The notes: generated from the letters alone by a model not told the origin. DNA of 64,000 nt from an uncultured Chthonomonas sp. (GCA_903919615.1 CAIXIX010000456.1:1-64000); one strand, 5' to 3'; numbered from the stretch's first letter, positions 1-64,000 are shown. Translations and numbers: made by a program.

Positions 1-423
1 CTGACGAGAGCGTTTGCCAATCATGGGGTCAAAAACTCCAGATCCAAAGATAAAGGTAGATTCGACACCAATACAAAAAACACCTTTGGCAAAAGCCGAT
101 TTTTCGGCTACGCTTCTAGGCTCAAGGTTGAAAAACATCTCAAGAATAACAGTGAGTTTTGACGGATCTCCAACCGCGGAAAACTCGTCATCATCGATAC
201 GGCAGATTACCCAGTCGTGATCGCCGTTGTCCGTGTTGACTGGCGACATCGATGCGCCGCTCAACGTTGTGCCAGCCAGATCAATCCTAACATTCCAGCC
301 AGGGTTATCAAGTGTATAAAAAGATAGACCATACCTGTGTTGCCAGGGCGTCTCCCCGGCCGGGCAGTCTTCTCGGCATTGCAACGCGTACCATTCTTGA
401 AGCTTCTCAATTAGGTCAGACAC
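1..423 (-). CDS. Imm53-like immunity protein (partial, runs off left edge; GTG start)
   Basis: Manual minus-strand translation from GTG at 423 is open for 141 codons to position 1: (M)SDLIEKLQEWYALQCREDCPAGETPWQHRYGLSFYTLDNPGWNVRIDLAGTTLSG...DHDWVICRIDDDEFSAVGDPSKLTVILEMFFNLEP. W-Y-x-x-Q-C, LDNPGW.V.IDL.GT, DW..C...D..F...GDP.KL..IL resembles the Imm53 family. Confidence 0.7.
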   Translation of the reverse strand, partial: MSDLIEKLQEWYALQCREDCPAGETPWQHRYGLSFYTLDNPGWNVRIDLAGTTLSGASMSPVNTDNGDHDWVICRIDDDEFSAVGDPSKLTVILEMFFNLEPRSVAEKSAFAKGVFCIGVESTFIFGSGVFDPMIGKRSRQ

Positions 424-512
424 TCTATTGCCCCCCTTTCCGCCCACGCAGTGGAAAACGATTAATATTGCGTGCTTGAAACCGTTACATGGTAGATGCG
501 TCCAAGAGTTGG

Positions 513-836
513 TCAGTACTCGTAAGCAACCTGCCCAAAGTGTGCTGAATTACTTCCATGGCGTTGGAGGGCACGGCTTGCCGACTGGGCGGTCGGGTCC
601 ATGTCAAGTACCAGCCGGAGGTTCCGCTCTGCAGTTACGATATCGCTGGCAGCGGCCACATACAGATACTCCAGCCACCAAGTTTCAACTCCAGTAGGCT
701 GCGCGGCACGAATTCCGTCGAGCATCTCTTTCGCGGTTTGCCGATCGTTCGCTGCGAGGGCTGCGTCGAAGAGGACAGCGCGGCGCGGCTCAAGGCGAAA
801 TCTGGCGTGTACATGGCGAATAATAAAGAGTCGCAT
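513..836 (-). CDS. Small TPR-like helical hypothetical protein or gene remnant
   Basis: ORF segment MRLFIIRHVHARFRLEPRRAVLFDAALAANDRQTAKEMLDGIRAAQPTG...AERNLRLVLDMDPTAQSASRAL has TPR-like alternation; start uncertain, overlapped by other-frame ORFs. Confidence 0.35.
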   Translation of the reverse strand: MRLFIIRHVHARFRLEPRRAVLFDAALAANDRQTAKEMLDGIRAAQPTGVETWWLEYLYVAAASDIVTAERNLRLVLDMDPTAQSASRALQRHGSNSAHFGQVAYEY

Positions 837-943
837 GCCGTCCTCAACGGGCGAGTGTTTGTATTTCGCCCTGAAGGGGCACGAGTAGATAGCCCCGGCT
901 GAAGGCCTGGGTATGAGCGACATTAATAATTTACCACCTCCTT

Positions 944-968
944 CCATGCGCGCCTTCGGCGCGCATGG
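944..968. repeat. Perfect hairpin, 11-bp stem, TTC loop
   Basis: CCATGCGCGCC-TTC-GGCGCGCATGG. Confidence 0.8.
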
Positions 969-1366
969 CACAAGAAGGAAGAGGAAAGGTCATGTGATCA
1001 TTGTTTGAACATGGCATGAATACCATGCCTAAGAGCAGATGCCCTGCGGGCAGCATGGGAGACGATAGGTGGCTGGGTCGATGGGTCCTGAATACGAGTA
1101 AGCCCAGTACGACCAGTGAAACTGTATGACGCGTAAGACTAGTACGACCAGTAACCTGTATGCCACCACGGGGTGCGGGCCTGAAAGTTCTAAGTCGCAG
1201 CAAGCGGCAGCTCGAGGGTATTATCGCGCCGAAAAATTGCACAATCTCATTCGCACGATGTTGGCAAGTAGCGCGTTATGACACCTGGGGACAGGCGGGA
1301 TCCGAGTGAGTTGTGACGTCACACGGACCTTGTTGCAGGTGAAAGGTGGGAGAATTAATTTTCTAA

Positions 1367-1409
1367 CTCTCTCCTCTCAACCGGGCGAAGCCCGGTTGAG
1401 AGGAGAGAG
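1367..1409. repeat. Perfect inverted repeat, 20-bp stem, GAA loop
   Basis: CTCTCTCCTCTCAACCGGGC-GAA-GCCCGGTTGAGAGGAGAGAG. Confidence 0.9.
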
Positions 1410-1529
1410 GCGCAATATGGACTCCGAGACCGGGCCGTAAACGACCCGTCTAGGAACAAACGCCCTTCGGGCGGCGCACAGGGAAGGTGGAGAATTCCTG
1501 TTGATTGCGTCTCAGGTTTCGAGTTTTTT

Positions 1530-1553
1530 GGCAGGGCCATTTTCGGCCCTGCC
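1530..1553. repeat. Inverted repeat, 9-bp stem, just downstream of leuD
   Basis: GGCAGGGCC-ATTTTC-GGCCCTGCC; no U-tract in the minus-strand direction. Confidence 0.6.
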
Positions 1554-1567
1554 GCCAAACTTCACGA

Positions 1568-2212
1568 TCAGGCGTAGTTTTTCCAGCTTGGGCGGTTTGC
1601 TTCAAAACGGTCGATATGATCGGCATGGACGAGCGTGAGGCCGATGTCGTCGAGGCCGTTCAGCAGGCAGTGCCGTCGAAAATCGTCAACGCTGAAATCC
1701 ACATCCAACCCCTTCGAGTCGGTGATCTTCTTCGCTTCCAGGTCCACCGTAAGCTGGTAACCCGGGGTTTCGGTTGCATTCGCGAGCAGCTTATTCACGG
1801 TGGCTTCGGGCAGAACGATCGGCAATATACCGTTCTTGAAGCAGTTGTTGAAGAAGATGTCTGCAAACGACGGTGCGATTACCGCTCGGAAGCCATAATC
1901 CAGAAGCGCCCAGGGAGCGTGCTCGCGAGACGAGCCGCAGCCAAAGTTCTTGCCTGCTACGAGGATGGCAGCCCCGGCATACCCAGGCTGGTTCAGCTCG
2001 AAAGTTGGGTTGCTGGTAACCCCATCGTTTTCAAAACGCCAGTCGAAGAACAGAAACTGGCCGAACCCGGTGCGCTCGATTCGCTTTAGAAATTGCTTCG
2101 GGATGATCTGATCCGTATCAACATTCACCCGATCCATCGGAGCTACAACTCCGGTGAGACTTACAAACGGTGTCATTCGTAACCTGGTCCTCTCAATACC
2201 AACATCGTACAA
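1568..2212 (-). CDS. leuD: 3-isopropylmalate dehydratase small subunit
   Basis: Contains [14 protein letters not shown] and [14 protein letters not shown]; adjacent to leuC. Confidence 0.96.
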
Positions 2213-2233
2213 GTCAAACAGCGCAGATTTGCG

Positions 2234-3652
2234 TCATTTGCCCCATTTACGAATATCTACGAGTTTGCCCTCTACCGCTGCCGCAGCCGCCATGGCCGGG
2301 CTAACGAGGTGAGTTCGGCCACCTTTGCCCTGCCTACCTTCGAAGTTGCGGTTCGAAGTGGAGGCGCATCGCTCGCCTGGCTGCAGAATATCGGGGTTCA
2401 TGGCGAGGCACATCGAGCAGCCCGCCTCTCGCCAGTCGAAGCCAGCTTCGATGAAGATAGCGTCCAATCCCTCTTCGATTGCCTGCCTGCGCACGGCCGC
2501 AGATCCGGGGACTACGAGCGCATGAACCTTCGGATTGACCTTCCGTCCTTTTGCAATTGCAGCGGCGGCTCGCAAATCCTCAATGCGCCCATTGGTGCAG
2601 GATCCGATGAACACCTTGTCGAGCTGTATCGAAGTTATCTGCGTGCCAGCATGCAAACCCATGTACTCGAGTGCGCGCTCCGTTGACCGTCGATCGGCGT
2701 CAGAACTTTCCGCTTTCGGGTCGGGCACGGTTCCCGTTACGGGTGCAACCATGCCAGGGCTCGTGCCCCAGGTAACGTAGGGTGCGATTTCGGAGCCATC
2801 AAGCTCTACAAGCACATCAAAAGTGGCTCCGGGGTCGGTGGGAAGCGTCTGCCAGTAGGCGAGCGCTGCATCCCAATCTGCGCCCTTCGGCGCGTTCTGG
2901 CGCCCCTTAACGTACTCGTACGTCTTCTCATCCGGTGCGATCAGCCCAGCGCGTGCTCCAGCTTCGATGCTCATGTTGCAGACCGTCATGCGGCCTTCCA
3001 TGGAGAGGTTGCGGATTACGTCGCCGGTGTATTCAATGACGTAGCCGGTTGCGCCGTCCGTACCGATCTTTCCAATGATCGCCAGAATAACGTCCTTGGC
3101 GGTTACGCCAGGCTGGAGCGTTCCGTTGACCCGAATCTCCATCGTCTTCGGCACAGACTGCTGCAAACATTGGGTTGCCAGCACGTGCTCCACTTCGGAG
3201 GTGCCAATGCCAAACGCCAGGGATCCAAACGCGCCATGCGTGCTCGTATGGCTATCGCCGCAGACGATCGTCTGACCCGGCTGCGTAAATCCGAGCTCTG
3301 GGCCAATGACGTGCACGATGCCCTGTCGCGTATCGTGAAGATCAAAGAGGCACACACCAAACTCATCGCAATTCGTACGAAGCGTATCGATCTGCTTGCG
3401 TGAAATCTCATCAACAATCGGGAGTGAGCGATCGGTCGTCGGTATATTGTGGTCCACCGTCGCAACGGTAAGATCCGGCCGGCGAACTTTCCTACCCGTC
3501 AAACGCAGCCCTTCGAATGCCTGCGGGCTGGTAACCTCATGTACGAGGTGCAGATCTATATAAAGCAGAGTAGACTGCCCGGGCTCTTCATGCACCACAT
3601 GAGAATCCCAGATCTTCTCAAACATCGTCTTTGACATACAAAACGCCTCCAT
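2234..3652 (-). CDS. leuC: 3-isopropylmalate dehydratase large subunit
   Basis: [54 protein letters not shown]. Start may be the internal Met at MSKTMFEK. Confidence 0.97.
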
Positions 3653-3694
3653 GTAATCCGGACACCTTATTATAGCGCAGGAGGGAATCGCGAA

Positions 3695-3919
3695 TCAGCT
3701 CTGTTCTGGTTTCAGGCTGTTTAGGGCTTGCTCCACCGCGGTTTGCGCCCCGGTAAGGCGCGCGCGGCACAGAGATATTAAGCCGACAGCTTCGCTCACG
3801 ACCTTCTCCAGGTCGTCTATATCGATTTGCGAGCTCTCTATCTGCTCGACGATCTCTTCCAGGCGTTCAATCGCCTGCTGATAACGGATCTGCTCTTCGC
3901 CTTCGGCAACATTGCTCAC
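3695..3919 (-). CDS. xseB: Exodeoxyribonuclease VII small subunit
   Basis: RYQQAIERLEEIVEQIESSQIDIDDLEKVVSEAVGLI...; 4-bp overlap with xseA. Confidence 0.9.
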   Translation of the reverse strand: MSNVAEGEEQIRYQQAIERLEEIVEQIESSQIDIDDLEKVVSEAVGLISLCRARLTGAQTAVEQALNSLKPEQS

Positions 3920-5289
3920 AGCCCTGTCTCCTCAACTACGCTCAATATCCTTCCGTCTGCGACGGTTGTGTCAATTCGATCGGATTCCTGCACGTTTGAA
4001 ATAGACCGGACGACCCGGCCATTAACTCGCGTAATCGTGTAGCCGCGCCGCAAAACCTCCTGCGGATTGTGGTAGCGGACAGCAGCTTCATGCCGATCGA
4101 GCTCTACTGTCGACCGTTCCAGCTTCAGACTGGCGGATCGCATCAATCGGTTCGAAAGTTCTTGTACCTTCCGTGATGGCGATTTCACCGCATCCGCCGT
4201 TTGCAATCTGAGGCGTGTCGCAAGCTCCTCTAAATGGCCCCTGTCTGCCGAAGTTCTGGTAAGTACCGCGGTGGAGACCCCATGCATGCGGTCCGTCACG
4301 ATAGCATGTGCTAAATTCAGCCGGGCGGCTGTCAGAGAAGCGAGGTTTCCAACCGTAAGAGATAGCTGTTCCCTGGCTCTAAGTGTTATTTCAGATGAGA
4401 GGCTTGCCACCTTCTCCGTAAGGTCCGAAAGTTTGAGATCGAAGTCGTTTACTTTATCAATCAGATACTCGGCGGCGGCAGTTGGCGTATCGGCACGCCA
4501 GTAGGCAACGAGATCCGCAACGGAGGTATCGCGCTCATGGCCTATACCCGTGATTACGGGAAGGGGGCAAATGGCAATGGCGCTGGCGATCCCGTAGCTG
4601 TCGAAACAGGAAAGGTCGACAACGCCACCGCCTCCACGGAGAATGACCAGCACATCGAAGCACTCTAACATTTCGAACGCCTGTTGCATTGCAGACACGA
4701 TCGAGGCTTCGGCGCCATCGCCCTGAACGGAGGCCGGAAACAACGTCATCGTAAAGCTGTAGCCGTATGCGTTGGTTCTGAGGCGAGACTGGAAATCTTC
4801 CCATCCTGCCGCGGTGGCGCTTGTAATCACGGCCACCCGCAAAGGCACCGATGGGAAAATCAAATCCCGATTTAGATTAATCAGCCCTTCCGCGGTGAGG
4901 CGGTCGATCACCTCCTGACGCTTACGAGCCATTTCGCCGAGGGTGTACCGAGAGTCGATCCGCTGGATATTGAGCGATAGGCCATAGACAGGATGGTAAT
5001 CTACCCTGGCAAGAACCAGCACCTGCATACCGGCCTTGAGCGTTTCGCCCGTCTCACGTTGGTAATCCTTCAGGATATGCGAACTGGATCTCCAGATGGT
5101 CGCTTTTGCCTGAGCCAGCGTGTCCGATCCCTTGCGTTCAACGAGATCCAGGTAGGTGTGACCAGAGTAGTTCGCAGTCACCTTCGCCACTTCAGCCACA
5201 ACCCAGAGCGGCTCTTCAAAGCACTCTTGAATTACCTCAAAGATCTCCTGATTTAGCTCGGATAGGCTGCAGAATGCATCTTCAACCAC
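3916..5289 (-). CDS. xseA: Exodeoxyribonuclease VII large subunit
   Basis: OB-fold N-terminus plus VITSATAAGWEDFQSRL, LRGGGGVVDLSCFD, TGIGHERDTSVADLVA. Confidence 0.95.
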   Translation of the reverse strand: MVEDAFCSLSELNQEIFEVIQECFEEPLWVVAEVAKVTANYSGHTYLDLVERKGSDTLAQAKATIWRSSSHILKDYQRETGETLKAGMQVLVLARVDYHPVYGLSLNIQRIDSRYTLGEMARKRQEVIDRLTAEGLINLNRDLIFPSVPLRVAVITSATAAGWEDFQSRLRTNAYGYSFTMTLFPASVQGDGAEASIVSAMQQAFEMLECFDVLVILRGGGGVVDLSCFDSYGIASAIAICPLPVITGIGHERDTSVADLVAYWRADTPTAAAEYLIDKVNDFDLKLSDLTEKVASLSSEITLRAREQLSLTVGNLASLTAARLNLAHAIVTDRMHGVSTAVLTRTSADRGHLEELATRLRLQTADAVKSPSRKVQELSNRLMRSASLKLERSTVELDRHEAAVRYHNPQEVLRRGYTITRVNGRVVRSISNVQESDRIDTTVADGRILSVVEETGL

Positions 5290-5304
5290 GGATACTCCCG
5301 TCTG

Positions 5305-5526
5305 TCACTCTTCGTCGAATCCACCAAGCAAGGACCGCGCCTGCTTCAAGCGATCCGAGGTGATATCGCCGCCGTGTTTCAGCTTCAGGATGTCCTCCAT
5401 CGAGAGATAGAGCTTTCCCACCCCTTCGACTTCAGCTCCGGTAAGATCAAGGACGATCCATCCATCGGGCTCACTCTTGCCCTGATACGATGAGGTAAAG
5501 CGCATTCTGCCTTTCGGAAACAGCAT
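5305..5526 (-). CDS. Hypothetical small protein (73 aa)
   Basis: Clean ORF in a colinear minus-strand run, 15 bp before xseA. Confidence 0.55.
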   Translation of the reverse strand: MLFPKGRMRFTSSYQGKSEPDGWIVLDLTGAEVEGVGKLYLSMEDILKLKHGGDITSDRLKQARSLLGGFDEE

Positions 5527-5558
5527 TTGCAGCCCTCCAGCATGCTTCTAAAAATGTC

Positions 5559-7163
5559 CTATCGATCCGAATCCCCACGCGGCGCATCCACTATCTTTAC
5601 AGCATCGCCGTCCTGAACCTGTGCCTGCCCGGTCGTGATCACTTTATCTCCGAGCGAGACCCCACTTAAGACCTCGTCATGCATTACCGTTACGTAGCCG
5701 ATATGTACCTTTTTCTTGACTGCATGCCCGTCGACCACGAGGAAAACGGAGCCTTCTCGAGTGATGCCATTGTCCTGATACTCAATTACGCCATCGCGCG
5801 GAACTACGACCGCGTGAGGATGCGTTCCTAGCGTAAGTTTGCCGCGGGCAAACATCTGCGGTCGCAGCGCACCAGTGGCGTTGGTTAGAGATACGCGGAC
5901 GGTAAAGCTGCGTGCAGTCGCGGAGGCTACCGGGAAAATCCTGGTGATTTTGGCCAGCTGTTCCTTTCCTGGCTGCGAATCTACACTCACCGTAACGGGC
6001 ATTCCCACTTTCACGTCCCCTGCCAGGTTTTGAGGAAGCTGACCGTCAAAGTAGAGTGAGTTAAGAGAGACAATGCGCATGATATCCGGGCGGGTTACCG
6101 CAAGCTGTGCGCCTGGCTCGGCTTTTCTCTCCGCAACTACGCCATCGATGGGAGATCGAATTGCGCTGTCGCGCAATGCCTGCTCCGCGATCGCCAACTG
6201 TGCCTTGGAAACATCGACTCCCGCCTTTGCAGTGTCAATGGCAGACTTAGCCGATTCGACGTCGTCTTTACGTACCTGTACCAGCGCTCTGTTGCTCGTG
6301 GCTGTCTTGAGGGCCTGTTCTGCCTGATCCACCATCGTCCGAGATCGATGTATGTCTTCGGCCTGCGCTCCCTCTTTGAGGAGGCTGTTTGCCTGTTTCG
6401 CGGAATCCAGATGTGCGGCGGAGGATCTTACCCTTGCATCGGCTGAGGTCTTAACCGTTCTTGCCTGATCCAGCTGCTGGGCAGAGATCGCGCGCTGGTT
6501 ATAGAGAGCTTCGTAACGCTTAAGGTCGTTCGCAGCCTGTGCAGCGTCTGCCTTTGCGCTTTCAAGATCTGCCTGTGCAGCGTCTACAGTTCGCGCCGCC
6601 TGCTGAAGCTCCTGCTTGCGCGCTCCACGCTGTATCAAAATGAGCGAGTCTTGCGCTGACTTTAGCGCCGCAGAAGCCTGATCAACTGCGCTCCCCGTGG
6701 TCTCATCGGTAATCTTGAGTGTCGCGACTGCACTTGAGTAAGCGACGTTGGCCTGATCAAGGCGAGTCATAGATGAGCGGAGATTGGCCCTCGCTTGAGC
6801 GATCTGAGACTGCAGGTCGGTCATATCCTGCTGCGCTACCACCTCACCTGCCGTTACGTGATCGCCTTCTCGCGCATAGACGCCAACGAGTTTGCCAGGA
6901 TTCTTGACGCCAACGGTAATGTCGTTGAGCGCGCCCAGCGCCCCGGTAAGATTGGCTGTGTCCGATATGTTCTCGGCAATAGCCATCGAAGTGCTGACGT
7001 CAACTGCGGTATGTGCGGTTGAGGCAGGTGTAACCGCCGCGGGAGGAGGCGCATCATTATGTTTGCAGCCAACGAACAACGCACTTACCGCGCAGCTTGC
7101 GGCGGCCAAAGCAATACGTCGAGCCCCACGCGATTCAGGGTCGGAATTCAGTCTATAGAACAC
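5559..7163 (-). CDS. Efflux RND/HlyD-type periplasmic adaptor subunit
   Basis: Lipobox-like N-terminus (ALFVGCKHN), long coiled-coil hairpin, AIRSPIDGVVAERKAEPGAQL barrel-sandwich motif. Confidence 0.9.
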   Translation of the reverse strand: MFYRLNSDPESRGARRIALAAASCAVSALFVGCKHNDAPPPAAVTPASTAHTAVDVSTSMAIAENISDTANLTGALGALNDITVGVKNPGKLVGVYAREGDHVTAGEVVAQQDMTDLQSQIAQARANLRSSMTRLDQANVAYSSAVATLKITDETTGSAVDQASAALKSAQDSLILIQRGARKQELQQAARTVDAAQADLESAKADAAQAANDLKRYEALYNQRAISAQQLDQARTVKTSADARVRSSAAHLDSAKQANSLLKEGAQAEDIHRSRTMVDQAEQALKTATSNRALVQVRKDDVESAKSAIDTAKAGVDVSKAQLAIAEQALRDSAIRSPIDGVVAERKAEPGAQLAVTRPDIMRIVSLNSLYFDGQLPQNLAGDVKVGMPVTVSVDSQPGKEQLAKITRIFPVASATARSFTVRVSLTNATGALRPQMFARGKLTLGTHPHAVVVPRDGVIEYQDNGITREGSVFLVVDGHAVKKKVHIGYVTVMHDEVLSGVSLGDKVITTGQAQVQDGDAVKIVDAPRGDSDR

Positions 7164-8971
7164 TACGGGGCTCCTGTCTTTTTACCTAGGGCTTTTGCCG
7201 ACGGCGGCGCAGGGAATCCCACAAATGTGGGCTCTTTGCCGCTATTAAACACAAATGCGTACCTTCCAACAGCCTTGTCGACTTTGGATCGGGCATTGTT
7301 GTAGTTATACAGTGCATTAACCTGATTGCTCTCGGCCTGGGTCAGTGCAGTCTGCGCATCCGTGACTTCCAGCAATGGCGAAAGTCCGGCCTGCGACGTA
7401 ACGCCAGCGGTATAACGCACACGCGCCAATCTAAAGGCCTCTTTAGCAAGCGCCACCGATTCGTTTGCTACCGCCAGGCTGTCTCGGGCAATTCTGAGTG
7501 TCTGGTAGGCGCTCTCCATCTCAAAGGTAATTGTGTCTACTGCAATTCGTTTCTCAGTAATTGCCTGTGCAACGTTTGCTCGTGCCTGGGTCATCCTTGC
7601 CTTTTCGACGCCACCGTCTATCAGCGGTACATTGAGCGAGAGGACCGCGCTGCCAGCCGTAGACTGCGCCCCAAACCCCGCGACATTGGGCGTATAGGTA
7701 CCGCCGACGACAAGCCCAAGCGTAGGATACCTGCTCCGGCGAGCAAGCGTGATATTCATCTTTGCAGCCGATATCGACGCCTCAGCCTCAAGAATTTCCG
7801 GCCGAGTTGCGAGTGCATCTGTTAAAAGAGCGCGGTAATCCGGCAGCGGCGGCATGGGATCCGTAACAATAATTGGTTTTACCCTTGCGCGCACCGTCTC
7901 GTCGAGAATAACGGGCTGATCGCTGGCGCTTCGAGGGGGAGTTATCGGTCCTTTATCGGGCTCGATAACTCCCGGCGGCGTCTGAGTTGCTCCAGCATCC
8001 GTTATGGAGAGCGGGGAGGAAAGATCGATCCCAATCGCATTCTTTAGTGCATAGAGGCTCTGGCTCACCTGGTTCTTCGCACTGATCAACTGGAGTTGTG
8101 AACTTGCCACGTCCGTTGCTGCACGCTGCAGATCGTAGGGAGCAACGACGCCCGCATCCAGCCGCTTCTGAGCATCCGACTGGCGCGCAAGAGAGTTCTT
8201 GAGAGCTTCCTGGGCAACCTCTAGGAGCGCTCGGGCACGAAGCGAATCATAAAATGCGGATTTAACTTCGAGCACAATCTGATTGCGGGCGCGGTTAATA
8301 TCCAGCCGTGTGGAAATCTCCATGAATTTCGCCTGGCTAGTGGCCGCATGAAGCAGCCCCGATATGTCCAGGGGAAGGGTCGCCTGCACACCAAACTGCT
8401 GTTGTGTAGCGTTAACAATCGTAATGTTTTGTCCGCCCAAGTTGACCGATGTGCCCTGGTTCAGCTGTGTCGCCGTATAGGAGCTGCCAACCGTCGGGTT
8501 CAAAGCCGATTTCGTCTCGGCAGTGTGCCCCTGTGCAGAAAGCAGGGCCTCTTCTGCAAGCGCCAGGGTCCTATTGGTATACAGAGCGATTGCAACCGCC
8601 TGTTGAATATCGATTGGCTTCGTTGCCTTATCACCAAGGATTGAAGCGAGCGTGGGAGACGATGCATCCGCGTTTGCAGGATAGCGAACGCTTTTAGCAG
8701 CAGCAGGCAGCGGGGCCTGCAGGCCCGTTGGAGGCGGGGTCGTGGGCAGCGGGAACGTTCCATCCTGTGCTTTACAGACCTGTGTGCCGGAGATGACCAA
8801 AAATACCGCAGCCAGCGCGGCCAGCAAAATAGGCTTACACAATTTAGCAGTATTCGATGCTGCAGACCTGTCAGACCTGCGCAGGAAACGATCGGTAAAC
8901 AAGCGGATCTCCTTCACTGAACCAAACACTTTCGCCGAGACAGTTCTTCTGCCCGCACAGCGAATGCCCAC
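7163..8971 (-). CDS. TolC family outer-membrane efflux protein
   Basis: TolC helical repeats (RARALLEVAQEALKNSLARQSDAQKRLDAGVVAPYDLQRA...); adjoins adaptor. Confidence 0.9.
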   Translation of the reverse strand: MGIRCAGRRTVSAKVFGSVKEIRLFTDRFLRRSDRSAASNTAKLCKPILLAALAAVFLVISGTQVCKAQDGTFPLPTTPPPTGLQAPLPAAAKSVRYPANADASSPTLASILGDKATKPIDIQQAVAIALYTNRTLALAEEALLSAQGHTAETKSALNPTVGSSYTATQLNQGTSVNLGGQNITIVNATQQQFGVQATLPLDISGLLHAATSQAKFMEISTRLDINRARNQIVLEVKSAFYDSLRARALLEVAQEALKNSLARQSDAQKRLDAGVVAPYDLQRAATDVASSQLQLISAKNQVSQSLYALKNAIGIDLSSPLSITDAGATQTPPGVIEPDKGPITPPRSASDQPVILDETVRARVKPIIVTDPMPPLPDYRALLTDALATRPEILEAEASISAAKMNITLARRSRYPTLGLVVGGTYTPNVAGFGAQSTAGSAVLSLNVPLIDGGVEKARMTQARANVAQAITEKRIAVDTITFEMESAYQTLRIARDSLAVANESVALAKEAFRLARVRYTAGVTSQAGLSPLLEVTDAQTALTQAESNQVNALYNYNNARSKVDKAVGRYAFVFNSGKEPTFVGFPAPPSAKALGKKTGAP

Positions 8972-9054
8972 AGGCTAGTGTACATAACCCGTACAACCTG
9001 CGTCAATAGCGTTCTGTGGCTGCGATTACGCCGCGCCACAAAGCTCTTTGCGAT

Positions 9055-9084
9055 TTGACAAAGCTCCGACGCGTACGATATACT
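9055..9084 (+). promoter_or_regulatory. Candidate sigma70-type promoter for Lrp/AsnC gene
   Basis: TTGACA (9055-9060), 18 bp, TATACT (9079-9084), about 85 bp before the CDS. Confidence 0.5.
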
Positions 9085-9168
9085 TGACTAAATCTGAACT
9101 CCACACCCGTGCTCGAATCGGCTTCTACATTCTCAATTTGACGGGTTTTCGTTTTTCTACGCTCCAGC

Positions 9169-9696
9169 ATGTCAAATAGTCAGCAAAACTCCACTGCATC
9201 TGCAGACCTTCTTGCGCTCAGAGCAATTCTCAAAATATTGGAGAGTGACGCGCATGCTACGCCGGATCGGATCGCAACGATGACAGGCATCGATGTGGAT
9301 ATCGTGACGGCTCAGATCGCCAGGTGGGAGTCTGAAGGCATCATCAGGCGCTACAAGACGGTAGTGGACTGGGATAAGTTCGGTGAAGAGCGTGTGTTCG
9401 CCTTCATCGACGTTAAGGTTACACCGGCACGTGGTGTTGGCTTCGACGATGTTGCAGGGCGAATATATAGGTATCCCGAGGTTCACTCCGTCTATCTCGT
9501 ATCCGGCTCACACGACCTTCGCTGCGTGGTGGAAGGCCGCAATATCCGAGAAGTGGCAGACTTTGTTGCTCAAGAGCTGTCTACAATAGACCGTGTAATC
9601 TCGACCTCAACACACTTCCTTTTGAAGAAATATAAGGACGATGGGGACATCTTTGCCGACAGCGAAGTCGACCCCCGCCTTATGGTTTCACCATGA
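9169..9696 (+). CDS. Lrp/AsnC family transcriptional regulator
   Basis: HTH (ATPDRIATMTGIDVDIVTAQIARWESEGIIRRYKTVVDWDKFG) and RAM-like domain; ATGA overlap with the next gene. Confidence 0.88.
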   Translation: MSNSQQNSTASADLLALRAILKILESDAHATPDRIATMTGIDVDIVTAQIARWESEGIIRRYKTVVDWDKFGEERVFAFIDVKVTPARGVGFDDVAGRIYRYPEVHSVYLVSGSHDLRCVVEGRNIREVADFVAQELSTIDRVISTSTHFLLKKYKDDGDIFADSEVDPRLMVSP

Positions 9697-10955
9697 CCCC
9701 AGAAACGGCCAAGATTAAATCCGTGCAGACCAGCAATCAGCCAGCGTTGGAGATTGTGAACGGTTCCGGCTCTTACGCTGTCGAACAGCAGCCAGGTCGA
9801 CCGCTCAATCACGTAATTACTTCCTGTCCTCCGTCCGGCATCCGTCGCTTTTTCGATATCGCGCAGCAGATGGAAAACGTGATCTCGCTTGGCGTTGGTG
9901 AGCCGGATTATGTTACGCCATGGAGAATTCGAGAAGCGGGTATTGCCTCGCTCGAGCGTGGGCAGACCACCTATACGGGCAATTCGGGGCTGCCGCTTCT
10001 GCGTCAGAAGATCTGCTCACACCAGAATGCGCGCTATGGCGTGTCGTATGACCCGGATACCGAGTGCCTGATTACCGTAGGAGTTTCAGAGGCCCTCGAC
10101 CTTGCCCTTAGAGTGGTACTAAACCCGGGCGACGAGGTGCTGGTTCCAGAACCGTGCTACGTATCCTATGCACCCTGCGTTGAGTTTGCGGGGGGAGTCG
10201 TCGTGCCGGTTAAGACGGATGCTGAAGACGGTTTCCGGCTGCATGCATCTCGCATCGCTGCAGCAATAACGCCGCGAACTAAGGCTCTGTTGCTGGGCTC
10301 GCCCGCAAACCCCACAGGATCTGTTCAATCACGTGCAGACCTCAGCGCACTGGTAGATATGGCGATAAAACACGATTTTTATCTGCTTTCGGATGAGATC
10401 TACGACAGGCTCACCTATACTGGCGAGCATGTTTGCCTGGGCTCGCTGCCTGGCGCCCGCAACAGAACCGTAGTAATGAATGGTTTCTCGAAGGCCTACG
10501 CGATGACCGGCTGGCGCGTCGGGTATGTATGCGCTCCTGAACCAATAACGGCTCTGATGACTCGTGTTCACCAGTACACGATGCTCTGCGCCTCTCACAC
10601 GTCTCAGATCGCGGCAATTGCCGCATTAGACAATGCGGAGAGCGACGTGGAAGAGATGGTAGCGGATTACGATCGGCGCAGGCGATTTTTCGTTGCCGGC
10701 CTCAACGCTATTGGCCTCACATGCACCGAGCCGCGAGGCGCATTTTACGCCTTTCCATCGATCAAAAAGAGCGGTTTAAGCGATGCCGATTTTGCGGAAG
10801 GCTTGTTGATGGAAGAGCGAGTGGCTGTGGTTCCCGGATCCGCATTTGGCCCTTCCGGCGCCGGGCATATACGCTGCTCATACGCAACGTCTATGCAGCA
10901 CCTCGAAATCGCGCTTGAACGCATGGAGCGTTTCCTGAAGCGCTGTACGAATTGA
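9693..10955 (+). CDS. Pyridoxal-phosphate aminotransferase class I/II
   Basis: ISLGVGEPDYVTPWRIREA, SPANPTGSV, YLLSDEIYDRLTY, NGFSKAYAMTGWRVGYV. Confidence 0.93.
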   Translation: MTPETAKIKSVQTSNQPALEIVNGSGSYAVEQQPGRPLNHVITSCPPSGIRRFFDIAQQMENVISLGVGEPDYVTPWRIREAGIASLERGQTTYTGNSGLPLLRQKICSHQNARYGVSYDPDTECLITVGVSEALDLALRVVLNPGDEVLVPEPCYVSYAPCVEFAGGVVVPVKTDAEDGFRLHASRIAAAITPRTKALLLGSPANPTGSVQSRADLSALVDMAIKHDFYLLSDEIYDRLTYTGEHVCLGSLPGARNRTVVMNGFSKAYAMTGWRVGYVCAPEPITALMTRVHQYTMLCASHTSQIAAIAALDNAESDVEEMVADYDRRRRFFVAGLNAIGLTCTEPRGAFYAFPSIKKSGLSDADFAEGLLMEERVAVVPGSAFGPSGAGHIRCSYATSMQHLEIALERMERFLKRCTN

Positions 10956-10995
10956 GCCGCGATCGTATCTTTGTGCTGCTGGAGCGAGGCGCCCG

Positions 10996-11655
10996 ATGAT
11001 CATTAATTTCGCAATTTGCCGTCGGGCGCTCCGGGAGAACCTCCCGTCTGCAGCAGTCAGTTGCCTGGTGCTCGCTTGCGTCTCGAGCGGCGCCCATGCG
11101 GATAGAGTAGTGCTCGCTCCCACAGGGAGCACGCTCACAGAGTTGAGTATTAAATCTGAGTTGATGATAAGTTCGACGGCCGGTACAGACCGATCGTGGT
11201 TTACGTATGCTTCGAGTGATGGGATCGAGCTTGAGCTCAATCGGCTCGAATCGCCAGCCGAGCGCAAAAAGCAATGGTCGGCCAATCTCGAATATCCATT
11301 GCCCACGCTGCAAAACCTGCCGGCGATCTCCGTTGGGATTCGAGACATGACCGGTACAGGCGCCGAACATGGGGCTTTTTATCTGGCAGCTTCTCGAAAT
11401 GTACCTTTATCATCGCTGCAGCATCGATTTCTTCGGTCCGCTGAAATCTCACTCGGAGCGGGAACCGGGCCGATTGGCGGGGGATACATAGGATTGAGTT
11501 CCAGACTCAGGACTGGGCTGCAATTAAGTGCAGAGGTGTTTGAGCGCAGGCCAAACTTCTCTGCAGGCTTGCCAGTGATGAAGGGTTTGCAACTCAAAGC
11601 GTATAGCTTAAATGGGCATCTGTTCTACGGAGCATCCTACCATTTTGCAAGGTAG
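10996..11655 (+). CDS. Hypothetical secreted or outer-membrane protein
   Basis: ORF with signal-like N-terminus ending ...SGAHAD and beta-rich C-terminus. Confidence 0.5.
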   Translation: MIINFAICRRALRENLPSAAVSCLVLACVSSGAHADRVVLAPTGSTLTELSIKSELMISSTAGTDRSWFTYASSDGIELELNRLESPAERKKQWSANLEYPLPTLQNLPAISVGIRDMTGTGAEHGAFYLAASRNVPLSSLQHRFLRSAEISLGAGTGPIGGGYIGLSSRLRTGLQLSAEVFERRPNFSAGLPVMKGLQLKAYSLNGHLFYGASYHFAR

Positions 11656-11781
11656 CAACGAAGCGCCAAGGTGAACTTTTAGCGTCGGGAACTTAGATCG
11701 CGATCTGGTATTATGCATGTACTTGTAGCGGCCCTGTAAACCGACAGGCTATTCATTTTTCGGACGAGGCATCAAGAAACA

Positions 11782-13017
11782 ATGACAGATGTGACTGCAG
11801 AAGACAATCGGCGTGTTGCGCTTATCAAGAGCCTGGAAACGAACAACAGGTTTTACGCTCTCGTTGATCCTGATAGCGGCATTAAGAATGCTGACGCAGT
11901 GGATAAGATACCGGAAAACCTGCTTCTCGGAATTGCATACCCATGCCTCGAAGACGGCCTCAACGATTTTGCAGTAATTCGAACAACGTTTGAAACGGTA
12001 GACTTGTTCCCCGAGGATGACCCTATCCGCGACGAGATGATGGACATCGTCAATGAAGCGCGCAGTAAGCTGCTGCTTCGGCTTAATGAGCTGCACGACA
12101 CCATCCACAGCGGTCACGCACACTTTCTTGGCACCGATTATCGAGAGTTCCAGGACTACTCGCTCGCAATGGTGAATCGCGGCTATCCGAGACGAAATCT
12201 GGATAGCATGATGAAGCTCAATGTCTTCAGTTCCGTTGCCGAAGCCGAAGGATATACCGATACGACGAATCTACTCTACTATTTTGAGTACACTTACGTC
12301 GATTTCAAGACCCTCGAAAATCTTCCACCCAGAGAGTTTATTGTTTCCCTTTTTGATGAAGTCATACAGAGCGTCAAAGACAACGGGAACTACGCGTCAA
12401 AGTACCTGTTCGATCGCAATGTGTTTCAAAAGTTCATTGCCGTTATGTTCGTTAACTACGCGACCACGGATCCCATGTTTTACGGCATCAATAAGCGCGA
12501 TTATGGAGTTTCGGCAGACCGAGACATGGATTCCACACCGCTCTATCTGGCGATCCGCAAGGAGCTCGTCGAAATCGAAACGCGTTACGCAGCCGAAGGT
12601 CGTAAGCTTTCCAGACTGGTGCGAACGGATACACGCTTGCAGCCGCTATCCCGAGCAACCGACGCATTGGCCCCAACGCCCGCTCCGCCCGTCCCACCGG
12701 TCCCGCCGGTACCGGCGCCCATCGAAGAGCCTGACTTCTCTATGGCGTTTGAGATACATGCCGAGCCAGATCATGCGGGCAGAGTTAGCTTTGAGCAGGC
12801 TGCGAACATGCTTCCTCAGGAACTCGTTAATACAGAGGTACTGCTCGCACCCATTACTTCGCTATGTTCGGCGGCACATCTGCTAATGCGTAAGGCAGAT
12901 CCAGATACACAGCGGATTGCCAAAGTCGTGCTTGCCGATGCGTCCAAGCTCGTGAGCGAACTCAAGCGCCTTGGAATTATCTCTGACATCGTCAACGATC
13001 CAGGTCAGATCCCGTAA
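11782..13017 (+). CDS. Hypothetical protein with proline-rich linker
   Basis: 411-aa ORF; linker APTPAPPVPPVPPVPAPIEEPD between two predicted domains. Confidence 0.75.
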   Translation: MTDVTAEDNRRVALIKSLETNNRFYALVDPDSGIKNADAVDKIPENLLLGIAYPCLEDGLNDFAVIRTTFETVDLFPEDDPIRDEMMDIVNEARSKLLLRLNELHDTIHSGHAHFLGTDYREFQDYSLAMVNRGYPRRNLDSMMKLNVFSSVAEAEGYTDTTNLLYYFEYTYVDFKTLENLPPREFIVSLFDEVIQSVKDNGNYASKYLFDRNVFQKFIAVMFVNYATTDPMFYGINKRDYGVSADRDMDSTPLYLAIRKELVEIETRYAAEGRKLSRLVRTDTRLQPLSRATDALAPTPAPPVPPVPPVPAPIEEPDFSMAFEIHAEPDHAGRVSFEQAANMLPQELVNTEVLLAPITSLCSAAHLLMRKADPDTQRIAKVVLADASKLVSELKRLGIISDIVNDPGQIP

Positions 13018-13090
13018 ATTGAATGCATAAACCATGCTGGCGCAATGCCTGATTCGCACGGCGAACAGGCGGAGCGCAAGTTTGGTGCGC

Positions 13091-13120
13091 TTGACATTAG
13101 AACGTCTGTACGGCTAGAAT
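13091..13120 (+). promoter_or_regulatory. Candidate sigma70-type promoter upstream of shc
   Basis: TTGACA (13091-13096), 18 bp, TAGAAT (13115-13120). Confidence 0.5.
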
Positions 13121-13156
13121 AGCGGGATTATTCGTGTACAATAGGCTGCCGAGTCG

Positions 13157-15319
13157 TTGCATGGCAGTCGGCGATTTGCCACTCATAGTGTGTGCCTGAC
13201 CGCTGAAACACACGAAGCTAGCTTTTTGAACGGTGAGCACTTGAACACCAGAGCCGAACATCAAAATCACCAGCAGAATCGACCTAAGTCGACTGCTGCT
13301 GCTGTATCAGCCGGCACCAACTCTCGCAGAAAGCGATCTTCCTCCACAGTCTCCCTCGATTCTGTCCGCAACGCCATTCGTGGCGCGCAAGAGTATCTTT
13401 TAAATCAGCAGGAGCCAGAAGGTTACTGGCTCGCTGAGCTTGAAGGCGACACGATTCTTGAGAGTGAATACATTCTTCTTCTTCAGTTTCTTGGTCGCCG
13501 CGAGCCGGTAAAGTTTAGGAAGCTGGCGAATTATATTCGCCGCAAACAGCATCAGGATGGGTATTGGTCTATCTATCCGGGTGGCCCTCCTGATGTTAGC
13601 GCTTCGGTGAAAGCCTACTTTGCCTGTAAGTTAGCCGGCCACAGCAGCAATGAGTCGTTCATGCGACGAGCTCGAAAGGCCATATTAGCAGAAGGCGGCG
13701 TTACACACTGCAATACGTTTACCAAACTTTACCTTTCTATGTTTGGCCAGTACGATTGGCATGGTGTTCCAACTATCCCGCCAGAAGCGGTATTGCTTCC
13801 CAAGTGGTTTTATTTTAATATCTATAATATGTCGTCATGGTCTCGCGCAATTCTCGTTCCGCTGGCTGTTATGAATGCGGCACGGCCAAGGCGACCCATC
13901 CCCAATCACGCACACATTGATGAGCTGTTTGTTGGCGGCAGGGACCGAAAACGACTGCGCCTTGAATGGGATCGTAAGGCCATCACCTGGCGAAATGTCT
14001 TTCTGGTTTTTGACCGCTTACTTAAGATTTACGATCAAAGCCCGGTGAAGCCATTTAGAAAAAGAGCCCTCAATCGCTCACTGGCCTGGCTGTTGGATCG
14101 TGAGGAAAAGAGCGGTGGCCTTGGAGCAATCTTCCCGGCGATGACGCACGCGATAATGGCGTACAAATGCATGGGCCTCCCCGACCATCATCCGGCGATT
14201 ACAAAAGAGCTTGCTGAGCTAGCCGCCTTCGAGATTGAAGAGGGCGATACCATTCGGATGCAGCCGTGCATCAGTCCGGTTTGGGATACGGCGCTGGTTG
14301 TAAACTCGCTCATCGATAGTGGATATCCGGCCGATAGTGACGCCCTGACCAGGGCATGTGAATGGCTGCTGACCAAGCAGACAACGAAAAAGGGTGACTG
14401 GTCTGTAAAGTGCCCCAATGTAGAACCCGGCGGCTGGTACTTCGAAATGGAGAACGAGTACTATCCGGACGTGGACGACACGATCATGGTGCTGATGGGC
14501 CTCTATAAGGTGTACTGCCCGGGAGGAGAACACTGGTCCGAAGCCCCCTTCCACGTCAAGGAAGCGATGCGTAAGGGCCTGGACTGGGTATTCGCGATGC
14601 AAAATCGCGATGGCGGTTGGGCCAGTTTTGACAAAGACAACAACAAAACGCTTTTCCAATTCGTACCCTATGCAGATCACAACGCAATGCTGGATCCGTC
14701 ATCGGCAGACATCACGGCGCGCACCCTCGAAATGTGCTCTTACTACAGCATCGGCAAGAGCGATCCACGCGTTCGGAAAGCAATAGACTATCTGTACCGA
14801 GAACAGGAAGAGGATGGCTCGTGGTTTGGTCGCTGGGGTGTGAACTACCTCTACGGTACCTGGCAGACGCTGCGTGGTCTTGCGCGAATCGGCGAGGACA
14901 TGCAAGCGGAGAGGATGCAGCAGGCGGTTTTGTGGTTCCATTCGGTGCAAAACGAGGATGGCGGATGGGGTGAAACCTGCGCTTCGTACGATCCACAGCA
15001 TCCGAAGGCGAAGGGACCGAGCACGCCATCGCAAACCGCGTGGGCTCTGATGGGCCTGTTAAATGCGGGCGACCTGGATAGCCCTTCGCTACAGCGTGGG
15101 CTTGAGTACCTGATTAACAATCAGGAATCTGAGGGGACCTGGCAAGAGGAGTGGTTCACGGGAACGGGCTTCCCCAGGGTCTTCTACCTGCGCTACCATT
15201 TCTACCGGCACTACTTCCCGCTGTGGGCACTTGCGCAATATCACGAATATACCACGGGCGAAGTGCCGCAAACGGCTGGTCCGCAGCTAACGAACCGGTT
15301 TACCAACCTGGAGGTTTGA
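13157..15319 (+). CDS. shc: Squalene-hopene cyclase
   Basis: DVDDT motif (YYPDVDDTIMVLMGL), multiple QW motifs (QNRDGGWASFD, QNEDGGWGE). True start may be downstream of 13157. Confidence 0.96.
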   Translation: MHGSRRFATHSVCLTAETHEASFLNGEHLNTRAEHQNHQQNRPKSTAAAVSAGTNSRRKRSSSTVSLDSVRNAIRGAQEYLLNQQEPEGYWLAELEGDTILESEYILLLQFLGRREPVKFRKLANYIRRKQHQDGYWSIYPGGPPDVSASVKAYFACKLAGHSSNESFMRRARKAILAEGGVTHCNTFTKLYLSMFGQYDWHGVPTIPPEAVLLPKWFYFNIYNMSSWSRAILVPLAVMNAARPRRPIPNHAHIDELFVGGRDRKRLRLEWDRKAITWRNVFLVFDRLLKIYDQSPVKPFRKRALNRSLAWLLDREEKSGGLGAIFPAMTHAIMAYKCMGLPDHHPAITKELAELAAFEIEEGDTIRMQPCISPVWDTALVVNSLIDSGYPADSDALTRACEWLLTKQTTKKGDWSVKCPNVEPGGWYFEMENEYYPDVDDTIMVLMGLYKVYCPGGEHWSEAPFHVKEAMRKGLDWVFAMQNRDGGWASFDKDNNKTLFQFVPYADHNAMLDPSSADITARTLEMCSYYSIGKSDPRVRKAIDYLYREQEEDGSWFGRWGVNYLYGTWQTLRGLARIGEDMQAERMQQAVLWFHSVQNEDGGWGETCASYDPQHPKAKGPSTPSQTAWALMGLLNAGDLDSPSLQRGLEYLINNQESEGTWQEEWFTGTGFPRVFYLRYHFYRHYFPLWALAQYHEYTTGEVPQTAGPQLTNRFTNLEV

Positions 15320-15483
15320 ACCGGGCTCTCTCGATCATCCAGGATCTTTCTCGTGTATCTGTTAGCCCTTATCGCAAGGGTATAATGTGTGCACCTTAAC
15401 CGCAACTTTACCGCCTTAAGGATCGATGTCGACCGAGCATACCCCGGTTTGCCGCACCTTGGGCCGGAAGGATATAGTACAGA

Positions 15484-16485
15484 ATGCGTTTTCCTATTGG
15501 CTTTATGATGGCGCAAAGCAGGCATCGCTCTCGAATGGAGAAGCGAGGAGAGGGACGATACCCAACCGTCCTTATGCTCGAGCCACTCTATACCTGCAAC
15601 CTGGCGTGCCTTGGATGTTCTGTTGAGCGCCATACAGGCAAACTGAAGGACAGGATGTCGGTTGAGGCCTGTTTCAAAGCGGTTGAAGAGTGTGGCGCGC
15701 CTATCGTTAATATCTGCGGCGGCGAACCCACGCTCTACCCGGAACTTCCAGAGCTGATTGCTGGCCTCATTGAGCGCAACAAATATATCATTGTCTGCAC
15801 AAATGCTCTGAAGCTGGCGGAGAAGGTGTTCGACAAGATTCCTCCGAGCCCTCACCTCTTCCTGATGGTTCACCTTGACGGCATGCGCGAAACGCACGAC
15901 TACGTCTGCAATCGGCAAGGCGTGTTCGACCATGCGATTGAGATGGTGAAGCAGGCGCGTGCTCGCGGCTACTACACCTACCTGAATACAACCGTGTTCA
16001 AAGAGACCTCGGTTGAAGAGGTAGAGCAGCTGTGTAAGATGGTGGATGAGCTTAAGGCGAACGGTATCCTAATCTCTCCAGGTTATGAGTACGAGAGCGT
16101 TGAGCGCGACATCTTCCTTACCAAAGAGCAGATTCACGACAAGTTTAAGGTTATTCGAGATTTCTCCTCTCAGTACAAAGTGAACGCCACTCCGATGTTC
16201 CTTGAGTTCGCAGCAGGTATGCGCGAGCTGCCATGCGCTCCGTGGTCCACGGTCAACTACACACCGACTGGCTGGAAAGCGCCGTGCTACCTCATCGGTG
16301 AAGAGATCATTCCGGATTGGAAGACGTTCTGGGAAAAGACCGATTGGGCCTACTGGGAATCGCGCAAAGACCCGAAGTGCCTCAATTGCAAAATGCACAG
16401 CGGTTTCGAGCACAGCGCGGTTTCTGAGGCGATGAAGACCATGAAGGGCAAAGTGCAGCTCGGCATGTGGTCGGTATCCAAATAG
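15484..16485 (+). CDS. hpnH: Adenosyl-hopene transferase HpnH (radical SAM)
   Basis: CNLACLGC radical SAM motif, NICGGEPTLYPELPELI, location directly after shc. Confidence 0.93.
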   Translation: MRFPIGFMMAQSRHRSRMEKRGEGRYPTVLMLEPLYTCNLACLGCSVERHTGKLKDRMSVEACFKAVEECGAPIVNICGGEPTLYPELPELIAGLIERNKYIIVCTNALKLAEKVFDKIPPSPHLFLMVHLDGMRETHDYVCNRQGVFDHAIEMVKQARARGYYTYLNTTVFKETSVEEVEQLCKMVDELKANGILISPGYEYESVERDIFLTKEQIHDKFKVIRDFSSQYKVNATPMFLEFAAGMRELPCAPWSTVNYTPTGWKAPCYLIGEEIIPDWKTFWEKTDWAYWESRKDPKCLNCKMHSGFEHSAVSEAMKTMKGKVQLGMWSVSK

Positions 16486-16506
16486 TCGGGCGACAGAGAA
16501 CAGACA

Positions 16507-17508
16507 GTGACATCCCTGGTTACGGGCGGCACCGGATTCGTTGGAAGCCATGTCGCAAGACTGCTGGTTGAGCGCGGAGAATCAATAAGAGCGCTCGCAC
16601 GTCCTGAGAGTCGCCTGGATAACCTGAAGGCTCTTGATCCGTCACAAGTTCAGATCGTGTTCGGCGACCTGCGCGATGCAGCTTCCCTGCGTGCCGCAAT
16701 GAGCGGAATCTCAACCCTGTATCATGTGGCAGCAGACTATCGACTCTGGTCGCGAAATCCGGCGGATCTTTACAAATCCAATGTGGATGGCACGCGCCTC
16801 ATTCTTCAGGCCGCAGTCGATAGCGGCGTTTCCCGTGTCGTCTACACAAGCACGGTGGGCGCCCTTGGAATTCCGCACGACGGTTCGCCTGGCGACGAGA
16901 ACACCGCGGTAACCGAGGCCGACATGATCGGTCACTACAAAAGGTCCAAGTTTTTGGCCGAAGATGAGGCGAGGTCCTTTGTTTCAAAAGGGCTGAACGT
17001 TGTCATTGTTAACCCGAGCACTCCCGTTGGTGAATCCGACATCAAGCCCACACCGACAGGCAAGATAATCGTCGATTTCTTGAATGGGCGCCTACCGGCC
17101 TATGTGGATACAGGCCTAAACCTCGTCGATGTGCACGATGTGGCGGCTGGCATCCTGCTTGCAGCGGAACGCGGACGTGTTGGCGAGCGTTATATACTTG
17201 GCAATCAGAATCTCTCCCTGAAAGAGATGCTGGATACATTGTCCAAGATTACCGGGAAGCGTGCTCCTCGCATTCGCATGCCGTATGGCATCGCATGGGC
17301 CGCTGTTGGCATTGAGAATATCCTGATGGACAGGATCTTGCATCGAGAGCCAGAACACCCTTTTGAGGCTGTGAAAATGGCCCGCCACCGAATGTTCTTT
17401 AGTCCGACAAAGGCTATTCGCGAGCTTGGTTTACCTCAATCTAACGTTGAGGGTGCGCTGGCACGCGCGGTTGACTGGTTCAAATCGAACGGATATGTAA
17501 CTCGCTGA
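16507..17508 (+). CDS. hpnA: Hopanoid-associated NAD-dependent epimerase/dehydratase (HpnA-like)
   Basis: VTGGTGFVGSHVARLL Rossmann motif, YTSTVGALGI, in hopanoid cluster. Confidence 0.87.
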   Translation: MTSLVTGGTGFVGSHVARLLVERGESIRALARPESRLDNLKALDPSQVQIVFGDLRDAASLRAAMSGISTLYHVAADYRLWSRNPADLYKSNVDGTRLILQAAVDSGVSRVVYTSTVGALGIPHDGSPGDENTAVTEADMIGHYKRSKFLAEDEARSFVSKGLNVVIVNPSTPVGESDIKPTPTGKIIVDFLNGRLPAYVDTGLNLVDVHDVAAGILLAAERGRVGERYILGNQNLSLKEMLDTLSKITGKRAPRIRMPYGIAWAAVGIENILMDRILHREPEHPFEAVKMARHRMFFSPTKAIRELGLPQSNVEGALARAVDWFKSNGYVTR

Positions 17509-17567
17509 TGCAGAGATCGGTTCACACCGAACCTCTGATCGCGTAGAGATATTTAAGGAGACTGAAA

Positions 17568-18455
17568 TTGGAAGGCAGACCTGAGCGCAAGGTGATAATG
17601 GCCCGTGAAGTGGGGTTCTGCTTTGGTGTTAAGCGCGCTATCAACCTGACGAAGCAGGCGCTTAATGAGCGAGAAGATGTATTTATCCTCGGCGATCTGG
17701 TACACAACAAGCGTGTTACGGATGAGCTTGAGGACAAAGGATTGCGCAAGACCGATGATTATAACGCCGACAGCAAAGGCACCATGATCATCCGTGCTCA
17801 CGGTCTCCCCAAGATCAAAATTCAGGAAGCAAAGCGAATTGGCCTCGAAGTGGTCGATGCAACCTGCCCGATTGTGCTTAGAGCCCAGGAAGCCGCGCAA
17901 ATGCTTGAGCGCGATGGATATCAGGTGGTCATTGTCGGCGATAAGAACCACGCAGAGATCAAGGGAATTCTTGGCGCATTGCAGCAGCCTGCAATCGTAA
18001 TCGACACGATCGAAGAGCTTCACGAGGCGAAGGATAGTTACAGACTGCTTCGCAAAGTTGGAGTTATCTTCCAGACGACGCATGCACTAGAGCTATGCCA
18101 CCAGATTGTGAACGAGATGCTGATGATGTGCAAAGAGATCCGCATCATCAACACCATCTGCCGTCCGGTTCAAAACAGGCAGGACGATGCGGTGGAGCTC
18201 GCATCTCGCGTTGAACTGATGATTGTTGTCGGCAGCCTTACCAGTGCAAACACGATGGAACTCGCTGCACTCTGCCGCCACTACAATCCGAATACCGTCC
18301 ATGTTCAAAACGCGGAGGAGCTTGCTTACGAGAAGTTCAAGGATGTTACAGAGGTCGGTCTTGCCTCCGGACTGTCGACTCCAGAGGACCTGGTAGAAGC
18401 AGTGCGTCTGAAAGTGCTAACATATGATAGTGAACCACAGATGGCGACCGTCTGA
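17568..18455 (+). CDS. ispH: 4-hydroxy-3-methylbut-2-enyl diphosphate reductase
   Basis: GFCFGVKRAINLTKQAL, RAHGLPK, DATCPIV, TICRPVQNRQDDAVELA. TTG start. Confidence 0.93.
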   Translation: MEGRPERKVIMAREVGFCFGVKRAINLTKQALNEREDVFILGDLVHNKRVTDELEDKGLRKTDDYNADSKGTMIIRAHGLPKIKIQEAKRIGLEVVDATCPIVLRAQEAAQMLERDGYQVVIVGDKNHAEIKGILGALQQPAIVIDTIEELHEAKDSYRLLRKVGVIFQTTHALELCHQIVNEMLMMCKEIRIINTICRPVQNRQDDAVELASRVELMIVVGSLTSANTMELAALCRHYNPNTVHVQNAEELAYEKFKDVTEVGLASGLSTPEDLVEAVRLKVLTYDSEPQMATV

Positions 18456-18472
18456 TAGATTGGGGGCGGTGA

Positions 18473-18699
18473 TGGCGCTGCTTGCTGCGCCTTGCACGAT
18501 GATGTGCGATCTTATAAATCTCACGCACGGTAGTGGCGCCGCTTGCTGCGCCTTGCACGATGATGTGCGATCTTATAAATCTCACGCACGGTAGTGGCGC
18601 TGCTTGCTGCGCCTTGCACGATGATGTGCGATCTAATAAATCTCACGCACGGTAGTGGCGCCGCTTGCTGCGCCTTGCACGATGATGTGCGATCTTATA
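18473..18699. repeat. 61-bp tandem repeat array, 3 full units plus a 44-bp partial unit
   Basis: Unit TGGCGCYGCTTGCTGCGCCTTGCACGATGATGTGCGATCTTATAAATCTCACGCACGGTAG starting at 18473, 18534, 18595, 18656; near-identical copies. Confidence 0.95.
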
Positions 18700-18703
18700 T
18701 AAT
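18675..18703 (+). promoter_or_regulatory. Candidate promoter at array end, for hpnG-like gene
   Basis: TTGCAC (18675-18680), 17 bp, TATAAT (18698-18703). Confidence 0.5.
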
Positions 18704-18733
18704 GGGCTAACAGAGAACGCCGGGCAAGGGAAG

Positions 18734-19525
18734 TTGACGCGCCCGACCAGGAGTTCTTCAACGATGACCGCAGCCACCGATTTTCAGGGAGCAGCGCGGG
18801 TTCGCACTCTGCCGCGAACCTGCGTTTTATTTGCTCTTGATCAGGAACGGAAGGCATTCCGGCACAACGCAGGGCCGGATGTGCGCATTGCTACCTCGGG
18901 CGCAGGCGCCACGAACGCAGCCAGGGCGGCTTCGGGCATTATTGCTGCCTATGACGATACGCGGCCAACAATTGTCGTCTGCGGATTTGCTGGATCGCTT
19001 TCCCCGATGTTAAAACCGGGTAACTTGATTGTCGCAACCAGTGTCGTCGATCTCTCTTCCGGGCCTGATAGCCCAGGTCAGGTTCGCACTCCCCACTCTG
19101 CGCTTGTCGATGCCGCATTAAAGGCAAACAACAGCGGAACTGCCGTGCATCGAGGGGCGCTCGTGACGGCTAATCGAGTATTGATTACCGCGCATGAGAA
19201 GCAAGAGTGGCGACGGATGGCTTCTGCGGTTGCGGTAGATATGGAGACGGCGGCGATTGCTGCCGTTGCAGAGAGCGCAGGCTGTCCCTGGGTATCGGTG
19301 CGCGCAATATCCGATGGCGCCCAGACCGATCTACCTCTTGATTTTAACGAACTTGCAGACCCAAATGGAACTGTCAGGCCTGGAAAAGTAGCACTTGCTG
19401 CTCTGCTGCGACCGTGGGCCATACCAGGCTTGATGCGCCTCGGCAAAGAGTCTGCGACCGCAGGCAGGAATCTTGCGTCTTTCCTAGAATTTTTCTTGCG
19501 TAACGTGCCTGAAATCGTGGAATAA
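18734..19525 (+). CDS. Hopanoid-associated phosphorylase (HpnG-like, nucleoside phosphorylase superfamily)
   Basis: VCGFAGSLSPMLKPGNLIVAT, VDMETAAIAAVAESAGCPWVSVRAISDGA. Start may be ATG at 18764. Confidence 0.85.
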   Translation: MTRPTRSSSTMTAATDFQGAARVRTLPRTCVLFALDQERKAFRHNAGPDVRIATSGAGATNAARAASGIIAAYDDTRPTIVVCGFAGSLSPMLKPGNLIVATSVVDLSSGPDSPGQVRTPHSALVDAALKANNSGTAVHRGALVTANRVLITAHEKQEWRRMASAVAVDMETAAIAAVAESAGCPWVSVRAISDGAQTDLPLDFNELADPNGTVRPGKVALAALLRPWAIPGLMRLGKESATAGRNLASFLEFFLRNVPEIVE

Positions 19526-19564
19526 CCTATTCGCGTTTTCGCTATTCGAGTTTTTGGAGATCTC

Positions 19565-20974
19565 TTGTTGCCGAGCGTATCAGATGGTGTAGACCCCGCG
19601 TCCGGGCTCGTCCCACCTGCTAAGCCTGGTGTCCCCTTACGTACCGTTTGCTCCACTCTCCTGTTTCTCGTCACGACTTTGTATCTATACTCTGCCCACG
19701 CGCAGGCTTCCGGAACGGACTTTTCGACTGCCCTGTCACAAGCAGTGACGACGAGCTCTTCCGCGAAAGCCGCCCGTTTTGAAAGAGACGCAGCCATCGC
19801 CCGCGCCGAGCGTGACCGTCCGGTCGCTCGCCCTACAATCTTTGCGAATGCATCGGGAGGAGTGCAGGGCCCGCGTGTGAACCTCCCCGGGATGTCACCC
19901 CTCACAGAAACTGTTCTTCCATCGGAAACAGGCAGGGTCGATCTCATACTGGAGCAGCAGCTTTACCATCCTGGAGTTCCTGCAGCTCGCGTCAGGTTCC
20001 GGGCAGAGCTGGCCCTGGCAGATATCGCATACCGAAAAGCCCTCGCTTCGATCTCATTAAACGTCGAAAACCTCTATCTGGATCTGTATAAAGCTCAGGT
20101 TGGCGTGAAGATGGCCACAGAGGGCGTTGTTGCGGCCAACAGCTACTGCAAACTAGTTGACGAGACGATTGCGTCTGGAGTTGGCAAACCGGTTGATCGA
20201 TCCAGCGCGGCAGCACGGCTCGCTGAGGCGCAATCGGTCCTGATCTCCGCGCAAAGTGGTGTCGCTCTTGCCGGGATGGCATTAAACCGTGCTGTCGGCA
20301 AACCATTATCGTCTGCAAATGTGGAGACAGTACTCTCACTCCCCAAGGACGTGGATGGTTCTGAGCTGGAAAGAGCAGTAGCCGCTGCAAGGAACCGCAG
20401 GGCGGAGGTGCTGGAGGCAGTGGTTGGGCTCAGCGCTGCACGGGCGGGGGTTAAGCTTGCGGCATCACAATCAGGGCCATCTGTTGTGGCTCGCGGCCAG
20501 CTCACGGAACAGACTCCCACCGCGTTGATCCACGAACACTATGCATCTGCAACGATTGAGATACACATTCCGATACTGGATGCTCAGAAAACCCGGATCG
20601 ATACCCGCGAGGCCGTCGCGGAAGTAAATCGCCTTCAGGAGATGTTACAGGAGGCAAAATCTGGAGTTGAGCTGGATGTTCAGCGCGCATGGCGTAAAAT
20701 AGCAGATGCACGCAGCAAGATTGAACTTTCCAGAGCCCGCAGCCTTGGCTCACAGGCGACACTAACCGTTGCTGAGGCCGCATATAAAGCGGGCCGCGCC
20801 AGCGCCTTCGAGCTCGAATCGGCTCAGCGCGAAAAGCGCCTTTCGGCTGAAAGCGCGATCCAGGCTGAGGTCGACCTGATGGCGGCGTATATCGATTTCA
20901 AGTACGCGCAGGGCGACGCACCTGAGACAGTGCAGCGTGCGGCGCCAATTCTGAATTATAGTGAGTCCTGGTAA
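19565..20974 (+). CDS. TolC family outer-membrane efflux protein
   Basis: TolC-like repeats (YLDLYKAQVGVKMATEGVVAANSYCKLVDETIASGVGKPVDRSSAAARLAEAQ); start of efflux operon. Confidence 0.87.
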   Translation: MLPSVSDGVDPASGLVPPAKPGVPLRTVCSTLLFLVTTLYLYSAHAQASGTDFSTALSQAVTTSSSAKAARFERDAAIARAERDRPVARPTIFANASGGVQGPRVNLPGMSPLTETVLPSETGRVDLILEQQLYHPGVPAARVRFRAELALADIAYRKALASISLNVENLYLDLYKAQVGVKMATEGVVAANSYCKLVDETIASGVGKPVDRSSAAARLAEAQSVLISAQSGVALAGMALNRAVGKPLSSANVETVLSLPKDVDGSELERAVAAARNRRAEVLEAVVGLSAARAGVKLAASQSGPSVVARGQLTEQTPTALIHEHYASATIEIHIPILDAQKTRIDTREAVAEVNRLQEMLQEAKSGVELDVQRAWRKIADARSKIELSRARSLGSQATLTVAEAAYKAGRASAFELESAQREKRLSAESAIQAEVDLMAAYIDFKYAQGDAPETVQRAAPILNYSESW

Positions 20975-22161
20975 TGACGACTTCCCGTCGATATAAAATT
21001 TCGGTGTCCATATTGCTGATCAGCACGAGCGTGTGCGCTGCGACAGGATTGCTGGCTCAATCGGGCCCGGCTGTAACCGGGCTGGTTGTCGCATCGCAGC
21101 AGGCAACTCTTTCCACCCGTATGCCGGCGCGAATCGCAAGGGTAATCGTGGCAGAGAATCAGTCGGTGCAGCGCGGTCAGCTATTGATTCAGCTCGACGA
21201 CGCCGATTTTCGGTCGCAGTTAAGTGCGGCGCAGGCAGCGGTTCGTTCAGCACGATCGCAAAAGCGCAAGGCCGAAGATGGCGCGCGCGCTATGGCTGTA
21301 AAGGCAGAAGGCGACGTTCAGCAGGCGTTAGGTCTGCAGACAGAGGCGCATCACAAGCGCGATCAGGCTGAGATCAACGTTAAGGCATCGGAATCCGAAT
21401 CGGCCGCAGACATTCGTGCGGCAGACCAGGCCGTTAGCAAAGCCCGCACCGGTTTGGAGGCGGCTGAAAAGGCACTGGTCAGCCTCGAAGCGCTGGAGAA
21501 GGCGGGAGGAGTATCTCGAAACGATATTGATGCGGCAAGAACCCAGAAGCGGCTCGCGCAAACGGATCTGGAATCGGCGCTCTCTGGAGCCGAAAGGGCT
21601 CGCGCAGGGATTGGAGGCGTGCCATTTCGCGTCGTACTTGCAAAGAAGGATTTAGAAGCTGCGAGGCTTGGGGCCACTCAGGCCGACGATGGACTAAGAA
21701 TCGCGAAGAGTGGTGCAGCGCGGGCGATTGAGGTTGCTGACAACGATGTAATCTCGGCGCGTTCGGCAGTAAATCAGGCGGATGCCGCAGCGGGTTCGGC
21801 AGCCATTGCCGTCGCCTCCATGCAGCTTCGCACCCCCATTGATGGCGTGATAACCACGCTGAGTGCACGCACCGGTGAGGTGGCACAGCCTGGGATGCCG
21901 CTTGCGTCGATTGTCTCCTCGCACAATGTGCACCTCGAGGCGCTGGTTCCGGCGCGCTATATATCGGGCCTTGCAGTTGGCAAGCACGTACGCGTGCAGG
22001 CGGAGACGGTTCCCGGAAAACCGCTCGACGCTGTTGTCTATGAGATCTCGAGCGTAGTGGAATCCGATCAGAGATCTATTCGCGTTAAATTTCGACCTAC
22101 TGGCACAGCGTCGCTGCGGCCAGGGCTAGCGGTTCGAATCACCATCGGGGCGAGCAGCTAG
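20974..22161 (+). CDS. Efflux RND transporter periplasmic adaptor subunit
   Basis: Membrane-fusion architecture, LRTPIDGVITTLSARTGEVAQPG; abuts TolC and RND genes. Confidence 0.92.
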   Translation: MTTSRRYKISVSILLISTSVCAATGLLAQSGPAVTGLVVASQQATLSTRMPARIARVIVAENQSVQRGQLLIQLDDADFRSQLSAAQAAVRSARSQKRKAEDGARAMAVKAEGDVQQALGLQTEAHHKRDQAEINVKASESESAADIRAADQAVSKARTGLEAAEKALVSLEALEKAGGVSRNDIDAARTQKRLAQTDLESALSGAERARAGIGGVPFRVVLAKKDLEAARLGATQADDGLRIAKSGAARAIEVADNDVISARSAVNQADAAAGSAAIAVASMQLRTPIDGVITTLSARTGEVAQPGMPLASIVSSHNVHLEALVPARYISGLAVGKHVRVQAETVPGKPLDAVVYEISSVVESDQRSIRVKFRPTGTASLRPGLAVRITIGASS

Positions 22162-22163
22162 CA

Positions 22164-25100
22164 ATGTGGTTCACACGCCTGGCCATATCTCGCCCTATCC
22201 TGATCTGGATGGCGCTCGCCGCGATCGCGGTCCTCGGCCTTCAGGCCTACTTCAAGCTGCCGGCAGAGCTCAATCCGAAGGTAGATATCCCGACACTGCT
22301 CGTGACCACGGTCTATCCTGGGGCTGGCCCTCCCGATGTTGAATCACAGGTCTCCAGGCCTCTTGAGGATGCGGTCGGCACCGTTGGATCCGTAAAGAGC
22401 GTCTTCTCAAGCTCTCAGGCCAATGTATCGATTATCAGCATCGATTTTCAGGTCGGCGTTAATCTAGATTCTGCAATCGCGGATATCCGCAGCCGGATAG
22501 ACTCAGTTCGATCGCAGTTGCCTGCCGACGCGCAGTCACCGGTGGTATCCAAGCTGGATATCAACGCACTACCCATCCTCTACTTTGGCATCGAAAGCAA
22601 ATCCACTCCGGTCAATCGCCTGCGAACGATTGCCGATAAGGTTATCCGTCCGCATATCGAGCGGCTGGATGGAGTTGCTGGCTGCCAGATCGTGGGCGGA
22701 GAGCGGCGCGAAGTTCAGGTCGCCTGCGAAGGACAAACGCTGTCTCGCTATGGCATCACCATTGAGGATGTCGTCAACAGCCTGAAAGCAGCAGGACGCG
22801 ATGTAACGGGTGGTTCGATTGTTAATAACAAGAGCGAGACTTCCGTTCGCCTAGTCGGCGCACTCAGCAGCCTTGACGAGATAAAGTCGACACAGATTTT
22901 AGCGCCACAGCTTGCCGCAATTGCGCCTGGCCGGCAGATGCCGACCCCGGGCGGCTCACAGCCACTGCCGATACCACCTCTCACAGTTGGAGACGTTGCA
23001 TCCGTTTTTGAAGCGCCTGCGGAGCGCACTGAGATCAACCGGGTAAACGGCCGTGAGGGCATCGGTGTGGTAATCACGCGATCCTCCGATGCGAACACCG
23101 TTACGGTTGTGGACGAAGTGAATGCAGCCTTCGACCAGCTTCGTTCGGATCTGCCATCGGACATAAACCGGGTTACTCTGCGGGACGATTCGGTTACGGT
23201 TCGAGACGCCCTGCAGGATGTAGATGCCAGCCTGGTGCTTGGGGCCATCCTGGCGATGGCCGTGATCCTGCTATTTCTGCATAATCTGCGCGGAACCCTT
23301 ATCGTATCGCTGGCCATCCCTGCCTGTATGATCGCGACCTTCCTCGTGATGTACATGGTCCACTTCTCGCTAAACCAGATGACGCTGCTCGCGTTATCGC
23401 TCTCGGTTGGCATCCTGGTCGACGATTCAATTGTCGTGCTAGAAAGCATTACCCGGCATATTCAAGAGGGCGAATCCCCCAGAGATGCAGCTTACAATGG
23501 CCGCGCCGAGATAGGTTTTGCAGATATCACTACGACCATTGTCGACGTCGTTGTCTTCGTTCCAATTGCCTTCATGGGCGGCATTGTTGGCGGCTTCTTC
23601 AAGCAGTTCGGGCTCGTGATCACGGTTGCCACCCTCTTCTCGCTCGTAGTCTCCTTCTCGATCACACCGATGCTCGCCTCGCGCTGGTATCGAGCGGGTG
23701 AGCGGCTGGAAGCGACATCCGGCATTTTCGCTCCCTTGGAGAGGCTGTATCGGTTCCTTGAGAGCCGCTACCGCCGCGTAATCTACTGGTCGCTGCATCA
23801 CAGGCCACACGTTGTTCTTGCGGGCATCGCGTCATTGGCAGCGATCTTCGCCCTCTCCTACTTCAAGCTTGGCAGCGACTTTATTCCGGGAGCGGACCAG
23901 GGGCAGATCGCAGTTAACATCGAGATGCCGCCGGGCTCCAGCCTGGAGGCAACCGAAACGGTTGTGAAGCAGGTGGAGACCGAGGTCCAGGCGCAACCGG
24001 AGACGGTTGCAATGATGAGCAGCGTCGGCCAGATCCTCGGTGGTTTTGGCAGCATTCCTCAGGATGGAATGCAGTTTGGGCAGATTACAGTGAGGCTTAA
24101 GGAGAAGGGAAGCCTGCTGGATAAGCTTCGCGGCGCCAGTGGTTCCCTTCGATCGAGAACCGACGAGCAGATTGCAACCGGGTTTCGCGAGCATCTGCAG
24201 ACGATCGCAAAGGCAAGCGGAGCAACGATTTCGACGGCCGCAATCCGATCGGTTGCGGGTGGCTCCTCGCCGGTTGAACTTCAGCTGCTTGGTACCGACC
24301 TTCCCAAGCTGACCGCCTTTGCGCGACAGCTTGAGACACGCCTGTCGGCTGTGCCGGGTGTGCTCTCGCCGGCGATATCGGTGAGAGATGGAAAGCCAGA
24401 GATCCGCGCAACGGTAGACAGGCAGCGTGCCTCTGACCACAACATTTCCGCTGCACTGGCTGGCGCGATTATCCACGACTCCATTGCGGGCAACACCGAG
24501 ACCACGCTGGTGCAGAACGGAGTTGCCACTCCGATTCGAGTTCGCTTGGCCGGCGAAGCGCGCACCCGGATTGATGATGTGAAGAACGTCTTAGTCGGTT
24601 CCGAGCAGCAGGGCGCGCCGGTAGAGCTTTCACAAATAGCCGATGTTGCCATGCGAACAGGCCCGGCGAATATCGAACGCCTCGACAGCCAGAGGCTTGT
24701 GAGCGTCACCTCGAACCTAACGGCTTCGACCCCGCTGAGCAATGTTCAGATCGCCATGAACAGGGCGCTGAAGGAGATCCCCCACCCTGGCATCGAGGTG
24801 AGATGGGGTGGAGATGCAGAGCGCTTAAGCGACTCGGCGATACCGTTTGCCACCGCGCTGATCCTGGGAATCATCCTGGTCTACCTGGTGATGGCTGCGC
24901 TGTTTAACAACCTGGGCCAGCCGCTTGTCATCATGTTTACGCTTCCGATGGCGCTTATTGGCGCGCTCGGCGCGCTTGTGGCTACTGGTGAGTATATGTC
25001 GCTCGTTTCGGCGATCGGCATTATCATGTTGGTGGGGCTGATGGGGCGAAACGCCATCCTGCTGCTGGACTACACGAATACGCTGCGTGGGCGCGGTGAA

Positions 25101-25346
25101 CAGCGGAACGACGCAATCATTAATGCCGGCGCAACACGATTGCGGCCAATCCTGATGACGACTTGTGCAACGATTGTGGGCATGCTGCCGGTCGCGATGC
25201 GCTTCGGCCGCGCCTCCGAGATCAGGGCGCCTATGGCAATTGTGGTTATCGGCGGGCTACTCGTGTCGTCTGTGCTTACGCTGGTGATGATTCCGGTGCT
25301 TTACTCTGTGTACGATGATATTTGTGAGAGGTGGAAGAAGCGGTAG
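22164..25346 (+). CDS. Efflux RND transporter permease (AcrB/HAE1-type)
   Basis: 1060 aa; SRPILIWMAL N-terminus, SVGILVDDSIVVLESI, GRNAILLLDYTN. Confidence 0.96.
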   Translation: MWFTRLAISRPILIWMALAAIAVLGLQAYFKLPAELNPKVDIPTLLVTTVYPGAGPPDVESQVSRPLEDAVGTVGSVKSVFSSSQANVSIISIDFQVGVNLDSAIADIRSRIDSVRSQLPADAQSPVVSKLDINALPILYFGIESKSTPVNRLRTIADKVIRPHIERLDGVAGCQIVGGERREVQVACEGQTLSRYGITIEDVVNSLKAAGRDVTGGSIVNNKSETSVRLVGALSSLDEIKSTQILAPQLAAIAPGRQMPTPGGSQPLPIPPLTVGDVASVFEAPAERTEINRVNGREGIGVVITRSSDANTVTVVDEVNAAFDQLRSDLPSDINRVTLRDDSVTVRDALQDVDASLVLGAILAMAVILLFLHNLRGTLIVSLAIPACMIATFLVMYMVHFSLNQMTLLALSLSVGILVDDSIVVLESITRHIQEGESPRDAAYNGRAEIGFADITTTIVDVVVFVPIAFMGGIVGGFFKQFGLVITVATLFSLVVSFSITPMLASRWYRAGERLEATSGIFAPLERLYRFLESRYRRVIYWSLHHRPHVVLAGIASLAAIFALSYFKLGSDFIPGADQGQIAVNIEMPPGSSLEATETVVKQVETEVQAQPETVAMMSSVGQILGGFGSIPQDGMQFGQITVRLKEKGSLLDKLRGASGSLRSRTDEQIATGFREHLQTIAKASGATISTAAIRSVAGGSSPVELQLLGTDLPKLTAFARQLETRLSAVPGVLSPAISVRDGKPEIRATVDRQRASDHNISAALAGAIIHDSIAGNTETTLVQNGVATPIRVRLAGEARTRIDDVKNVLVGSEQQGAPVELSQIADVAMRTGPANIERLDSQRLVSVTSNLTASTPLSNVQIAMNRALKEIPHPGIEVRWGGDAERLSDSAIPFATALILGIILVYLVMAALFNNLGQPLVIMFTLPMALIGALGALVATGEYMSLVSAIGIIMLVGLMGRNAILLLDYTNTLRGRGEQRNDAIINAGATRLRPILMTTCATIVGMLPVAMRFGRASEIRAPMAIVVIGGLLVSSVLTLVMIPVLYSVYDDICERWKKR

Positions 25347-25432
25347 TTTCCTATCTCTTGGTCTTTCGTCGGAAGGTTTCCGCTTCGCTGGGAGCTATTG
25401 CCCCGTGATAGTGCTTTCGCAGGGCTCCGCCC

Positions 25433-25485
25433 GGGTTCCCTGCCGCCGCCGCAGCGCAGCAAGGAGCCAAGGCGGTAGGGAACCC
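25433..25485 (+). repeat. Strong hairpin downstream of the RND gene
   Basis: GGGTTCCCTGCCGCC (25433-25447) pairs with GGCGGTAGGGAACCC (25471-25485), one G-T wobble; followed by CCAGGA-AA-TCCTGG (25488-25501). Confidence 0.65.
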
Positions 25486-25732
25486 CGCCAGGAAATCCTG
25501 GATGCGGGTTTCCTGGACCTTCCGCATATCGGATCATTCCCTGCCGAGGTCAGCCCATCGCTGCGCCTCTTACAATGGGATTTCAGAGTTTGAATGGTAT
25601 TGTTGCGGCTTTGCGACGGGGCCCTGACACGGCCAACGGATGCAAGCTCCGAGAAGTTTTGTCGGCTGATTTTTTACATTTAGTGGTTGTTTGAGTGCGG
25701 TGATCTCTTAGCAGCATCTAGATTCGGGTTAA

Positions 25733-25800
25733 CAACCGGTAGGCGCGTATGTCCGTCCCAAAACCAAAAACCCAAAACCCTAAAACCTGACACCCTTCTT
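25733..25800 (-). repeat. G/T-rich heptad tract plus GGGACGGACATACGCGCCTACCGGT tail after mgtC
   Basis: Minus strand: AGAAGGGTGTCAGGTTTTAGGGTTTTGGGTTTTTGGTTTTGGGACGGACATACGCGCCTACCGGT; tail shared with 56601-56627. Confidence 0.85.
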
Positions 25801-25811
25801 CCCCGACTACC

Positions 25812-26510
25812 TCAAAGACTTCTTCCTACTGGCGCATCGACGCGCCAATTCGCGCTGCCGAGATCCGCCTTCTGGGCTAAACAGGAGATCATCTGCTCAA
25901 TACGCTCATCGCAGCGTGTTGAAGCTGTCAGGCAGGCTCGAATGCTCACCAGTCCGTCCTTCAGGTTGTCGCTGTTTACGGAATGCAATGACATCTCAGC
26001 TTCCCTGGCATGTTGTATGAGCAGCATTCGAAGCTTGGCGGCATCTCCAGGCACGCAGTTCATATCCAAGTGGTAGTTTGTTTCGCGGTGCTTGAGATCA
26101 GGATGGAACTTATATGCCAGGGGTCGGAAAACAATGTTTATAATTAGAATTCCAAGCGCAGTTATGAGTGCAAACATCGGATGACCGATGCCGGATATCG
26201 TGCCCACAGCCGACGAGCACCAGACCGTTGCGGCGGTGTTCAATCCCCGTACATTGATGCCCTCTTTCAGAATTACGCCCGCGCCGAGAAAGCCTATCCC
26301 AGAGACGATCTGACCGGCAATACGCGCAGGGCCAGTCGGATCATCCGGCACGAGAAAACCCACCATAACATACGTAGCGGCGCCGGCAGCAACGAGGGCA
26401 TTGGTTCTCGTCCCTGCCATGTTCTGCCGCCACTGGCGTTCGAAGCCAATGAGCCCGCCAAGCAGGAGCGCCATGCAGAGTCGCATGGTAAAAGTCTGTA
26501 AGGTCAACAT
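25812..26510 (-). CDS. MgtC/SapB family protein
   Basis: LLGGLIGFERQWRQNMAGTRTNALVAAGAATYVM, GFLGAGVILKEGINVRGLNTAATVWCSSAVG. Start set at MLTLQTFT (26510); ORF track extends to 26603. Confidence 0.9.
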   Translation of the reverse strand: MLTLQTFTMRLCMALLLGGLIGFERQWRQNMAGTRTNALVAAGAATYVMVGFLVPDDPTGPARIAGQIVSGIGFLGAGVILKEGINVRGLNTAATVWCSSAVGTISGIGHPMFALITALGILIINIVFRPLAYKFHPDLKHRETNYHLDMNCVPGDAAKLRMLLIQHAREAEMSLHSVNSDNLKDGLVSIRACLTASTRCDERIEQMISCLAQKADLGSANWRVDAPVGRSL

Positions 26511-26690
26511 AGCGCGTTTCCTTTTCGAGAACCAGGCAGGACGCCTGTCGTCCCGGAGCTCACCTAACCCCGCTTGCCAAACGCAAAAGAGGCCGGAGGC
26601 CACAGCTCTTTCATGCTCGTATGCATGAAACGGCAGCGGCTTCCAGCCTCCTAATCAACAGGTGCGCGCTCTAAACGCGCGGCACCATTT
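26511..26690 (-). promoter_or_regulatory. Candidate structured 5' leader of mgtC
   Basis: GGAGGC/GCCTCC arms (26595-26600, 26646-26651) enclosing an 8-bp perfect stem (26609-26616/26623-26630), upstream hairpin 26661-26686, and a GGCCTCCGGCCTCTTTT alternative hairpin/U-tract. Confidence 0.45.
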
Positions 26691-26827
26691 GGTTGGGCAA
26701 CAGGAACAGATTATTTCGGAATACGGAAAATCGAAATCTATCGCCTTACGCTGCGGTACTGCGCCAATCCCGGTTTCGCGTACATATTACAAATGCTGGG
26801 TTAGTATATAACTGGAAGTGTAGGTTG

Positions 26828-27130
26828 TCAAGATTTCGCTACTGTAGTCGCAACCGTCAACGTCACCCGGACTTTACTGCCTTCATCCAGCTTCTCCGCC
26901 TTGCGGACGCTGGCCCTGATTGGCACGATGTAACGGCCGTCCTTAGGGAATAGCGAAGTCGTCCATTCGGTTTTTCGGATACGTGCGCGTACAGGAATCA
27001 TTCCCCAGCCATAGGTTACAGAACGCGATACCGCTTCCAGGTCCAGACACAGTTCAGGTGGAACCGTCACAAAATACCAGGGCGCCGGGCCCTGCCAGAA
27101 CCAGATATCGCCTTCAAATTCAATGGTCAT
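26828..27130 (-). CDS. DUF1905 domain-containing protein
   Basis: FEGDIWFWQGPAPWYFVTVPPELC...GWGMIPVRARIRKTEWTTSLFPKDGRYIVPIRASVRKAE. Confidence 0.85.
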   Translation of the reverse strand: MTIEFEGDIWFWQGPAPWYFVTVPPELCLDLEAVSRSVTYGWGMIPVRARIRKTEWTTSLFPKDGRYIVPIRASVRKAEKLDEGSKVRVTLTVATTVAKS

Positions 27131-27410
27131 AGCCGTTTATGATACACCTCATCAAACGATTTTCAGAGCATTCAGCGCCGATGGTGCGAATGAAAATAGC
27201 CTCCTACTGCTGTACCCTGGCTTCTCGTCGTGCTCTTGCCGCTCACCTACAACATTCTGTGGGCGCTGAAGCGAACACGGGATCCAAGCAATGGATTATT
27301 GCTCTTGTTGCCACTAAAACGCATTTCTTTGCGGCTTTGCGAAGTTACGTGAGTCTCTTCTCTGGTTGCGGCCAGGTGCTCCGCGCTTTTTAGCCATGAG
27401 AGCTCTGATT

Positions 27411-27980
27411 TCAGATGCCGAACCACCAGATCGGCACGCGCGTTTGCATCAGGTTACACAGTGCGCCGAGATGCTCTTGTCTGCGCATCACGGCGTCGTG
27501 CTCCATCTGGAACTCGCGCAAGGCAGCATTTTGTGCGATTGGGTGTTGAAGCGCCCCGGGCTGAGTGGGGTGCTGAACGAGCGCTATTTTTTGATTGTCT
27601 TCATGGGTTCTCTGAGGTTCGTGGTCCAGCCACCTCTGAAGTTTAGCCAGTTCGTGCTCGAACACCCAACAGCCGCCGCACTTATCACAGGCGTACATCT
27701 GAACGTGCGAGGTGTACTCGTAGTAGTAGGGCGACAAGTGAACGCTGCAGTTAGGGCACTCCAGAGTCACCGATTGCGGAAGTGTGCTTGCGCCATGTTT
27801 GGTTTCTTGAACAACATGATCGTCGAGGGAAGCGATGCCAAGGGGATCGGTGGTGATTACCTTACGCAGTTCTTCCGGGTCGAACCACAGTCCGGAACAC
27901 GTGGGGCAGACGTCCAGGTCTACGCCATGAAAGCTCTCCTGGTTCATTTCGTGTCGACAGCCGGGACAGTGACGTGCCAT
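27411..27980 (-). CDS. TFIIB-type zinc-ribbon protein
   Basis: MARHCPGCRHEMNQESFHGVDLDVCPTCSGLWFDPEEL; further CxxC pairs (CPNC, CDKC). Start set at MARHCPGC (27980). Confidence 0.8.
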   Translation of the reverse strand: MARHCPGCRHEMNQESFHGVDLDVCPTCSGLWFDPEELRKVITTDPLGIASLDDHVVQETKHGASTLPQSVTLECPNCSVHLSPYYYEYTSHVQMYACDKCGGCWVFEHELAKLQRWLDHEPQRTHEDNQKIALVQHPTQPGALQHPIAQNAALREFQMEHDAVMRRQEHLGALCNLMQTRVPIWWFGI

Positions 27981-28099
27981 TAGTCGCTCCTTCAGAATTA
28001 GAGATACGTTGCAATGAACTATTCCGCAATGTTCTGATGATTCCTGTGCACGATGTATTGTGGCAATTGATGCTCTCAAAGCAGGGTTAATACCGAATC

Positions 28100-31000
28100 G
28101 TGTTAAACAGACCGAGCATGGAGAATTACTTATCAAAAGCCGTGTTCGTGTTTACCTGCCTGTCGATGCTCGGGGCGGGTATCGCCCGGGAAGCCGCTGC
28201 GAAACCACTGCAGGCCGCCGCGCTGCCCGCACCGCTGGTGGAACTGGATGCGCGCGACTCGTCGGCGGGAACAGATGTCTGGATGAACCGGGGCACCCTG
28301 GGTGCTTTCAACAGAATTGGGAAGCCGAAGGCGATCACGATTGCCGGCGCGCAAGCGGTTCAGTTTGACGGCCGGTCTGATGCCTACCTGGGGCCGCGCA
28401 CAAACTCTGACCTTGAGGGCCGCCATCCGCGAACGATCGAGGTGTGGGTCTACAACCCAGCCGTCGATTCCGGCGAAGAAACGATGGTGTCGTGGGGCAA
28501 TCGCGGCGGTGCTGCCGGATCGATGCTCGCGTTCGGCTATGGGGCGAGCGGCGGTTATGGCGCCGCGACCCACTGGGCGGACGACCTTGGCTGGGATGGA
28601 GTGCCCCAGCCCGGTCAGTGGCATCACCTGGTTTACACTTATAATGGCGTAACTGCTAAGATCTACCAGGACGCGGCCGAAAAGAATAGTCGTGACACGA
28701 CATTGAACACCGAGCCGACCACCATCAGCCTTGCGGCTGAAGCCGGCGCCGATGGCAAGCTGCAATTCACGAATGAGTATGACCACACGCAGCAGGCTGG
28801 CTCGCTCAGCCTCGCCACGGTCCGCATCTTCGGCACGGCTCTAACTCAGAAGCAGATTGAGGCCGAGTTCAACCGAGATGCCGCACGATTTGCCGCAAAG
28901 AAACTTCCGTTCCCCGGCGCACTCCTGGACGACGGCTTCAACACAGTATCCGCAGGCGGACTAAGGCTTTCGTTGGTAAGGGCGACACAGTCGCCCGCAA
29001 GCCTGGTGCCAACGGGCGACACCTTCGATTTTCTGCCCTCAGACAGTCTGAAGCGCCGCATGAGCGACCGCTGCGTACACCTCGGAGATGTCACCATCAG
29101 GGTGCGAACACCCCACGGCGATTGGATGAACCTCAACTCGTCGACGCACCGCATGCGGTTAGCGCCGATCAAGCTTGCGGGTGCGCTTGCAGCGTGTGAT
29201 CTGACGCCATCTCTCGGTAAGGCCAGCCCTTTGCAGGTAATTCGAGAGTGGCGGAAAGAGGGCAATGAGCTTGTGCTTCGCTACCGGCTGCGCAACAGAT
29301 CCAACACCTTTATTGAGGTTGGCGCCTTCGGCGCAGCAATGGCCTTTAACAACCTCCTGAGCGGCCGCCGCATCGAAGAGGCGTATGCAAAGTGCTCCTT
29401 CGCAGACCCCGCGATCAACGGACCGGCTGGATATCTGCAGGTGACGCGGCTCAAAGGGGTCGGTTCTGCGCTGCTGGTTTTGCCCGAGCGCGGGACGTCC
29501 TTCGAGGCATACAGGCAGTTAAAAGAGGACCCGACTCCGCGCGACGTTACCTTCGAGGGCTTTTATGAATGGATGACAAACACTGCGGCATATGCAGGTG
29601 GCGAGTGGAAAGGCGTAAACCCGTGGTGTTCTCCTTCGTCGTTTACGCTTCGTCCCGGAGAAACTGCAATTCGTGGGTTCCGATTTGTTCTGGCGCCGAA
29701 CATTCGCAACATAGAAACGACTCTGCTGGCGCATAAACAGCCTGTGGCTGTTGGTATACCCGGTTACCAGGTCGCGACCGATGCCCCTGCTCGATTGTTT
29801 CTGCACGTTGGATCCGGCATCAAGTCGGATGTGAGGCTCAAGATAGAGCCATCTGGCGCACTTTCTGCCACGAAAAGCAGCGTTACACCGCATGGATGGA
29901 TCGGGTTCACCATTACCGGAAAGCAGCCTGGACGATGCCGCGTTACGGCAATCTATGCGGATGGGATGCGGCAGGAGATCTCGTACAACGTAATCAGGCC
30001 CGAGCGGGATCTGGTTGCCAGACTGGGGCGATTTCATTCTGAGAAGCAATGGTTCACGGATGAGAGTGACCCGTTTGGTCGTGCTTACTCGTTTATGCCT
30101 GTTGATCGCGATACCGGAAAGATGGTACTGCAGCATTCGCACACCTGGATGTCTGGCCTGAGCGATGAGATGGGCGCCGGTCCTTCTGTTGCCATGGCGA
30201 TGAAGAACCTTGAACAGCCCGATGCGGCTGAGATCGAGAAACTCGAGAAGTACGTAGATACAGCGCTATGGGGGCGGCTGCAGTATCCGGATTACGGGGT
30301 GCGAGCCAGCCTTTTCTATTACCAACCGAACCTGTTGCCTCCCGGCTACTACACGATTCGAGGCGGATGGGACAAGGCCCGCACCGAAACAACCTGGCGC
30401 GCCTTCAACTACCCACACGTTGCGGCGGTGTATTGGGCTCTGTACAGGTTAGCTCGAGACCATCAGGGCCTTGTGAAGGCTCACTCATGGCGATGGTACC
30501 TAATTCAAGCTGCTGAAACCGGCATCGCCATGTACTCCAAGAGCGGCGGCGAGGGCGGTCTTGGGCAGTTTGGTTTGATGGTCGGAAGCGTCTTCCCAGA
30601 GATCCTGGAGGATCTAAAGCGTGAGAACCTCCGGAACGAGACAGTCCGATTTGCCTCGATAATGCGCGAGCGCTCAAACGGCTGGCGAGCGAAACAGTAC
30701 CCTTTCGGCAGTGAGATGCCCTGGGACTCCACCGGACAGGAAGAGATCTACTCCTGGTGCCGTTACTTCGGCTACACCGAAAAGGCCGATGTAACCCTGA
30801 ATGCCATCCTTGGGTATATGCCGACGGTGCCCAACTGGGCCTATAATGGGGCGGCAAGACGTTATTTCGATGCACCCGTAAATGGGACGCGATGGCCGGA
30901 GATAGGGAGAATGACCAACCACTACGGGTCCACACTCAACGCAATACCGGTGATCGCCGCCATTCAGGACAATCCCGAGGATCTCTATCTGATGCGTGTC

Positions 31001-31522
31001 GGCTATGCGGGCATGGACCAGATTATGTCCAACATCGATAAAAACGGGCATGGCTCCTACGGATTTGATGCCAACCCGGCGATATTGCAGTTCGACCCGT
31101 ATACTGCGGATTTTGGAGTGGCTTTCTACGGCTATGCCAGATGTGCGGGATCGTACGCCTTCAAGAGCCCCGAATTCGGTTGGCTTGGGTTCGGCGCGGA
31201 GGTGACAGCAAAAGCAGGCAGCGTTACGATCCAACCACATGACGGATTGCGAAAACGGGTATGGATCGCTCCGGCAAAGCTGTTGATCGTGCTGCATGCG
31301 GGCTCTGTTGCGAAAGTGGTCTACTCAACAAGCAAGGAAGAGGTACAGCTGACGCTGGAGCCAGCGTCCGACGGCACCGATTTAGCGCGTGTGCGGCTGC
31401 CCTCCAACTGGATGTGCACTAGGCCAGGAACTATGGACGCGCAATCGGCAGAGCGGGGCGATTATGTGGTGAAGTTGGGCGTGGCGCCAGTTACAGTGAG
31501 GATGATTCAGATTCGGCGATGA
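28100..31522 (+). CDS. Secreted LamG-like/DUF5695-type putative carbohydrate-active protein
   Basis: N-terminal concanavalin-like segment (RTIEVWVYNPAVDSGEETMVSWGNRGG...GQWHHLVYTYNG) and large aromatic-rich C-terminal region; family assignment from recall. Confidence 0.75.
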   Translation: MLNRPSMENYLSKAVFVFTCLSMLGAGIAREAAAKPLQAAALPAPLVELDARDSSAGTDVWMNRGTLGAFNRIGKPKAITIAGAQAVQFDGRSDAYLGPRTNSDLEGRHPRTIEVWVYNPAVDSGEETMVSWGNRGGAAGSMLAFGYGASGGYGAATHWADDLGWDGVPQPGQWHHLVYTYNGVTAKIYQDAAEKNSRDTTLNTEPTTISLAAEAGADGKLQFTNEYDHTQQAGSLSLATVRIFGTALTQKQIEAEFNRDAARFAAKKLPFPGALLDDGFNTVSAGGLRLSLVRATQSPASLVPTGDTFDFLPSDSLKRRMSDRCVHLGDVTIRVRTPHGDWMNLNSSTHRMRLAPIKLAGALAACDLTPSLGKASPLQVIREWRKEGNELVLRYRLRNRSNTFIEVGAFGAAMAFNNLLSGRRIEEAYAKCSFADPAINGPAGYLQVTRLKGVGSALLVLPERGTSFEAYRQLKEDPTPRDVTFEGFYEWMTNTAAYAGGEWKGVNPWCSPSSFTLRPGETAIRGFRFVLAPNIRNIETTLLAHKQPVAVGIPGYQVATDAPARLFLHVGSGIKSDVRLKIEPSGALSATKSSVTPHGWIGFTITGKQPGRCRVTAIYADGMRQEISYNVIRPERDLVARLGRFHSEKQWFTDESDPFGRAYSFMPVDRDTGKMVLQHSHTWMSGLSDEMGAGPSVAMAMKNLEQPDAAEIEKLEKYVDTALWGRLQYPDYGVRASLFYYQPNLLPPGYYTIRGGWDKARTETTWRAFNYPHVAAVYWALYRLARDHQGLVKAHSWRWYLIQAAETGIAMYSKSGGEGGLGQFGLMVGSVFPEILEDLKRENLRNETVRFASIMRERSNGWRAKQYPFGSEMPWDSTGQEEIYSWCRYFGYTEKADVTLNAILGYMPTVPNWAYNGAARRYFDAPVNGTRWPEIGRMTNHYGSTLNAIPVIAAIQDNPEDLYLMRVGYAGMDQIMSNIDKNGHGSYGFDANPAILQFDPYTADFGVAFYGYARCAGSYAFKSPEFGWLGFGAEVTAKAGSVTIQPHDGLRKRVWIAPAKLLIVLHAGSVAKVVYSTSKEEVQLTLEPASDGTDLARVRLPSNWMCTRPGTMDAQSAERGDYVVKLGVAPVTVRMIQIRR

Positions 31523-31611
31523 GTTAGTTGGGTAGTAAGTTAGTATGGGAGTGAGTTAGTGAGTTTGGGACTGTCTGGTGGTACGACGTGTAAGACAATT
31601 ACGACCAGCAA
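31521..31611 (+). repeat. G/T-rich octad tract plus TACGAC tail after a stop codon
   Basis: GAGTTAGTTGGGTAGTAAGTTAGTATGGGAGTGAGTTAGTGAGTTTGGG then GTACGACGTGTAAGACAATTACGACCAGCAA, similar to 1124-1154. Confidence 0.75.
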
Positions 31612-31782
31612 TGTAATCGAAACGGCAAAGTAATTAACAGAGGGTATGCTGCCGCAAACGTCTAAACTGCCAATAATTCGCTCCTGCCATAGCCCAAATT
31701 GTTCACGAGCATCAAAATACAACGCGCAGCAAATCGCGCGACTGCCATGCGGGCTGTGTGATCGCAGGAGAAGGACAAGATT

Positions 31783-33750
31783 GTGAACTTCATATCATCC
31801 TTTGCCTTTACACTGGCCGGGCTGGCTGCTGGCCTTGCGACCGCGGTTCATGCTGCTGAACCGCCCACTCCACGTTCGCCGCATAAATGGACGCTCTCCA
31901 CAGACGACACAGCGCTTGCGATCGAGGCAGACCAGCATACAATTCGGATCACTGCGTTGCGCAGCCGAACCGCCCGCTGGAACTGGATTAAGACGCCTGC
32001 TTCCGTACCGCTCCCAGCTTTGGAGATCGAGGGAAAGCGTAAGGATCTGAATTGGGACTTTCAGGGCGCCGAACAAGACAGGACGCATGGTGTAAAAATC
32101 ACGCTCCGCTACACTTGCCAGGACCCTGCTTTAACTCTGGTATCGACCTGGGAGGCGAGACCCGGACCCGGACCCGTCGAGAACCGAGTGAGCATTGTAA
32201 ACGGATCTGGAAAGGCAGTAACCTTTAGCGCTGCCGATGCGGCCGCCCTTGCAATGACCTCCGATTATCCGGTTACGCTGCACAGAGCCGACAAGACGAA
32301 TGTCGGCGAAGGTAAGGTTCACGAGGATCTGCTCGCACCGAGCGCGCATATCCGCACCGGCTCCGGCGAGATACCGTTAGCTCTGCTGCAGGCAGGACCA
32401 CGGCATGGCGTCTACTTTGGGTTCGAGTGGGAGCTTGGCGGCTTTGATGTTGCGACCCAACAGGATCCGAAGCAGATCGGTGTCCGTGTTCAGCCCATAA
32501 CGGAGACAGTGGTTCGATCCAGTGGCGAGACCTTCGAAGTACCTGCCGTTTACTACGGCGCCTATACAGGCGACCTTGATGATGGCGCAAACCGCTTCAA
32601 GCGCTGGTTCTGGAACTACAAGATCACACGATCGCTGCACGATAACTTCGGTGAGCCCTGGGTCGAGGTCTGCATGCAGGAGATTGGCGGCACCGGCGCG
32701 ACTAGCATTACGGGTGCGACCCCGCAGAGCGTTTACGACCGGCTGGCATCAACAGGCGCCGAATGCGTTAAGATGGATTTCTGGGATGGATCCGGCAAGT
32801 GCTGGTACACAGATCGCGATTGGATGTACCATCCGGAAAACTGGCTAAACGGGTTCGACTTCGCCAAGAAGGCGCACGCTGCAGGTTTAAAGGCATCGCT
32901 CTACATGGGCGGAACTTACAAAGACGGCGACCTCACAACCACCGCAGATCGCGATGCGGAGTTGAATGCCGTGCAGTACCGATACGATCAGGGCTGGTTC
33001 GATATCTGGCGCACGGACCTCTATACCGCCCCGAAAGAGCCAATACCTCAGACCTACCAGGGAGTAACAAACTTTCTGCACATTCAGGATGCTTTGATTG
33101 GCAGCAGACCGGGATACCGATATGAGAACTGCTGCAATGGCGGCAAGTACAAAGGGTTCGCGATCTGTAGGCGCATGACGTTCTGCACCATGAACGACGT
33201 GGATAGCACCGCATGGAAAACGAGGACCACCTACTACTCGAATACATTCGGCATCAACCCTGTTCAGCTCAAATCCGACCTTGGCCCGGCGGAAACCGCG
33301 TATGACCTGCGCACAGACATGCTCGGATCCATCCTCACCTGGGCTGCGGATAACCCTGTGTACAGACAGCATATCGCTCTATACAAGTCCCGACAGAGAC
33401 CGATCCTGCGCGGCTGCAACGTATATCACATTCTGCCCATGGCGGATGGCGCCAACTGGGATGGGATGGAGTTTTACAATTCGGACATCGACCAGGGGTC
33501 TGTATTCCTCTTCAAACCATCATCACACGCTACCGATGGTGACACAAAGACAATCAAGCTCAAAGGTCTGACCCCCAGGGCGAAGTATAAACTCACCTTT
33601 CAGGATAGGACGAGTTTAAATTGCGTTAAATCCGGATTGGAGCTGATGCAGAACGGGATAACGGTTTCGGGCATGACGGGAGAAAATGCATCCGAGATTA
33701 TTTGGATTTCGGGGCCGCGGGGGAGGATTGGTAATGGGGTAATGCGGTAA
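31783..33750 (+). CDS. Secreted glycoside hydrolase, alpha-galactosidase-like
   Basis: Signal peptide; GEPWVEVCMQEIGG...VKMDFWDGSGKCW...HAAGLKASLYMGGTY. Confidence 0.72.
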   Translation: MNFISSFAFTLAGLAAGLATAVHAAEPPTPRSPHKWTLSTDDTALAIEADQHTIRITALRSRTARWNWIKTPASVPLPALEIEGKRKDLNWDFQGAEQDRTHGVKITLRYTCQDPALTLVSTWEARPGPGPVENRVSIVNGSGKAVTFSAADAAALAMTSDYPVTLHRADKTNVGEGKVHEDLLAPSAHIRTGSGEIPLALLQAGPRHGVYFGFEWELGGFDVATQQDPKQIGVRVQPITETVVRSSGETFEVPAVYYGAYTGDLDDGANRFKRWFWNYKITRSLHDNFGEPWVEVCMQEIGGTGATSITGATPQSVYDRLASTGAECVKMDFWDGSGKCWYTDRDWMYHPENWLNGFDFAKKAHAAGLKASLYMGGTYKDGDLTTTADRDAELNAVQYRYDQGWFDIWRTDLYTAPKEPIPQTYQGVTNFLHIQDALIGSRPGYRYENCCNGGKYKGFAICRRMTFCTMNDVDSTAWKTRTTYYSNTFGINPVQLKSDLGPAETAYDLRTDMLGSILTWAADNPVYRQHIALYKSRQRPILRGCNVYHILPMADGANWDGMEFYNSDIDQGSVFLFKPSSHATDGDTKTIKLKGLTPRAKYKLTFQDRTSLNCVKSGLELMQNGITVSGMTGENASEIIWISGPRGRIGNGVMR

Positions 33751-33854
33751 ATGGGTAATTTGGCTCCTGCCTGATGGTGGCGAGGTACGAGGACGTATAC
33801 GACGGATATTAGGCGCCGGAGATCTACAGGCTTTCTATCCGACTTCTCTGTCCT

Positions 33855-35132
33855 TTAGTCCTTCTTTACGGGCGCTGCAGGCATTGTTGGGGACAGGGGC
33901 ACGCCGCGATGGAAGGCTTTCGTTATCTCGCCGGCGAGTCGGAGATACCAGTCTGATGGGAGCTCGGCGCCGTCTGCATCTAGAGTTAACCAAAATCCCT
34001 GGTCAGGCGCATCGCTACGATGCGGCGCGGCTTTAAACATCGCTGTGCCCTCGTTGACTTCGTCGTACATCGCGATTTTCAAAAGTCGCACTCCTGCCGC
34101 TCGAGCATTTACTGCTTGTCTCCACAGAAACTCACCCTTGAGGCGCGGGATCTGGTTCTGAGGCGATTGCGCGTTCAAATTGTGCCACGAAAATCCGGGG
34201 AATATGACAGGCATGTAGAGCTGGTTATTCGCCGTCGTGAGCGCAAGATCGGGAACGATCTGCTCCCCCTTCCATCTCTCCACTCCCGCCAGATCGCCGT
34301 AGCGACCGACATTCCAGGGCTGAACGACATCCATTGCCTTGTACACTTCAGCCCATTCTGGGTTTGGATTGGCATCGCGTGTGCGGCTGCGCCAGAAGGC
34401 AGGCGTGCCGCCGATATAGGCAGCGCCGCCAGTGGTTTGAAACCAACGGATTAGCTGGATGGCAGCATTCGTATCGGAAGGCGGATGGCTTCGATCACTG
34501 AGGCCCATTCCCCACACTGAAACGACAGGCTTACCCTTGTGCCGTTGGTAACGTGAGCTCGAAGTGATGTGCAGATCGTTTACCAGGTAGTTCCAATCCG
34601 CCTGTAAAGTGCCTGCCATTGAATCCGAGTTGGCTCCGCTGATATCATATTCGATGGCAAACGTCCTGCCAGTCCTCTCCGCTGCCGCAATGATATTCTT
34701 CAGAACGCCATCGCCCTGCGCCTTGCTGCCTGGGATATCGCTCAGAAATCTCTGCACGAGTACCCCGTCCAGGCCGTACTGCCTCATCCATTCAAAATGC
34801 TTCATCACGACGTTCTTGTTGAATGCCGAGAACAGATAGGCAGGCTTATTTGCAATGGTCTCGCCAGGTATGGGGCACAGATCCTTAGGATCAAACTCGC
34901 TCAGGTCTGGATATAGATCGACGGTCATCGTTTCCGGCGAGGGGGCGGCACCGCGAGACCAGTGGCTCCATCCGACACCCGATCCATCGTTGGGAGTTCG
35001 AAACCAGCCCTGATAACCGAACAGAACCTTACCATCCAGAGTCGATGAGTCCACGGTGTTCTGAGCACCGGCTTTAGCAGATAGCAGAGATACCATGAGA
35101 ACAGCGATCAGCAGCGATGCCATTAGCTTCAT
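33855..35132 (-). CDS. Secreted GH71/GH99-like domain protein
   Basis: Signal peptide; LFGYQGWFRTPNDGSGVGWSHWSRG, HFEWMRQYGLDGVLVQRF, MYDEVNEGTAMFK. Confidence 0.83.
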   Translation of the reverse strand: MKLMASLLIAVLMVSLLSAKAGAQNTVDSSTLDGKVLFGYQGWFRTPNDGSGVGWSHWSRGAAPSPETMTVDLYPDLSEFDPKDLCPIPGETIANKPAYLFSAFNKNVVMKHFEWMRQYGLDGVLVQRFLSDIPGSKAQGDGVLKNIIAAAERTGRTFAIEYDISGANSDSMAGTLQADWNYLVNDLHITSSSRYQRHKGKPVVSVWGMGLSDRSHPPSDTNAAIQLIRWFQTTGGAAYIGGTPAFWRSRTRDANPNPEWAEVYKAMDVVQPWNVGRYGDLAGVERWKGEQIVPDLALTTANNQLYMPVIFPGFSWHNLNAQSPQNQIPRLKGEFLWRQAVNARAAGVRLLKIAMYDEVNEGTAMFKAAPHRSDAPDQGFWLTLDADGAELPSDWYLRLAGEITKAFHRGVPLSPTMPAAPVKKD

Positions 35133-35307
35133 ACGTTGGCTCCGAGATATTGAGTGATAACAATATTCGATTTGTGTTGGGTGGAATCATTGTTCGGGGT
35201 GTTAGGTTGATTCGATACGTGCGTGGGTAGTCCCAGTGAATAATCCGCCAAATCGCGGATTATCGGGGGCAGGTCCATCGCATATAATACTGCTGTTGAC
35301 GAGACGA

Positions 35308-35456
35308 CATGTCTATTGTAGACATGGACAATTTAATATTGGCATGATCAGGCGGCTCCAGGTGAGAGGAGCGCAGCCGGGCCTTCTAGCTCTTTGGTGA
35401 GGCAACAGGATGAATAGCCCTGTGGGACTGTAATGTATCGGTCCTACAGGGCTATT
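35308..35456 (+). promoter_or_regulatory. Structured leader upstream of P-type ATPase
   Basis: CATGTCTA-TTG-TAGACATG (35308-35326); AATAGCCCTGTgGGAC (35413-35428) pairs with GTCCtACAGGGCTATT (35441-35456), ending TTTT. Confidence 0.5.
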
Positions 35457-35508
35457 TTAATGCGTAGTGAGTTACCTTTCCTTTCTGTGTGAGGGCTGAA
35501 ACAATCGT

Positions 35509-37458
35509 ATGAACACATCGGATGTGACAGTTGAAGAGCATGCGCCGGGCTGCACGGCTGGCGATCGGTCCCGTGCAGGCGTGGCTTTTCACAGCAAGGC
35601 TCAGGTCGCCATTGCCGCACTTGCGGTTGTTGGGATACTGGCGCATCTGGTTCTGCGATACTCCCTCCATATGACTTCTGCCATGACGCAGGGGGGCACG
35701 GTCGGCCAGGATGAAACACCTCTGGTGGTCATTCTGGTCGGCGGAGGCCTTCCCTTAGTCTGGGCACTCTGTGTTCGGCTGTGGCGACGCGAGTTCGGCT
35801 CCGACCTACTCGCCGGCATCTCAATTGTCACCTCCGTTTTCCTTCATCAGTACCTTGCAGGCTCGCTGGTTGTGCTCATGCTTTCCGGTGGTGAGGCGCT
35901 TGAGGAGTATGCAACGCGCAGCGCCTCCTCTGTGCTGCATGCTCTCGCGCGCAGAATGCCGAGCGTCGCGCTCCGCGTCGAGCAAAATCACACCGTTGAA
36001 GTGCCGTTGGCCAAAATTAAAGTTGGCGATAAGGTCGTCGTCCCCCCGCATGCGCTTTGCCCCGTTGACGGAACGGTACTGGAGGGGCACGGCACGATGG
36101 ATGAGTCGTATCTCACTGGCGAGCCGTATACCGTTTCGAAGGCGCCAGGCACAGCAGTGCTCTCCGGCGCGGTAAATGGGGAGTCGCTGCTTACCGTTCT
36201 GTGCGATCGGCCTGCGAGCGACTCACGCTACGCACGCATCATGAAAGTTATGCAGGAGTCTGAGCAGCAGCGGCCGCAGATGCGGCGGCTCGCGGATCAG
36301 CTTGGAGCATGGTATACGCCGATAGCCGTTGGTATTGCCGTTTGTGCATGGGCGATATCCGGCAGTTCGATGCGCTTTCTCTCCGTGCTGGTTATTGCCA
36401 CCCCGTGCCCATTGCTGATTGCCATCCCAATCGCCATAATTGGCTCGATTTCGCTTGCCGCAAGACACGGGATTATCATCAAAGACCCCTCCGTTCTGGA
36501 AACGATCGGAAGGTGTCGCGTTGCAATTTTTGATAAGACCGGTACGCTGACGTATGGTCGACCCGTTCTTACCGAGGTAACACTCGCTGCGGATACATCC
36601 TGCACGAGAGAGAATCTCCTCGCGCTGGTTGCGAGCGCGGAACGCTACTCCAAGCATCCTCTCGCCCTGGCCATTCTGGAGGCTGCGAATCTGGCGCATC
36701 TTGCGCTGCACGATGCAGTTGAAGTGAAGGAGGAGCCAGGGATAGGTTTAATCGCTACCGTGCAGCAGCGTGAGCTACGAATTGGCGGACGAACGCTGAT
36801 CGATCAGCATTATCCAGACCAAAGGGAAAAACTGCCCGCCGCAGCGGAGGGGATGGAGTGTGTTGTAGTTGTGGACGGTATGGTTACGGCATGCTTTCGG
36901 TTCCGAGATGAGCCGCGACAGGACGGAGTTCATTTCATTGGACATCTATCGCCACGCCATGCCATCGAGAGGATACTGCTGCTCTCGGGCGATCGGGAAT
37001 CGGAAGTTCGCTACCTCGCGGAGCGGGTTGGCATCACCGAGGTGCTCTCTGGCCAGAGCCCGGAGCAGAAACTTGAAACGGTGCGACGAGAGACTGCAAA
37101 AGCCTGCAGCCTGTTTCTAGGGGACGGTATTAATGATGCCCCTGCCCTCACTGCAGCCTCTGTGGGGATTGCGTTTGGCAACAATAGCGATATCACCGGC
37201 GAGGCTGCAGGCGCGGTGATTATGGATAGCTCCCTGGAGCGCGTGGACATCCTGTTTCATATCGGCAGCAGAATGCGGACGATTGCGCTACAGAGCGCGC
37301 TAGGCGGCATGGCGCTTAGCCTGGCTGGGATGGCGTTCGCGGCAGGCGGACACCTCACGCCGGTAATGGGAGCCGTGCTGCAAGAGGTGATCGATGTGGT
37401 TGCCGTGGTAAATGCGCTTAGGGCGGCGCTGCCGCCGAAGACGCTTTCGGATTATTAA
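35509..37458 (+). CDS. Heavy-metal translocating P-type ATPase
   Basis: [35 protein letters not shown] transmembrane motif. Confidence 0.94.
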
Positions 37459-37522
37459 CAGATGGGGTAAGTGGGTAATCCCTTACCGCTTGAATCCCTC
37501 TGAACTCGGGCCCAGTGAACCC

Positions 37523-37547
37523 GGTTTTGGGGTTTTGGACGGACATG
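37523..37547 (+). repeat. Telomere-like GGTTTTGGGGTTTTGGACGGACATG element
   Basis: Shares the G/T tract and GGACGGACATG with 25733-25800 and 56574-56670. Confidence 0.7.
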
Positions 37548-37715
37548 TCTCCGGCCCGATGAAGGTATAAATGCAACCGAGAGTGTCGTTTTTCGGAGCA
37601 GCGTAGGGGTGCTGCTTGCCGCACCCGCTTACAGTTTGCACGCCGTAATTTGTAAGCAGAATCACTTATCGATTGCCTGATTTGTTCGTCGTTTTCGGCC
37701 CGCGAGCCCCTTACG

Positions 37716-37739
37716 GGCGCAGCAAGCGGCGCCACTACC
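37716..37739 (-). repeat. Dispersed copy of the 24-bp core of the 61-bp repeat
   Basis: Reverse complement is GGTAGTGGCGCCGCTTGCTGCGCC, identical to the unit junction in the 18473-18699 array. Confidence 0.9.
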
Positions 37740-37830
37740 ATTCGCAAATAATGCAGGTTAGATCTAGTGCAGGAAGTTTACGGGGGAATTGGCGGTTGTA
37801 ATGTTTAAATTGACCGCGTGTAATTAGCGA

Positions 37831-40755
37831 GTGGCAGTAGTGGGAGTGTCAGCGTTGTCTATCTCTACTTTTCATAAATCTTCCCGTGGCGTTGTAGCTG
37901 GTATCCTGGGTGTTTGTGCTGCAGCGGCCGGTATCACCTTGCCGATTCGAGCACAAGCTCAGCAGGCGCCACGGTTCAGTTATGTGGATATTCTACATCA
38001 GCTAACGGATCTTGATCGGCTCACCCATCTCACGAGCGGTTACCGAGCCGGCCTGTTTTCAAGTTGGGACCGGGCATCGCTCAGAGTTTGGGGCGCGAAT
38101 GGCGACGCCGGCCAGTATCTACGTACGGAGCCGAATGGCGACGCCGTTATGATGGATATTGATGGGCCAGGCATCATCTACCGGACGTGGTCTGCCAACC
38201 CTGTTGGAAAGATCCGCATCTATCTGGACGGCGCGACAACGCCCAATTTCGATTGGAACTTCCCAGACCTTTTTGATGGCAAACTGGGGCCGTTTATCCG
38301 CCCGATAGTGTACCGACGCGACTCTGCGCAATCGGCATCGGACTGCTATCTCCCAATTCCCTTTGCAAAACATATCAAGATTACAGCCGACAAGGCCCAG
38401 CCGGAGTACTATCAGTTCAACTATCTGCTTTACCCTAAGGGCACAGAACTGCGGAGCTTTCACCTTCCACTTAGCAGCGACGAGGATATGGCTCTCCATG
38501 CGGCCGCAGATACCTGGTCGCACCCGGAGAAGGACCCGAAACCTGCACTTGACAAGCAGCATACTATCCATCGCAGTGTTACGATTGCGCCCGGAAAATC
38601 GGTTGAGCTTGCCTCGCTGCGTGGGTCCGGAGTTATCCGGTCGATAAAGGTAAGCGCCACCTCGCATCAGCGGTATGTGTGGCGAAAGCTTCTGCTCAAG
38701 GGCATTTGGGATGGGGCAACGTGGCCCCAGATTCTAACGCCTCTTGGCCCCTTCTTCGCATTTGATTGGGATACCCCAGACTATGCCTCCGTTATTTCCG
38801 GCTGCCGTGGTGGCCAGGCGTATCAGTACCTGCCAATGCCGTTTCGAAAATCTGGAAAGCTCACCCTGACAAATTACCTTGAGCAGCCAGCAAGCGTGGA
38901 CTACGAGATTACGTGGGCTCCTGTGAAACAGCAGCCTGCCGATATGCTTTACTTCTACGCACGCTGGAGACATGAGCCCGATTCGACAACGTTTGATTAT
39001 CCGTTCCTCGAGACTGCAGGCCATGGTCACTTTGTTGGCGTTTCCATGCCGATTGACTATCCACTTGGCGGATGGTGGGGTGAGGGAGACGACAAGGTGT
39101 GGGTGGATGACGACAATTTCCCGCCCTGGATCGGCACTGGCTCCGAGGATTACTTTGGCGATGCATGGGGAATCCGATATCTTTCTGGGCCAAGTTTTGG
39201 CGCATCCGCGATGAGCGATGCAAGACATCGAACCTGTAACTATCGCTGGCATTTTCTGGACATGGTGCCCTTCGAAAAGCGCATGCGTATGACGATTGAG
39301 AACTACGGTCCGAATGGCGGCGGCCCTCGTGGCCAGTACGACTACACGTCCACCGCGTTCTGGTATCAGCAGGAGCTGACGCCGCCATTTGAGCAGTTAA
39401 AGGGCGTGACGTATACAGGAGGCGACGATCCGCTGGGACCGCCAAAGCCGTTCGAATACAATCCAGATACCATGATGGACGTGAAGCGAGATGATCTTCG
39501 GACTTATGGCCTTGGGATAACGTTCGCTCAACAGGCGACCAACCTTCTGCAGGATCAAATCAAACAAGGTAAGGTGAAAGTCGTGACCGATGCGCTGCGA
39601 GATTACGAGTTTGACCGCGAACGCGCGGTCGATCTGGGAAATGTTATCGCAGGCGCGAGCCTTGGCGACATCAACATCAATGCGCCCGCGAGCGGCGTCT
39701 ACTTCCCACGAGTATACATTGCTCCAGAGCGGAGCAGTGCACAGCTGACTTTTGGGCAGAGCGGCGTTCCGGTCAGAATTGTCGGGCATCCCAAGCCGAA
39801 TGTTCTGGAGTTGAGCGGCATTGTGCTGGATAAAGGCAACCAGACGGTCGCGCTGATGGCAGCAACCGGTGGTCAAGCCATTCTCAACTGCATACAACTG
39901 GAACCAGCTAACCGATCGCATGATGCTATTGAAGCGGAGGAACTGAAGGTCCTAAGCGCGACTGGCGGAGCGGCATTACCTCTGGCAGGCGTTCCAGACC
40001 GAGCCGCGAGCGCTGGCAGGACATTGACCTTCGGCGCTAGCGGCGTCGGCCAGGGCTTCGTCATCGATCTCGGAAAACGGCCAAAGCTGCCGTATGTCCT
40101 TGGGGCACGAACTGCAACTGGCCCAGATTGCGGCATTATCCAGGCGTTTTCGGGCGGAAAACCGATTGGGCCGGAGTTCGACCTGTACTCTGCTGAGCGA
40201 CGGCTTCCCGACTCAATACTACCGTTGGGTCCCGCGCCAACTGGCGAACAGTCTATCGAGATTCGTGTTGTCGGTAAGAACCCGAAATCATCGGGACACA
40301 GGGCTGAGCTGGACTATTTCCGATGGGAGCCAGATCTAATTGGACCTGGAACTCGATCGGGAGTGTGGGCACAGGTGATCGGGGTGAATGGCTGCGAGTA
40401 TCGAGCACAGGATCTCGGCGATGCCTATTCTGGCGGGCATCAGTTCTGGATGCAGCCATGCGACCTGAATGGCTGGGCCGATATCGCAATCGAGATTCCT
40501 ACCGACGACAGCTACGACATCGCGGCTCGGTTCACAAAATCGTGGGATTACGCTACCGTTCAGGCCTTCCTGGATGGTAAGGCAATCGGCGATCCGACGG
40601 ACACGTACGCGGAGGTCTGTATCCCTGGCGTGGATAAGACGCTTGCCCATATGCACCTGACACAGGGCAGGCACGTACTGCGTTTTCAGGCGGTTGGGCA
40701 CAATACGGCTTCGAAAGGGTACCTGGTGGGGCTTGATCACATTATTGTGAAGTAG
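37831..40755 (+). CDS. DUF2961 (GH172-like) protein with C-terminal accessory domains
   Basis: LTSGYRAGLFSSWDRAS, MDIDGPGIIYRTWSANPVGKIRIYLDG, WIGTGSEDYFGDAWG. Confidence 0.9.
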   Translation: MAVVGVSALSISTFHKSSRGVVAGILGVCAAAAGITLPIRAQAQQAPRFSYVDILHQLTDLDRLTHLTSGYRAGLFSSWDRASLRVWGANGDAGQYLRTEPNGDAVMMDIDGPGIIYRTWSANPVGKIRIYLDGATTPNFDWNFPDLFDGKLGPFIRPIVYRRDSAQSASDCYLPIPFAKHIKITADKAQPEYYQFNYLLYPKGTELRSFHLPLSSDEDMALHAAADTWSHPEKDPKPALDKQHTIHRSVTIAPGKSVELASLRGSGVIRSIKVSATSHQRYVWRKLLLKGIWDGATWPQILTPLGPFFAFDWDTPDYASVISGCRGGQAYQYLPMPFRKSGKLTLTNYLEQPASVDYEITWAPVKQQPADMLYFYARWRHEPDSTTFDYPFLETAGHGHFVGVSMPIDYPLGGWWGEGDDKVWVDDDNFPPWIGTGSEDYFGDAWGIRYLSGPSFGASAMSDARHRTCNYRWHFLDMVPFEKRMRMTIENYGPNGGGPRGQYDYTSTAFWYQQELTPPFEQLKGVTYTGGDDPLGPPKPFEYNPDTMMDVKRDDLRTYGLGITFAQQATNLLQDQIKQGKVKVVTDALRDYEFDRERAVDLGNVIAGASLGDININAPASGVYFPRVYIAPERSSAQLTFGQSGVPVRIVGHPKPNVLELSGIVLDKGNQTVALMAATGGQAILNCIQLEPANRSHDAIEAEELKVLSATGGAALPLAGVPDRAASAGRTLTFGASGVGQGFVIDLGKRPKLPYVLGARTATGPDCGIIQAFSGGKPIGPEFDLYSAERRLPDSILPLGPAPTGEQSIEIRVVGKNPKSSGHRAELDYFRWEPDLIGPGTRSGVWAQVIGVNGCEYRAQDLGDAYSGGHQFWMQPCDLNGWADIAIEIPTDDSYDIAARFTKSWDYATVQAFLDGKAIGDPTDTYAEVCIPGVDKTLAHMHLTQGRHVLRFQAVGHNTASKGYLVGLDHIIVK

Positions 40756-40775
40756 CCTGCGGATAGCCTGGACAC

Positions 40776-40805
40776 AAAAAACCCGGCAGCTTGACGGCTG
40801 CCGGG
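40776..40805 (-). terminator. Intrinsic terminator for the 40873-41742 gene
   Basis: Minus strand CCCGGCAGC-CGTCAA-GCTGCCGGG followed by TTTTTT. Confidence 0.8.
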
Positions 40806-40872
40806 GGCTAAACCAACTTCCACGATCCATCCTAAAATTCGCCGGGCCGACGAATTTATGTGCGCGGTTTGG

Positions 40873-41742
40873 TTACGGGGTCCAATCTTCGGGGACGTAG
40901 CATCCTGCATGAACTGCTTCACCGAACTGCTTGTCGAGGCAGTGCTGGAAGTCTTGCAGTTTACCGGGAACGCCCTTCCATTTTCGCAGGAAGTCTCCCA
41001 CCTTCTGGTTCGGCTCTAGATAGCCTTCCATGCGAGTCCGGCGGGCATACTGGCCCGGGCGAAGCACTTCTGAAACTTCCAGAGAGCATGTGGTGTAGAA
41101 CTCCGGATTGAGCCAGTAGCGAGGAATGTAGCCGTCACGAACAACGTCCGCGTTCCGATTGACCTTCCAGGCCTCGCAGAGCGAAAGCATATCCCGATCG
41201 ACTCCTGTAGGAGCCTCTTTGAGCGCCCAGAGCTCTCCCGCATACAAAATTCCGTGCACACGGCAGTAGGAACGCGTATCCTGGGTGAGGTGCTCTTTCA
41301 AGTCAACAATCGCTGTATCGAAACCCGACGCGGGCAGTTTAGTGAGAAATGCAGCGATTCGCCGGTCGAAGCTATTATTTCGCTCGAGAGCCGCGGCTGC
41401 CTGATCGTTCTTGCTCAGAGCATCACGAAGCTGGCCTTCCAGCTTGTGAATCTCCTCTTGATGCGCCGAATTTAACTTCTTTTCCAGATCCTGAAGCTGC
41501 TGCTCACTGGTACCCGATGGGGGAGCTGCTTCAACTGGCGTTTCGCCTACCTCAACCTCTACAACCGCTTCGCCACTACCCGCCGGGTTATCGTTCCACG
41601 CCTTAAAAAAGGCTGCGAGCCGGGTGAGTTCTGGTACCGTTCGGCTTCTGAAATTCGTTTCGAACCGCAGAAACTCCGGGTCAACGTGCTCTTTGAAGTA
41701 TTTGAATAGACCGGTTACATCCGCTTTTCCGGTATTACGCAT
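40873..41742 (-). CDS. Hypothetical protein with coiled coil
   Basis: 289-aa ORF; heptad region SEQQLQDLEKKLNSAHQEEIHKLEGQLRDALSKNDQAAAAL; downstream terminator. Confidence 0.75.
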   Translation of the reverse strand: MRNTGKADVTGLFKYFKEHVDPEFLRFETNFRSRTVPELTRLAAFFKAWNDNPAGSGEAVVEVEVGETPVEAAPPSGTSEQQLQDLEKKLNSAHQEEIHKLEGQLRDALSKNDQAAAALERNNSFDRRIAAFLTKLPASGFDTAIVDLKEHLTQDTRSYCRVHGILYAGELWALKEAPTGVDRDMLSLCEAWKVNRNADVVRDGYIPRYWLNPEFYTTCSLEVSEVLRPGQYARRTRMEGYLEPNQKVGDFLRKWKGVPGKLQDFQHCLDKQFGEAVHAGCYVPEDWTP

Positions 41743-42080
41743 TGCGCTGATATGCCCTTTCGAAGTCTAAATCTTTTACATTCATGCGGGTGTATTGGTG
41801 TGAAGTCGCATCAGAATGTCATTGCAGCTTATAGTATTGCACGGTTGCAGCCACCTGCGCGAGACCTGTGCCCTAAACCTGTTCATTATCGCCTCTTAAT
41901 ATAGGGCAAACGGCCCCCGAATCCCTTCTGAAAGGGAAGCTGAATCGCAATTGTTTCTTAAGAATTCATCGTTTCTGGCTTTCCCTGCGCACTATCGGAG
42001 TTGTGAGCGAAGAGCATATTTTGCAGGACCATAAGCGCATTTTGTCGAAATTAGCTGCAGCGTTTTCGTGAGGTGATACG

Positions 42081-43031
42081 ATGTCTGAACAAGCGGTGCG
42101 TGAACCGGTTCTATCCACAGAGATTCCGGGCCTGAAGAAATTTATCTCTGGCAAGGTACGAGATGTTTACGATCTCGGAGAGACGCTCTTGCTTGTCGCA
42201 TCCGACCGCATCTCCGCGTTCGACGTTATCATGCCGAACGGGATTCCGGATAAAGGGCGCGTACTCACTCAGATGGCGCGGTTCTGGTTTCGCACGCTGC
42301 GCCCGATTGCCGTTACCCACTATATCTCCTGTGACGACGATTTTATTGCCGCTGCCATAACCGCAGCTGGAGGAGAGCTGACCCCAGAGTTGAAGCAGAA
42401 ACTCTCTGGCAGGGCGACACTCGGTGTTAAAGCGAACGCCTTTCCGGTTGAGTGTGTGGTACGAGGGTATATTGCTGGCTCACTGTGGAAAGAGTATTGC
42501 CAGGTCGGAGGCAGAGAAAAGGCGATTACGCTGCATGGCTACGAATTTCCGGCAGGATTGCGAGAGTCGGACAAACTGCCAACGCCGATCTTTACGCCAG
42601 CGACCAAGGCTGAAAGCGGACATGATGAGAACATCAGCACAGCACGAGCAGCCGAGATAGTAGGCGCCGAGATCGCTGCCGAACTGGAGAGCACCAGCAT
42701 TGCCCTTTACAGCGCAGCAAACGCGCTTGCGGCGTCGCGTGGAATTATACTGGCCGACACAAAATTTGAATTTGGACTAAGAAACGGCTCGCTGACGCTG
42801 ATTGATGAGGCGCTTACTCCGGACTCCTCGCGCTACTGGGCTGTGGCAGATTACGAGCCCGGCAAAAGCCAGGCCTCCTTTGACAAGCAGTTTGTTCGGG
42901 ACTGGCTGGAGGCTTCGGGTTGGAAGAAGGAGCCACCGGCGCCTGTGCTGCCACCCGAAGTTGTCGCTGGGACGCGTGCCAAGTATCTGGAAGCATTCGA
43001 GCGGATTACGGGACTTACCGAGCTTTCGTAG
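42081..43031 (+). CDS. purC: Phosphoribosylaminoimidazole-succinocarboxamide synthase
   Basis: GKVRDVYDLGETLLLVASDRISAFDVIMPNGIPDKG, VECVVRGYIAGSLWKEY, EALTPDSSRYW. Confidence 0.96.
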   Translation: MSEQAVREPVLSTEIPGLKKFISGKVRDVYDLGETLLLVASDRISAFDVIMPNGIPDKGRVLTQMARFWFRTLRPIAVTHYISCDDDFIAAAITAAGGELTPELKQKLSGRATLGVKANAFPVECVVRGYIAGSLWKEYCQVGGREKAITLHGYEFPAGLRESDKLPTPIFTPATKAESGHDENISTARAAEIVGAEIAAELESTSIALYSAANALAASRGIILADTKFEFGLRNGSLTLIDEALTPDSSRYWAVADYEPGKSQASFDKQFVRDWLEASGWKKEPPAPVLPPEVVAGTRAKYLEAFERITGLTELS

Positions 43032-43045
43032 ATCGAGGCTAGCCC

Positions 43046-45046
43046 ATGCCAGATGACTATTCCGGACCGTCCGCTTCAGGTCACAGCGAAGATGCCGCTC
43101 CCGCTGCTGCTCAGAAACAGGTGTGGATAAGCTGGCGAGCGATGCTGCTCGCCGTGCTCTTTGCGCCTGTTACGGCCTACTGGACAGCGGACCAGCTTCT
43201 CGACACCATCTTTTCATTGATGGTGCCTCCCGTGATCATGACCCTCATCGTTGCGGTAATCAATCTCGGTGTACGCAAGATCTCCCGCAAACATGCGCTC
43301 AACGAAGGCGAGTTGCTAATCTTCTTTGGCATGCACACGGTGATGTGCGCCATCTGCTCGGAGTGGATGACCGTCATCAATCCCTACATCCACTCTTATG
43401 CCCTGTTTCATGATGAAAACACACGGTTCGACACCTACATCAACCCCAACTCGAGCCCGTGGTTCTTTATTCAGAGGAGCCAGGCAGCAAACTTTCTTGA
43501 TTACAAAACGGGCGGTCATAGTTTTGGTTATTTTTGGAGTCACCTGCATCTGTGGTCGCGGTTCATCCTCAGCTGGACGGTTCTGATTACGCTGGTCTGC
43601 ACGGCAATGCTCTGCATCAACAGCCTGATGCGAGATGAGTGGACAAATCGCGAAAAGCTTGCGTTCCCAATCATACAGCTGCCCATGACCATAGTCCGGG
43701 CTGGCGCCGGCAAAGAGATGCCGTGGAAGAACAGGTTCTTCGTGATCCCATTCGTCATCATGTTCCTTATCGACATGATGAACGGTTTTCACTTTATCTA
43801 TCCCAGCATCCCGCAGATCCCAGTTCGCTTTATTGGCGACCTGCTGAAGGTGATGCCGTCGCCGCCGTTTAATGCGATTGGCTGGACTCCCGTTGGACTG
43901 TTTCCGTATATGGCGGTCATTGGCTTCTTCATGCCAACCGACTTACTTTTCTCGTGTATCTTCTTCTTTTTTGTGCGCAAGGCGATGCAGGTGGCTACCT
44001 ACGCGTTGGGGTTCACTGAGAGCGCAGGTGTGTTTGGCGGCGGCGGACTGGTACCCGGCGCGCCCTACTTCAGCGAGCAGTCGTGGGGCGCTTTCCTTGC
44101 GCTGTTTGCAACTTCGCTGTGGGTTGCGCGGAGCTACCTGAAAGAGGTGTGGGCAAAGATCGTGCACGGCAGTGGCCGTGATGAGCCCGGAGTGCCGCCG
44201 CGGGTCGCCTTTGTTCTGCTCTGCTGCTGTCTCGTGGCGCTATGTGCAGTAACAAACTGGATTGGCATACCGCTCTGGATGGTGGTATTCGAAACGATAC
44301 TTTTCCTCGCGTTCAGTATTGCTCTAACGAGGATGCGAGCACAGATCGGAGCGCCATCACATGAGATGGCCTTTATGGGACCGAACCAGATGCTGGTTGA
44401 CGTTGTTGGGACGCGTGGGCTGCCATCCGTTGGCATCAGCCGCATGGTAACCACGTTTCACTTCTATAACCGTATCCATCGAACCCACCCGATGCCGCAT
44501 CAGTTGGAAGCGATGAAGATGGGTGATGCCGCGCGGATCAATCAGAAGGCGCTGTTTGTCGCAATCCTTGCTGCCACCGTCATTGGCAGCGTGCTCGGCC
44601 ACATGACCTACATCTACAACGGCTACCACTGGGGACCCAAGCATGAGGGTGGAGATACTGCGGGAGTCGTCGATACGCTCCTCACTAAGCATCAGGGGCC
44701 GAATACGGTCGCAATCCTGTTTGTAGTGATCGGTATTGCGGTGGTGCTAGGGTTGGATTTTATCCGGTTCCGAATTCCCGCCTTTCCGCTGCACCCTGCA
44801 GGATACGCACTGGCAATGAACTTCGGGCTGGACTATTTCTGGGCAGGGCTGATTCTGGTATGGCTGATTAAGCTCTTCGTAGAGAGGTATTACGGACTTA
44901 AGGGTCATTCCAAACTTCATCAGGTGGGGCTTGGTATCATCCTCGCGGAGTTTACGGCTGAGGCGATCTGGTCGGCTTATGCTATTGTTACCCATACTGC
45001 AACCTATAGCGTCTCGATAAACGGGCGGCTTGGGTGGGATCAGTGA
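43046..45046 (+). CDS. Multi-TM transporter-like protein (DUF6785/OPT-like)
   Basis: Many hydrophobic helices; MTLIVAVINLGVRK...HALNEGELLIFFGMHTV; family name from recall. Confidence 0.7.
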   Translation: MPDDYSGPSASGHSEDAAPAAAQKQVWISWRAMLLAVLFAPVTAYWTADQLLDTIFSLMVPPVIMTLIVAVINLGVRKISRKHALNEGELLIFFGMHTVMCAICSEWMTVINPYIHSYALFHDENTRFDTYINPNSSPWFFIQRSQAANFLDYKTGGHSFGYFWSHLHLWSRFILSWTVLITLVCTAMLCINSLMRDEWTNREKLAFPIIQLPMTIVRAGAGKEMPWKNRFFVIPFVIMFLIDMMNGFHFIYPSIPQIPVRFIGDLLKVMPSPPFNAIGWTPVGLFPYMAVIGFFMPTDLLFSCIFFFFVRKAMQVATYALGFTESAGVFGGGGLVPGAPYFSEQSWGAFLALFATSLWVARSYLKEVWAKIVHGSGRDEPGVPPRVAFVLLCCCLVALCAVTNWIGIPLWMVVFETILFLAFSIALTRMRAQIGAPSHEMAFMGPNQMLVDVVGTRGLPSVGISRMVTTFHFYNRIHRTHPMPHQLEAMKMGDAARINQKALFVAILAATVIGSVLGHMTYIYNGYHWGPKHEGGDTAGVVDTLLTKHQGPNTVAILFVVIGIAVVLGLDFIRFRIPAFPLHPAGYALAMNFGLDYFWAGLILVWLIKLFVERYYGLKGHSKLHQVGLGIILAEFTAEAIWSAYAIVTHTATYSVSINGRLGWDQ

Positions 45047-45050
45047 GGAA

Positions 45051-45094
45051 GGTGAGTGGGTCAGTACGTTAGTGAGATAGTGACTTAGTGAGCA
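45051..45094 (+). repeat. Octad tract (TTAGTGA-type) in an intercistronic gap
   Basis: GTTAGTGA-GATAGTGA-CTTAGTGA with 8-bp period, directly after the stop at 45046. Confidence 0.75.
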
Positions 45095-45107
45095 GGGAGG
45101 CGCGAGG

Positions 45108-45869
45108 ATGCGGGTAGATCTGAATGGCAAAGTTGCTCTCGTTACCGGTGCGGCCCGAGGCATTGGGCTGGCGATCGCAGACGCCCTCGAAGCAAATGGC
45201 GCGTTCGTCGTTCGTGGCGATGTCTTTCCGGCAGAGGATGCGCCCGCTTCATGCGTTATGATGGATGTTACAGATCCCTCACAGATTAAAGAGGTGATGG
45301 ACACCATCGAATATAAATTCGGAAAACTGAATATTCTGGTGAATAATGCAGGCGTCAATACGATGGCGCATCGCGTTAATCTAGATCAGTTTCCACGAGA
45401 AGAGTGGGATCGAATTCTAGCCGTAGACCTTACCGGCGTGTACGAGGTGAGCAGATCCGCCATACCGCTGATGCGAATTGCCGGCGGAGGCCGCATCATC
45501 AATATCGCCTCAATTGCTGGTCTGGTGCCTCTTCGCCTGCAGTGCGCCTTCACTGCTGCAAAGGCTGGTGTGATCAATCTTACGCGCGCAATGGCGATCG
45601 AACTGGGCTCCGAGGGAATTCTGACGAACGCGATTGCGCCGGGCTCCGTGCTCACCGAGGGCACTCGTAAGCTGTTTTATGGCGAAGATGGGCTGTTTAA
45701 CGCGCGCGTTCAGCAGATGCTTGCCCATGTTCCGCTGGGCAGGCCCGGTGAGCCAGAAGAGATTGCGCATGCCGCGCTATTTTTTGCTGCTCCGGAATCG
45801 AGTTACATCAATGGCCACTGCCTAACGGTAGATGGCGGTTGGACGGCAGGTTACACGCGAGAGTTCTAA
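45108..45869 (+). CDS. SDR family oxidoreductase
   Basis: VTGAARGIGLAIA, LVNNAGVN, C-terminal SSYINGHCLTVDGGW. Confidence 0.93.
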   Translation: MRVDLNGKVALVTGAARGIGLAIADALEANGAFVVRGDVFPAEDAPASCVMMDVTDPSQIKEVMDTIEYKFGKLNILVNNAGVNTMAHRVNLDQFPREEWDRILAVDLTGVYEVSRSAIPLMRIAGGGRIINIASIAGLVPLRLQCAFTAAKAGVINLTRAMAIELGSEGILTNAIAPGSVLTEGTRKLFYGEDGLFNARVQQMLAHVPLGRPGEPEEIAHAALFFAAPESSYINGHCLTVDGGWTAGYTREF

Positions 45870-45905
45870 ACCAAGACGAGACCGCACAGGAGAGGCAGAG
45901 ACGCC

Positions 45906-46328
45906 ATGGCAAAGTTCACAACATTTAAAGGCTATACGGGAGACCGTCCCCCTACCATTCCGCGACCCGATGTCGCACCAGATCCGATGATCGTAACCGT
46001 ACAGGAAGGCGTTCCTGTGGTGTATCCGGATTGTCATGGCGTAGGCGTACGAGTAGTGCATCCTGTAAACCCGAATGCTCCTGCCAAAAACATGGGGCTT
46101 GTTATGTTCTATATTCCACCGCACGCCAGCCTGGCTCCGGGGTCCCACGAGACCGAAGAGACTTATGTAATTCTGGAGGGCAGCGGTAAAATGACCTTCG
46201 AACGTTACGAACGCGATGTTAAGAAGGGCGACTTTGTATACCTGCCTCCGTGGTGCCTGCATGGCATCGAGAATACCGGCACCGAGACACTGGTTGTCCT
46301 GATTGCAACGTCGCCGCCTAATCCATGA
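45906..46328 (+). CDS. Cupin domain-containing protein
   Basis: HETEETYVILEGSGKMTFE...KKGDFVYLPPWCLHGIENTGTETL. Confidence 0.9.
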   Translation: MAKFTTFKGYTGDRPPTIPRPDVAPDPMIVTVQEGVPVVYPDCHGVGVRVVHPVNPNAPAKNMGLVMFYIPPHASLAPGSHETEETYVILEGSGKMTFERYERDVKKGDFVYLPPWCLHGIENTGTETLVVLIATSPPNP

Positions 46329-46359
46329 GAGTGGTGTGGGCTAGAGAGAATCATCAAAC

Positions 46360-46818
46360 ATGCGCAATGGACCCTCGATACGCCTTATATTCGTGCTTAC
46401 CGCGCTGATTGTTGCCGGTGGAATCCTTTATGCAGTCGTGCGTGCACCGGGCATGGGGACGGATCTTACCGGTGAATGGTTGATGAGCCGAATTGCGGGC
46501 AAGAAGATTTCGCCTTCGCCCGATCAATCGCTCACACTGAAAGAGGACGGCACCTTTCTGTTTCCATCGTTTCAGGCAGAGGGCAAATATGAGATTTCCG
46601 GGGCGGTATTAACTCTGCATACGGACAAGTACAACGGAAAGACAAAGCAGGAGTTTCAATCTGAGATGCAGGCGAAGTACCCGGGCGACACGTCGATGCA
46701 GAAGATCGCCTCCAAGGTATTTGAGGATATGAAGTTTACAGTGAAGCCAGATCATTCTGAGCTTGCTATCGACTTCGGCGGCGTGAGCCAGGTGTATCGC
46801 AGGAAGGTTGGTAAGTAG
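46360..46818 (+). CDS. Hypothetical membrane-anchored protein
   Basis: N-terminal TM helix; lipocalin-like GEWLMSR...LTLKEDGTFLF...GKYEISGAVLTL. Confidence 0.65.
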   Translation: MRNGPSIRLIFVLTALIVAGGILYAVVRAPGMGTDLTGEWLMSRIAGKKISPSPDQSLTLKEDGTFLFPSFQAEGKYEISGAVLTLHTDKYNGKTKQEFQSEMQAKYPGDTSMQKIASKVFEDMKFTVKPDHSELAIDFGGVSQVYRRKVGK

Positions 46819-46892
46819 CGGGGTTGGGGGCAATTTGCGTATAATAGTCTCATGTGGAGCGAGAAATTTCAGGAAGGAGATATACAGCGACC

Positions 46893-47471
46893 ATGGCGCT
46901 AGCCGGTTCGATTGTTCCGCGATTGCTGACTGTTGATGAGTTCGACCGTGCCTGGGCTGCCGGTGTGTATGGCCCTGAGGAACGTCTTGAATTAGTCGAT
47001 GGCGAGGTAATCTGCAAATTGAGCCCACAGGAAAGTCCGCACGCGACTGCGATTAGCCTTGTCGTTGAAGCACTGCGCCAACGCTGTATGCCCGCAAGTC
47101 ACGTACGGGCGCAGCTGCCGCTTGCTCTTGGAGAGTACAGCAAACCTGAGCCGGATGTCGTTGTGGTGGAGGGACACATCCGGGACTATGCAGAGGCTCA
47201 CCCGACGTCGGCGCTGCTCGTTGTAGAGGTCGGAGATTCAACTCTTGCGTTCGACCGCACGCGGAAGGCGGAGTTATACGCCCGGTATCGTCTCCCTGAA
47301 TTCTGGATTGTCAACCTTGTTGCTCGCCAACTTGAAGTGTATCGTAACCCTGTACAGGCCGGTGACGGCACCGCTCGGTATGATTTGGTATTCATTGTTT
47401 CGGCCGACGAGGGGATCTCGCCGGAGTTTGCGCCTGACGCAACGATTGCGGTTGCCGACTTGCTGCCGTAG
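46893..47471 (+). CDS. Uma2 family endonuclease (DUF820)
   Basis: LTVDEFDRAWAAGVYGPEERLELVDGEVICK...EPDVVVV...LLVVEVGDSTLAFDRTRKAELYARYRLPEFWIVNL. SD AGGAAGGAG before ATG 46893. Confidence 0.92.
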   Translation: MALAGSIVPRLLTVDEFDRAWAAGVYGPEERLELVDGEVICKLSPQESPHATAISLVVEALRQRCMPASHVRAQLPLALGEYSKPEPDVVVVEGHIRDYAEAHPTSALLVVEVGDSTLAFDRTRKAELYARYRLPEFWIVNLVARQLEVYRNPVQAGDGTARYDLVFIVSADEGISPEFAPDATIAVADLLP

Positions 47472-47514
47472 TGCGGGGCACTTGCTTTCATACAGGTTGT
47501 AGGTTCTATTTCGT

Positions 47515-48882
47515 TCATCTTGTTGATGGCAGCTCGATGATTATGGGATGATCGCTCAGGGTTAATTGAATGGATGCAGCGAGCGCAAATGTTTTGGTTG
47601 ATGCAGCGCTAATTGTAGGATCGTAGACTTTGACATTAGTGTGGGCCGCGCCAAGATCCACTGTCATCGTGCTGGATCCTTTGGCCTGTTCGTCCCACAC
47701 AACGAGTTCAAAAGTGCCATTGCTCTTCTGCAAGAGCAGGTCGTGTACGGTTGCTGGTTGATTGGGAATAGTGTAGGTTGTCCTACCGGGCTCGAACGCA
47801 GCTGATTTGTCTGCCAGTATCGTGGTGAGGTTGTGCAGATAGGTGGCTGAGAGCTTGGGAGAGTAGTCCTTGTGCACGAGCCCCCACATTCCCTGTACCG
47901 GCGAATCGTGAAGCATATAGATGAATGTATAGCTCCAGTTGCGCTTGAATGCCGCCAGATACAGGTTCAGGAACAGCTTGCCCTGCTCTTCTTCCGTTAT
48001 TGCCGTGTCGTTGCCGCCGGCACCGGTCTGGGTATTCCAGCCGGTTTCGGTGGTAACTCTCGGCAAGGTTTCCAGCTGCTCCCTGGTGTATCCATTGAAC
48101 CCACCGCCCCACCACGTGTGGCCGTACTCTACCCACAGGCCGTCCCACGTGCCGTTCAGAGTTGGATCTTCTGCGTTCCAGGCGATATTGTCTTCGGTGA
48201 TCCCTTTCAGTCCGTGTCCGCAGACATAGTTGTGTGTGTTTGCATAGTCTGCGAATTTCGTGCCGTCTGGAAGCAAAGTGCCCGCACCAGTAGGGATGGT
48301 TAGAAACTGCAACCCACAGTTATCCGGCTCAGATCCTCCGGCTTCGCTCGAGTGAAACACAGGAATGCCTGCTAGCTTTGGATCCGTTCTAACGGCCGCG
48401 TAGAGATCTCGCTGAAACAGCGCGGTTGGCATGGAAGTCTTGTTGGACGATGTCTCTCCCTTGTACGTGACCTTGAAGTTGTTAGGCTCGTTTGGGCCCT
48501 CTACTGCCAGCAGCGCTCCGGCCGCAGCCAGAGTTTCGTACTGAGTTAGACTGGCTGCGATATCACCGGTGCGAGGAAGCAAGTCGATCTTTGCCGGAGA
48601 TCTGCGGTGTACGCTGATGAAAGACTGTAGGGTGGCAGGATTGCCCGGTCCGTCGTCGCGGATAGCACGGATGCCGGTGAAAGTGAGGCATTCTGCCACC
48701 TTTACTGGATCGTCCTCACCCTGCGTGATATGCGTACAGACGCCGATCGAGTTGAGGAAATCAGCTGCTCTCCGAGCTGCCTTGCTACTAGCAGGTGCGC
48801 TTGTTGGCGGCTGTGCCTGGACAAGAGGCTGGGATGCGGCGAGAGACACCATTAGGTAGGCGATGATCGATGCGTATTTCAT
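47515..48882 (-). CDS. Secreted glycoside-hydrolase-like TIM-barrel protein
   Basis: Start MKYASIIAYLMVSLAASQPLVQA (48882) with ATGA overlap to abfA; FTGIRAIRDDG, VEGPNEPN, VTTETGWNTQ. Confidence 0.7.
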   Translation of the reverse strand: MKYASIIAYLMVSLAASQPLVQAQPPTSAPASSKAARRAADFLNSIGVCTHITQGEDDPVKVAECLTFTGIRAIRDDGPGNPATLQSFISVHRRSPAKIDLLPRTGDIAASLTQYETLAAAGALLAVEGPNEPNNFKVTYKGETSSNKTSMPTALFQRDLYAAVRTDPKLAGIPVFHSSEAGGSEPDNCGLQFLTIPTGAGTLLPDGTKFADYANTHNYVCGHGLKGITEDNIAWNAEDPTLNGTWDGLWVEYGHTWWGGGFNGYTREQLETLPRVTTETGWNTQTGAGGNDTAITEEEQGKLFLNLYLAAFKRNWSYTFIYMLHDSPVQGMWGLVHKDYSPKLSATYLHNLTTILADKSAAFEPGRTTYTIPNQPATVHDLLLQKSNGTFELVVWDEQAKGSSTMTVDLGAAHTNVKVYDPTISAASTKTFALAASIQLTLSDHPIIIELPSTR

Positions 48883-50372
48883 CGCTTCGCGGTTGCTGCA
48901 GTTAGAGCAACAAAGCCTAGGGCCGGGATGGTGACCGTGATGTCGCCGTTGCCGGTGACGGAAGCCGTGCCGGGCACGAGGCCAAGCAGGTTTGGCTGCT
49001 CCCACGTGTTTGCTGCTTTCGGATCCGTGCCGGAGAGCTGTTTCACGTCCCCGATTGCGGTTGCTTTCACGTCCGCAATCGAAACAGTAAGGTTTGCCGC
49101 GTCGGTCTGGCTTCGATTGACGATGAAGACTGCAAGCGTGCCATCCTCCTTGATCGATGCCGATACGTCGAGTACAGGTGTTTCACCGCGTTCACCTGCC
49201 TTATAGGTTGGCGATTCGAGCACTGTCCTTAGGGAGCGACCTTGCGCATGCTCTGCCATGAGCGCGAACGGGTAGAAGGTGGACTGCACGAGCAGACCAT
49301 CCTTTGTCGTAAGGAGTGGTGCAATCACATTGACAACCTGAGCAATGCACGCTATTTTAACGACATCGGCTCTGCGGATGAAGGCGTTCAGGTACTGTGC
49401 GCAAACGAGCGCATCTTCCAGGTTGTAAACCTCTTCGATCAGGTGCGGCGCCTCGGTCCAGTTGCCATCCATCTCCTTCGCCTTGTACCATACGTTCCAC
49501 TCATCGAAGGAGAGATAGATCCGCTTGTTGGAGCGCTTCAGTCCGCGAACGTAATCGAAAAGCCCCGCGTAGTCCTCAATGACACGCTCAATCTCAACAC
49601 CTTCGGCAAGGAACCATCCGGTATCGTTGCGGTGGTTTTCGCTGTACCGATGTGCGGAGACGTAGTGGATGTCGTTCCAGCAGTACTCCAGGGTTACGCG
49701 GTCATAGTTCAGGTAGGTCGCCATTCCTCTGCCCGAGGATCCACAGGCAATCAACTCGATGCTGCGATCCAGACCACGCATGAGCTTCGCTGCTTGATCT
49801 GCTCGCTGCGCATAGACCTCGGCAGGTACGTGCCCTGCCTGCCAGGGACCATCCATCTCATTGCCAAGGCACCAGGTTTTTACTTTGTAGGGCTCTGGGC
49901 TGCCATTAGCGACACGGCGATCGGCCCAGTACGTGCCGGCAGGAAGGTTACAGTATTCGAGCAGCGCACCCGCCTCTGCTGAGCCTTTCGTGCCCAGGTT
50001 GATCGCCATCATCGCCTCAGTGCCTAGCTTGGCGCACCAGCGCATAAATTCATCGGTGCCAAACTGATTCGACTCGACGCTTCGCCAGGCGTAGTCTAGC
50101 CTGCGCGGCCTCTCACTGCGTGCGCCAACGCCATCCACCCAGTCGTATGCGCTTACAAAGTTGCCGCCGGGGTAGCGCATGAGAGGCATGCGAAGCTTAG
50201 CAATCGCCTCGAGCACGTCAATGCGGAAACCTTCGCCATCGGCTAATGGGCTGCCAGGATCGTAGATGCCCTCGTAGATGCATCGGCCCAGGTGCTCTGC
50301 AAAGCCGCTGAAGATTCGGGGATCGATTTCGCCGGAATGAAAGTCGGTATCTAGATGGAGTTTCGCCTGCAT
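48879..50372 (-). CDS. abfA: Alpha-L-arabinofuranosidase (GH51)
   Basis: IDPRIFSGFAEHLGRCIYEGIYDPGSP, RYPGGNFVSAYDWVDGVG, CLGNEMDGPWQ, SFDEWNVWY. Confidence 0.94.
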   Translation of the reverse strand: MQAKLHLDTDFHSGEIDPRIFSGFAEHLGRCIYEGIYDPGSPLADGEGFRIDVLEAIAKLRMPLMRYPGGNFVSAYDWVDGVGARSERPRRLDYAWRSVESNQFGTDEFMRWCAKLGTEAMMAINLGTKGSAEAGALLEYCNLPAGTYWADRRVANGSPEPYKVKTWCLGNEMDGPWQAGHVPAEVYAQRADQAAKLMRGLDRSIELIACGSSGRGMATYLNYDRVTLEYCWNDIHYVSAHRYSENHRNDTGWFLAEGVEIERVIEDYAGLFDYVRGLKRSNKRIYLSFDEWNVWYKAKEMDGNWTEAPHLIEEVYNLEDALVCAQYLNAFIRRADVVKIACIAQVVNVIAPLLTTKDGLLVQSTFYPFALMAEHAQGRSLRTVLESPTYKAGERGETPVLDVSASIKEDGTLAVFIVNRSQTDAANLTVSIADVKATAIGDVKQLSGTDPKAANTWEQPNLLGLVPGTASVTGNGDITVTIPALGFVALTAATAKR

Positions 50373-50400
50373 GGTAATTAAGTCACCTCTCTAGTGGATT

Positions 50401-51261
50401 TTAATCCTTGAGCCCGGTAAGGGCAATTCCTTGAATGATGTGCCTTTGAAACCGTAGAAAAACGATCATGACTGGCAGCGTGCAGAGGACGCTTGCCGCA
50501 AGCGTTAGACCGTATTCGGCATAGTAACTGGTCTGGAACAGGGCGATCCCGACCGGCAGGGTGTACTTATCCACCGAATCGAGAAAAACGAGCGGTCCCA
50601 GAAAGTCGTTCCAGGAGCCAATGAACGTGAAGATGCCGAGCGTCGCGAGCGCAGGCATCGAGAGCGGGAGCGCCACATGGAGAAAGATGCCGAAGCGCGA
50701 ACAGCCATCCAGCGCTGCTGCCTCCTCCAGATCTTTCGGAATATTAAGAAAGAACTGGTGCAGCAGAAAAACGCCAAAGGCGCCTGCGCCCGCAGGGACA
50801 ATGAGTGCAAGTGGTGAATCGAGCCATCCGAGCCGGTTGAGAATCAGATATACCGGCACGAGCAGGATCTGCCCCGGCACCATGAGGGTTGCCACAATCA
50901 CACCAAGAACCCAGCGCTTCCCAGGTAGGTTTAGGCGCGCAAGCCCGTAGGCTGCGAGAGAATCGACCGTGAGCACGAGGGCAGTCGTCAGCGTAGAGAT
51001 AAGAAGGCTGTTGCCAAACCAGCGCGCGATTGGGATCTCCTCCGGGCTCCCGAGGATCTCGTGAAAGTTCTGGAGGGTTGGCGATTGAGGCAGGATCCCC
51101 CTGAAGTCAACGATCTCGGAATCAGGTTTGAATGCGGTAATGAAGATGAGCAGAATCGGCGCAGCGAAGACAAGCGCTCCGATAATTGCGACGATTCGGA
51201 CGACCGCTGCTGCAATCCCAGTTTTCCCACTCGATGGAATAAGTTCTTGCTGCGCCATCAC
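50401..51261 (-). CDS. Carbohydrate ABC transporter permease (MalG-like)
   Basis: EEAAALDGCSRFGIFLHVALPLSMPALATLGIFTFIGSWNDFLGPL. Confidence 0.94.
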   Translation of the reverse strand: MMAQQELIPSSGKTGIAAAVVRIVAIIGALVFAAPILLIFITAFKPDSEIVDFRGILPQSPTLQNFHEILGSPEEIPIARWFGNSLLISTLTTALVLTVDSLAAYGLARLNLPGKRWVLGVIVATLMVPGQILLVPVYLILNRLGWLDSPLALIVPAGAGAFGVFLLHQFFLNIPKDLEEAAALDGCSRFGIFLHVALPLSMPALATLGIFTFIGSWNDFLGPLVFLDSVDKYTLPVGIALFQTSYYAEYGLTLAASVLCTLPVMIVFLRFQRHIIQGIALTGLKD

Positions 51262-52130
51262 TGCTCCCTCATCAGCCGAAACTGCACGGCCGAGAATGCT
51301 GCGATGACGAGAAACAGGAGCCAGCTTAGTGACGAGGCGTAACCCATGCGGTAGTTGTTAAAGGCAGTCTCATAGATGTACTGCACCAGCGACCGGGTGC
51401 TCATCTCTGGCCCTCCGCGGGTGATCATAAAAGTCTGCCCGAACACCTGGAATGATCCAATGATGTTGAGCACAACCACAAACAGCAGCACCGGCCGCAG
51501 TAGCGGCAGAGTTATGTGCAGAAACTGGCGATAGCCATCTGCGCCATCGAGAGATGCGGCCTCGTGATACTGTGGCGGGATGTGGTGGATGCCTGCGAGC
51601 AGAACGACCATGGGTCCGCCCACGGTCCACCAGAGCGTCATCAATGCGATTGAGATGAGAGCCCAGCTATTGTTCGTTAGCCACGGCGCCTTGATGCCCA
51701 GGTGACCGAGATAGGCATTGAAGAGGCCAAACTCACTGTTATAGAACCAGCGCCAGAGGATGCCCGCAACGGATACCGTAAGAATGGTTGGAGCAAAGTA
51801 GGCGGCACGCAGAAAGGTCTGCAGCTTGCCGGAGGTTCGACTGAGCACGACCGCAATGGCCAGCGCAGCGCACACCGTTAGCGGCGTTGCGACCAGTACG
51901 AAGCGGAATGTGGCCAACAGGGCCTTCCAGAAATAGGCATCGTGCAGGGCTTCGACGTAGTTGCCGATACCTATGAAGCGTGCTGGTATCGAAGTGAGCA
52001 GTTCACGCCGATAGAGGCTTAGTCCGAGGCCATAAAGCAGCGGAATGAGCAGAAACACGGTGAACAGCGCCAGATAGGGCAGCACGAAAAGGTACCCGGA
52101 GTAGCGAGCGAGGCTCTTTCTGGTTAGCAT
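51258..52130 (-). CDS. Carbohydrate ABC transporter permease (MalF-like)
   Basis: YHEAASLDGADGYRQFLHITLPLLRPVLLFVVV; 4-bp overlap with the next gene. Confidence 0.94.
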   Translation of the reverse strand: MLTRKSLARYSGYLFVLPYLALFTVFLLIPLLYGLGLSLYRRELLTSIPARFIGIGNYVEALHDAYFWKALLATFRFVLVATPLTVCAALAIAVVLSRTSGKLQTFLRAAYFAPTILTVSVAGILWRWFYNSEFGLFNAYLGHLGIKAPWLTNNSWALISIALMTLWWTVGGPMVVLLAGIHHIPPQYHEAASLDGADGYRQFLHITLPLLRPVLLFVVVLNIIGSFQVFGQTFMITRGGPEMSTRSLVQYIYETAFNNYRMGYASSLSWLLFLVIAAFSAVQFRLMREQ

Positions 52131-53414
52131 CAGCTCGGCCCCGCTTCGCGTTCACGCTGGATGATACGATTCAGATTTGCGGCAGCCGTATCCAATGCGG
52201 ACTTCGGCGATTCGCTGCCTCTGAGCGCTTTCTCTATCGCCGCGTTAAACTCTGTCTGAAACTCAAAAATAAACGGAATTCGTGGCAGATACTTCACATA
52301 AGGTATCTGCTTTGCGAATTCGGATTGAACGGTCATGTGTCGGAATCGATCCGAATCTCGCAGACTTCGGCGGGCAGGCACCTGGCCGCCATCGGCCCAA
52401 TCGAGGCTGTTATTACTCAGGAAGCTCATGAACCTCCATGCCGCTTCCAGCTCTTTTGCATTCAGGTTAGCACGTAAGCAGAGGTTATGTGAACCTGCCC
52501 ATACAGCGCGATGGTCCCCAAGTACGGGTGCGGGTGCGCCGGCATAATCGAGGTCTTTTTGCTTTTGCAGATCTGCAAGCATGTAGATTCCCTCAAACAC
52601 CATTCCTACTTTGCCCTGTCGAAACCCGATCCAGGAGTCGAAGTTCTCCGGAGGAGGCGCACACTTCTCTTTGCGGATCAGATCGACGCAGAACTGAAGC
52701 GCAGCGACATTGTTGGGACCATTGATGATGCATCGATCAAGATTAGGCGTGAAGAACTCGCCTCCGAACTGCTGCATCACCGAATAGAGGTTGGATTCAA
52801 AGTAGGTGAACGTGAAGCCCCAGCGATCTCCGGGTTTGCCCGAAGTCGTGCTGCTAATTCTGCGCGCAGCATCTAAAAACTCGTCCCGCGTCGAAGGCGG
52901 CTTAGCCTCTCCTTGCGCATCGACGATGCCGGCCTCTCGAAACAGGCGACGGTTATAGTACATTCCCATTGGCCAGATGTCCAGCGGAAGGCCGTAGTGA
53001 TTTTCAGCATACGACACCGCGTTCCACACGTTGGCATCCAGATCCCGAACGTCAACCGCGTGCGGTTGTTTGAGCAGGTCGTCAACCGGTCTAACGAATT
53101 TGGCGCGGGCAAATCTGGGAATTGCTAATGTCTGAAGGACGAAGAGTTCCGGCGCGCGGCCGCCCATGCCTGCAACAAAGAGCTTGTTGTAGTAGGTCGA
53201 CCAGTCCATGCGCTGCATCAGCACATTCACGTCCGGGTTTGCCTCATTGAAGCGTTTGACCAGACGGAGCATCGTCCGGCCGTCTGGCCCGGTAAAGCCG
53301 TTCCAGTAGCGGATGGTGGTCTGGTTTCGCTCAGCGATGTGACAGCCGGCCAGAAGAGCAGACGCCGCTGGCGCAACGGCGCCAAGAAATGCGCGACGAG
53401 TAGGCTTTACCCAT
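52130..53414 (-). CDS. Sugar-binding lipoprotein (extracellular solute-binding), with apparent 1-nt frameshift near the start
   Basis: ORF track starts at 53272, but the frame extends upstream as KPTRRAFLGAVAPAASALLAGCHIAERNQTTIRYWNGFTGPDGRTMLRLVKRFNEANPDV; no standard start codon in that frame. Confidence 0.85.
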
Positions 53415-53589
53415 ACTCGTCTGGAACGAATGTTGTCTGATGAGCTCTCTATCTCAGCCCTCTCTGGCTACCTGCAATGGATCAAAATGGAATACTGCAA
53501 AGGGATACAATATCTGTGGCCGCGGTTCCTTCATTTAGCGAAAGAAAGACGGGGAAGAGGGTAATGAGGTAATCGAAACGGGATGCGTG

Positions 53590-53621
53590 TGCGGCGGCAG
53601 AATGGTAGATCTGCCGCCGCA
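53590..53621. repeat. 12-bp perfect stem hairpin
   Basis: TGCGGCGGCAGA-(8 nt)-TCTGCCGCCGCA. Confidence 0.8.
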
Positions 53622-53645
53622 AGAAACCTAAAGACGAAACAGTGT

Positions 53646-55253
53646 TTACGGATAGTGACCGGCGGAAGTACTTACCGTCTGGCTTGAGCCACCGAGGATG
53701 GAGCTATAAGTGCCAGTAGTCTTGTTGTTAGTGCCGCCGCTAATACTTGAGTACTCGCCGCTTGCCGTGTTGCCAATACCGCCGAGCACGGTTGTTAGTT
53801 CTACCGAGGCTGTATTTGCATCACCGCCGGCGACAGAACAGAACACGCCGGTCGCGGCATTTCTGTATCCGCCTGTAACAGAGCTGTAACTTCCAGACAC
53901 TGTATTGGAATAGCCAAAGATGGCGCCTGCATAAGTCGTGTAAGAGTTTTCTTGTCCGACTATAATGTTATGGCTGCCGTATCGATAGTCCCCAGCGGAG
54001 TTACCAGTTTCGTTGTAGCCGATAGTAAGATTCCCCAGTCCATTGGTGCTGGCCGTGCTGCCGGCTCCATTCTGCAGCCATACGTTGCACCCAGTGATGA
54101 AAGTGGCAGCGTATCCATTCGAATCCACTCCGGTTGTGATGTACTGCGTTGCATTCTGCAGCGCAGTTATCGCAGTTCCATGAGCGGTGCTGCTGGATTG
54201 CAGAGCCGTGATGGCAGCTCCATCCGTAGTAAGCGTTGAGTTGATCGCACTGATCTCAGAGTTGATCGTTGTCAGGGAGGTGTTTACACCGGTCAGCGCG
54301 GTATTGATCGTAGTAATCGACACATTTGCTGCATCGAGAGGAACTACTGCGTAAGAAACGGCTGCGGTATTGCCATTACCGCCGAGAACAATTGAGTTTG
54401 CTCCATTCGCGATGTTGCTTGCCCCACCCGTGATCGCTGATGAAGCCGCTTTCGCCTGGTTACCATATCCGCCCGTTACTGAACTGGCTGAACCAGAAGC
54501 AACATTGTTCTCGCCGCCACCGACGTAGGTTGAGCTGCCGCTTGCTGTGTTCGCGTAACCGCCGCTGATGGATGAAGATCCACCACTTGCGATATTTGAG
54601 TTTCCTCCTGTGATCGAGGCGCCCGGACCGCTCGCAGTGTTCTGGCCGCCGCCGCCAATGTAGGTGGAGTTTGCAGATGCGACGTTCTGATATCCGCCGC
54701 CAATATTTGCGTAGGCGCCAGAGGCTACATTGCCAAATCCGCCTTCGACGCAAGCAAATGTGTTAGAGATCGTATTGTCGCTCCCCGCAACGATGCCACC
54801 CCAGCTTGAGAACGAATTCTGTGAGCCAAGGATGAGATTGTGGCTGCCGGTTCGGACATCCGTATTCGGGGTGTCGTTGCGAAGCTCATCGTATCCAATA
54901 TAAACGTTGCCCAACCCGTTCGCGGTATTAGTCGTACCTGCGCCATTGTTCACAACAAGATTCGCGCCTGAGACCGTCATCGTTGTGCCAGTCGTGGATA
55001 CGTATTTTAGCGTTGCCTGAATAGCAGTAATTTCAGCCTGGAGCTGAGCAGAGGTCTGAGAAATTGCGGCAGGGCGTGTAACGAAAAACGCGCCGCAGAC
55101 CAGTGTGCCCAGAAGCAGGTACGCTGTCGCCTTCTGCTTTTTTTCCGCATGCACAAGGCGGCGCTCCGAGTATTCGGCCCGCTGATCTGTTTGCGCTGCG
55201 TGCTGTTCTGCACGTTCGAGACGAAGTAGAATCTGATCAATGTCGGACTGCAT
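53646..55253 (-). CDS. Membrane-anchored protein with YadA-head/Hep_Hag-like repeats
   Basis: Start MQSDIDQILLRLERAEQ (55253) preceded by GGAGGG; TM helix; tandem GGxxNxASGxxSxIxGG repeats. Confidence 0.8.
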   Translation of the reverse strand: MQSDIDQILLRLERAEQHAAQTDQRAEYSERRLVHAEKKQKATAYLLLGTLVCGAFFVTRPAAISQTSAQLQAEITAIQATLKYVSTTGTTMTVSGANLVVNNGAGTTNTANGLGNVYIGYDELRNDTPNTDVRTGSHNLILGSQNSFSSWGGIVAGSDNTISNTFACVEGGFGNVASGAYANIGGGYQNVASANSTYIGGGGQNTASGPGASITGGNSNIASGGSSSISGGYANTASGSSTYVGGGENNVASGSASSVTGGYGNQAKAASSAITGGASNIANGANSIVLGGNGNTAAVSYAVVPLDAANVSITTINTALTGVNTSLTTINSEISAINSTLTTDGAAITALQSSSTAHGTAITALQNATQYITTGVDSNGYAATFITGCNVWLQNGAGSTASTNGLGNLTIGYNETGNSAGDYRYGSHNIIVGQENSYTTYAGAIFGYSNTVSGSYSSVTGGYRNAATGVFCSVAGGDANTASVELTTVLGGIGNTASGEYSSISGGTNNKTTGTYSSILGGSSQTVSTSAGHYP

Positions 55254-55477
55254 AGTACTGCCCTCCTGCGCTCCGCGTTGGGCGCGGAATGTCACATGTG
55301 TGCGTATCGCCGTATGGACGGTCCGGACCATTTCCGGAGTCCAGCGGTTACGACCTTTATTGATACACAATATGTGCCAAAGGTGCATCTCATAACAGGA
55401 AACTGCTTCTTCGCGGAGGAAATTGCGCCGTATAGAAGTCTTGCGAATGAAGCACGCAGGAGCTAATCCCAGGCTTA

Positions 55478-56569
55478 ATGAATTGCTGGCCAATGCCTTT
55501 GGGGGTGCGTCGTCGTCTAAGTACAACGGAGACTAGTGATCAGTTACGTGACCTAGTCGGGCTGGCGGAAACTATGGATAAACGCGAGATATACAAGCAG
55601 GCGCGGCGTATTTATCGGCTGGTTCGCCGGGGTCAGGCATCGCAGGCGGAGCAGGAGCTCCGCCGCCTCGGCGACGCACGCATCCCTGTTGCTGAAGCGA
55701 TCGTTTCCGACGATTTCAGGATGGAGCCTACAGGTCGTGTAATGAAGTGGCTGGCGCTGTTGGCGGAAGCGCCAATTCTGTGGTTTGTATGGCGATACGT
55801 CGGTCCTCCGTTGGTTGATGGGCCGATTAAATACAAGATTTTGTACGTTGTCGCGTTCGTTTTTGGTGCCTTGATTGCCAACATCGGGCTGATAACTGCC
55901 CTAAGCGCAATCTGGGCAGCGTTGGAGTCGCTATCGACAGGTGGTTTAGCCAACAGTCATCTAGCAGCCCGCGACGTTGCAGCAACATCCATTGCAAGCG
56001 CAGCGACGAAAAGAACAGATCTCCTTGGGTCGCTGCTCTCCGCCATGTACCGTTATACATTACCTAACGAACCGGTTAGGGACGAGTTGGACCTAGGTCT
56101 AATCAAAGCGCTCAGAGCGGCAGATATCAATACTTTTCACTCGCTAAAAGGCACTCAGCAAGCTGCGCTCAGGTTTCGTTTGAATTTAGTGCGGACACTT
56201 GCAGGTGACTTACACGATGATAAACAGCTGCAACAATGGTCTGCATTGAGCAGAGAAATCAGCCCACAAATAGGCAAACAGATTCTTGGCGTGTATGAGG
56301 TCTTTGCCGATCGGGGCGCAATACCCTACGTAACGAGGCTTGCCGAGCTACCGGGCGATAGCCTGCCTGACGATGACTGGAAATCGGTGAAAGAGGCAGC
56401 CATTCGATGTTTGCCCGTTCTTCGCGCGAATGTAGAGGCTTTGGAGGGAAACCAGAATCTGCTGCGTGGAGCGGCGGCGCCTGCCGCGAAGGCTGAAGAG
56501 ATGCTGAGGCCGGCATCAGTGGGGCATCAGGGTAATGACGACAAAGATGAGTTGTTACGACCGGAATAG
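55478..56569 (+). CDS. Hypothetical membrane protein
   Basis: TM segments (IKYKILYVVAFVFGALIANIGLITALSAIW); start may be ATG 55574. Confidence 0.65.
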   Translation: MNCWPMPLGVRRRLSTTETSDQLRDLVGLAETMDKREIYKQARRIYRLVRRGQASQAEQELRRLGDARIPVAEAIVSDDFRMEPTGRVMKWLALLAEAPILWFVWRYVGPPLVDGPIKYKILYVVAFVFGALIANIGLITALSAIWAALESLSTGGLANSHLAARDVAATSIASAATKRTDLLGSLLSAMYRYTLPNEPVRDELDLGLIKALRAADINTFHSLKGTQQAALRFRLNLVRTLAGDLHDDKQLQQWSALSREISPQIGKQILGVYEVFADRGAIPYVTRLAELPGDSLPDDDWKSVKEAAIRCLPVLRANVEALEGNQNLLRGAAAPAAKAEEMLRPASVGHQGNDDKDELLRPE

Positions 56570-56573
56570 AAGC

Positions 56574-56670
56574 AGGTTGGTTGGTCTTTGGATTTTGCTT
56601 TTGGGACGGACATGCGCGCCTGCCGGTAGCTAGGTCCGTCCCAATACCTAACACCCAAAACCTAAGACCT
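56574..56670. repeat. Two facing G/T-rich tracts with GGGACGGAC inverted repeat between convergent genes
   Basis: TTGGGACGGAC (56601-56611) / GTCCGTCCCAA (56634-56644), flanked by G/T-rich tracts on the sense strand of each gene. Confidence 0.88.
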
Positions 56671-56673
56671 CTT

Positions 56674-59427
56674 CTATTGCTTCATATCCGCCCAGTTTGG
56701 GCCGGATTTGGCTTCGGCCGTTAAAGGCACGCTGAGTGGATAGACGTTCTCCATTATTCCGCGAATGAATGGAGTGACGGCATCCACGGCATCAACATCT
56801 ACTTCAAACAGAAGTTCATCATGTACCTGGAGGAGCATGCGGCAGACTCCAGACCAGTTTTTCTGGACTTCGTAGAAAACATCAATCATGGCAAGCTTCA
56901 TGATGTCGGCTGCGGTGCCCTGGATGGGCATGTTTACCGCAGCGCGCTCGGCAAATTGCCGCATGGCATGATTAGGGCTGTCGAGCTCGGGAAGATAACG
57001 GCGCCTGCCGAGAAGCGTAGAGACGTACCGGTTAGCATGCGCTGAAGCAGTGGTCTCCTTGATGTACTGCTGAACCCCAGGCAAGCGGTTAAAGTACTCC
57101 TTGATCCAGGCGCCCGCAGTCTTGTTATCTACTCCGAGAGTGGATGCCAGCGCGAACGCGCTCTGACCGTAGATCACGGCGAAGTTGATCGTCTTCGCCT
57201 GCCTCCGCTGGTCAGAAGTGACCTCAGCCAATGGCACACCGAAGACACGACTCGCTGTTGCAGCGTGAACATCCGCATGCGCATTGAACGCCTCGGTAAG
57301 CGCCGTGTCTGAGGACATATGTGCGAGGATCCTCAGCTCGATCTGGGAGTAGTCGCAGGAGAGCAGTACCTTGCCGGGAGGTGCGATGAAGGCACGTCGG
57401 ATTTCGCGGCCTAATTCCGAACGAATCGGGATGTTTTGCAGGTTCGGATCGGACGAGCTCAGCCTGCCAGTGCTGGCAACCGTCTGGTTAAGCGTCGTGT
57501 GAACTCGGCCTGTCTGCGGGTCCATCAGTTTGACAAGTGCATCGGCATAGGTCGATTTTAGCTTCGATATCTCGCGATAGTCGAGGATTAGGCGCGCAAT
57601 TGGGTACTCAGGAGCCAGCGCTTCAAGAAGGTCTGCGCCGGTCGTAAATCCGGATTTGTTCTTCTTGCCGGTTGGCAGCTGAAGCTTCTCGAAAAGGACA
57701 ACTTGAAGTTGCTTGGGTGAACCGATGTTGAACTCTTCGCCTGCAATACGATAGATTTCCGATGCGAGATTGATCATGTCTCGATTGAGCCGCAAGCTGA
57801 GGGTTGAAAGATAGCTGCGATCGACAAGCAGACCAACCCGTTCCACCTGAGCAAGCACGGTAACGAGAGGAAGCTCGACGCGCGCCATGACATCGGTCAT
57901 GTTCAGTGTATCTAGCTGTTTCTGCATCGCGTCTGCTAGCTTCAATAACAGCGCAGGTTCGGAATCGGCCGAAACATCGCCGGTAGAGCTTAGATACTTC
58001 TCAGCCAGGTCCGATATGGGATACGTTGCCCGCCCCGAATCGAGGAGATACGCTGCGATCATCGTGTCGAAGGCGATGACGGGGCTCAGAAGTTCGTTTG
58101 TGGCGGCAGCGAGCACGTGAAGCGAAGGTTTGGCGTTGTGGCAGATCAACTTTAAGTTGGCTGGATTTAGAAGCGCAAGCAAATCTTCGGCGGCAAGGCT
58201 AAAGCCGCTGTCTTCGCCGAAGAGGCCGCCGGAATCGTCTGAAGGCTGCGCACTGACATCTGCGGCCCACACGGTATCTTTAGTGGCCGCGAATCTGATT
58301 GATTTAAGCTTCAGCGGAGATCCCAGTTCCGTTTCGATCATAAGAGCTGCCAGGCCAACAACGTGGACAGCTTTCATCGCAGCCACGAACTCCGCATGAT
58401 CTGCGATTTTCTTAACCTTAATCGGGCTTTCGGCAGCAGTGTCGACAGCGGCAATGTCGACCGTGTCGACTTCCGGCTCATCAAAGCTGAAGAGCGAACC
58501 CTGGGCCACCACTGTAGGTGAAATGGGAGCAGGAGGCGCCGGAGGGGCGACTGGCTGTGGCAATCGGGACAGAAGCGAGCGGAACTTTAAGCTTTGAAAC
58601 AAGTCTCGAACCTGGTTCCACACTCGATCTGTGGGTGCGTAGGGCTCCACAGGCAGCTCGAAGGGAGCATCGCAGACGATAGTTGCGAGCCGCTTTGACA
58701 GGCGGGCCTGATCCGCATGGGTTTCGAGCGCTAGTCGCGCCTTATTGGGTGTGACTTCAGGCACGTGCTGCAGCAGCGTTTCCATATCGCCGAACTTTTG
58801 CAGCAGCGCAGTTGCAGTCTTTTCGCCGATGCCTGGGACGCCTGGGATGTTATCGGAGGTGTCGCCGACCAGGCCTTTCCAATCTGGCAGGCGACTCGGC
58901 GGCACGCCATAGCGTTCCTCCACAGCCGCTGCATTATAGTCCTTCACCTCTGTAACTCCGCGCTGACAAATCTCAACGCGAACACTTTCCTTCACTAGCT
59001 GCAGCTGATCGGAGTCTCCAGTGACGATAACCACGTCAAAACCTTGAGCGCTGCCACGTACCGAGAGGGTGCCGATGAGATCATCGGCCTCATAGCCCGG
59101 CAATTCTGCCGACTGTATACCGAAGGCTTCGACCAGTTTTCTCGCTCCAGGCATCTGCAGCACCAGGTTTGGGTCTACTTCTGGGCGGTGTGCCTTATAG
59201 GCTTCGTACTCCTCTTTGCGGTGCGTTCGCTGAGGCCCATCCCAGCAGATGACAATCGAATTTGGCTTTTGATTGCTGAGGATCGAGAGCAGCATGTTGC
59301 TGAAGCCAAAGAGCGCTCCGGTCGGGCTGCCATCTGGCGCGGTGAGGTAAGGATTGGAGAAGTGGGCCCGGAATAGCAGACTGTACGCATCCACGAGTAC
59401 TAGCTTCTTGCTGTCGTCAGAAGGCAT
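56674..59427 (-). CDS. polA: DNA polymerase I
   Basis: 5' nuclease motifs, LLSCDYSQIELRILAHMS, RRQAKTINFAVIYGQSAF, LLQVHDELLFEV. Confidence 0.97.
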   Translation of the reverse strand: MPSDDSKKLVLVDAYSLLFRAHFSNPYLTAPDGSPTGALFGFSNMLLSILSNQKPNSIVICWDGPQRTHRKEEYEAYKAHRPEVDPNLVLQMPGARKLVEAFGIQSAELPGYEADDLIGTLSVRGSAQGFDVVIVTGDSDQLQLVKESVRVEICQRGVTEVKDYNAAAVEERYGVPPSRLPDWKGLVGDTSDNIPGVPGIGEKTATALLQKFGDMETLLQHVPEVTPNKARLALETHADQARLSKRLATIVCDAPFELPVEPYAPTDRVWNQVRDLFQSLKFRSLLSRLPQPVAPPAPPAPISPTVVAQGSLFSFDEPEVDTVDIAAVDTAAESPIKVKKIADHAEFVAAMKAVHVVGLAALMIETELGSPLKLKSIRFAATKDTVWAADVSAQPSDDSGGLFGEDSGFSLAAEDLLALLNPANLKLICHNAKPSLHVLAAATNELLSPVIAFDTMIAAYLLDSGRATYPISDLAEKYLSSTGDVSADSEPALLLKLADAMQKQLDTLNMTDVMARVELPLVTVLAQVERVGLLVDRSYLSTLSLRLNRDMINLASEIYRIAGEEFNIGSPKQLQVVLFEKLQLPTGKKNKSGFTTGADLLEALAPEYPIARLILDYREISKLKSTYADALVKLMDPQTGRVHTTLNQTVASTGRLSSSDPNLQNIPIRSELGREIRRAFIAPPGKVLLSCDYSQIELRILAHMSSDTALTEAFNAHADVHAATASRVFGVPLAEVTSDQRRQAKTINFAVIYGQSAFALASTLGVDNKTAGAWIKEYFNRLPGVQQYIKETTASAHANRYVSTLLGRRRYLPELDSPNHAMRQFAERAAVNMPIQGTAADIMKLAMIDVFYEVQKNWSGVCRMLLQVHDELLFEVDVDAVDAVTPFIRGIMENVYPLSVPLTAEAKSGPNWADMKQ

Positions 59428-59475
59428 TCCGGTTCACTCCCTCGCCACACTGGGCATCTAATAGATCTGCTGATA

Positions 59476-60138
59476 TTATGACTGCTTCCACTCCGTCTCA
59501 ATGCCTCGCGTCACTGCTTCTGGGTCGATATGCTGGCCCTTCATTATTTTATGCCAGGCCCACCAGCCCTGAAACGCCATTACCAGAAACAGGAAGTAGA
59601 GGGTGGCAAGCGCCGTAAGGTGCTGCACCGGGAAGAGATAAAACGCATAGACGATATCCACAACGATCCAGAGAATCCAGTTCTCGATCCGCTTCTTTGT
59701 CTGAAGATACTGCGCTGCGATGCTGATTACGGTGGTAGAGGCATCACACCAGGGCTGTTTGACGTCGAGCTTATGATGCGCTTCTAGATAGCCCCAGATA
59801 ACGCAAACAACAGCAGTACCGAGCGCCCATGAGAGCCGATGTCTGTTGGAGAGGCCGGTTACGGGCAGATCGTCGTTACGGGTTGGGCCGCATCGCAGCC
59901 ACACCCACCAGCCATAGATAGAGATGGGCAGATAGTAGAGGATCTGCAACAGGGCATTGGAGGGATCGAGCGCTTTCCAGAAGATATAGCCAAATAACGT
60001 GACCGATACAATATTGGTTGGCCAGGTGCCTATTTTGTTGCGAACGGCATAGATAACGGATGCGATGCCAGTAATGTAGGCGACCATCCCAATCCAGCCG
60101 CCAATCTGCTCCCATACAAGTTGGACCAAAGGGTTCAT
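59476..60138 (-). CDS. pnuC: Nicotinamide mononucleotide transporter PnuC
   Basis: WPTNIVSVTLFGYIFWKA, YYLPISIYGWWVW, IENWILWIVVDIVYAFYLF. Confidence 0.93.
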   Translation of the reverse strand: MNPLVQLVWEQIGGWIGMVAYITGIASVIYAVRNKIGTWPTNIVSVTLFGYIFWKALDPSNALLQILYYLPISIYGWWVWLRCGPTRNDDLPVTGLSNRHRLSWALGTAVVCVIWGYLEAHHKLDVKQPWCDASTTVISIAAQYLQTKKRIENWILWIVVDIVYAFYLFPVQHLTALATLYFLFLVMAFQGWWAWHKIMKGQHIDPEAVTRGIETEWKQS

Positions 60139-60148
60139 TAGTCTCCGA

Positions 60149-60172
60149 CCGGCGGCTTTGGATGGCCGCCGG
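60149..60172. repeat. 8-bp GC-rich hairpin between pnuC and gdhA
   Basis: CCGGCGGC-(8 nt)-GCCGCCGG. Confidence 0.6.
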
Positions 60173-60217
60173 CTCGTAGGTTAGTTGTGATGCTGTTGTT
60201 GCCCAACCTCCCTCATA

Positions 60218-61549
60218 TCAAGGGAAGATGCCGCGGATGAGGGCTGCGTCTGCGACGCGCTTGACACCGATCAGGTAGGCTGCCAACCTCATGTCCACCT
60301 TCTTATCCAGTGACATCTGGCGCACATCGCGGTAGGATCGGCGCATGATTGCCTGCATCTTCTCGTTGACTTCAGCCTCGTCCCAGAAGAAGCACTGAAG
60401 GTCCTGCACCCATTCAAAATAGGAGACCACCACTCCGCCAGCATTTGCGAGAACGTCTGGCACAAGGAAGATACCACGCTCACGCAGAATGTGGTCTGCG
60501 GTTGGGGTCGTTGGTCCATTCGCGCCTTCAATCACGATCTTCGCTTTAATGCGGGCGGCATTCTCGGCAGTTATCTGGTTTTCAATTGCCGCCGGAACCA
60601 GAACATCCACATCGAGCTCTAGCAACTCTTTTGCACCAATAGCCTCGCCTATAGGCTGCTCAGACAGCGAGCCATCGCGGTTTGCGTACTGGATCAGTCG
60701 TGGAATATCGAGGCCGTTCTCATCATATCGTCCGCCAAGAGCGTCACTTACTGCGACGACTTTTGCGCCAGCCTCATGGAAAATTCGCGCTGCAACTCCG
60801 CCGACATTACCAAATCCCTGAACGGCGACTCGCAGGCCATCCATCTTTAGCCCAAACTCTTTGATCACTTCAAGCGCGATACAAACAATGCCGCGGCCCG
60901 TCGCGTCGGATCGGCCTTCGGACCCGCCGATTGCGATCGGCTTACCCGTAACAACTGCAGGCGCCGTATGCCCGCGGGCCATCGAGATGGTGTCCATCAC
61001 CCACGCCATAGTCTGCGCATTTGTGCCCATGTCCGGCGCAGGAATATCCGTGTGTTCACCGATCACGATACTTATTTCGGAAGCGTAACGTCGCGTCAAC
61101 CGTTCGAGTTCCAACGGAGTAAGCGCTCTAGGATCGCAAACGACTCCGCCTTTGGCGCCTCCAAACGGGATATTAACGATTGCGCACTTCCATGTCATCC
61201 ACATCGCAAGAGCACGAACCTCATCAAGATCGGTACGTGGGCTATAGCGCAGGCCGCCTTTGCTTGGGCCCCGAGCGATATTATGCTGAACACGGTATCC
61301 CGTGAAGACGCGCGTCGTGCCGTTTTCCATCTTAACCGGGAAGTTGACCGTGAGTTCCCGTTCTGGATGCTTCAGCACTTCATGAATGCCGGGATCCAGG
61401 TTAAGATATTGCGCGGCAATATCAAGCTGCTCAAGTGCGTTCTTATAGGGATTGGAGCTCTCCGGCGGCGCGCCTATTTGTTCCGGCGCATCCGGAAGGG
61501 GCTCCCGGTGTTTGCGATGGACTCCATTCGCATGAACTGAGGTGCTCAT
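60218..61549 (-). CDS. gdhA: Glu/Leu/Phe/Val dehydrogenase (glutamate dehydrogenase)
   Basis: GGLRYSPRTDLDEVRALAMWMTWKCAIVNIPFGGAKGGV, QGFGNVGGVAARIFHE. Confidence 0.95.
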   Translation of the reverse strand: MSTSVHANGVHRKHREPLPDAPEQIGAPPESSNPYKNALEQLDIAAQYLNLDPGIHEVLKHPERELTVNFPVKMENGTTRVFTGYRVQHNIARGPSKGGLRYSPRTDLDEVRALAMWMTWKCAIVNIPFGGAKGGVVCDPRALTPLELERLTRRYASEISIVIGEHTDIPAPDMGTNAQTMAWVMDTISMARGHTAPAVVTGKPIAIGGSEGRSDATGRGIVCIALEVIKEFGLKMDGLRVAVQGFGNVGGVAARIFHEAGAKVVAVSDALGGRYDENGLDIPRLIQYANRDGSLSEQPIGEAIGAKELLELDVDVLVPAAIENQITAENAARIKAKIVIEGANGPTTPTADHILRERGIFLVPDVLANAGGVVVSYFEWVQDLQCFFWDEAEVNEKMQAIMRRSYRDVRQMSLDKKVDMRLAAYLIGVKRVADAALIRGIFP

Positions 61550-61813
61550 AGCCTACGATTCCTCCTCGAACCAATGTTGGGTGGCGAAAGTGATAGAACG
61601 ATGAAGCTTACGCCATGGCGCCTTTGCCATGATGTACCATCCCATCCTCGCGTATCTGAATGTAAAGACGAACGAAGCAATTCGTGAGTTTGCACTGGAC
61701 CAATAGTCCTTGCAGACGGCTGTTGCAGTTTCGAATTGCACGTGCCATACTCACTTTATTACGTCATTATTATGGGACCGATTGTACGGGAAGAATGTAA
61801 CCGGAGGGGCAAA

Positions 61814-62809
61814 TTGATTAAAGATCGTTTGCGTTGGTTTGGAATAACTGTAGCAGTTACAATGAGTCTGGCTATACAGGGCTGCCAGAACAACGACCCC
61901 GTCATTGAGCAGTCGCGATCGCACATCTACGTGGCGGATAGCGGCAACAATCGTATTGTGCGTATCGATGACATGGATGGCAAGGGTTGGAAGACCCTCT
62001 CTGCCAGTAATGCACAGAAATCGACAGCGCTCGATTCACCCAACTTCGCCTATGTAGATCAGGCTGGGCACATCTTTATTGCGGATACAGGCAACTCCCG
62101 CATCGTACGCGTTGACAACATGCAGGGCGACGGCTGGACTACCGTTGGAATATCCGGCGAAAGCAAAGGGCAGTTTCGGTCTCCCGCTGCGGTATTCACT
62201 GACCCCGAGAATCGGATCTATGTAGCTGACAAGGGCAACTACCGAATTACGCGAATGGATGATATGGCGGTTACACACTGGACCGTTCTGGGCGGCAAGG
62301 GTAAAGGCACTGGCCATTTTGGCGCACCATCCGGGCTCTTTGTGGACCCAACGGAGAAGATCTATGTAACGGATGGGATCGACGTCATAAACGACCTATT
62401 CAACAACCGAGTCGTTCAAATGACGGATATCGATTCTAGCGGATGGCATCAACTTGGCGGCGGCGTTGGCGCAGGCAAGGGTCAATTCAACAAACCCACC
62501 GGGATATTCGTCGACCATCTGTTTAGATTCTATATCGCCGACACGTACAACAACCGAATTGTTCGCGTGAATGGCATCGATGGCGGTGGATGGGTAACGC
62601 TTGGAAGCGTCGAGGGTTCAGGGGTCAATCAATTCAACAATCCAACGGCAATCTGGGTGGATTCTAGTGACCACATCTACATTGCCGATACCGGCAACGA
62701 TCGGATTGTTCGGATCGACGATATGACGGGCAAAAACTGGATCTCATTTGGCGCTACAGGCGGCGGGCCAATGCAGCTCCGAAATCCTACTTCTATTTTG
62801 GTGAGATAA
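61814..62809 (+). CDS. NHL-repeat lipoprotein
   Basis: TTG start at 61814 with GGAGGGG SD; lipobox AIQGCQN; repeated IYVADSGNNRIVRIDDMDGKGW units. Confidence 0.82.
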   Translation: MIKDRLRWFGITVAVTMSLAIQGCQNNDPVIEQSRSHIYVADSGNNRIVRIDDMDGKGWKTLSASNAQKSTALDSPNFAYVDQAGHIFIADTGNSRIVRVDNMQGDGWTTVGISGESKGQFRSPAAVFTDPENRIYVADKGNYRITRMDDMAVTHWTVLGGKGKGTGHFGAPSGLFVDPTEKIYVTDGIDVINDLFNNRVVQMTDIDSSGWHQLGGGVGAGKGQFNKPTGIFVDHLFRFYIADTYNNRIVRVNGIDGGGWVTLGSVEGSGVNQFNNPTAIWVDSSDHIYIADTGNDRIVRIDDMTGKNWISFGATGGGPMQLRNPTSILVR

Positions 62810-62812
62810 AGT

Positions 62813-62840
62813 AGGTTTTAGGTTTTGGGTGTTCAGTGTT
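62813..62840 (+). repeat. G/T-rich heptad tract after a stop codon
   Basis: AGGTTTTAGGTTTTGGGTGTTCAGTGTT beginning 4 nt after TAA (62807-62809). Confidence 0.75.
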
Positions 62841-62882
62841 TGTACGAATTCGGTTACGCACAACACGCGACTACGATTCAAT

Positions 62883-62916
62883 AAAACGAGCCAGGGCATT
62901 CGCTCTGGCTCGTTTT
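62883..62916. terminator. Bidirectional intrinsic terminator
   Basis: AAAACGAGCCAG-(10 nt)-CTGGCTCGTTTT between convergent genes. Confidence 0.9.
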
Positions 62917-62929
62917 GATTAAGCGATAT

Positions 62930-63541
62930 CTACAGTTCGTTCTTTGCGACCGGGTTGCCCTTGTCGTCAAAGTCGTACACGATCGGAACGCCATTTGGAA
63001 TATTGAGCTCGATAACCTGAGCTTCCGAGAGGTTATCCAGCTCCATTACAATAGCGCGAAGGCTATTGCCGTGGGCCGAGATGATGATGTTCTTACCTTC
63101 TTTAAGATCAGATAGGATCTTGTCATTAAAGTAAGGGAGCGTGCGCGCTGCAGTGTCTTTGAGGCTCTCTCCTCCGGGCGGGGCGACGTCGTAGCTTCGG
63201 CGCCATAGCTTCACCTGTGCGTCGCCAAACTTAACCGCGGTCTCCGCTTTGTTGAGGCCCTGAAGGTCGCCATAGTGGCGCTCATTTAGCGCCTGATCGA
63301 AAACGGTCGGCAGACCCTCCTGCCCTGCAGTTTTGAGGCAAAGCGTTAGGGTATCCTGTGCGCGTTTCAGGACCGACGTGTAAGCAATATCCAGGTGAAT
63401 TCCAGCGATTTTTATCTTTTCGCCGGCTTCTTCAGCCTCTTTGATGCCTGTTTCTGTTAGCGGTACATCCACCCAACCGGTAAACCGGTTCTCTAGATTC
63501 CAGGTCGACTGACCATGTCGCAAAAGTATGAGCTTAGCCAA
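62930..63541 (-). CDS. gpmA: 2,3-bisphosphoglycerate-dependent phosphoglycerate mutase
   Basis: LILLRHGQSTWNLENRFTGWVDVPLTETG, ALNERHYGDLQGLNKAE, ISAHGNSLRAIV. Confidence 0.95.
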   Translation of the reverse strand: MAKLILLRHGQSTWNLENRFTGWVDVPLTETGIKEAEEAGEKIKIAGIHLDIAYTSVLKRAQDTLTLCLKTAGQEGLPTVFDQALNERHYGDLQGLNKAETAVKFGDAQVKLWRRSYDVAPPGGESLKDTAARTLPYFNDKILSDLKEGKNIIISAHGNSLRAIVMELDNLSEAQVIELNIPNGVPIVYDFDDKGNPVAKNEL

Positions 63542-63640
63542 CTCTAAATCCTTCCTCTCAGCACGGTATTTCTTGTTATGTCAAACTAATCTTCGTTCGT
63601 TCACTTGTTGGCTGCAATTTGCGCGCGCTGCAAATTGTCG

Positions 63641-64000
63641 TTATCCCAGGTTGTGCAGCGCCCCTGAAAAGTCGGACATGGTAAGAGTGCGCGGCAGATT
63701 CGAATCTGCATCTGCGATGCGGATCAGCGCCTGGAGGCCCGCCTCATTTACGAGCGCTTTGATATCTGCGCCGCTATAACCATCGGTGTCCCGTGCGAGA
63801 GCTTCAAGATCAACATTGTCGTCAAGGTTTGCCTTTCTCGTAACAATGTCGAATAGCTGTCGCCGCGCATCTAGATCGGGTAGTGGAATCTCGATTTCAC
63901 GCGAAAGCCGGCCGCCGCGCCTCAACGCGGAATCGAGCATGTCTGGTCGATTGGTTGCACCAACTATAAAAACTCTGCTGTTAGGAGTGATGCCATCCAT
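63641..64000 (-). CDS. AAA-family ATPase (CDC48/VCP-like), C-terminal part, partial
   Basis: VFIVGATNRPDMLDSALRRGGRLSREIEIPLPDLDARRQLFDIV...GYSGADIKALVNEAGLQALIR. Confidence 0.9.
   Translation of the reverse strand: MDGITPNSRVFIVGATNRPDMLDSALRRGGRLSREIEIPLPDLDARRQLFDIVTRKANLDDNVDLEALARDTDGYSGADIKALVNEAGLQALIRIADADSNLPRTLTMSDFSGALHNLG

What the first reader, a model, noticed from the sequence alone, without database searches (positions are those of the whole stretch)
25733..62840. Dispersed degenerate G/T-rich 7-8-bp repeat family positioned just after stop codons, in mRNA sense
At least seven tracts sit within 0-50 nt of a stop codon with the G/T-rich strand as the sense strand: after mgtC (25757-25797, -), the 28100 gene (31521-31570), the 31783 gene (33730-33763, overlapping the stop), the P-type ATPase (37463-37479), the transporter (45051-45094), the 55478 gene (56574-56604), polA (56641-56670, -) and the NHL gene (62813-62840). 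Some are octads (GGTAATGG, TTAGTGAG), others telomere-like heptads (GGTTTTAGGTTTTGGG). Several have enough G-runs for a two-tetrad G-quadruplex. The same signal explains repeated peptides in spurious ORFs (RRVCPSQNQKPKT and RRACPSQKQNPKT). Function (3'-end formation, RNA stability, or selfish spread) is inference. One tract (53551-53575) breaks the sense rule.
Basis: partly seen in the sequence, partly recalled or inferred. Interest (0 to 1): 0.75.

Follow-up and report, generated by a model that had tools for sequence, protein, structure and literature searches.

The report
G/T-rich tandem repeats after genes
This bacterial genome carries many short G/T-rich repeats (units of 7 or 8 letters) that start right after the ends of genes and lie in the direction of the gene's message; repeats of this kind are known from Xanthomonas and Nostoc, but these have their own sequence, a shared "cap", and a stricter rule of position.

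Summary
All eight listed tracts exist. A stop-blind scan for G/T tracts of period 7 or 8 in 1.45 Mb of the same genome found 58 noncoding tracts with genes on both sides. Of these, 39 start within 30 nt after a stop codon in mRNA sense, against 3 antisense (p 6e-9). Two lie between divergent genes. Periods 9-11 give almost none. Heptads are GGT[G/T]TTN and octads [A/G]GTAANTN. Many heptad tracts end in a cap, GGACGGACATnnCGCCTnnCGGATG (22 genome hits, 1 reversed control), and in some gaps two capped tracts face each other as a hairpin. The family is lineage-specific: the same-genus genome has no more hits than the control. The kind is already described: Rehm et al. 2015 report G-rich heptads in Xanthomonas and Nostoc within 50 bp after stops on the sense strand (or before starts on the antisense strand), rare between divergent genes and paired head-to-head. 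Function is unknown there and unproven here. I read it as a recently expanded, oriented short-tandem-repeat family kept mainly where G-rich mRNA sense is tolerated, not a general terminator.

The parts
25755..25795 (-). heptad tract (GGTTTTA/G), about 16 nt after the stop of mgtC
25736..25759 (-). cap GGGACGGACATACGCGCCTACCGG following the heptads
31520..31574 (+). octad tract (TTAGTGAG type) starting at the stop of the DUF5695 gene (28118-31522)
33730..33763 (+). octad tract (GGTAATGG) that contains the stop codon of the GH36-C-domain gene (31783-33750)
37463..37479 (+). two octads after the stop of the P-type ATPase gene (35509-37458)
45051..45094 (+). octad tract (TTAGTGAG type) between the DUF6785 gene (stop 45046) and the next gene (45108)
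53551..53575 (+). short octad run, antisense to both neighbouring genes (the exception)
56574..56604 (+). degenerate heptad tract after the stop of the 55505-56569 gene
56640..56671 (-). heptad tract 2 nt after the stop of polA
62809..62841 (+). heptad tract overlapping the TAG stop of the NHL gene
62882..62917 (.). strong stem-loop flanked by A4 and T4 downstream of the NHL tract, terminator-like, between convergent genes; not part of the repeat, but bears on its function

Best explanation
A lineage-specific family of oriented, composite short tandem repeats of the G-rich heptad kind known from Xanthomonas and Nostoc. A full copy reads: stop codon, then optional octads ([A/G]GTAANTN), then heptads (GGTKTTN), then often a cap GGACGGACATnnCGCCTnnCGGATG. 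Shown: the periods, the cap, the placement and strand, and near absence from relatives. Inferred: copies arise by templated copying to new gene ends plus slippage. They persist where they do least harm, just past the stop codon, and are purged from coding and promoter regions. The strand rule reflects either oriented arrival at the gene end or selection on the RNA, in which a G-rich, C-poor 3' stretch is tolerated and the C-rich reverse is not. On this reading they are not the cell's general terminator; any effect on mRNA 3' ends is secondary.
For: Only periods 7 and 8 stand out, and almost wholly in noncoding DNA. 39 of 58 tracts start within 30 nt after a stop in sense, 3 antisense; 2 of 58 lie between divergent genes although these hold 30% of intergenic length (p 8e-7). 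Conservation is uneven by position: GG, T and TT fixed, positions 4 and 7 free. The cap is specific: 22 hits against 1 control, at most 2 in any of 290 phylum mates. Heptads and octads are at control level in the same-genus genome, and no tract follows polA in the family relatives whose 3' end was readable. A tract supplies the stop codon of the 31783 gene. A terminator-like stem-loop lies beyond the NHL tract. The same placement is published for Xanthomonas and Nostoc heptads (PMC4692102).
Against: No pair of nearly identical loci with and without a tract was found, so arrival by insertion is not shown. The strand rule is stronger than simple tolerance predicts. The strand test in co-directional gaps alone is marginal (23 sense, 11 antisense, p 0.06); the strong result rests on distance to the stop. 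Some of the 1.45 Mb was chosen for tract-bearing contigs, which affects density but not strand or position. Gene calls are from my own simple predictor.
Confidence: 0.6

Rival explanations
1. The tract is a functional mRNA 3' signal: the G-rich RNA (a two-tetrad G-quadruplex or a protein site) pauses polymerase or blocks 3' exonucleases just past the stop codon, setting or protecting the 3' end.
For: Sense strand and closeness to the stop; uneven conservation with GG kept; in Xanthomonas RNA-seq, transcripts start or stop more often at G4-capable repeats than at control repeats (PMC4692102).
Against: Few gene ends have a tract; close relatives manage without; a terminator-like stem-loop lies beyond the NHL tract; TTAGTGAG octads have few or no GG runs; in the Xanthomonas data the effect did not depend on which strand was transcribed.
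Confidence: 0.25
2. The cap with its heptads is a small REP-like or MITE-like mobile element (half of a palindrome) moved in trans by a Y1 transposase, and it prefers gene ends.
For: Cap conserved and dispersed; head-to-head copies make palindromes; the genome has two Y1_Tnp genes; the core GCCTn(n)CGGATG is dispersed in other modules too.
Against: Neither Y1 gene is flanked by the cap; no GTAG tetranucleotide is conserved at the element end; octads and several heptad tracts have no cap; no target duplication or empty site seen.
Confidence: 0.2
3. Pure replication slippage in spacers, with no role for strand or stop codon; the pattern only shows where slippage is tolerated.
For: Degenerate units, variable length; heptads are the most abundant long-repeat class in most genomes surveyed (Mrazek 2007 as cited in PMC4679880).
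Against: Strand and distance bias; the same units and cap at unrelated loci need copying, not local slippage alone.
Confidence: 0.1

Closest known systems
G-rich heptameric repeats GGGAATC (Xanthomonas) and GGGGA(C/T)T (Nostoc), Rehm et al. 2015, PMC4692102
   Same: Heptads, intergenic, within 50 bp after stops on the sense strand, rare between divergent genes, head-to-head pairs, dispersed over the genome.
   Different: There the repeats also sit just upstream of starts on the antisense strand, about as often on either strand of co-directional genes in Xanthomonas, with GGG runs and G4 formation shown by CD. Here the unit has GG only, octads are added, a cap follows, and sense-after-stop dominates (39 sense, 3 antisense after stops, 3 antisense before starts).
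Cyanobacterial STRR heptamers and the small dispersed repeats embedded in them (Mazel 1990, Elhai 2008; recalled from general knowledge, not read here)
   Same: Heptad arrays with a conserved short dispersed element next to or within them; one tract here has the GGGGACT unit.
   Different: Other lineage; cap sequence different; the secondary structure reported for the cyanobacterial elements was not tested here.
TAACTGA direct repeats of marine Beggiatoaceae, MacGregor 2015, PMC4679880
   Same: Dispersed intergenic heptad repeats tied to a gene boundary.
   Different: They sit just upstream of start codons and are not G-rich.
REP/BIME elements with RAYT transposases (from general knowledge)
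   Same: Short, intergenic, palindrome-forming in pairs, often after genes.
   Different: No tandem heptads; a RAYT link was not found here.

Membership tests
G-rich heptad repeats (Rehm 2015) | 7-nt tandem unit on a G-rich strand | tested here: met
   octads are an addition
G-rich heptad repeats (Rehm 2015) | mostly noncoding, under-represented between divergent genes | tested here: met
   28 of 33 heptad tracts noncoding; 2 of 58 divergent
G-rich heptad repeats (Rehm 2015) | within 50 bp after stop on sense strand | tested here: met
   39 of 45 within 30 nt
G-rich heptad repeats (Rehm 2015) | within 50 bp upstream of start on antisense strand | tested here: not met
   3 of 58 within 30 nt in this genome; seen in phylum mate G049
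G-rich heptad repeats (Rehm 2015) | consensus GGGNATC or GGGGA(C/T)T with three-G runs | tested here: not met
   consensus GGTKTTN; one GGGGACT array exists
G-rich heptad repeats (Rehm 2015) | G-quadruplex formation in vitro | not testable with these tools
   needs CD spectroscopy
REP element / RAYT system | RAYT gene flanked by the repeat | tested here: not met
   two Y1_Tnp loci, no cap beside them
REP element / RAYT system | imperfect palindrome with a 5' GTAG | tested here: inconclusive
   palindromes mainly in head-to-head copies; GTAG in some only
intrinsic terminator | G+C-rich hairpin followed by a T run | tested here: not met
   tracts are G/T-rich without hairpin unless paired; terminators similarly rare with and without tracts

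The most novel reading that the evidence does not exclude
The tract plus cap is one oriented element, copied as a unit to the position right after stop codons, possibly through an RNA intermediate of the host gene's 3' end, which would explain both the sense rule and the flush start at the stop codon.
Probability: 0.12. Interest if true: 0.75.

Novelty: new variant of a known kind. Interest (0 to 1): 0.45.

Why it matters
It extends a little-studied class of stop-codon-anchored G-rich repeats to another lineage, adds octads and a shared cap, and shows a sharper sense rule than reported before. Because the family is present in this species and at background level in a same-genus genome, comparing strains could show directly how such repeats arrive and why they keep one strand, a question the Xanthomonas and Nostoc work left open.

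Tried and rejected
GGGACGGACATRCGCGCC as a window-only repeat: only two close copies in the genome, but a looser form gave 53 hits against 4 control. Link to Y1 transposases: no cap beside them. Tract as substitute for intrinsic terminators: terminator-like sites are rare everywhere (about 9% of gene ends, 2.6% in shuffles) and not clearly different at tract genes, with few cases. Stop codons in all frames as the purpose: many units (GGTTTTG) hold no stop codon; stop-codon use at tract genes is ordinary. Cap in viral contigs: no exact match. Naming the organism: no 16S gene in the assembly, and the named polA relatives were only distant Paceibacter MAGs; the phylum is not established. The first lag scan's shuffle control was faulty (same number at all lags) and was replaced by a Markov control.

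Full report
Observation. I read the sequence at every listed coordinate and called genes with a simple dicodon predictor. All eight tracts are present, 0-20 nt after or across the stop of the named gene, with the G/T strand as mRNA; the antisense exception at 53551-53575 is also real. The two repeated peptides are the antisense reading of heptads plus a flanking cap, as the sequence shows directly.

Is it more than chance? I sampled 1.37 Mb of the same 7.4-Mb genome and added 28 further loci. Some contigs were taken because they held tract hits, so densities are not estimates, but no contig was chosen by strand or position. A detector that looks only for G/T-rich period repeats found 28 noncoding tracts at period 7 and 22 at period 8; period 9 gave 1 and periods 10 and 11 none. 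Periods 5 and 6 gave 82 and 15, but there the threshold is loose: over coding and noncoding together the Markov control expects 308 against 300 seen at period 5, and 17 against 56 at period 6. Genome-wide, heptad-triplet hits are 161 against 20 for the reversed pattern and octad-triplet hits 206 against 17; these are overlapping hits, not distinct tracts.

Position. Of 58 noncoding tracts with genes on both sides, 39 start within 30 nt after a stop in sense, 3 lie within 30 nt of a stop in antisense, 3 are antisense before starts and 5 sense before starts; 13 are near no boundary, and a few in short gaps count twice. Placing tracts at random in their own gaps gives 17 of 45 close to the stop, at most 27 in 5000 trials, against 39 seen. 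Divergent gaps hold 30% of intergenic length but 2 of 58 tracts (p 8e-7). In co-directional gaps alone the strand count is 23 to 11 (p 0.06), but sense tracts lie a median 10 nt from the stop while antisense ones lie a median 145 nt from the nearest gene on their 5' side. Twelve tracts overlap or touch the stop codon.

Sequence. Register-free alignment gives heptad GGT[G/T]TTN and octad [A/G]GTAANTN; GG and the T positions are kept, positions 4 and 7 of the heptad are free. TTAGTGAG is the same octad in another phase. Of 32 heptad tracts, 24 have a cap-like GGACGGA match nearby at up to two mismatches, a loose criterion. The fuller cap GGACGGACATnnCGCCTnnCGGATG has 22 hits against 1 control. 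Where octads, heptads and cap occur in one gap the usual order is octads, heptads, cap (L032, L041, L190, L193, L204); in L095 the core GCCTGCCGGATG lies between octads and heptads. In some gaps two capped tracts face each other and form a hairpin, as at 56574-56671, L030 and L051. The core GCCTn(n)CGGATG also occurs in other intergenic modules without strand bias, so the cap may be a separate dispersed element that adjoins the tracts.

Relatives. The same-genus genome has 1 heptad hit (control 3) and no octad hits (control 1); the cap has at most 2 hits in any of 290 other phylum genomes. PolA in the family relatives whose 3' end was readable has no tract after it. Some distant phylum mates have heptad families of their own: G034 as inverted pairs and G049 both after stops and before starts. 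Those loci were few and their gene calls weak.

What is known. Rehm et al. 2015 (PMC4692102) describe G-rich heptads in two Xanthomonas genomes and Nostoc with the same placement, the same avoidance of divergent gaps and (in Xanthomonas) the same head-to-head pairs; they found transcripts more often starting or ending at G4-capable repeats than at control repeats, on either strand, and no function. MacGregor 2015 (PMC4679880) describes another heptad, TAACTGA, just before starts. The finding is therefore a new variant of a known kind.

Function. I favour an oriented, recently spread repeat family filtered by tolerance, with the strand rule due to oriented arrival or to selection against C-rich mRNA; this is inference. 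Against a terminator role: a strong stem-loop flanked by A4 and T4 lies 40 nt beyond the NHL tract, relatives lack the tracts, and terminator-like hairpins are similarly rare at gene ends with and without tracts. G-quadruplexes of two tetrads are possible in many tracts by letter pattern but were not tested.

Limits. The phylum could not be named. Gene ends rest on my own predictor. No transcript data exist for this genome here.

Noticed in passing
window 35333-35432 (+): NiCo riboswitch (RF02683, 40 bits) directly upstream of the P-type ATPase gene 35509-37458, suggesting a nickel/cobalt exporter.
   Followed up: no
L087 1575-1661 (-): About eleven copies of GGGGACT, the same unit as reported for Nostoc heptads; GGGAATA/GGGAACA heptads at L119 and GGGAAGT at L099.
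   Followed up: no
for example L077 9312, L089 6517, L015 121, L125 7819: Another mosaic intergenic repeat (CTCATTCTTCGGGCGCAGTAGAGAACACGGGAGAGGGG), often followed by GCCTn(n)CGGATG, the same core as the tract cap, or by GTGAACCCGG.
   Followed up: partly
L284 1366-1869 (-) and L285 1468-1914 (+): Two Y1 (HUH) transposase genes of 149-168 aa; no cap beside them, but an octad tract at L284 1193 follows the stop of a neighbouring ORF in sense.
   Followed up: partly
G034 loci L157, L228-L255: Phylum mate with GGTCTTT heptads arranged as inverted pairs with short spacers between genes.
   Followed up: partly
G032: The reversed octad pattern has 67 hits in this phylum mate against 3 forward, hinting at a different octad family there.
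   Followed up: no
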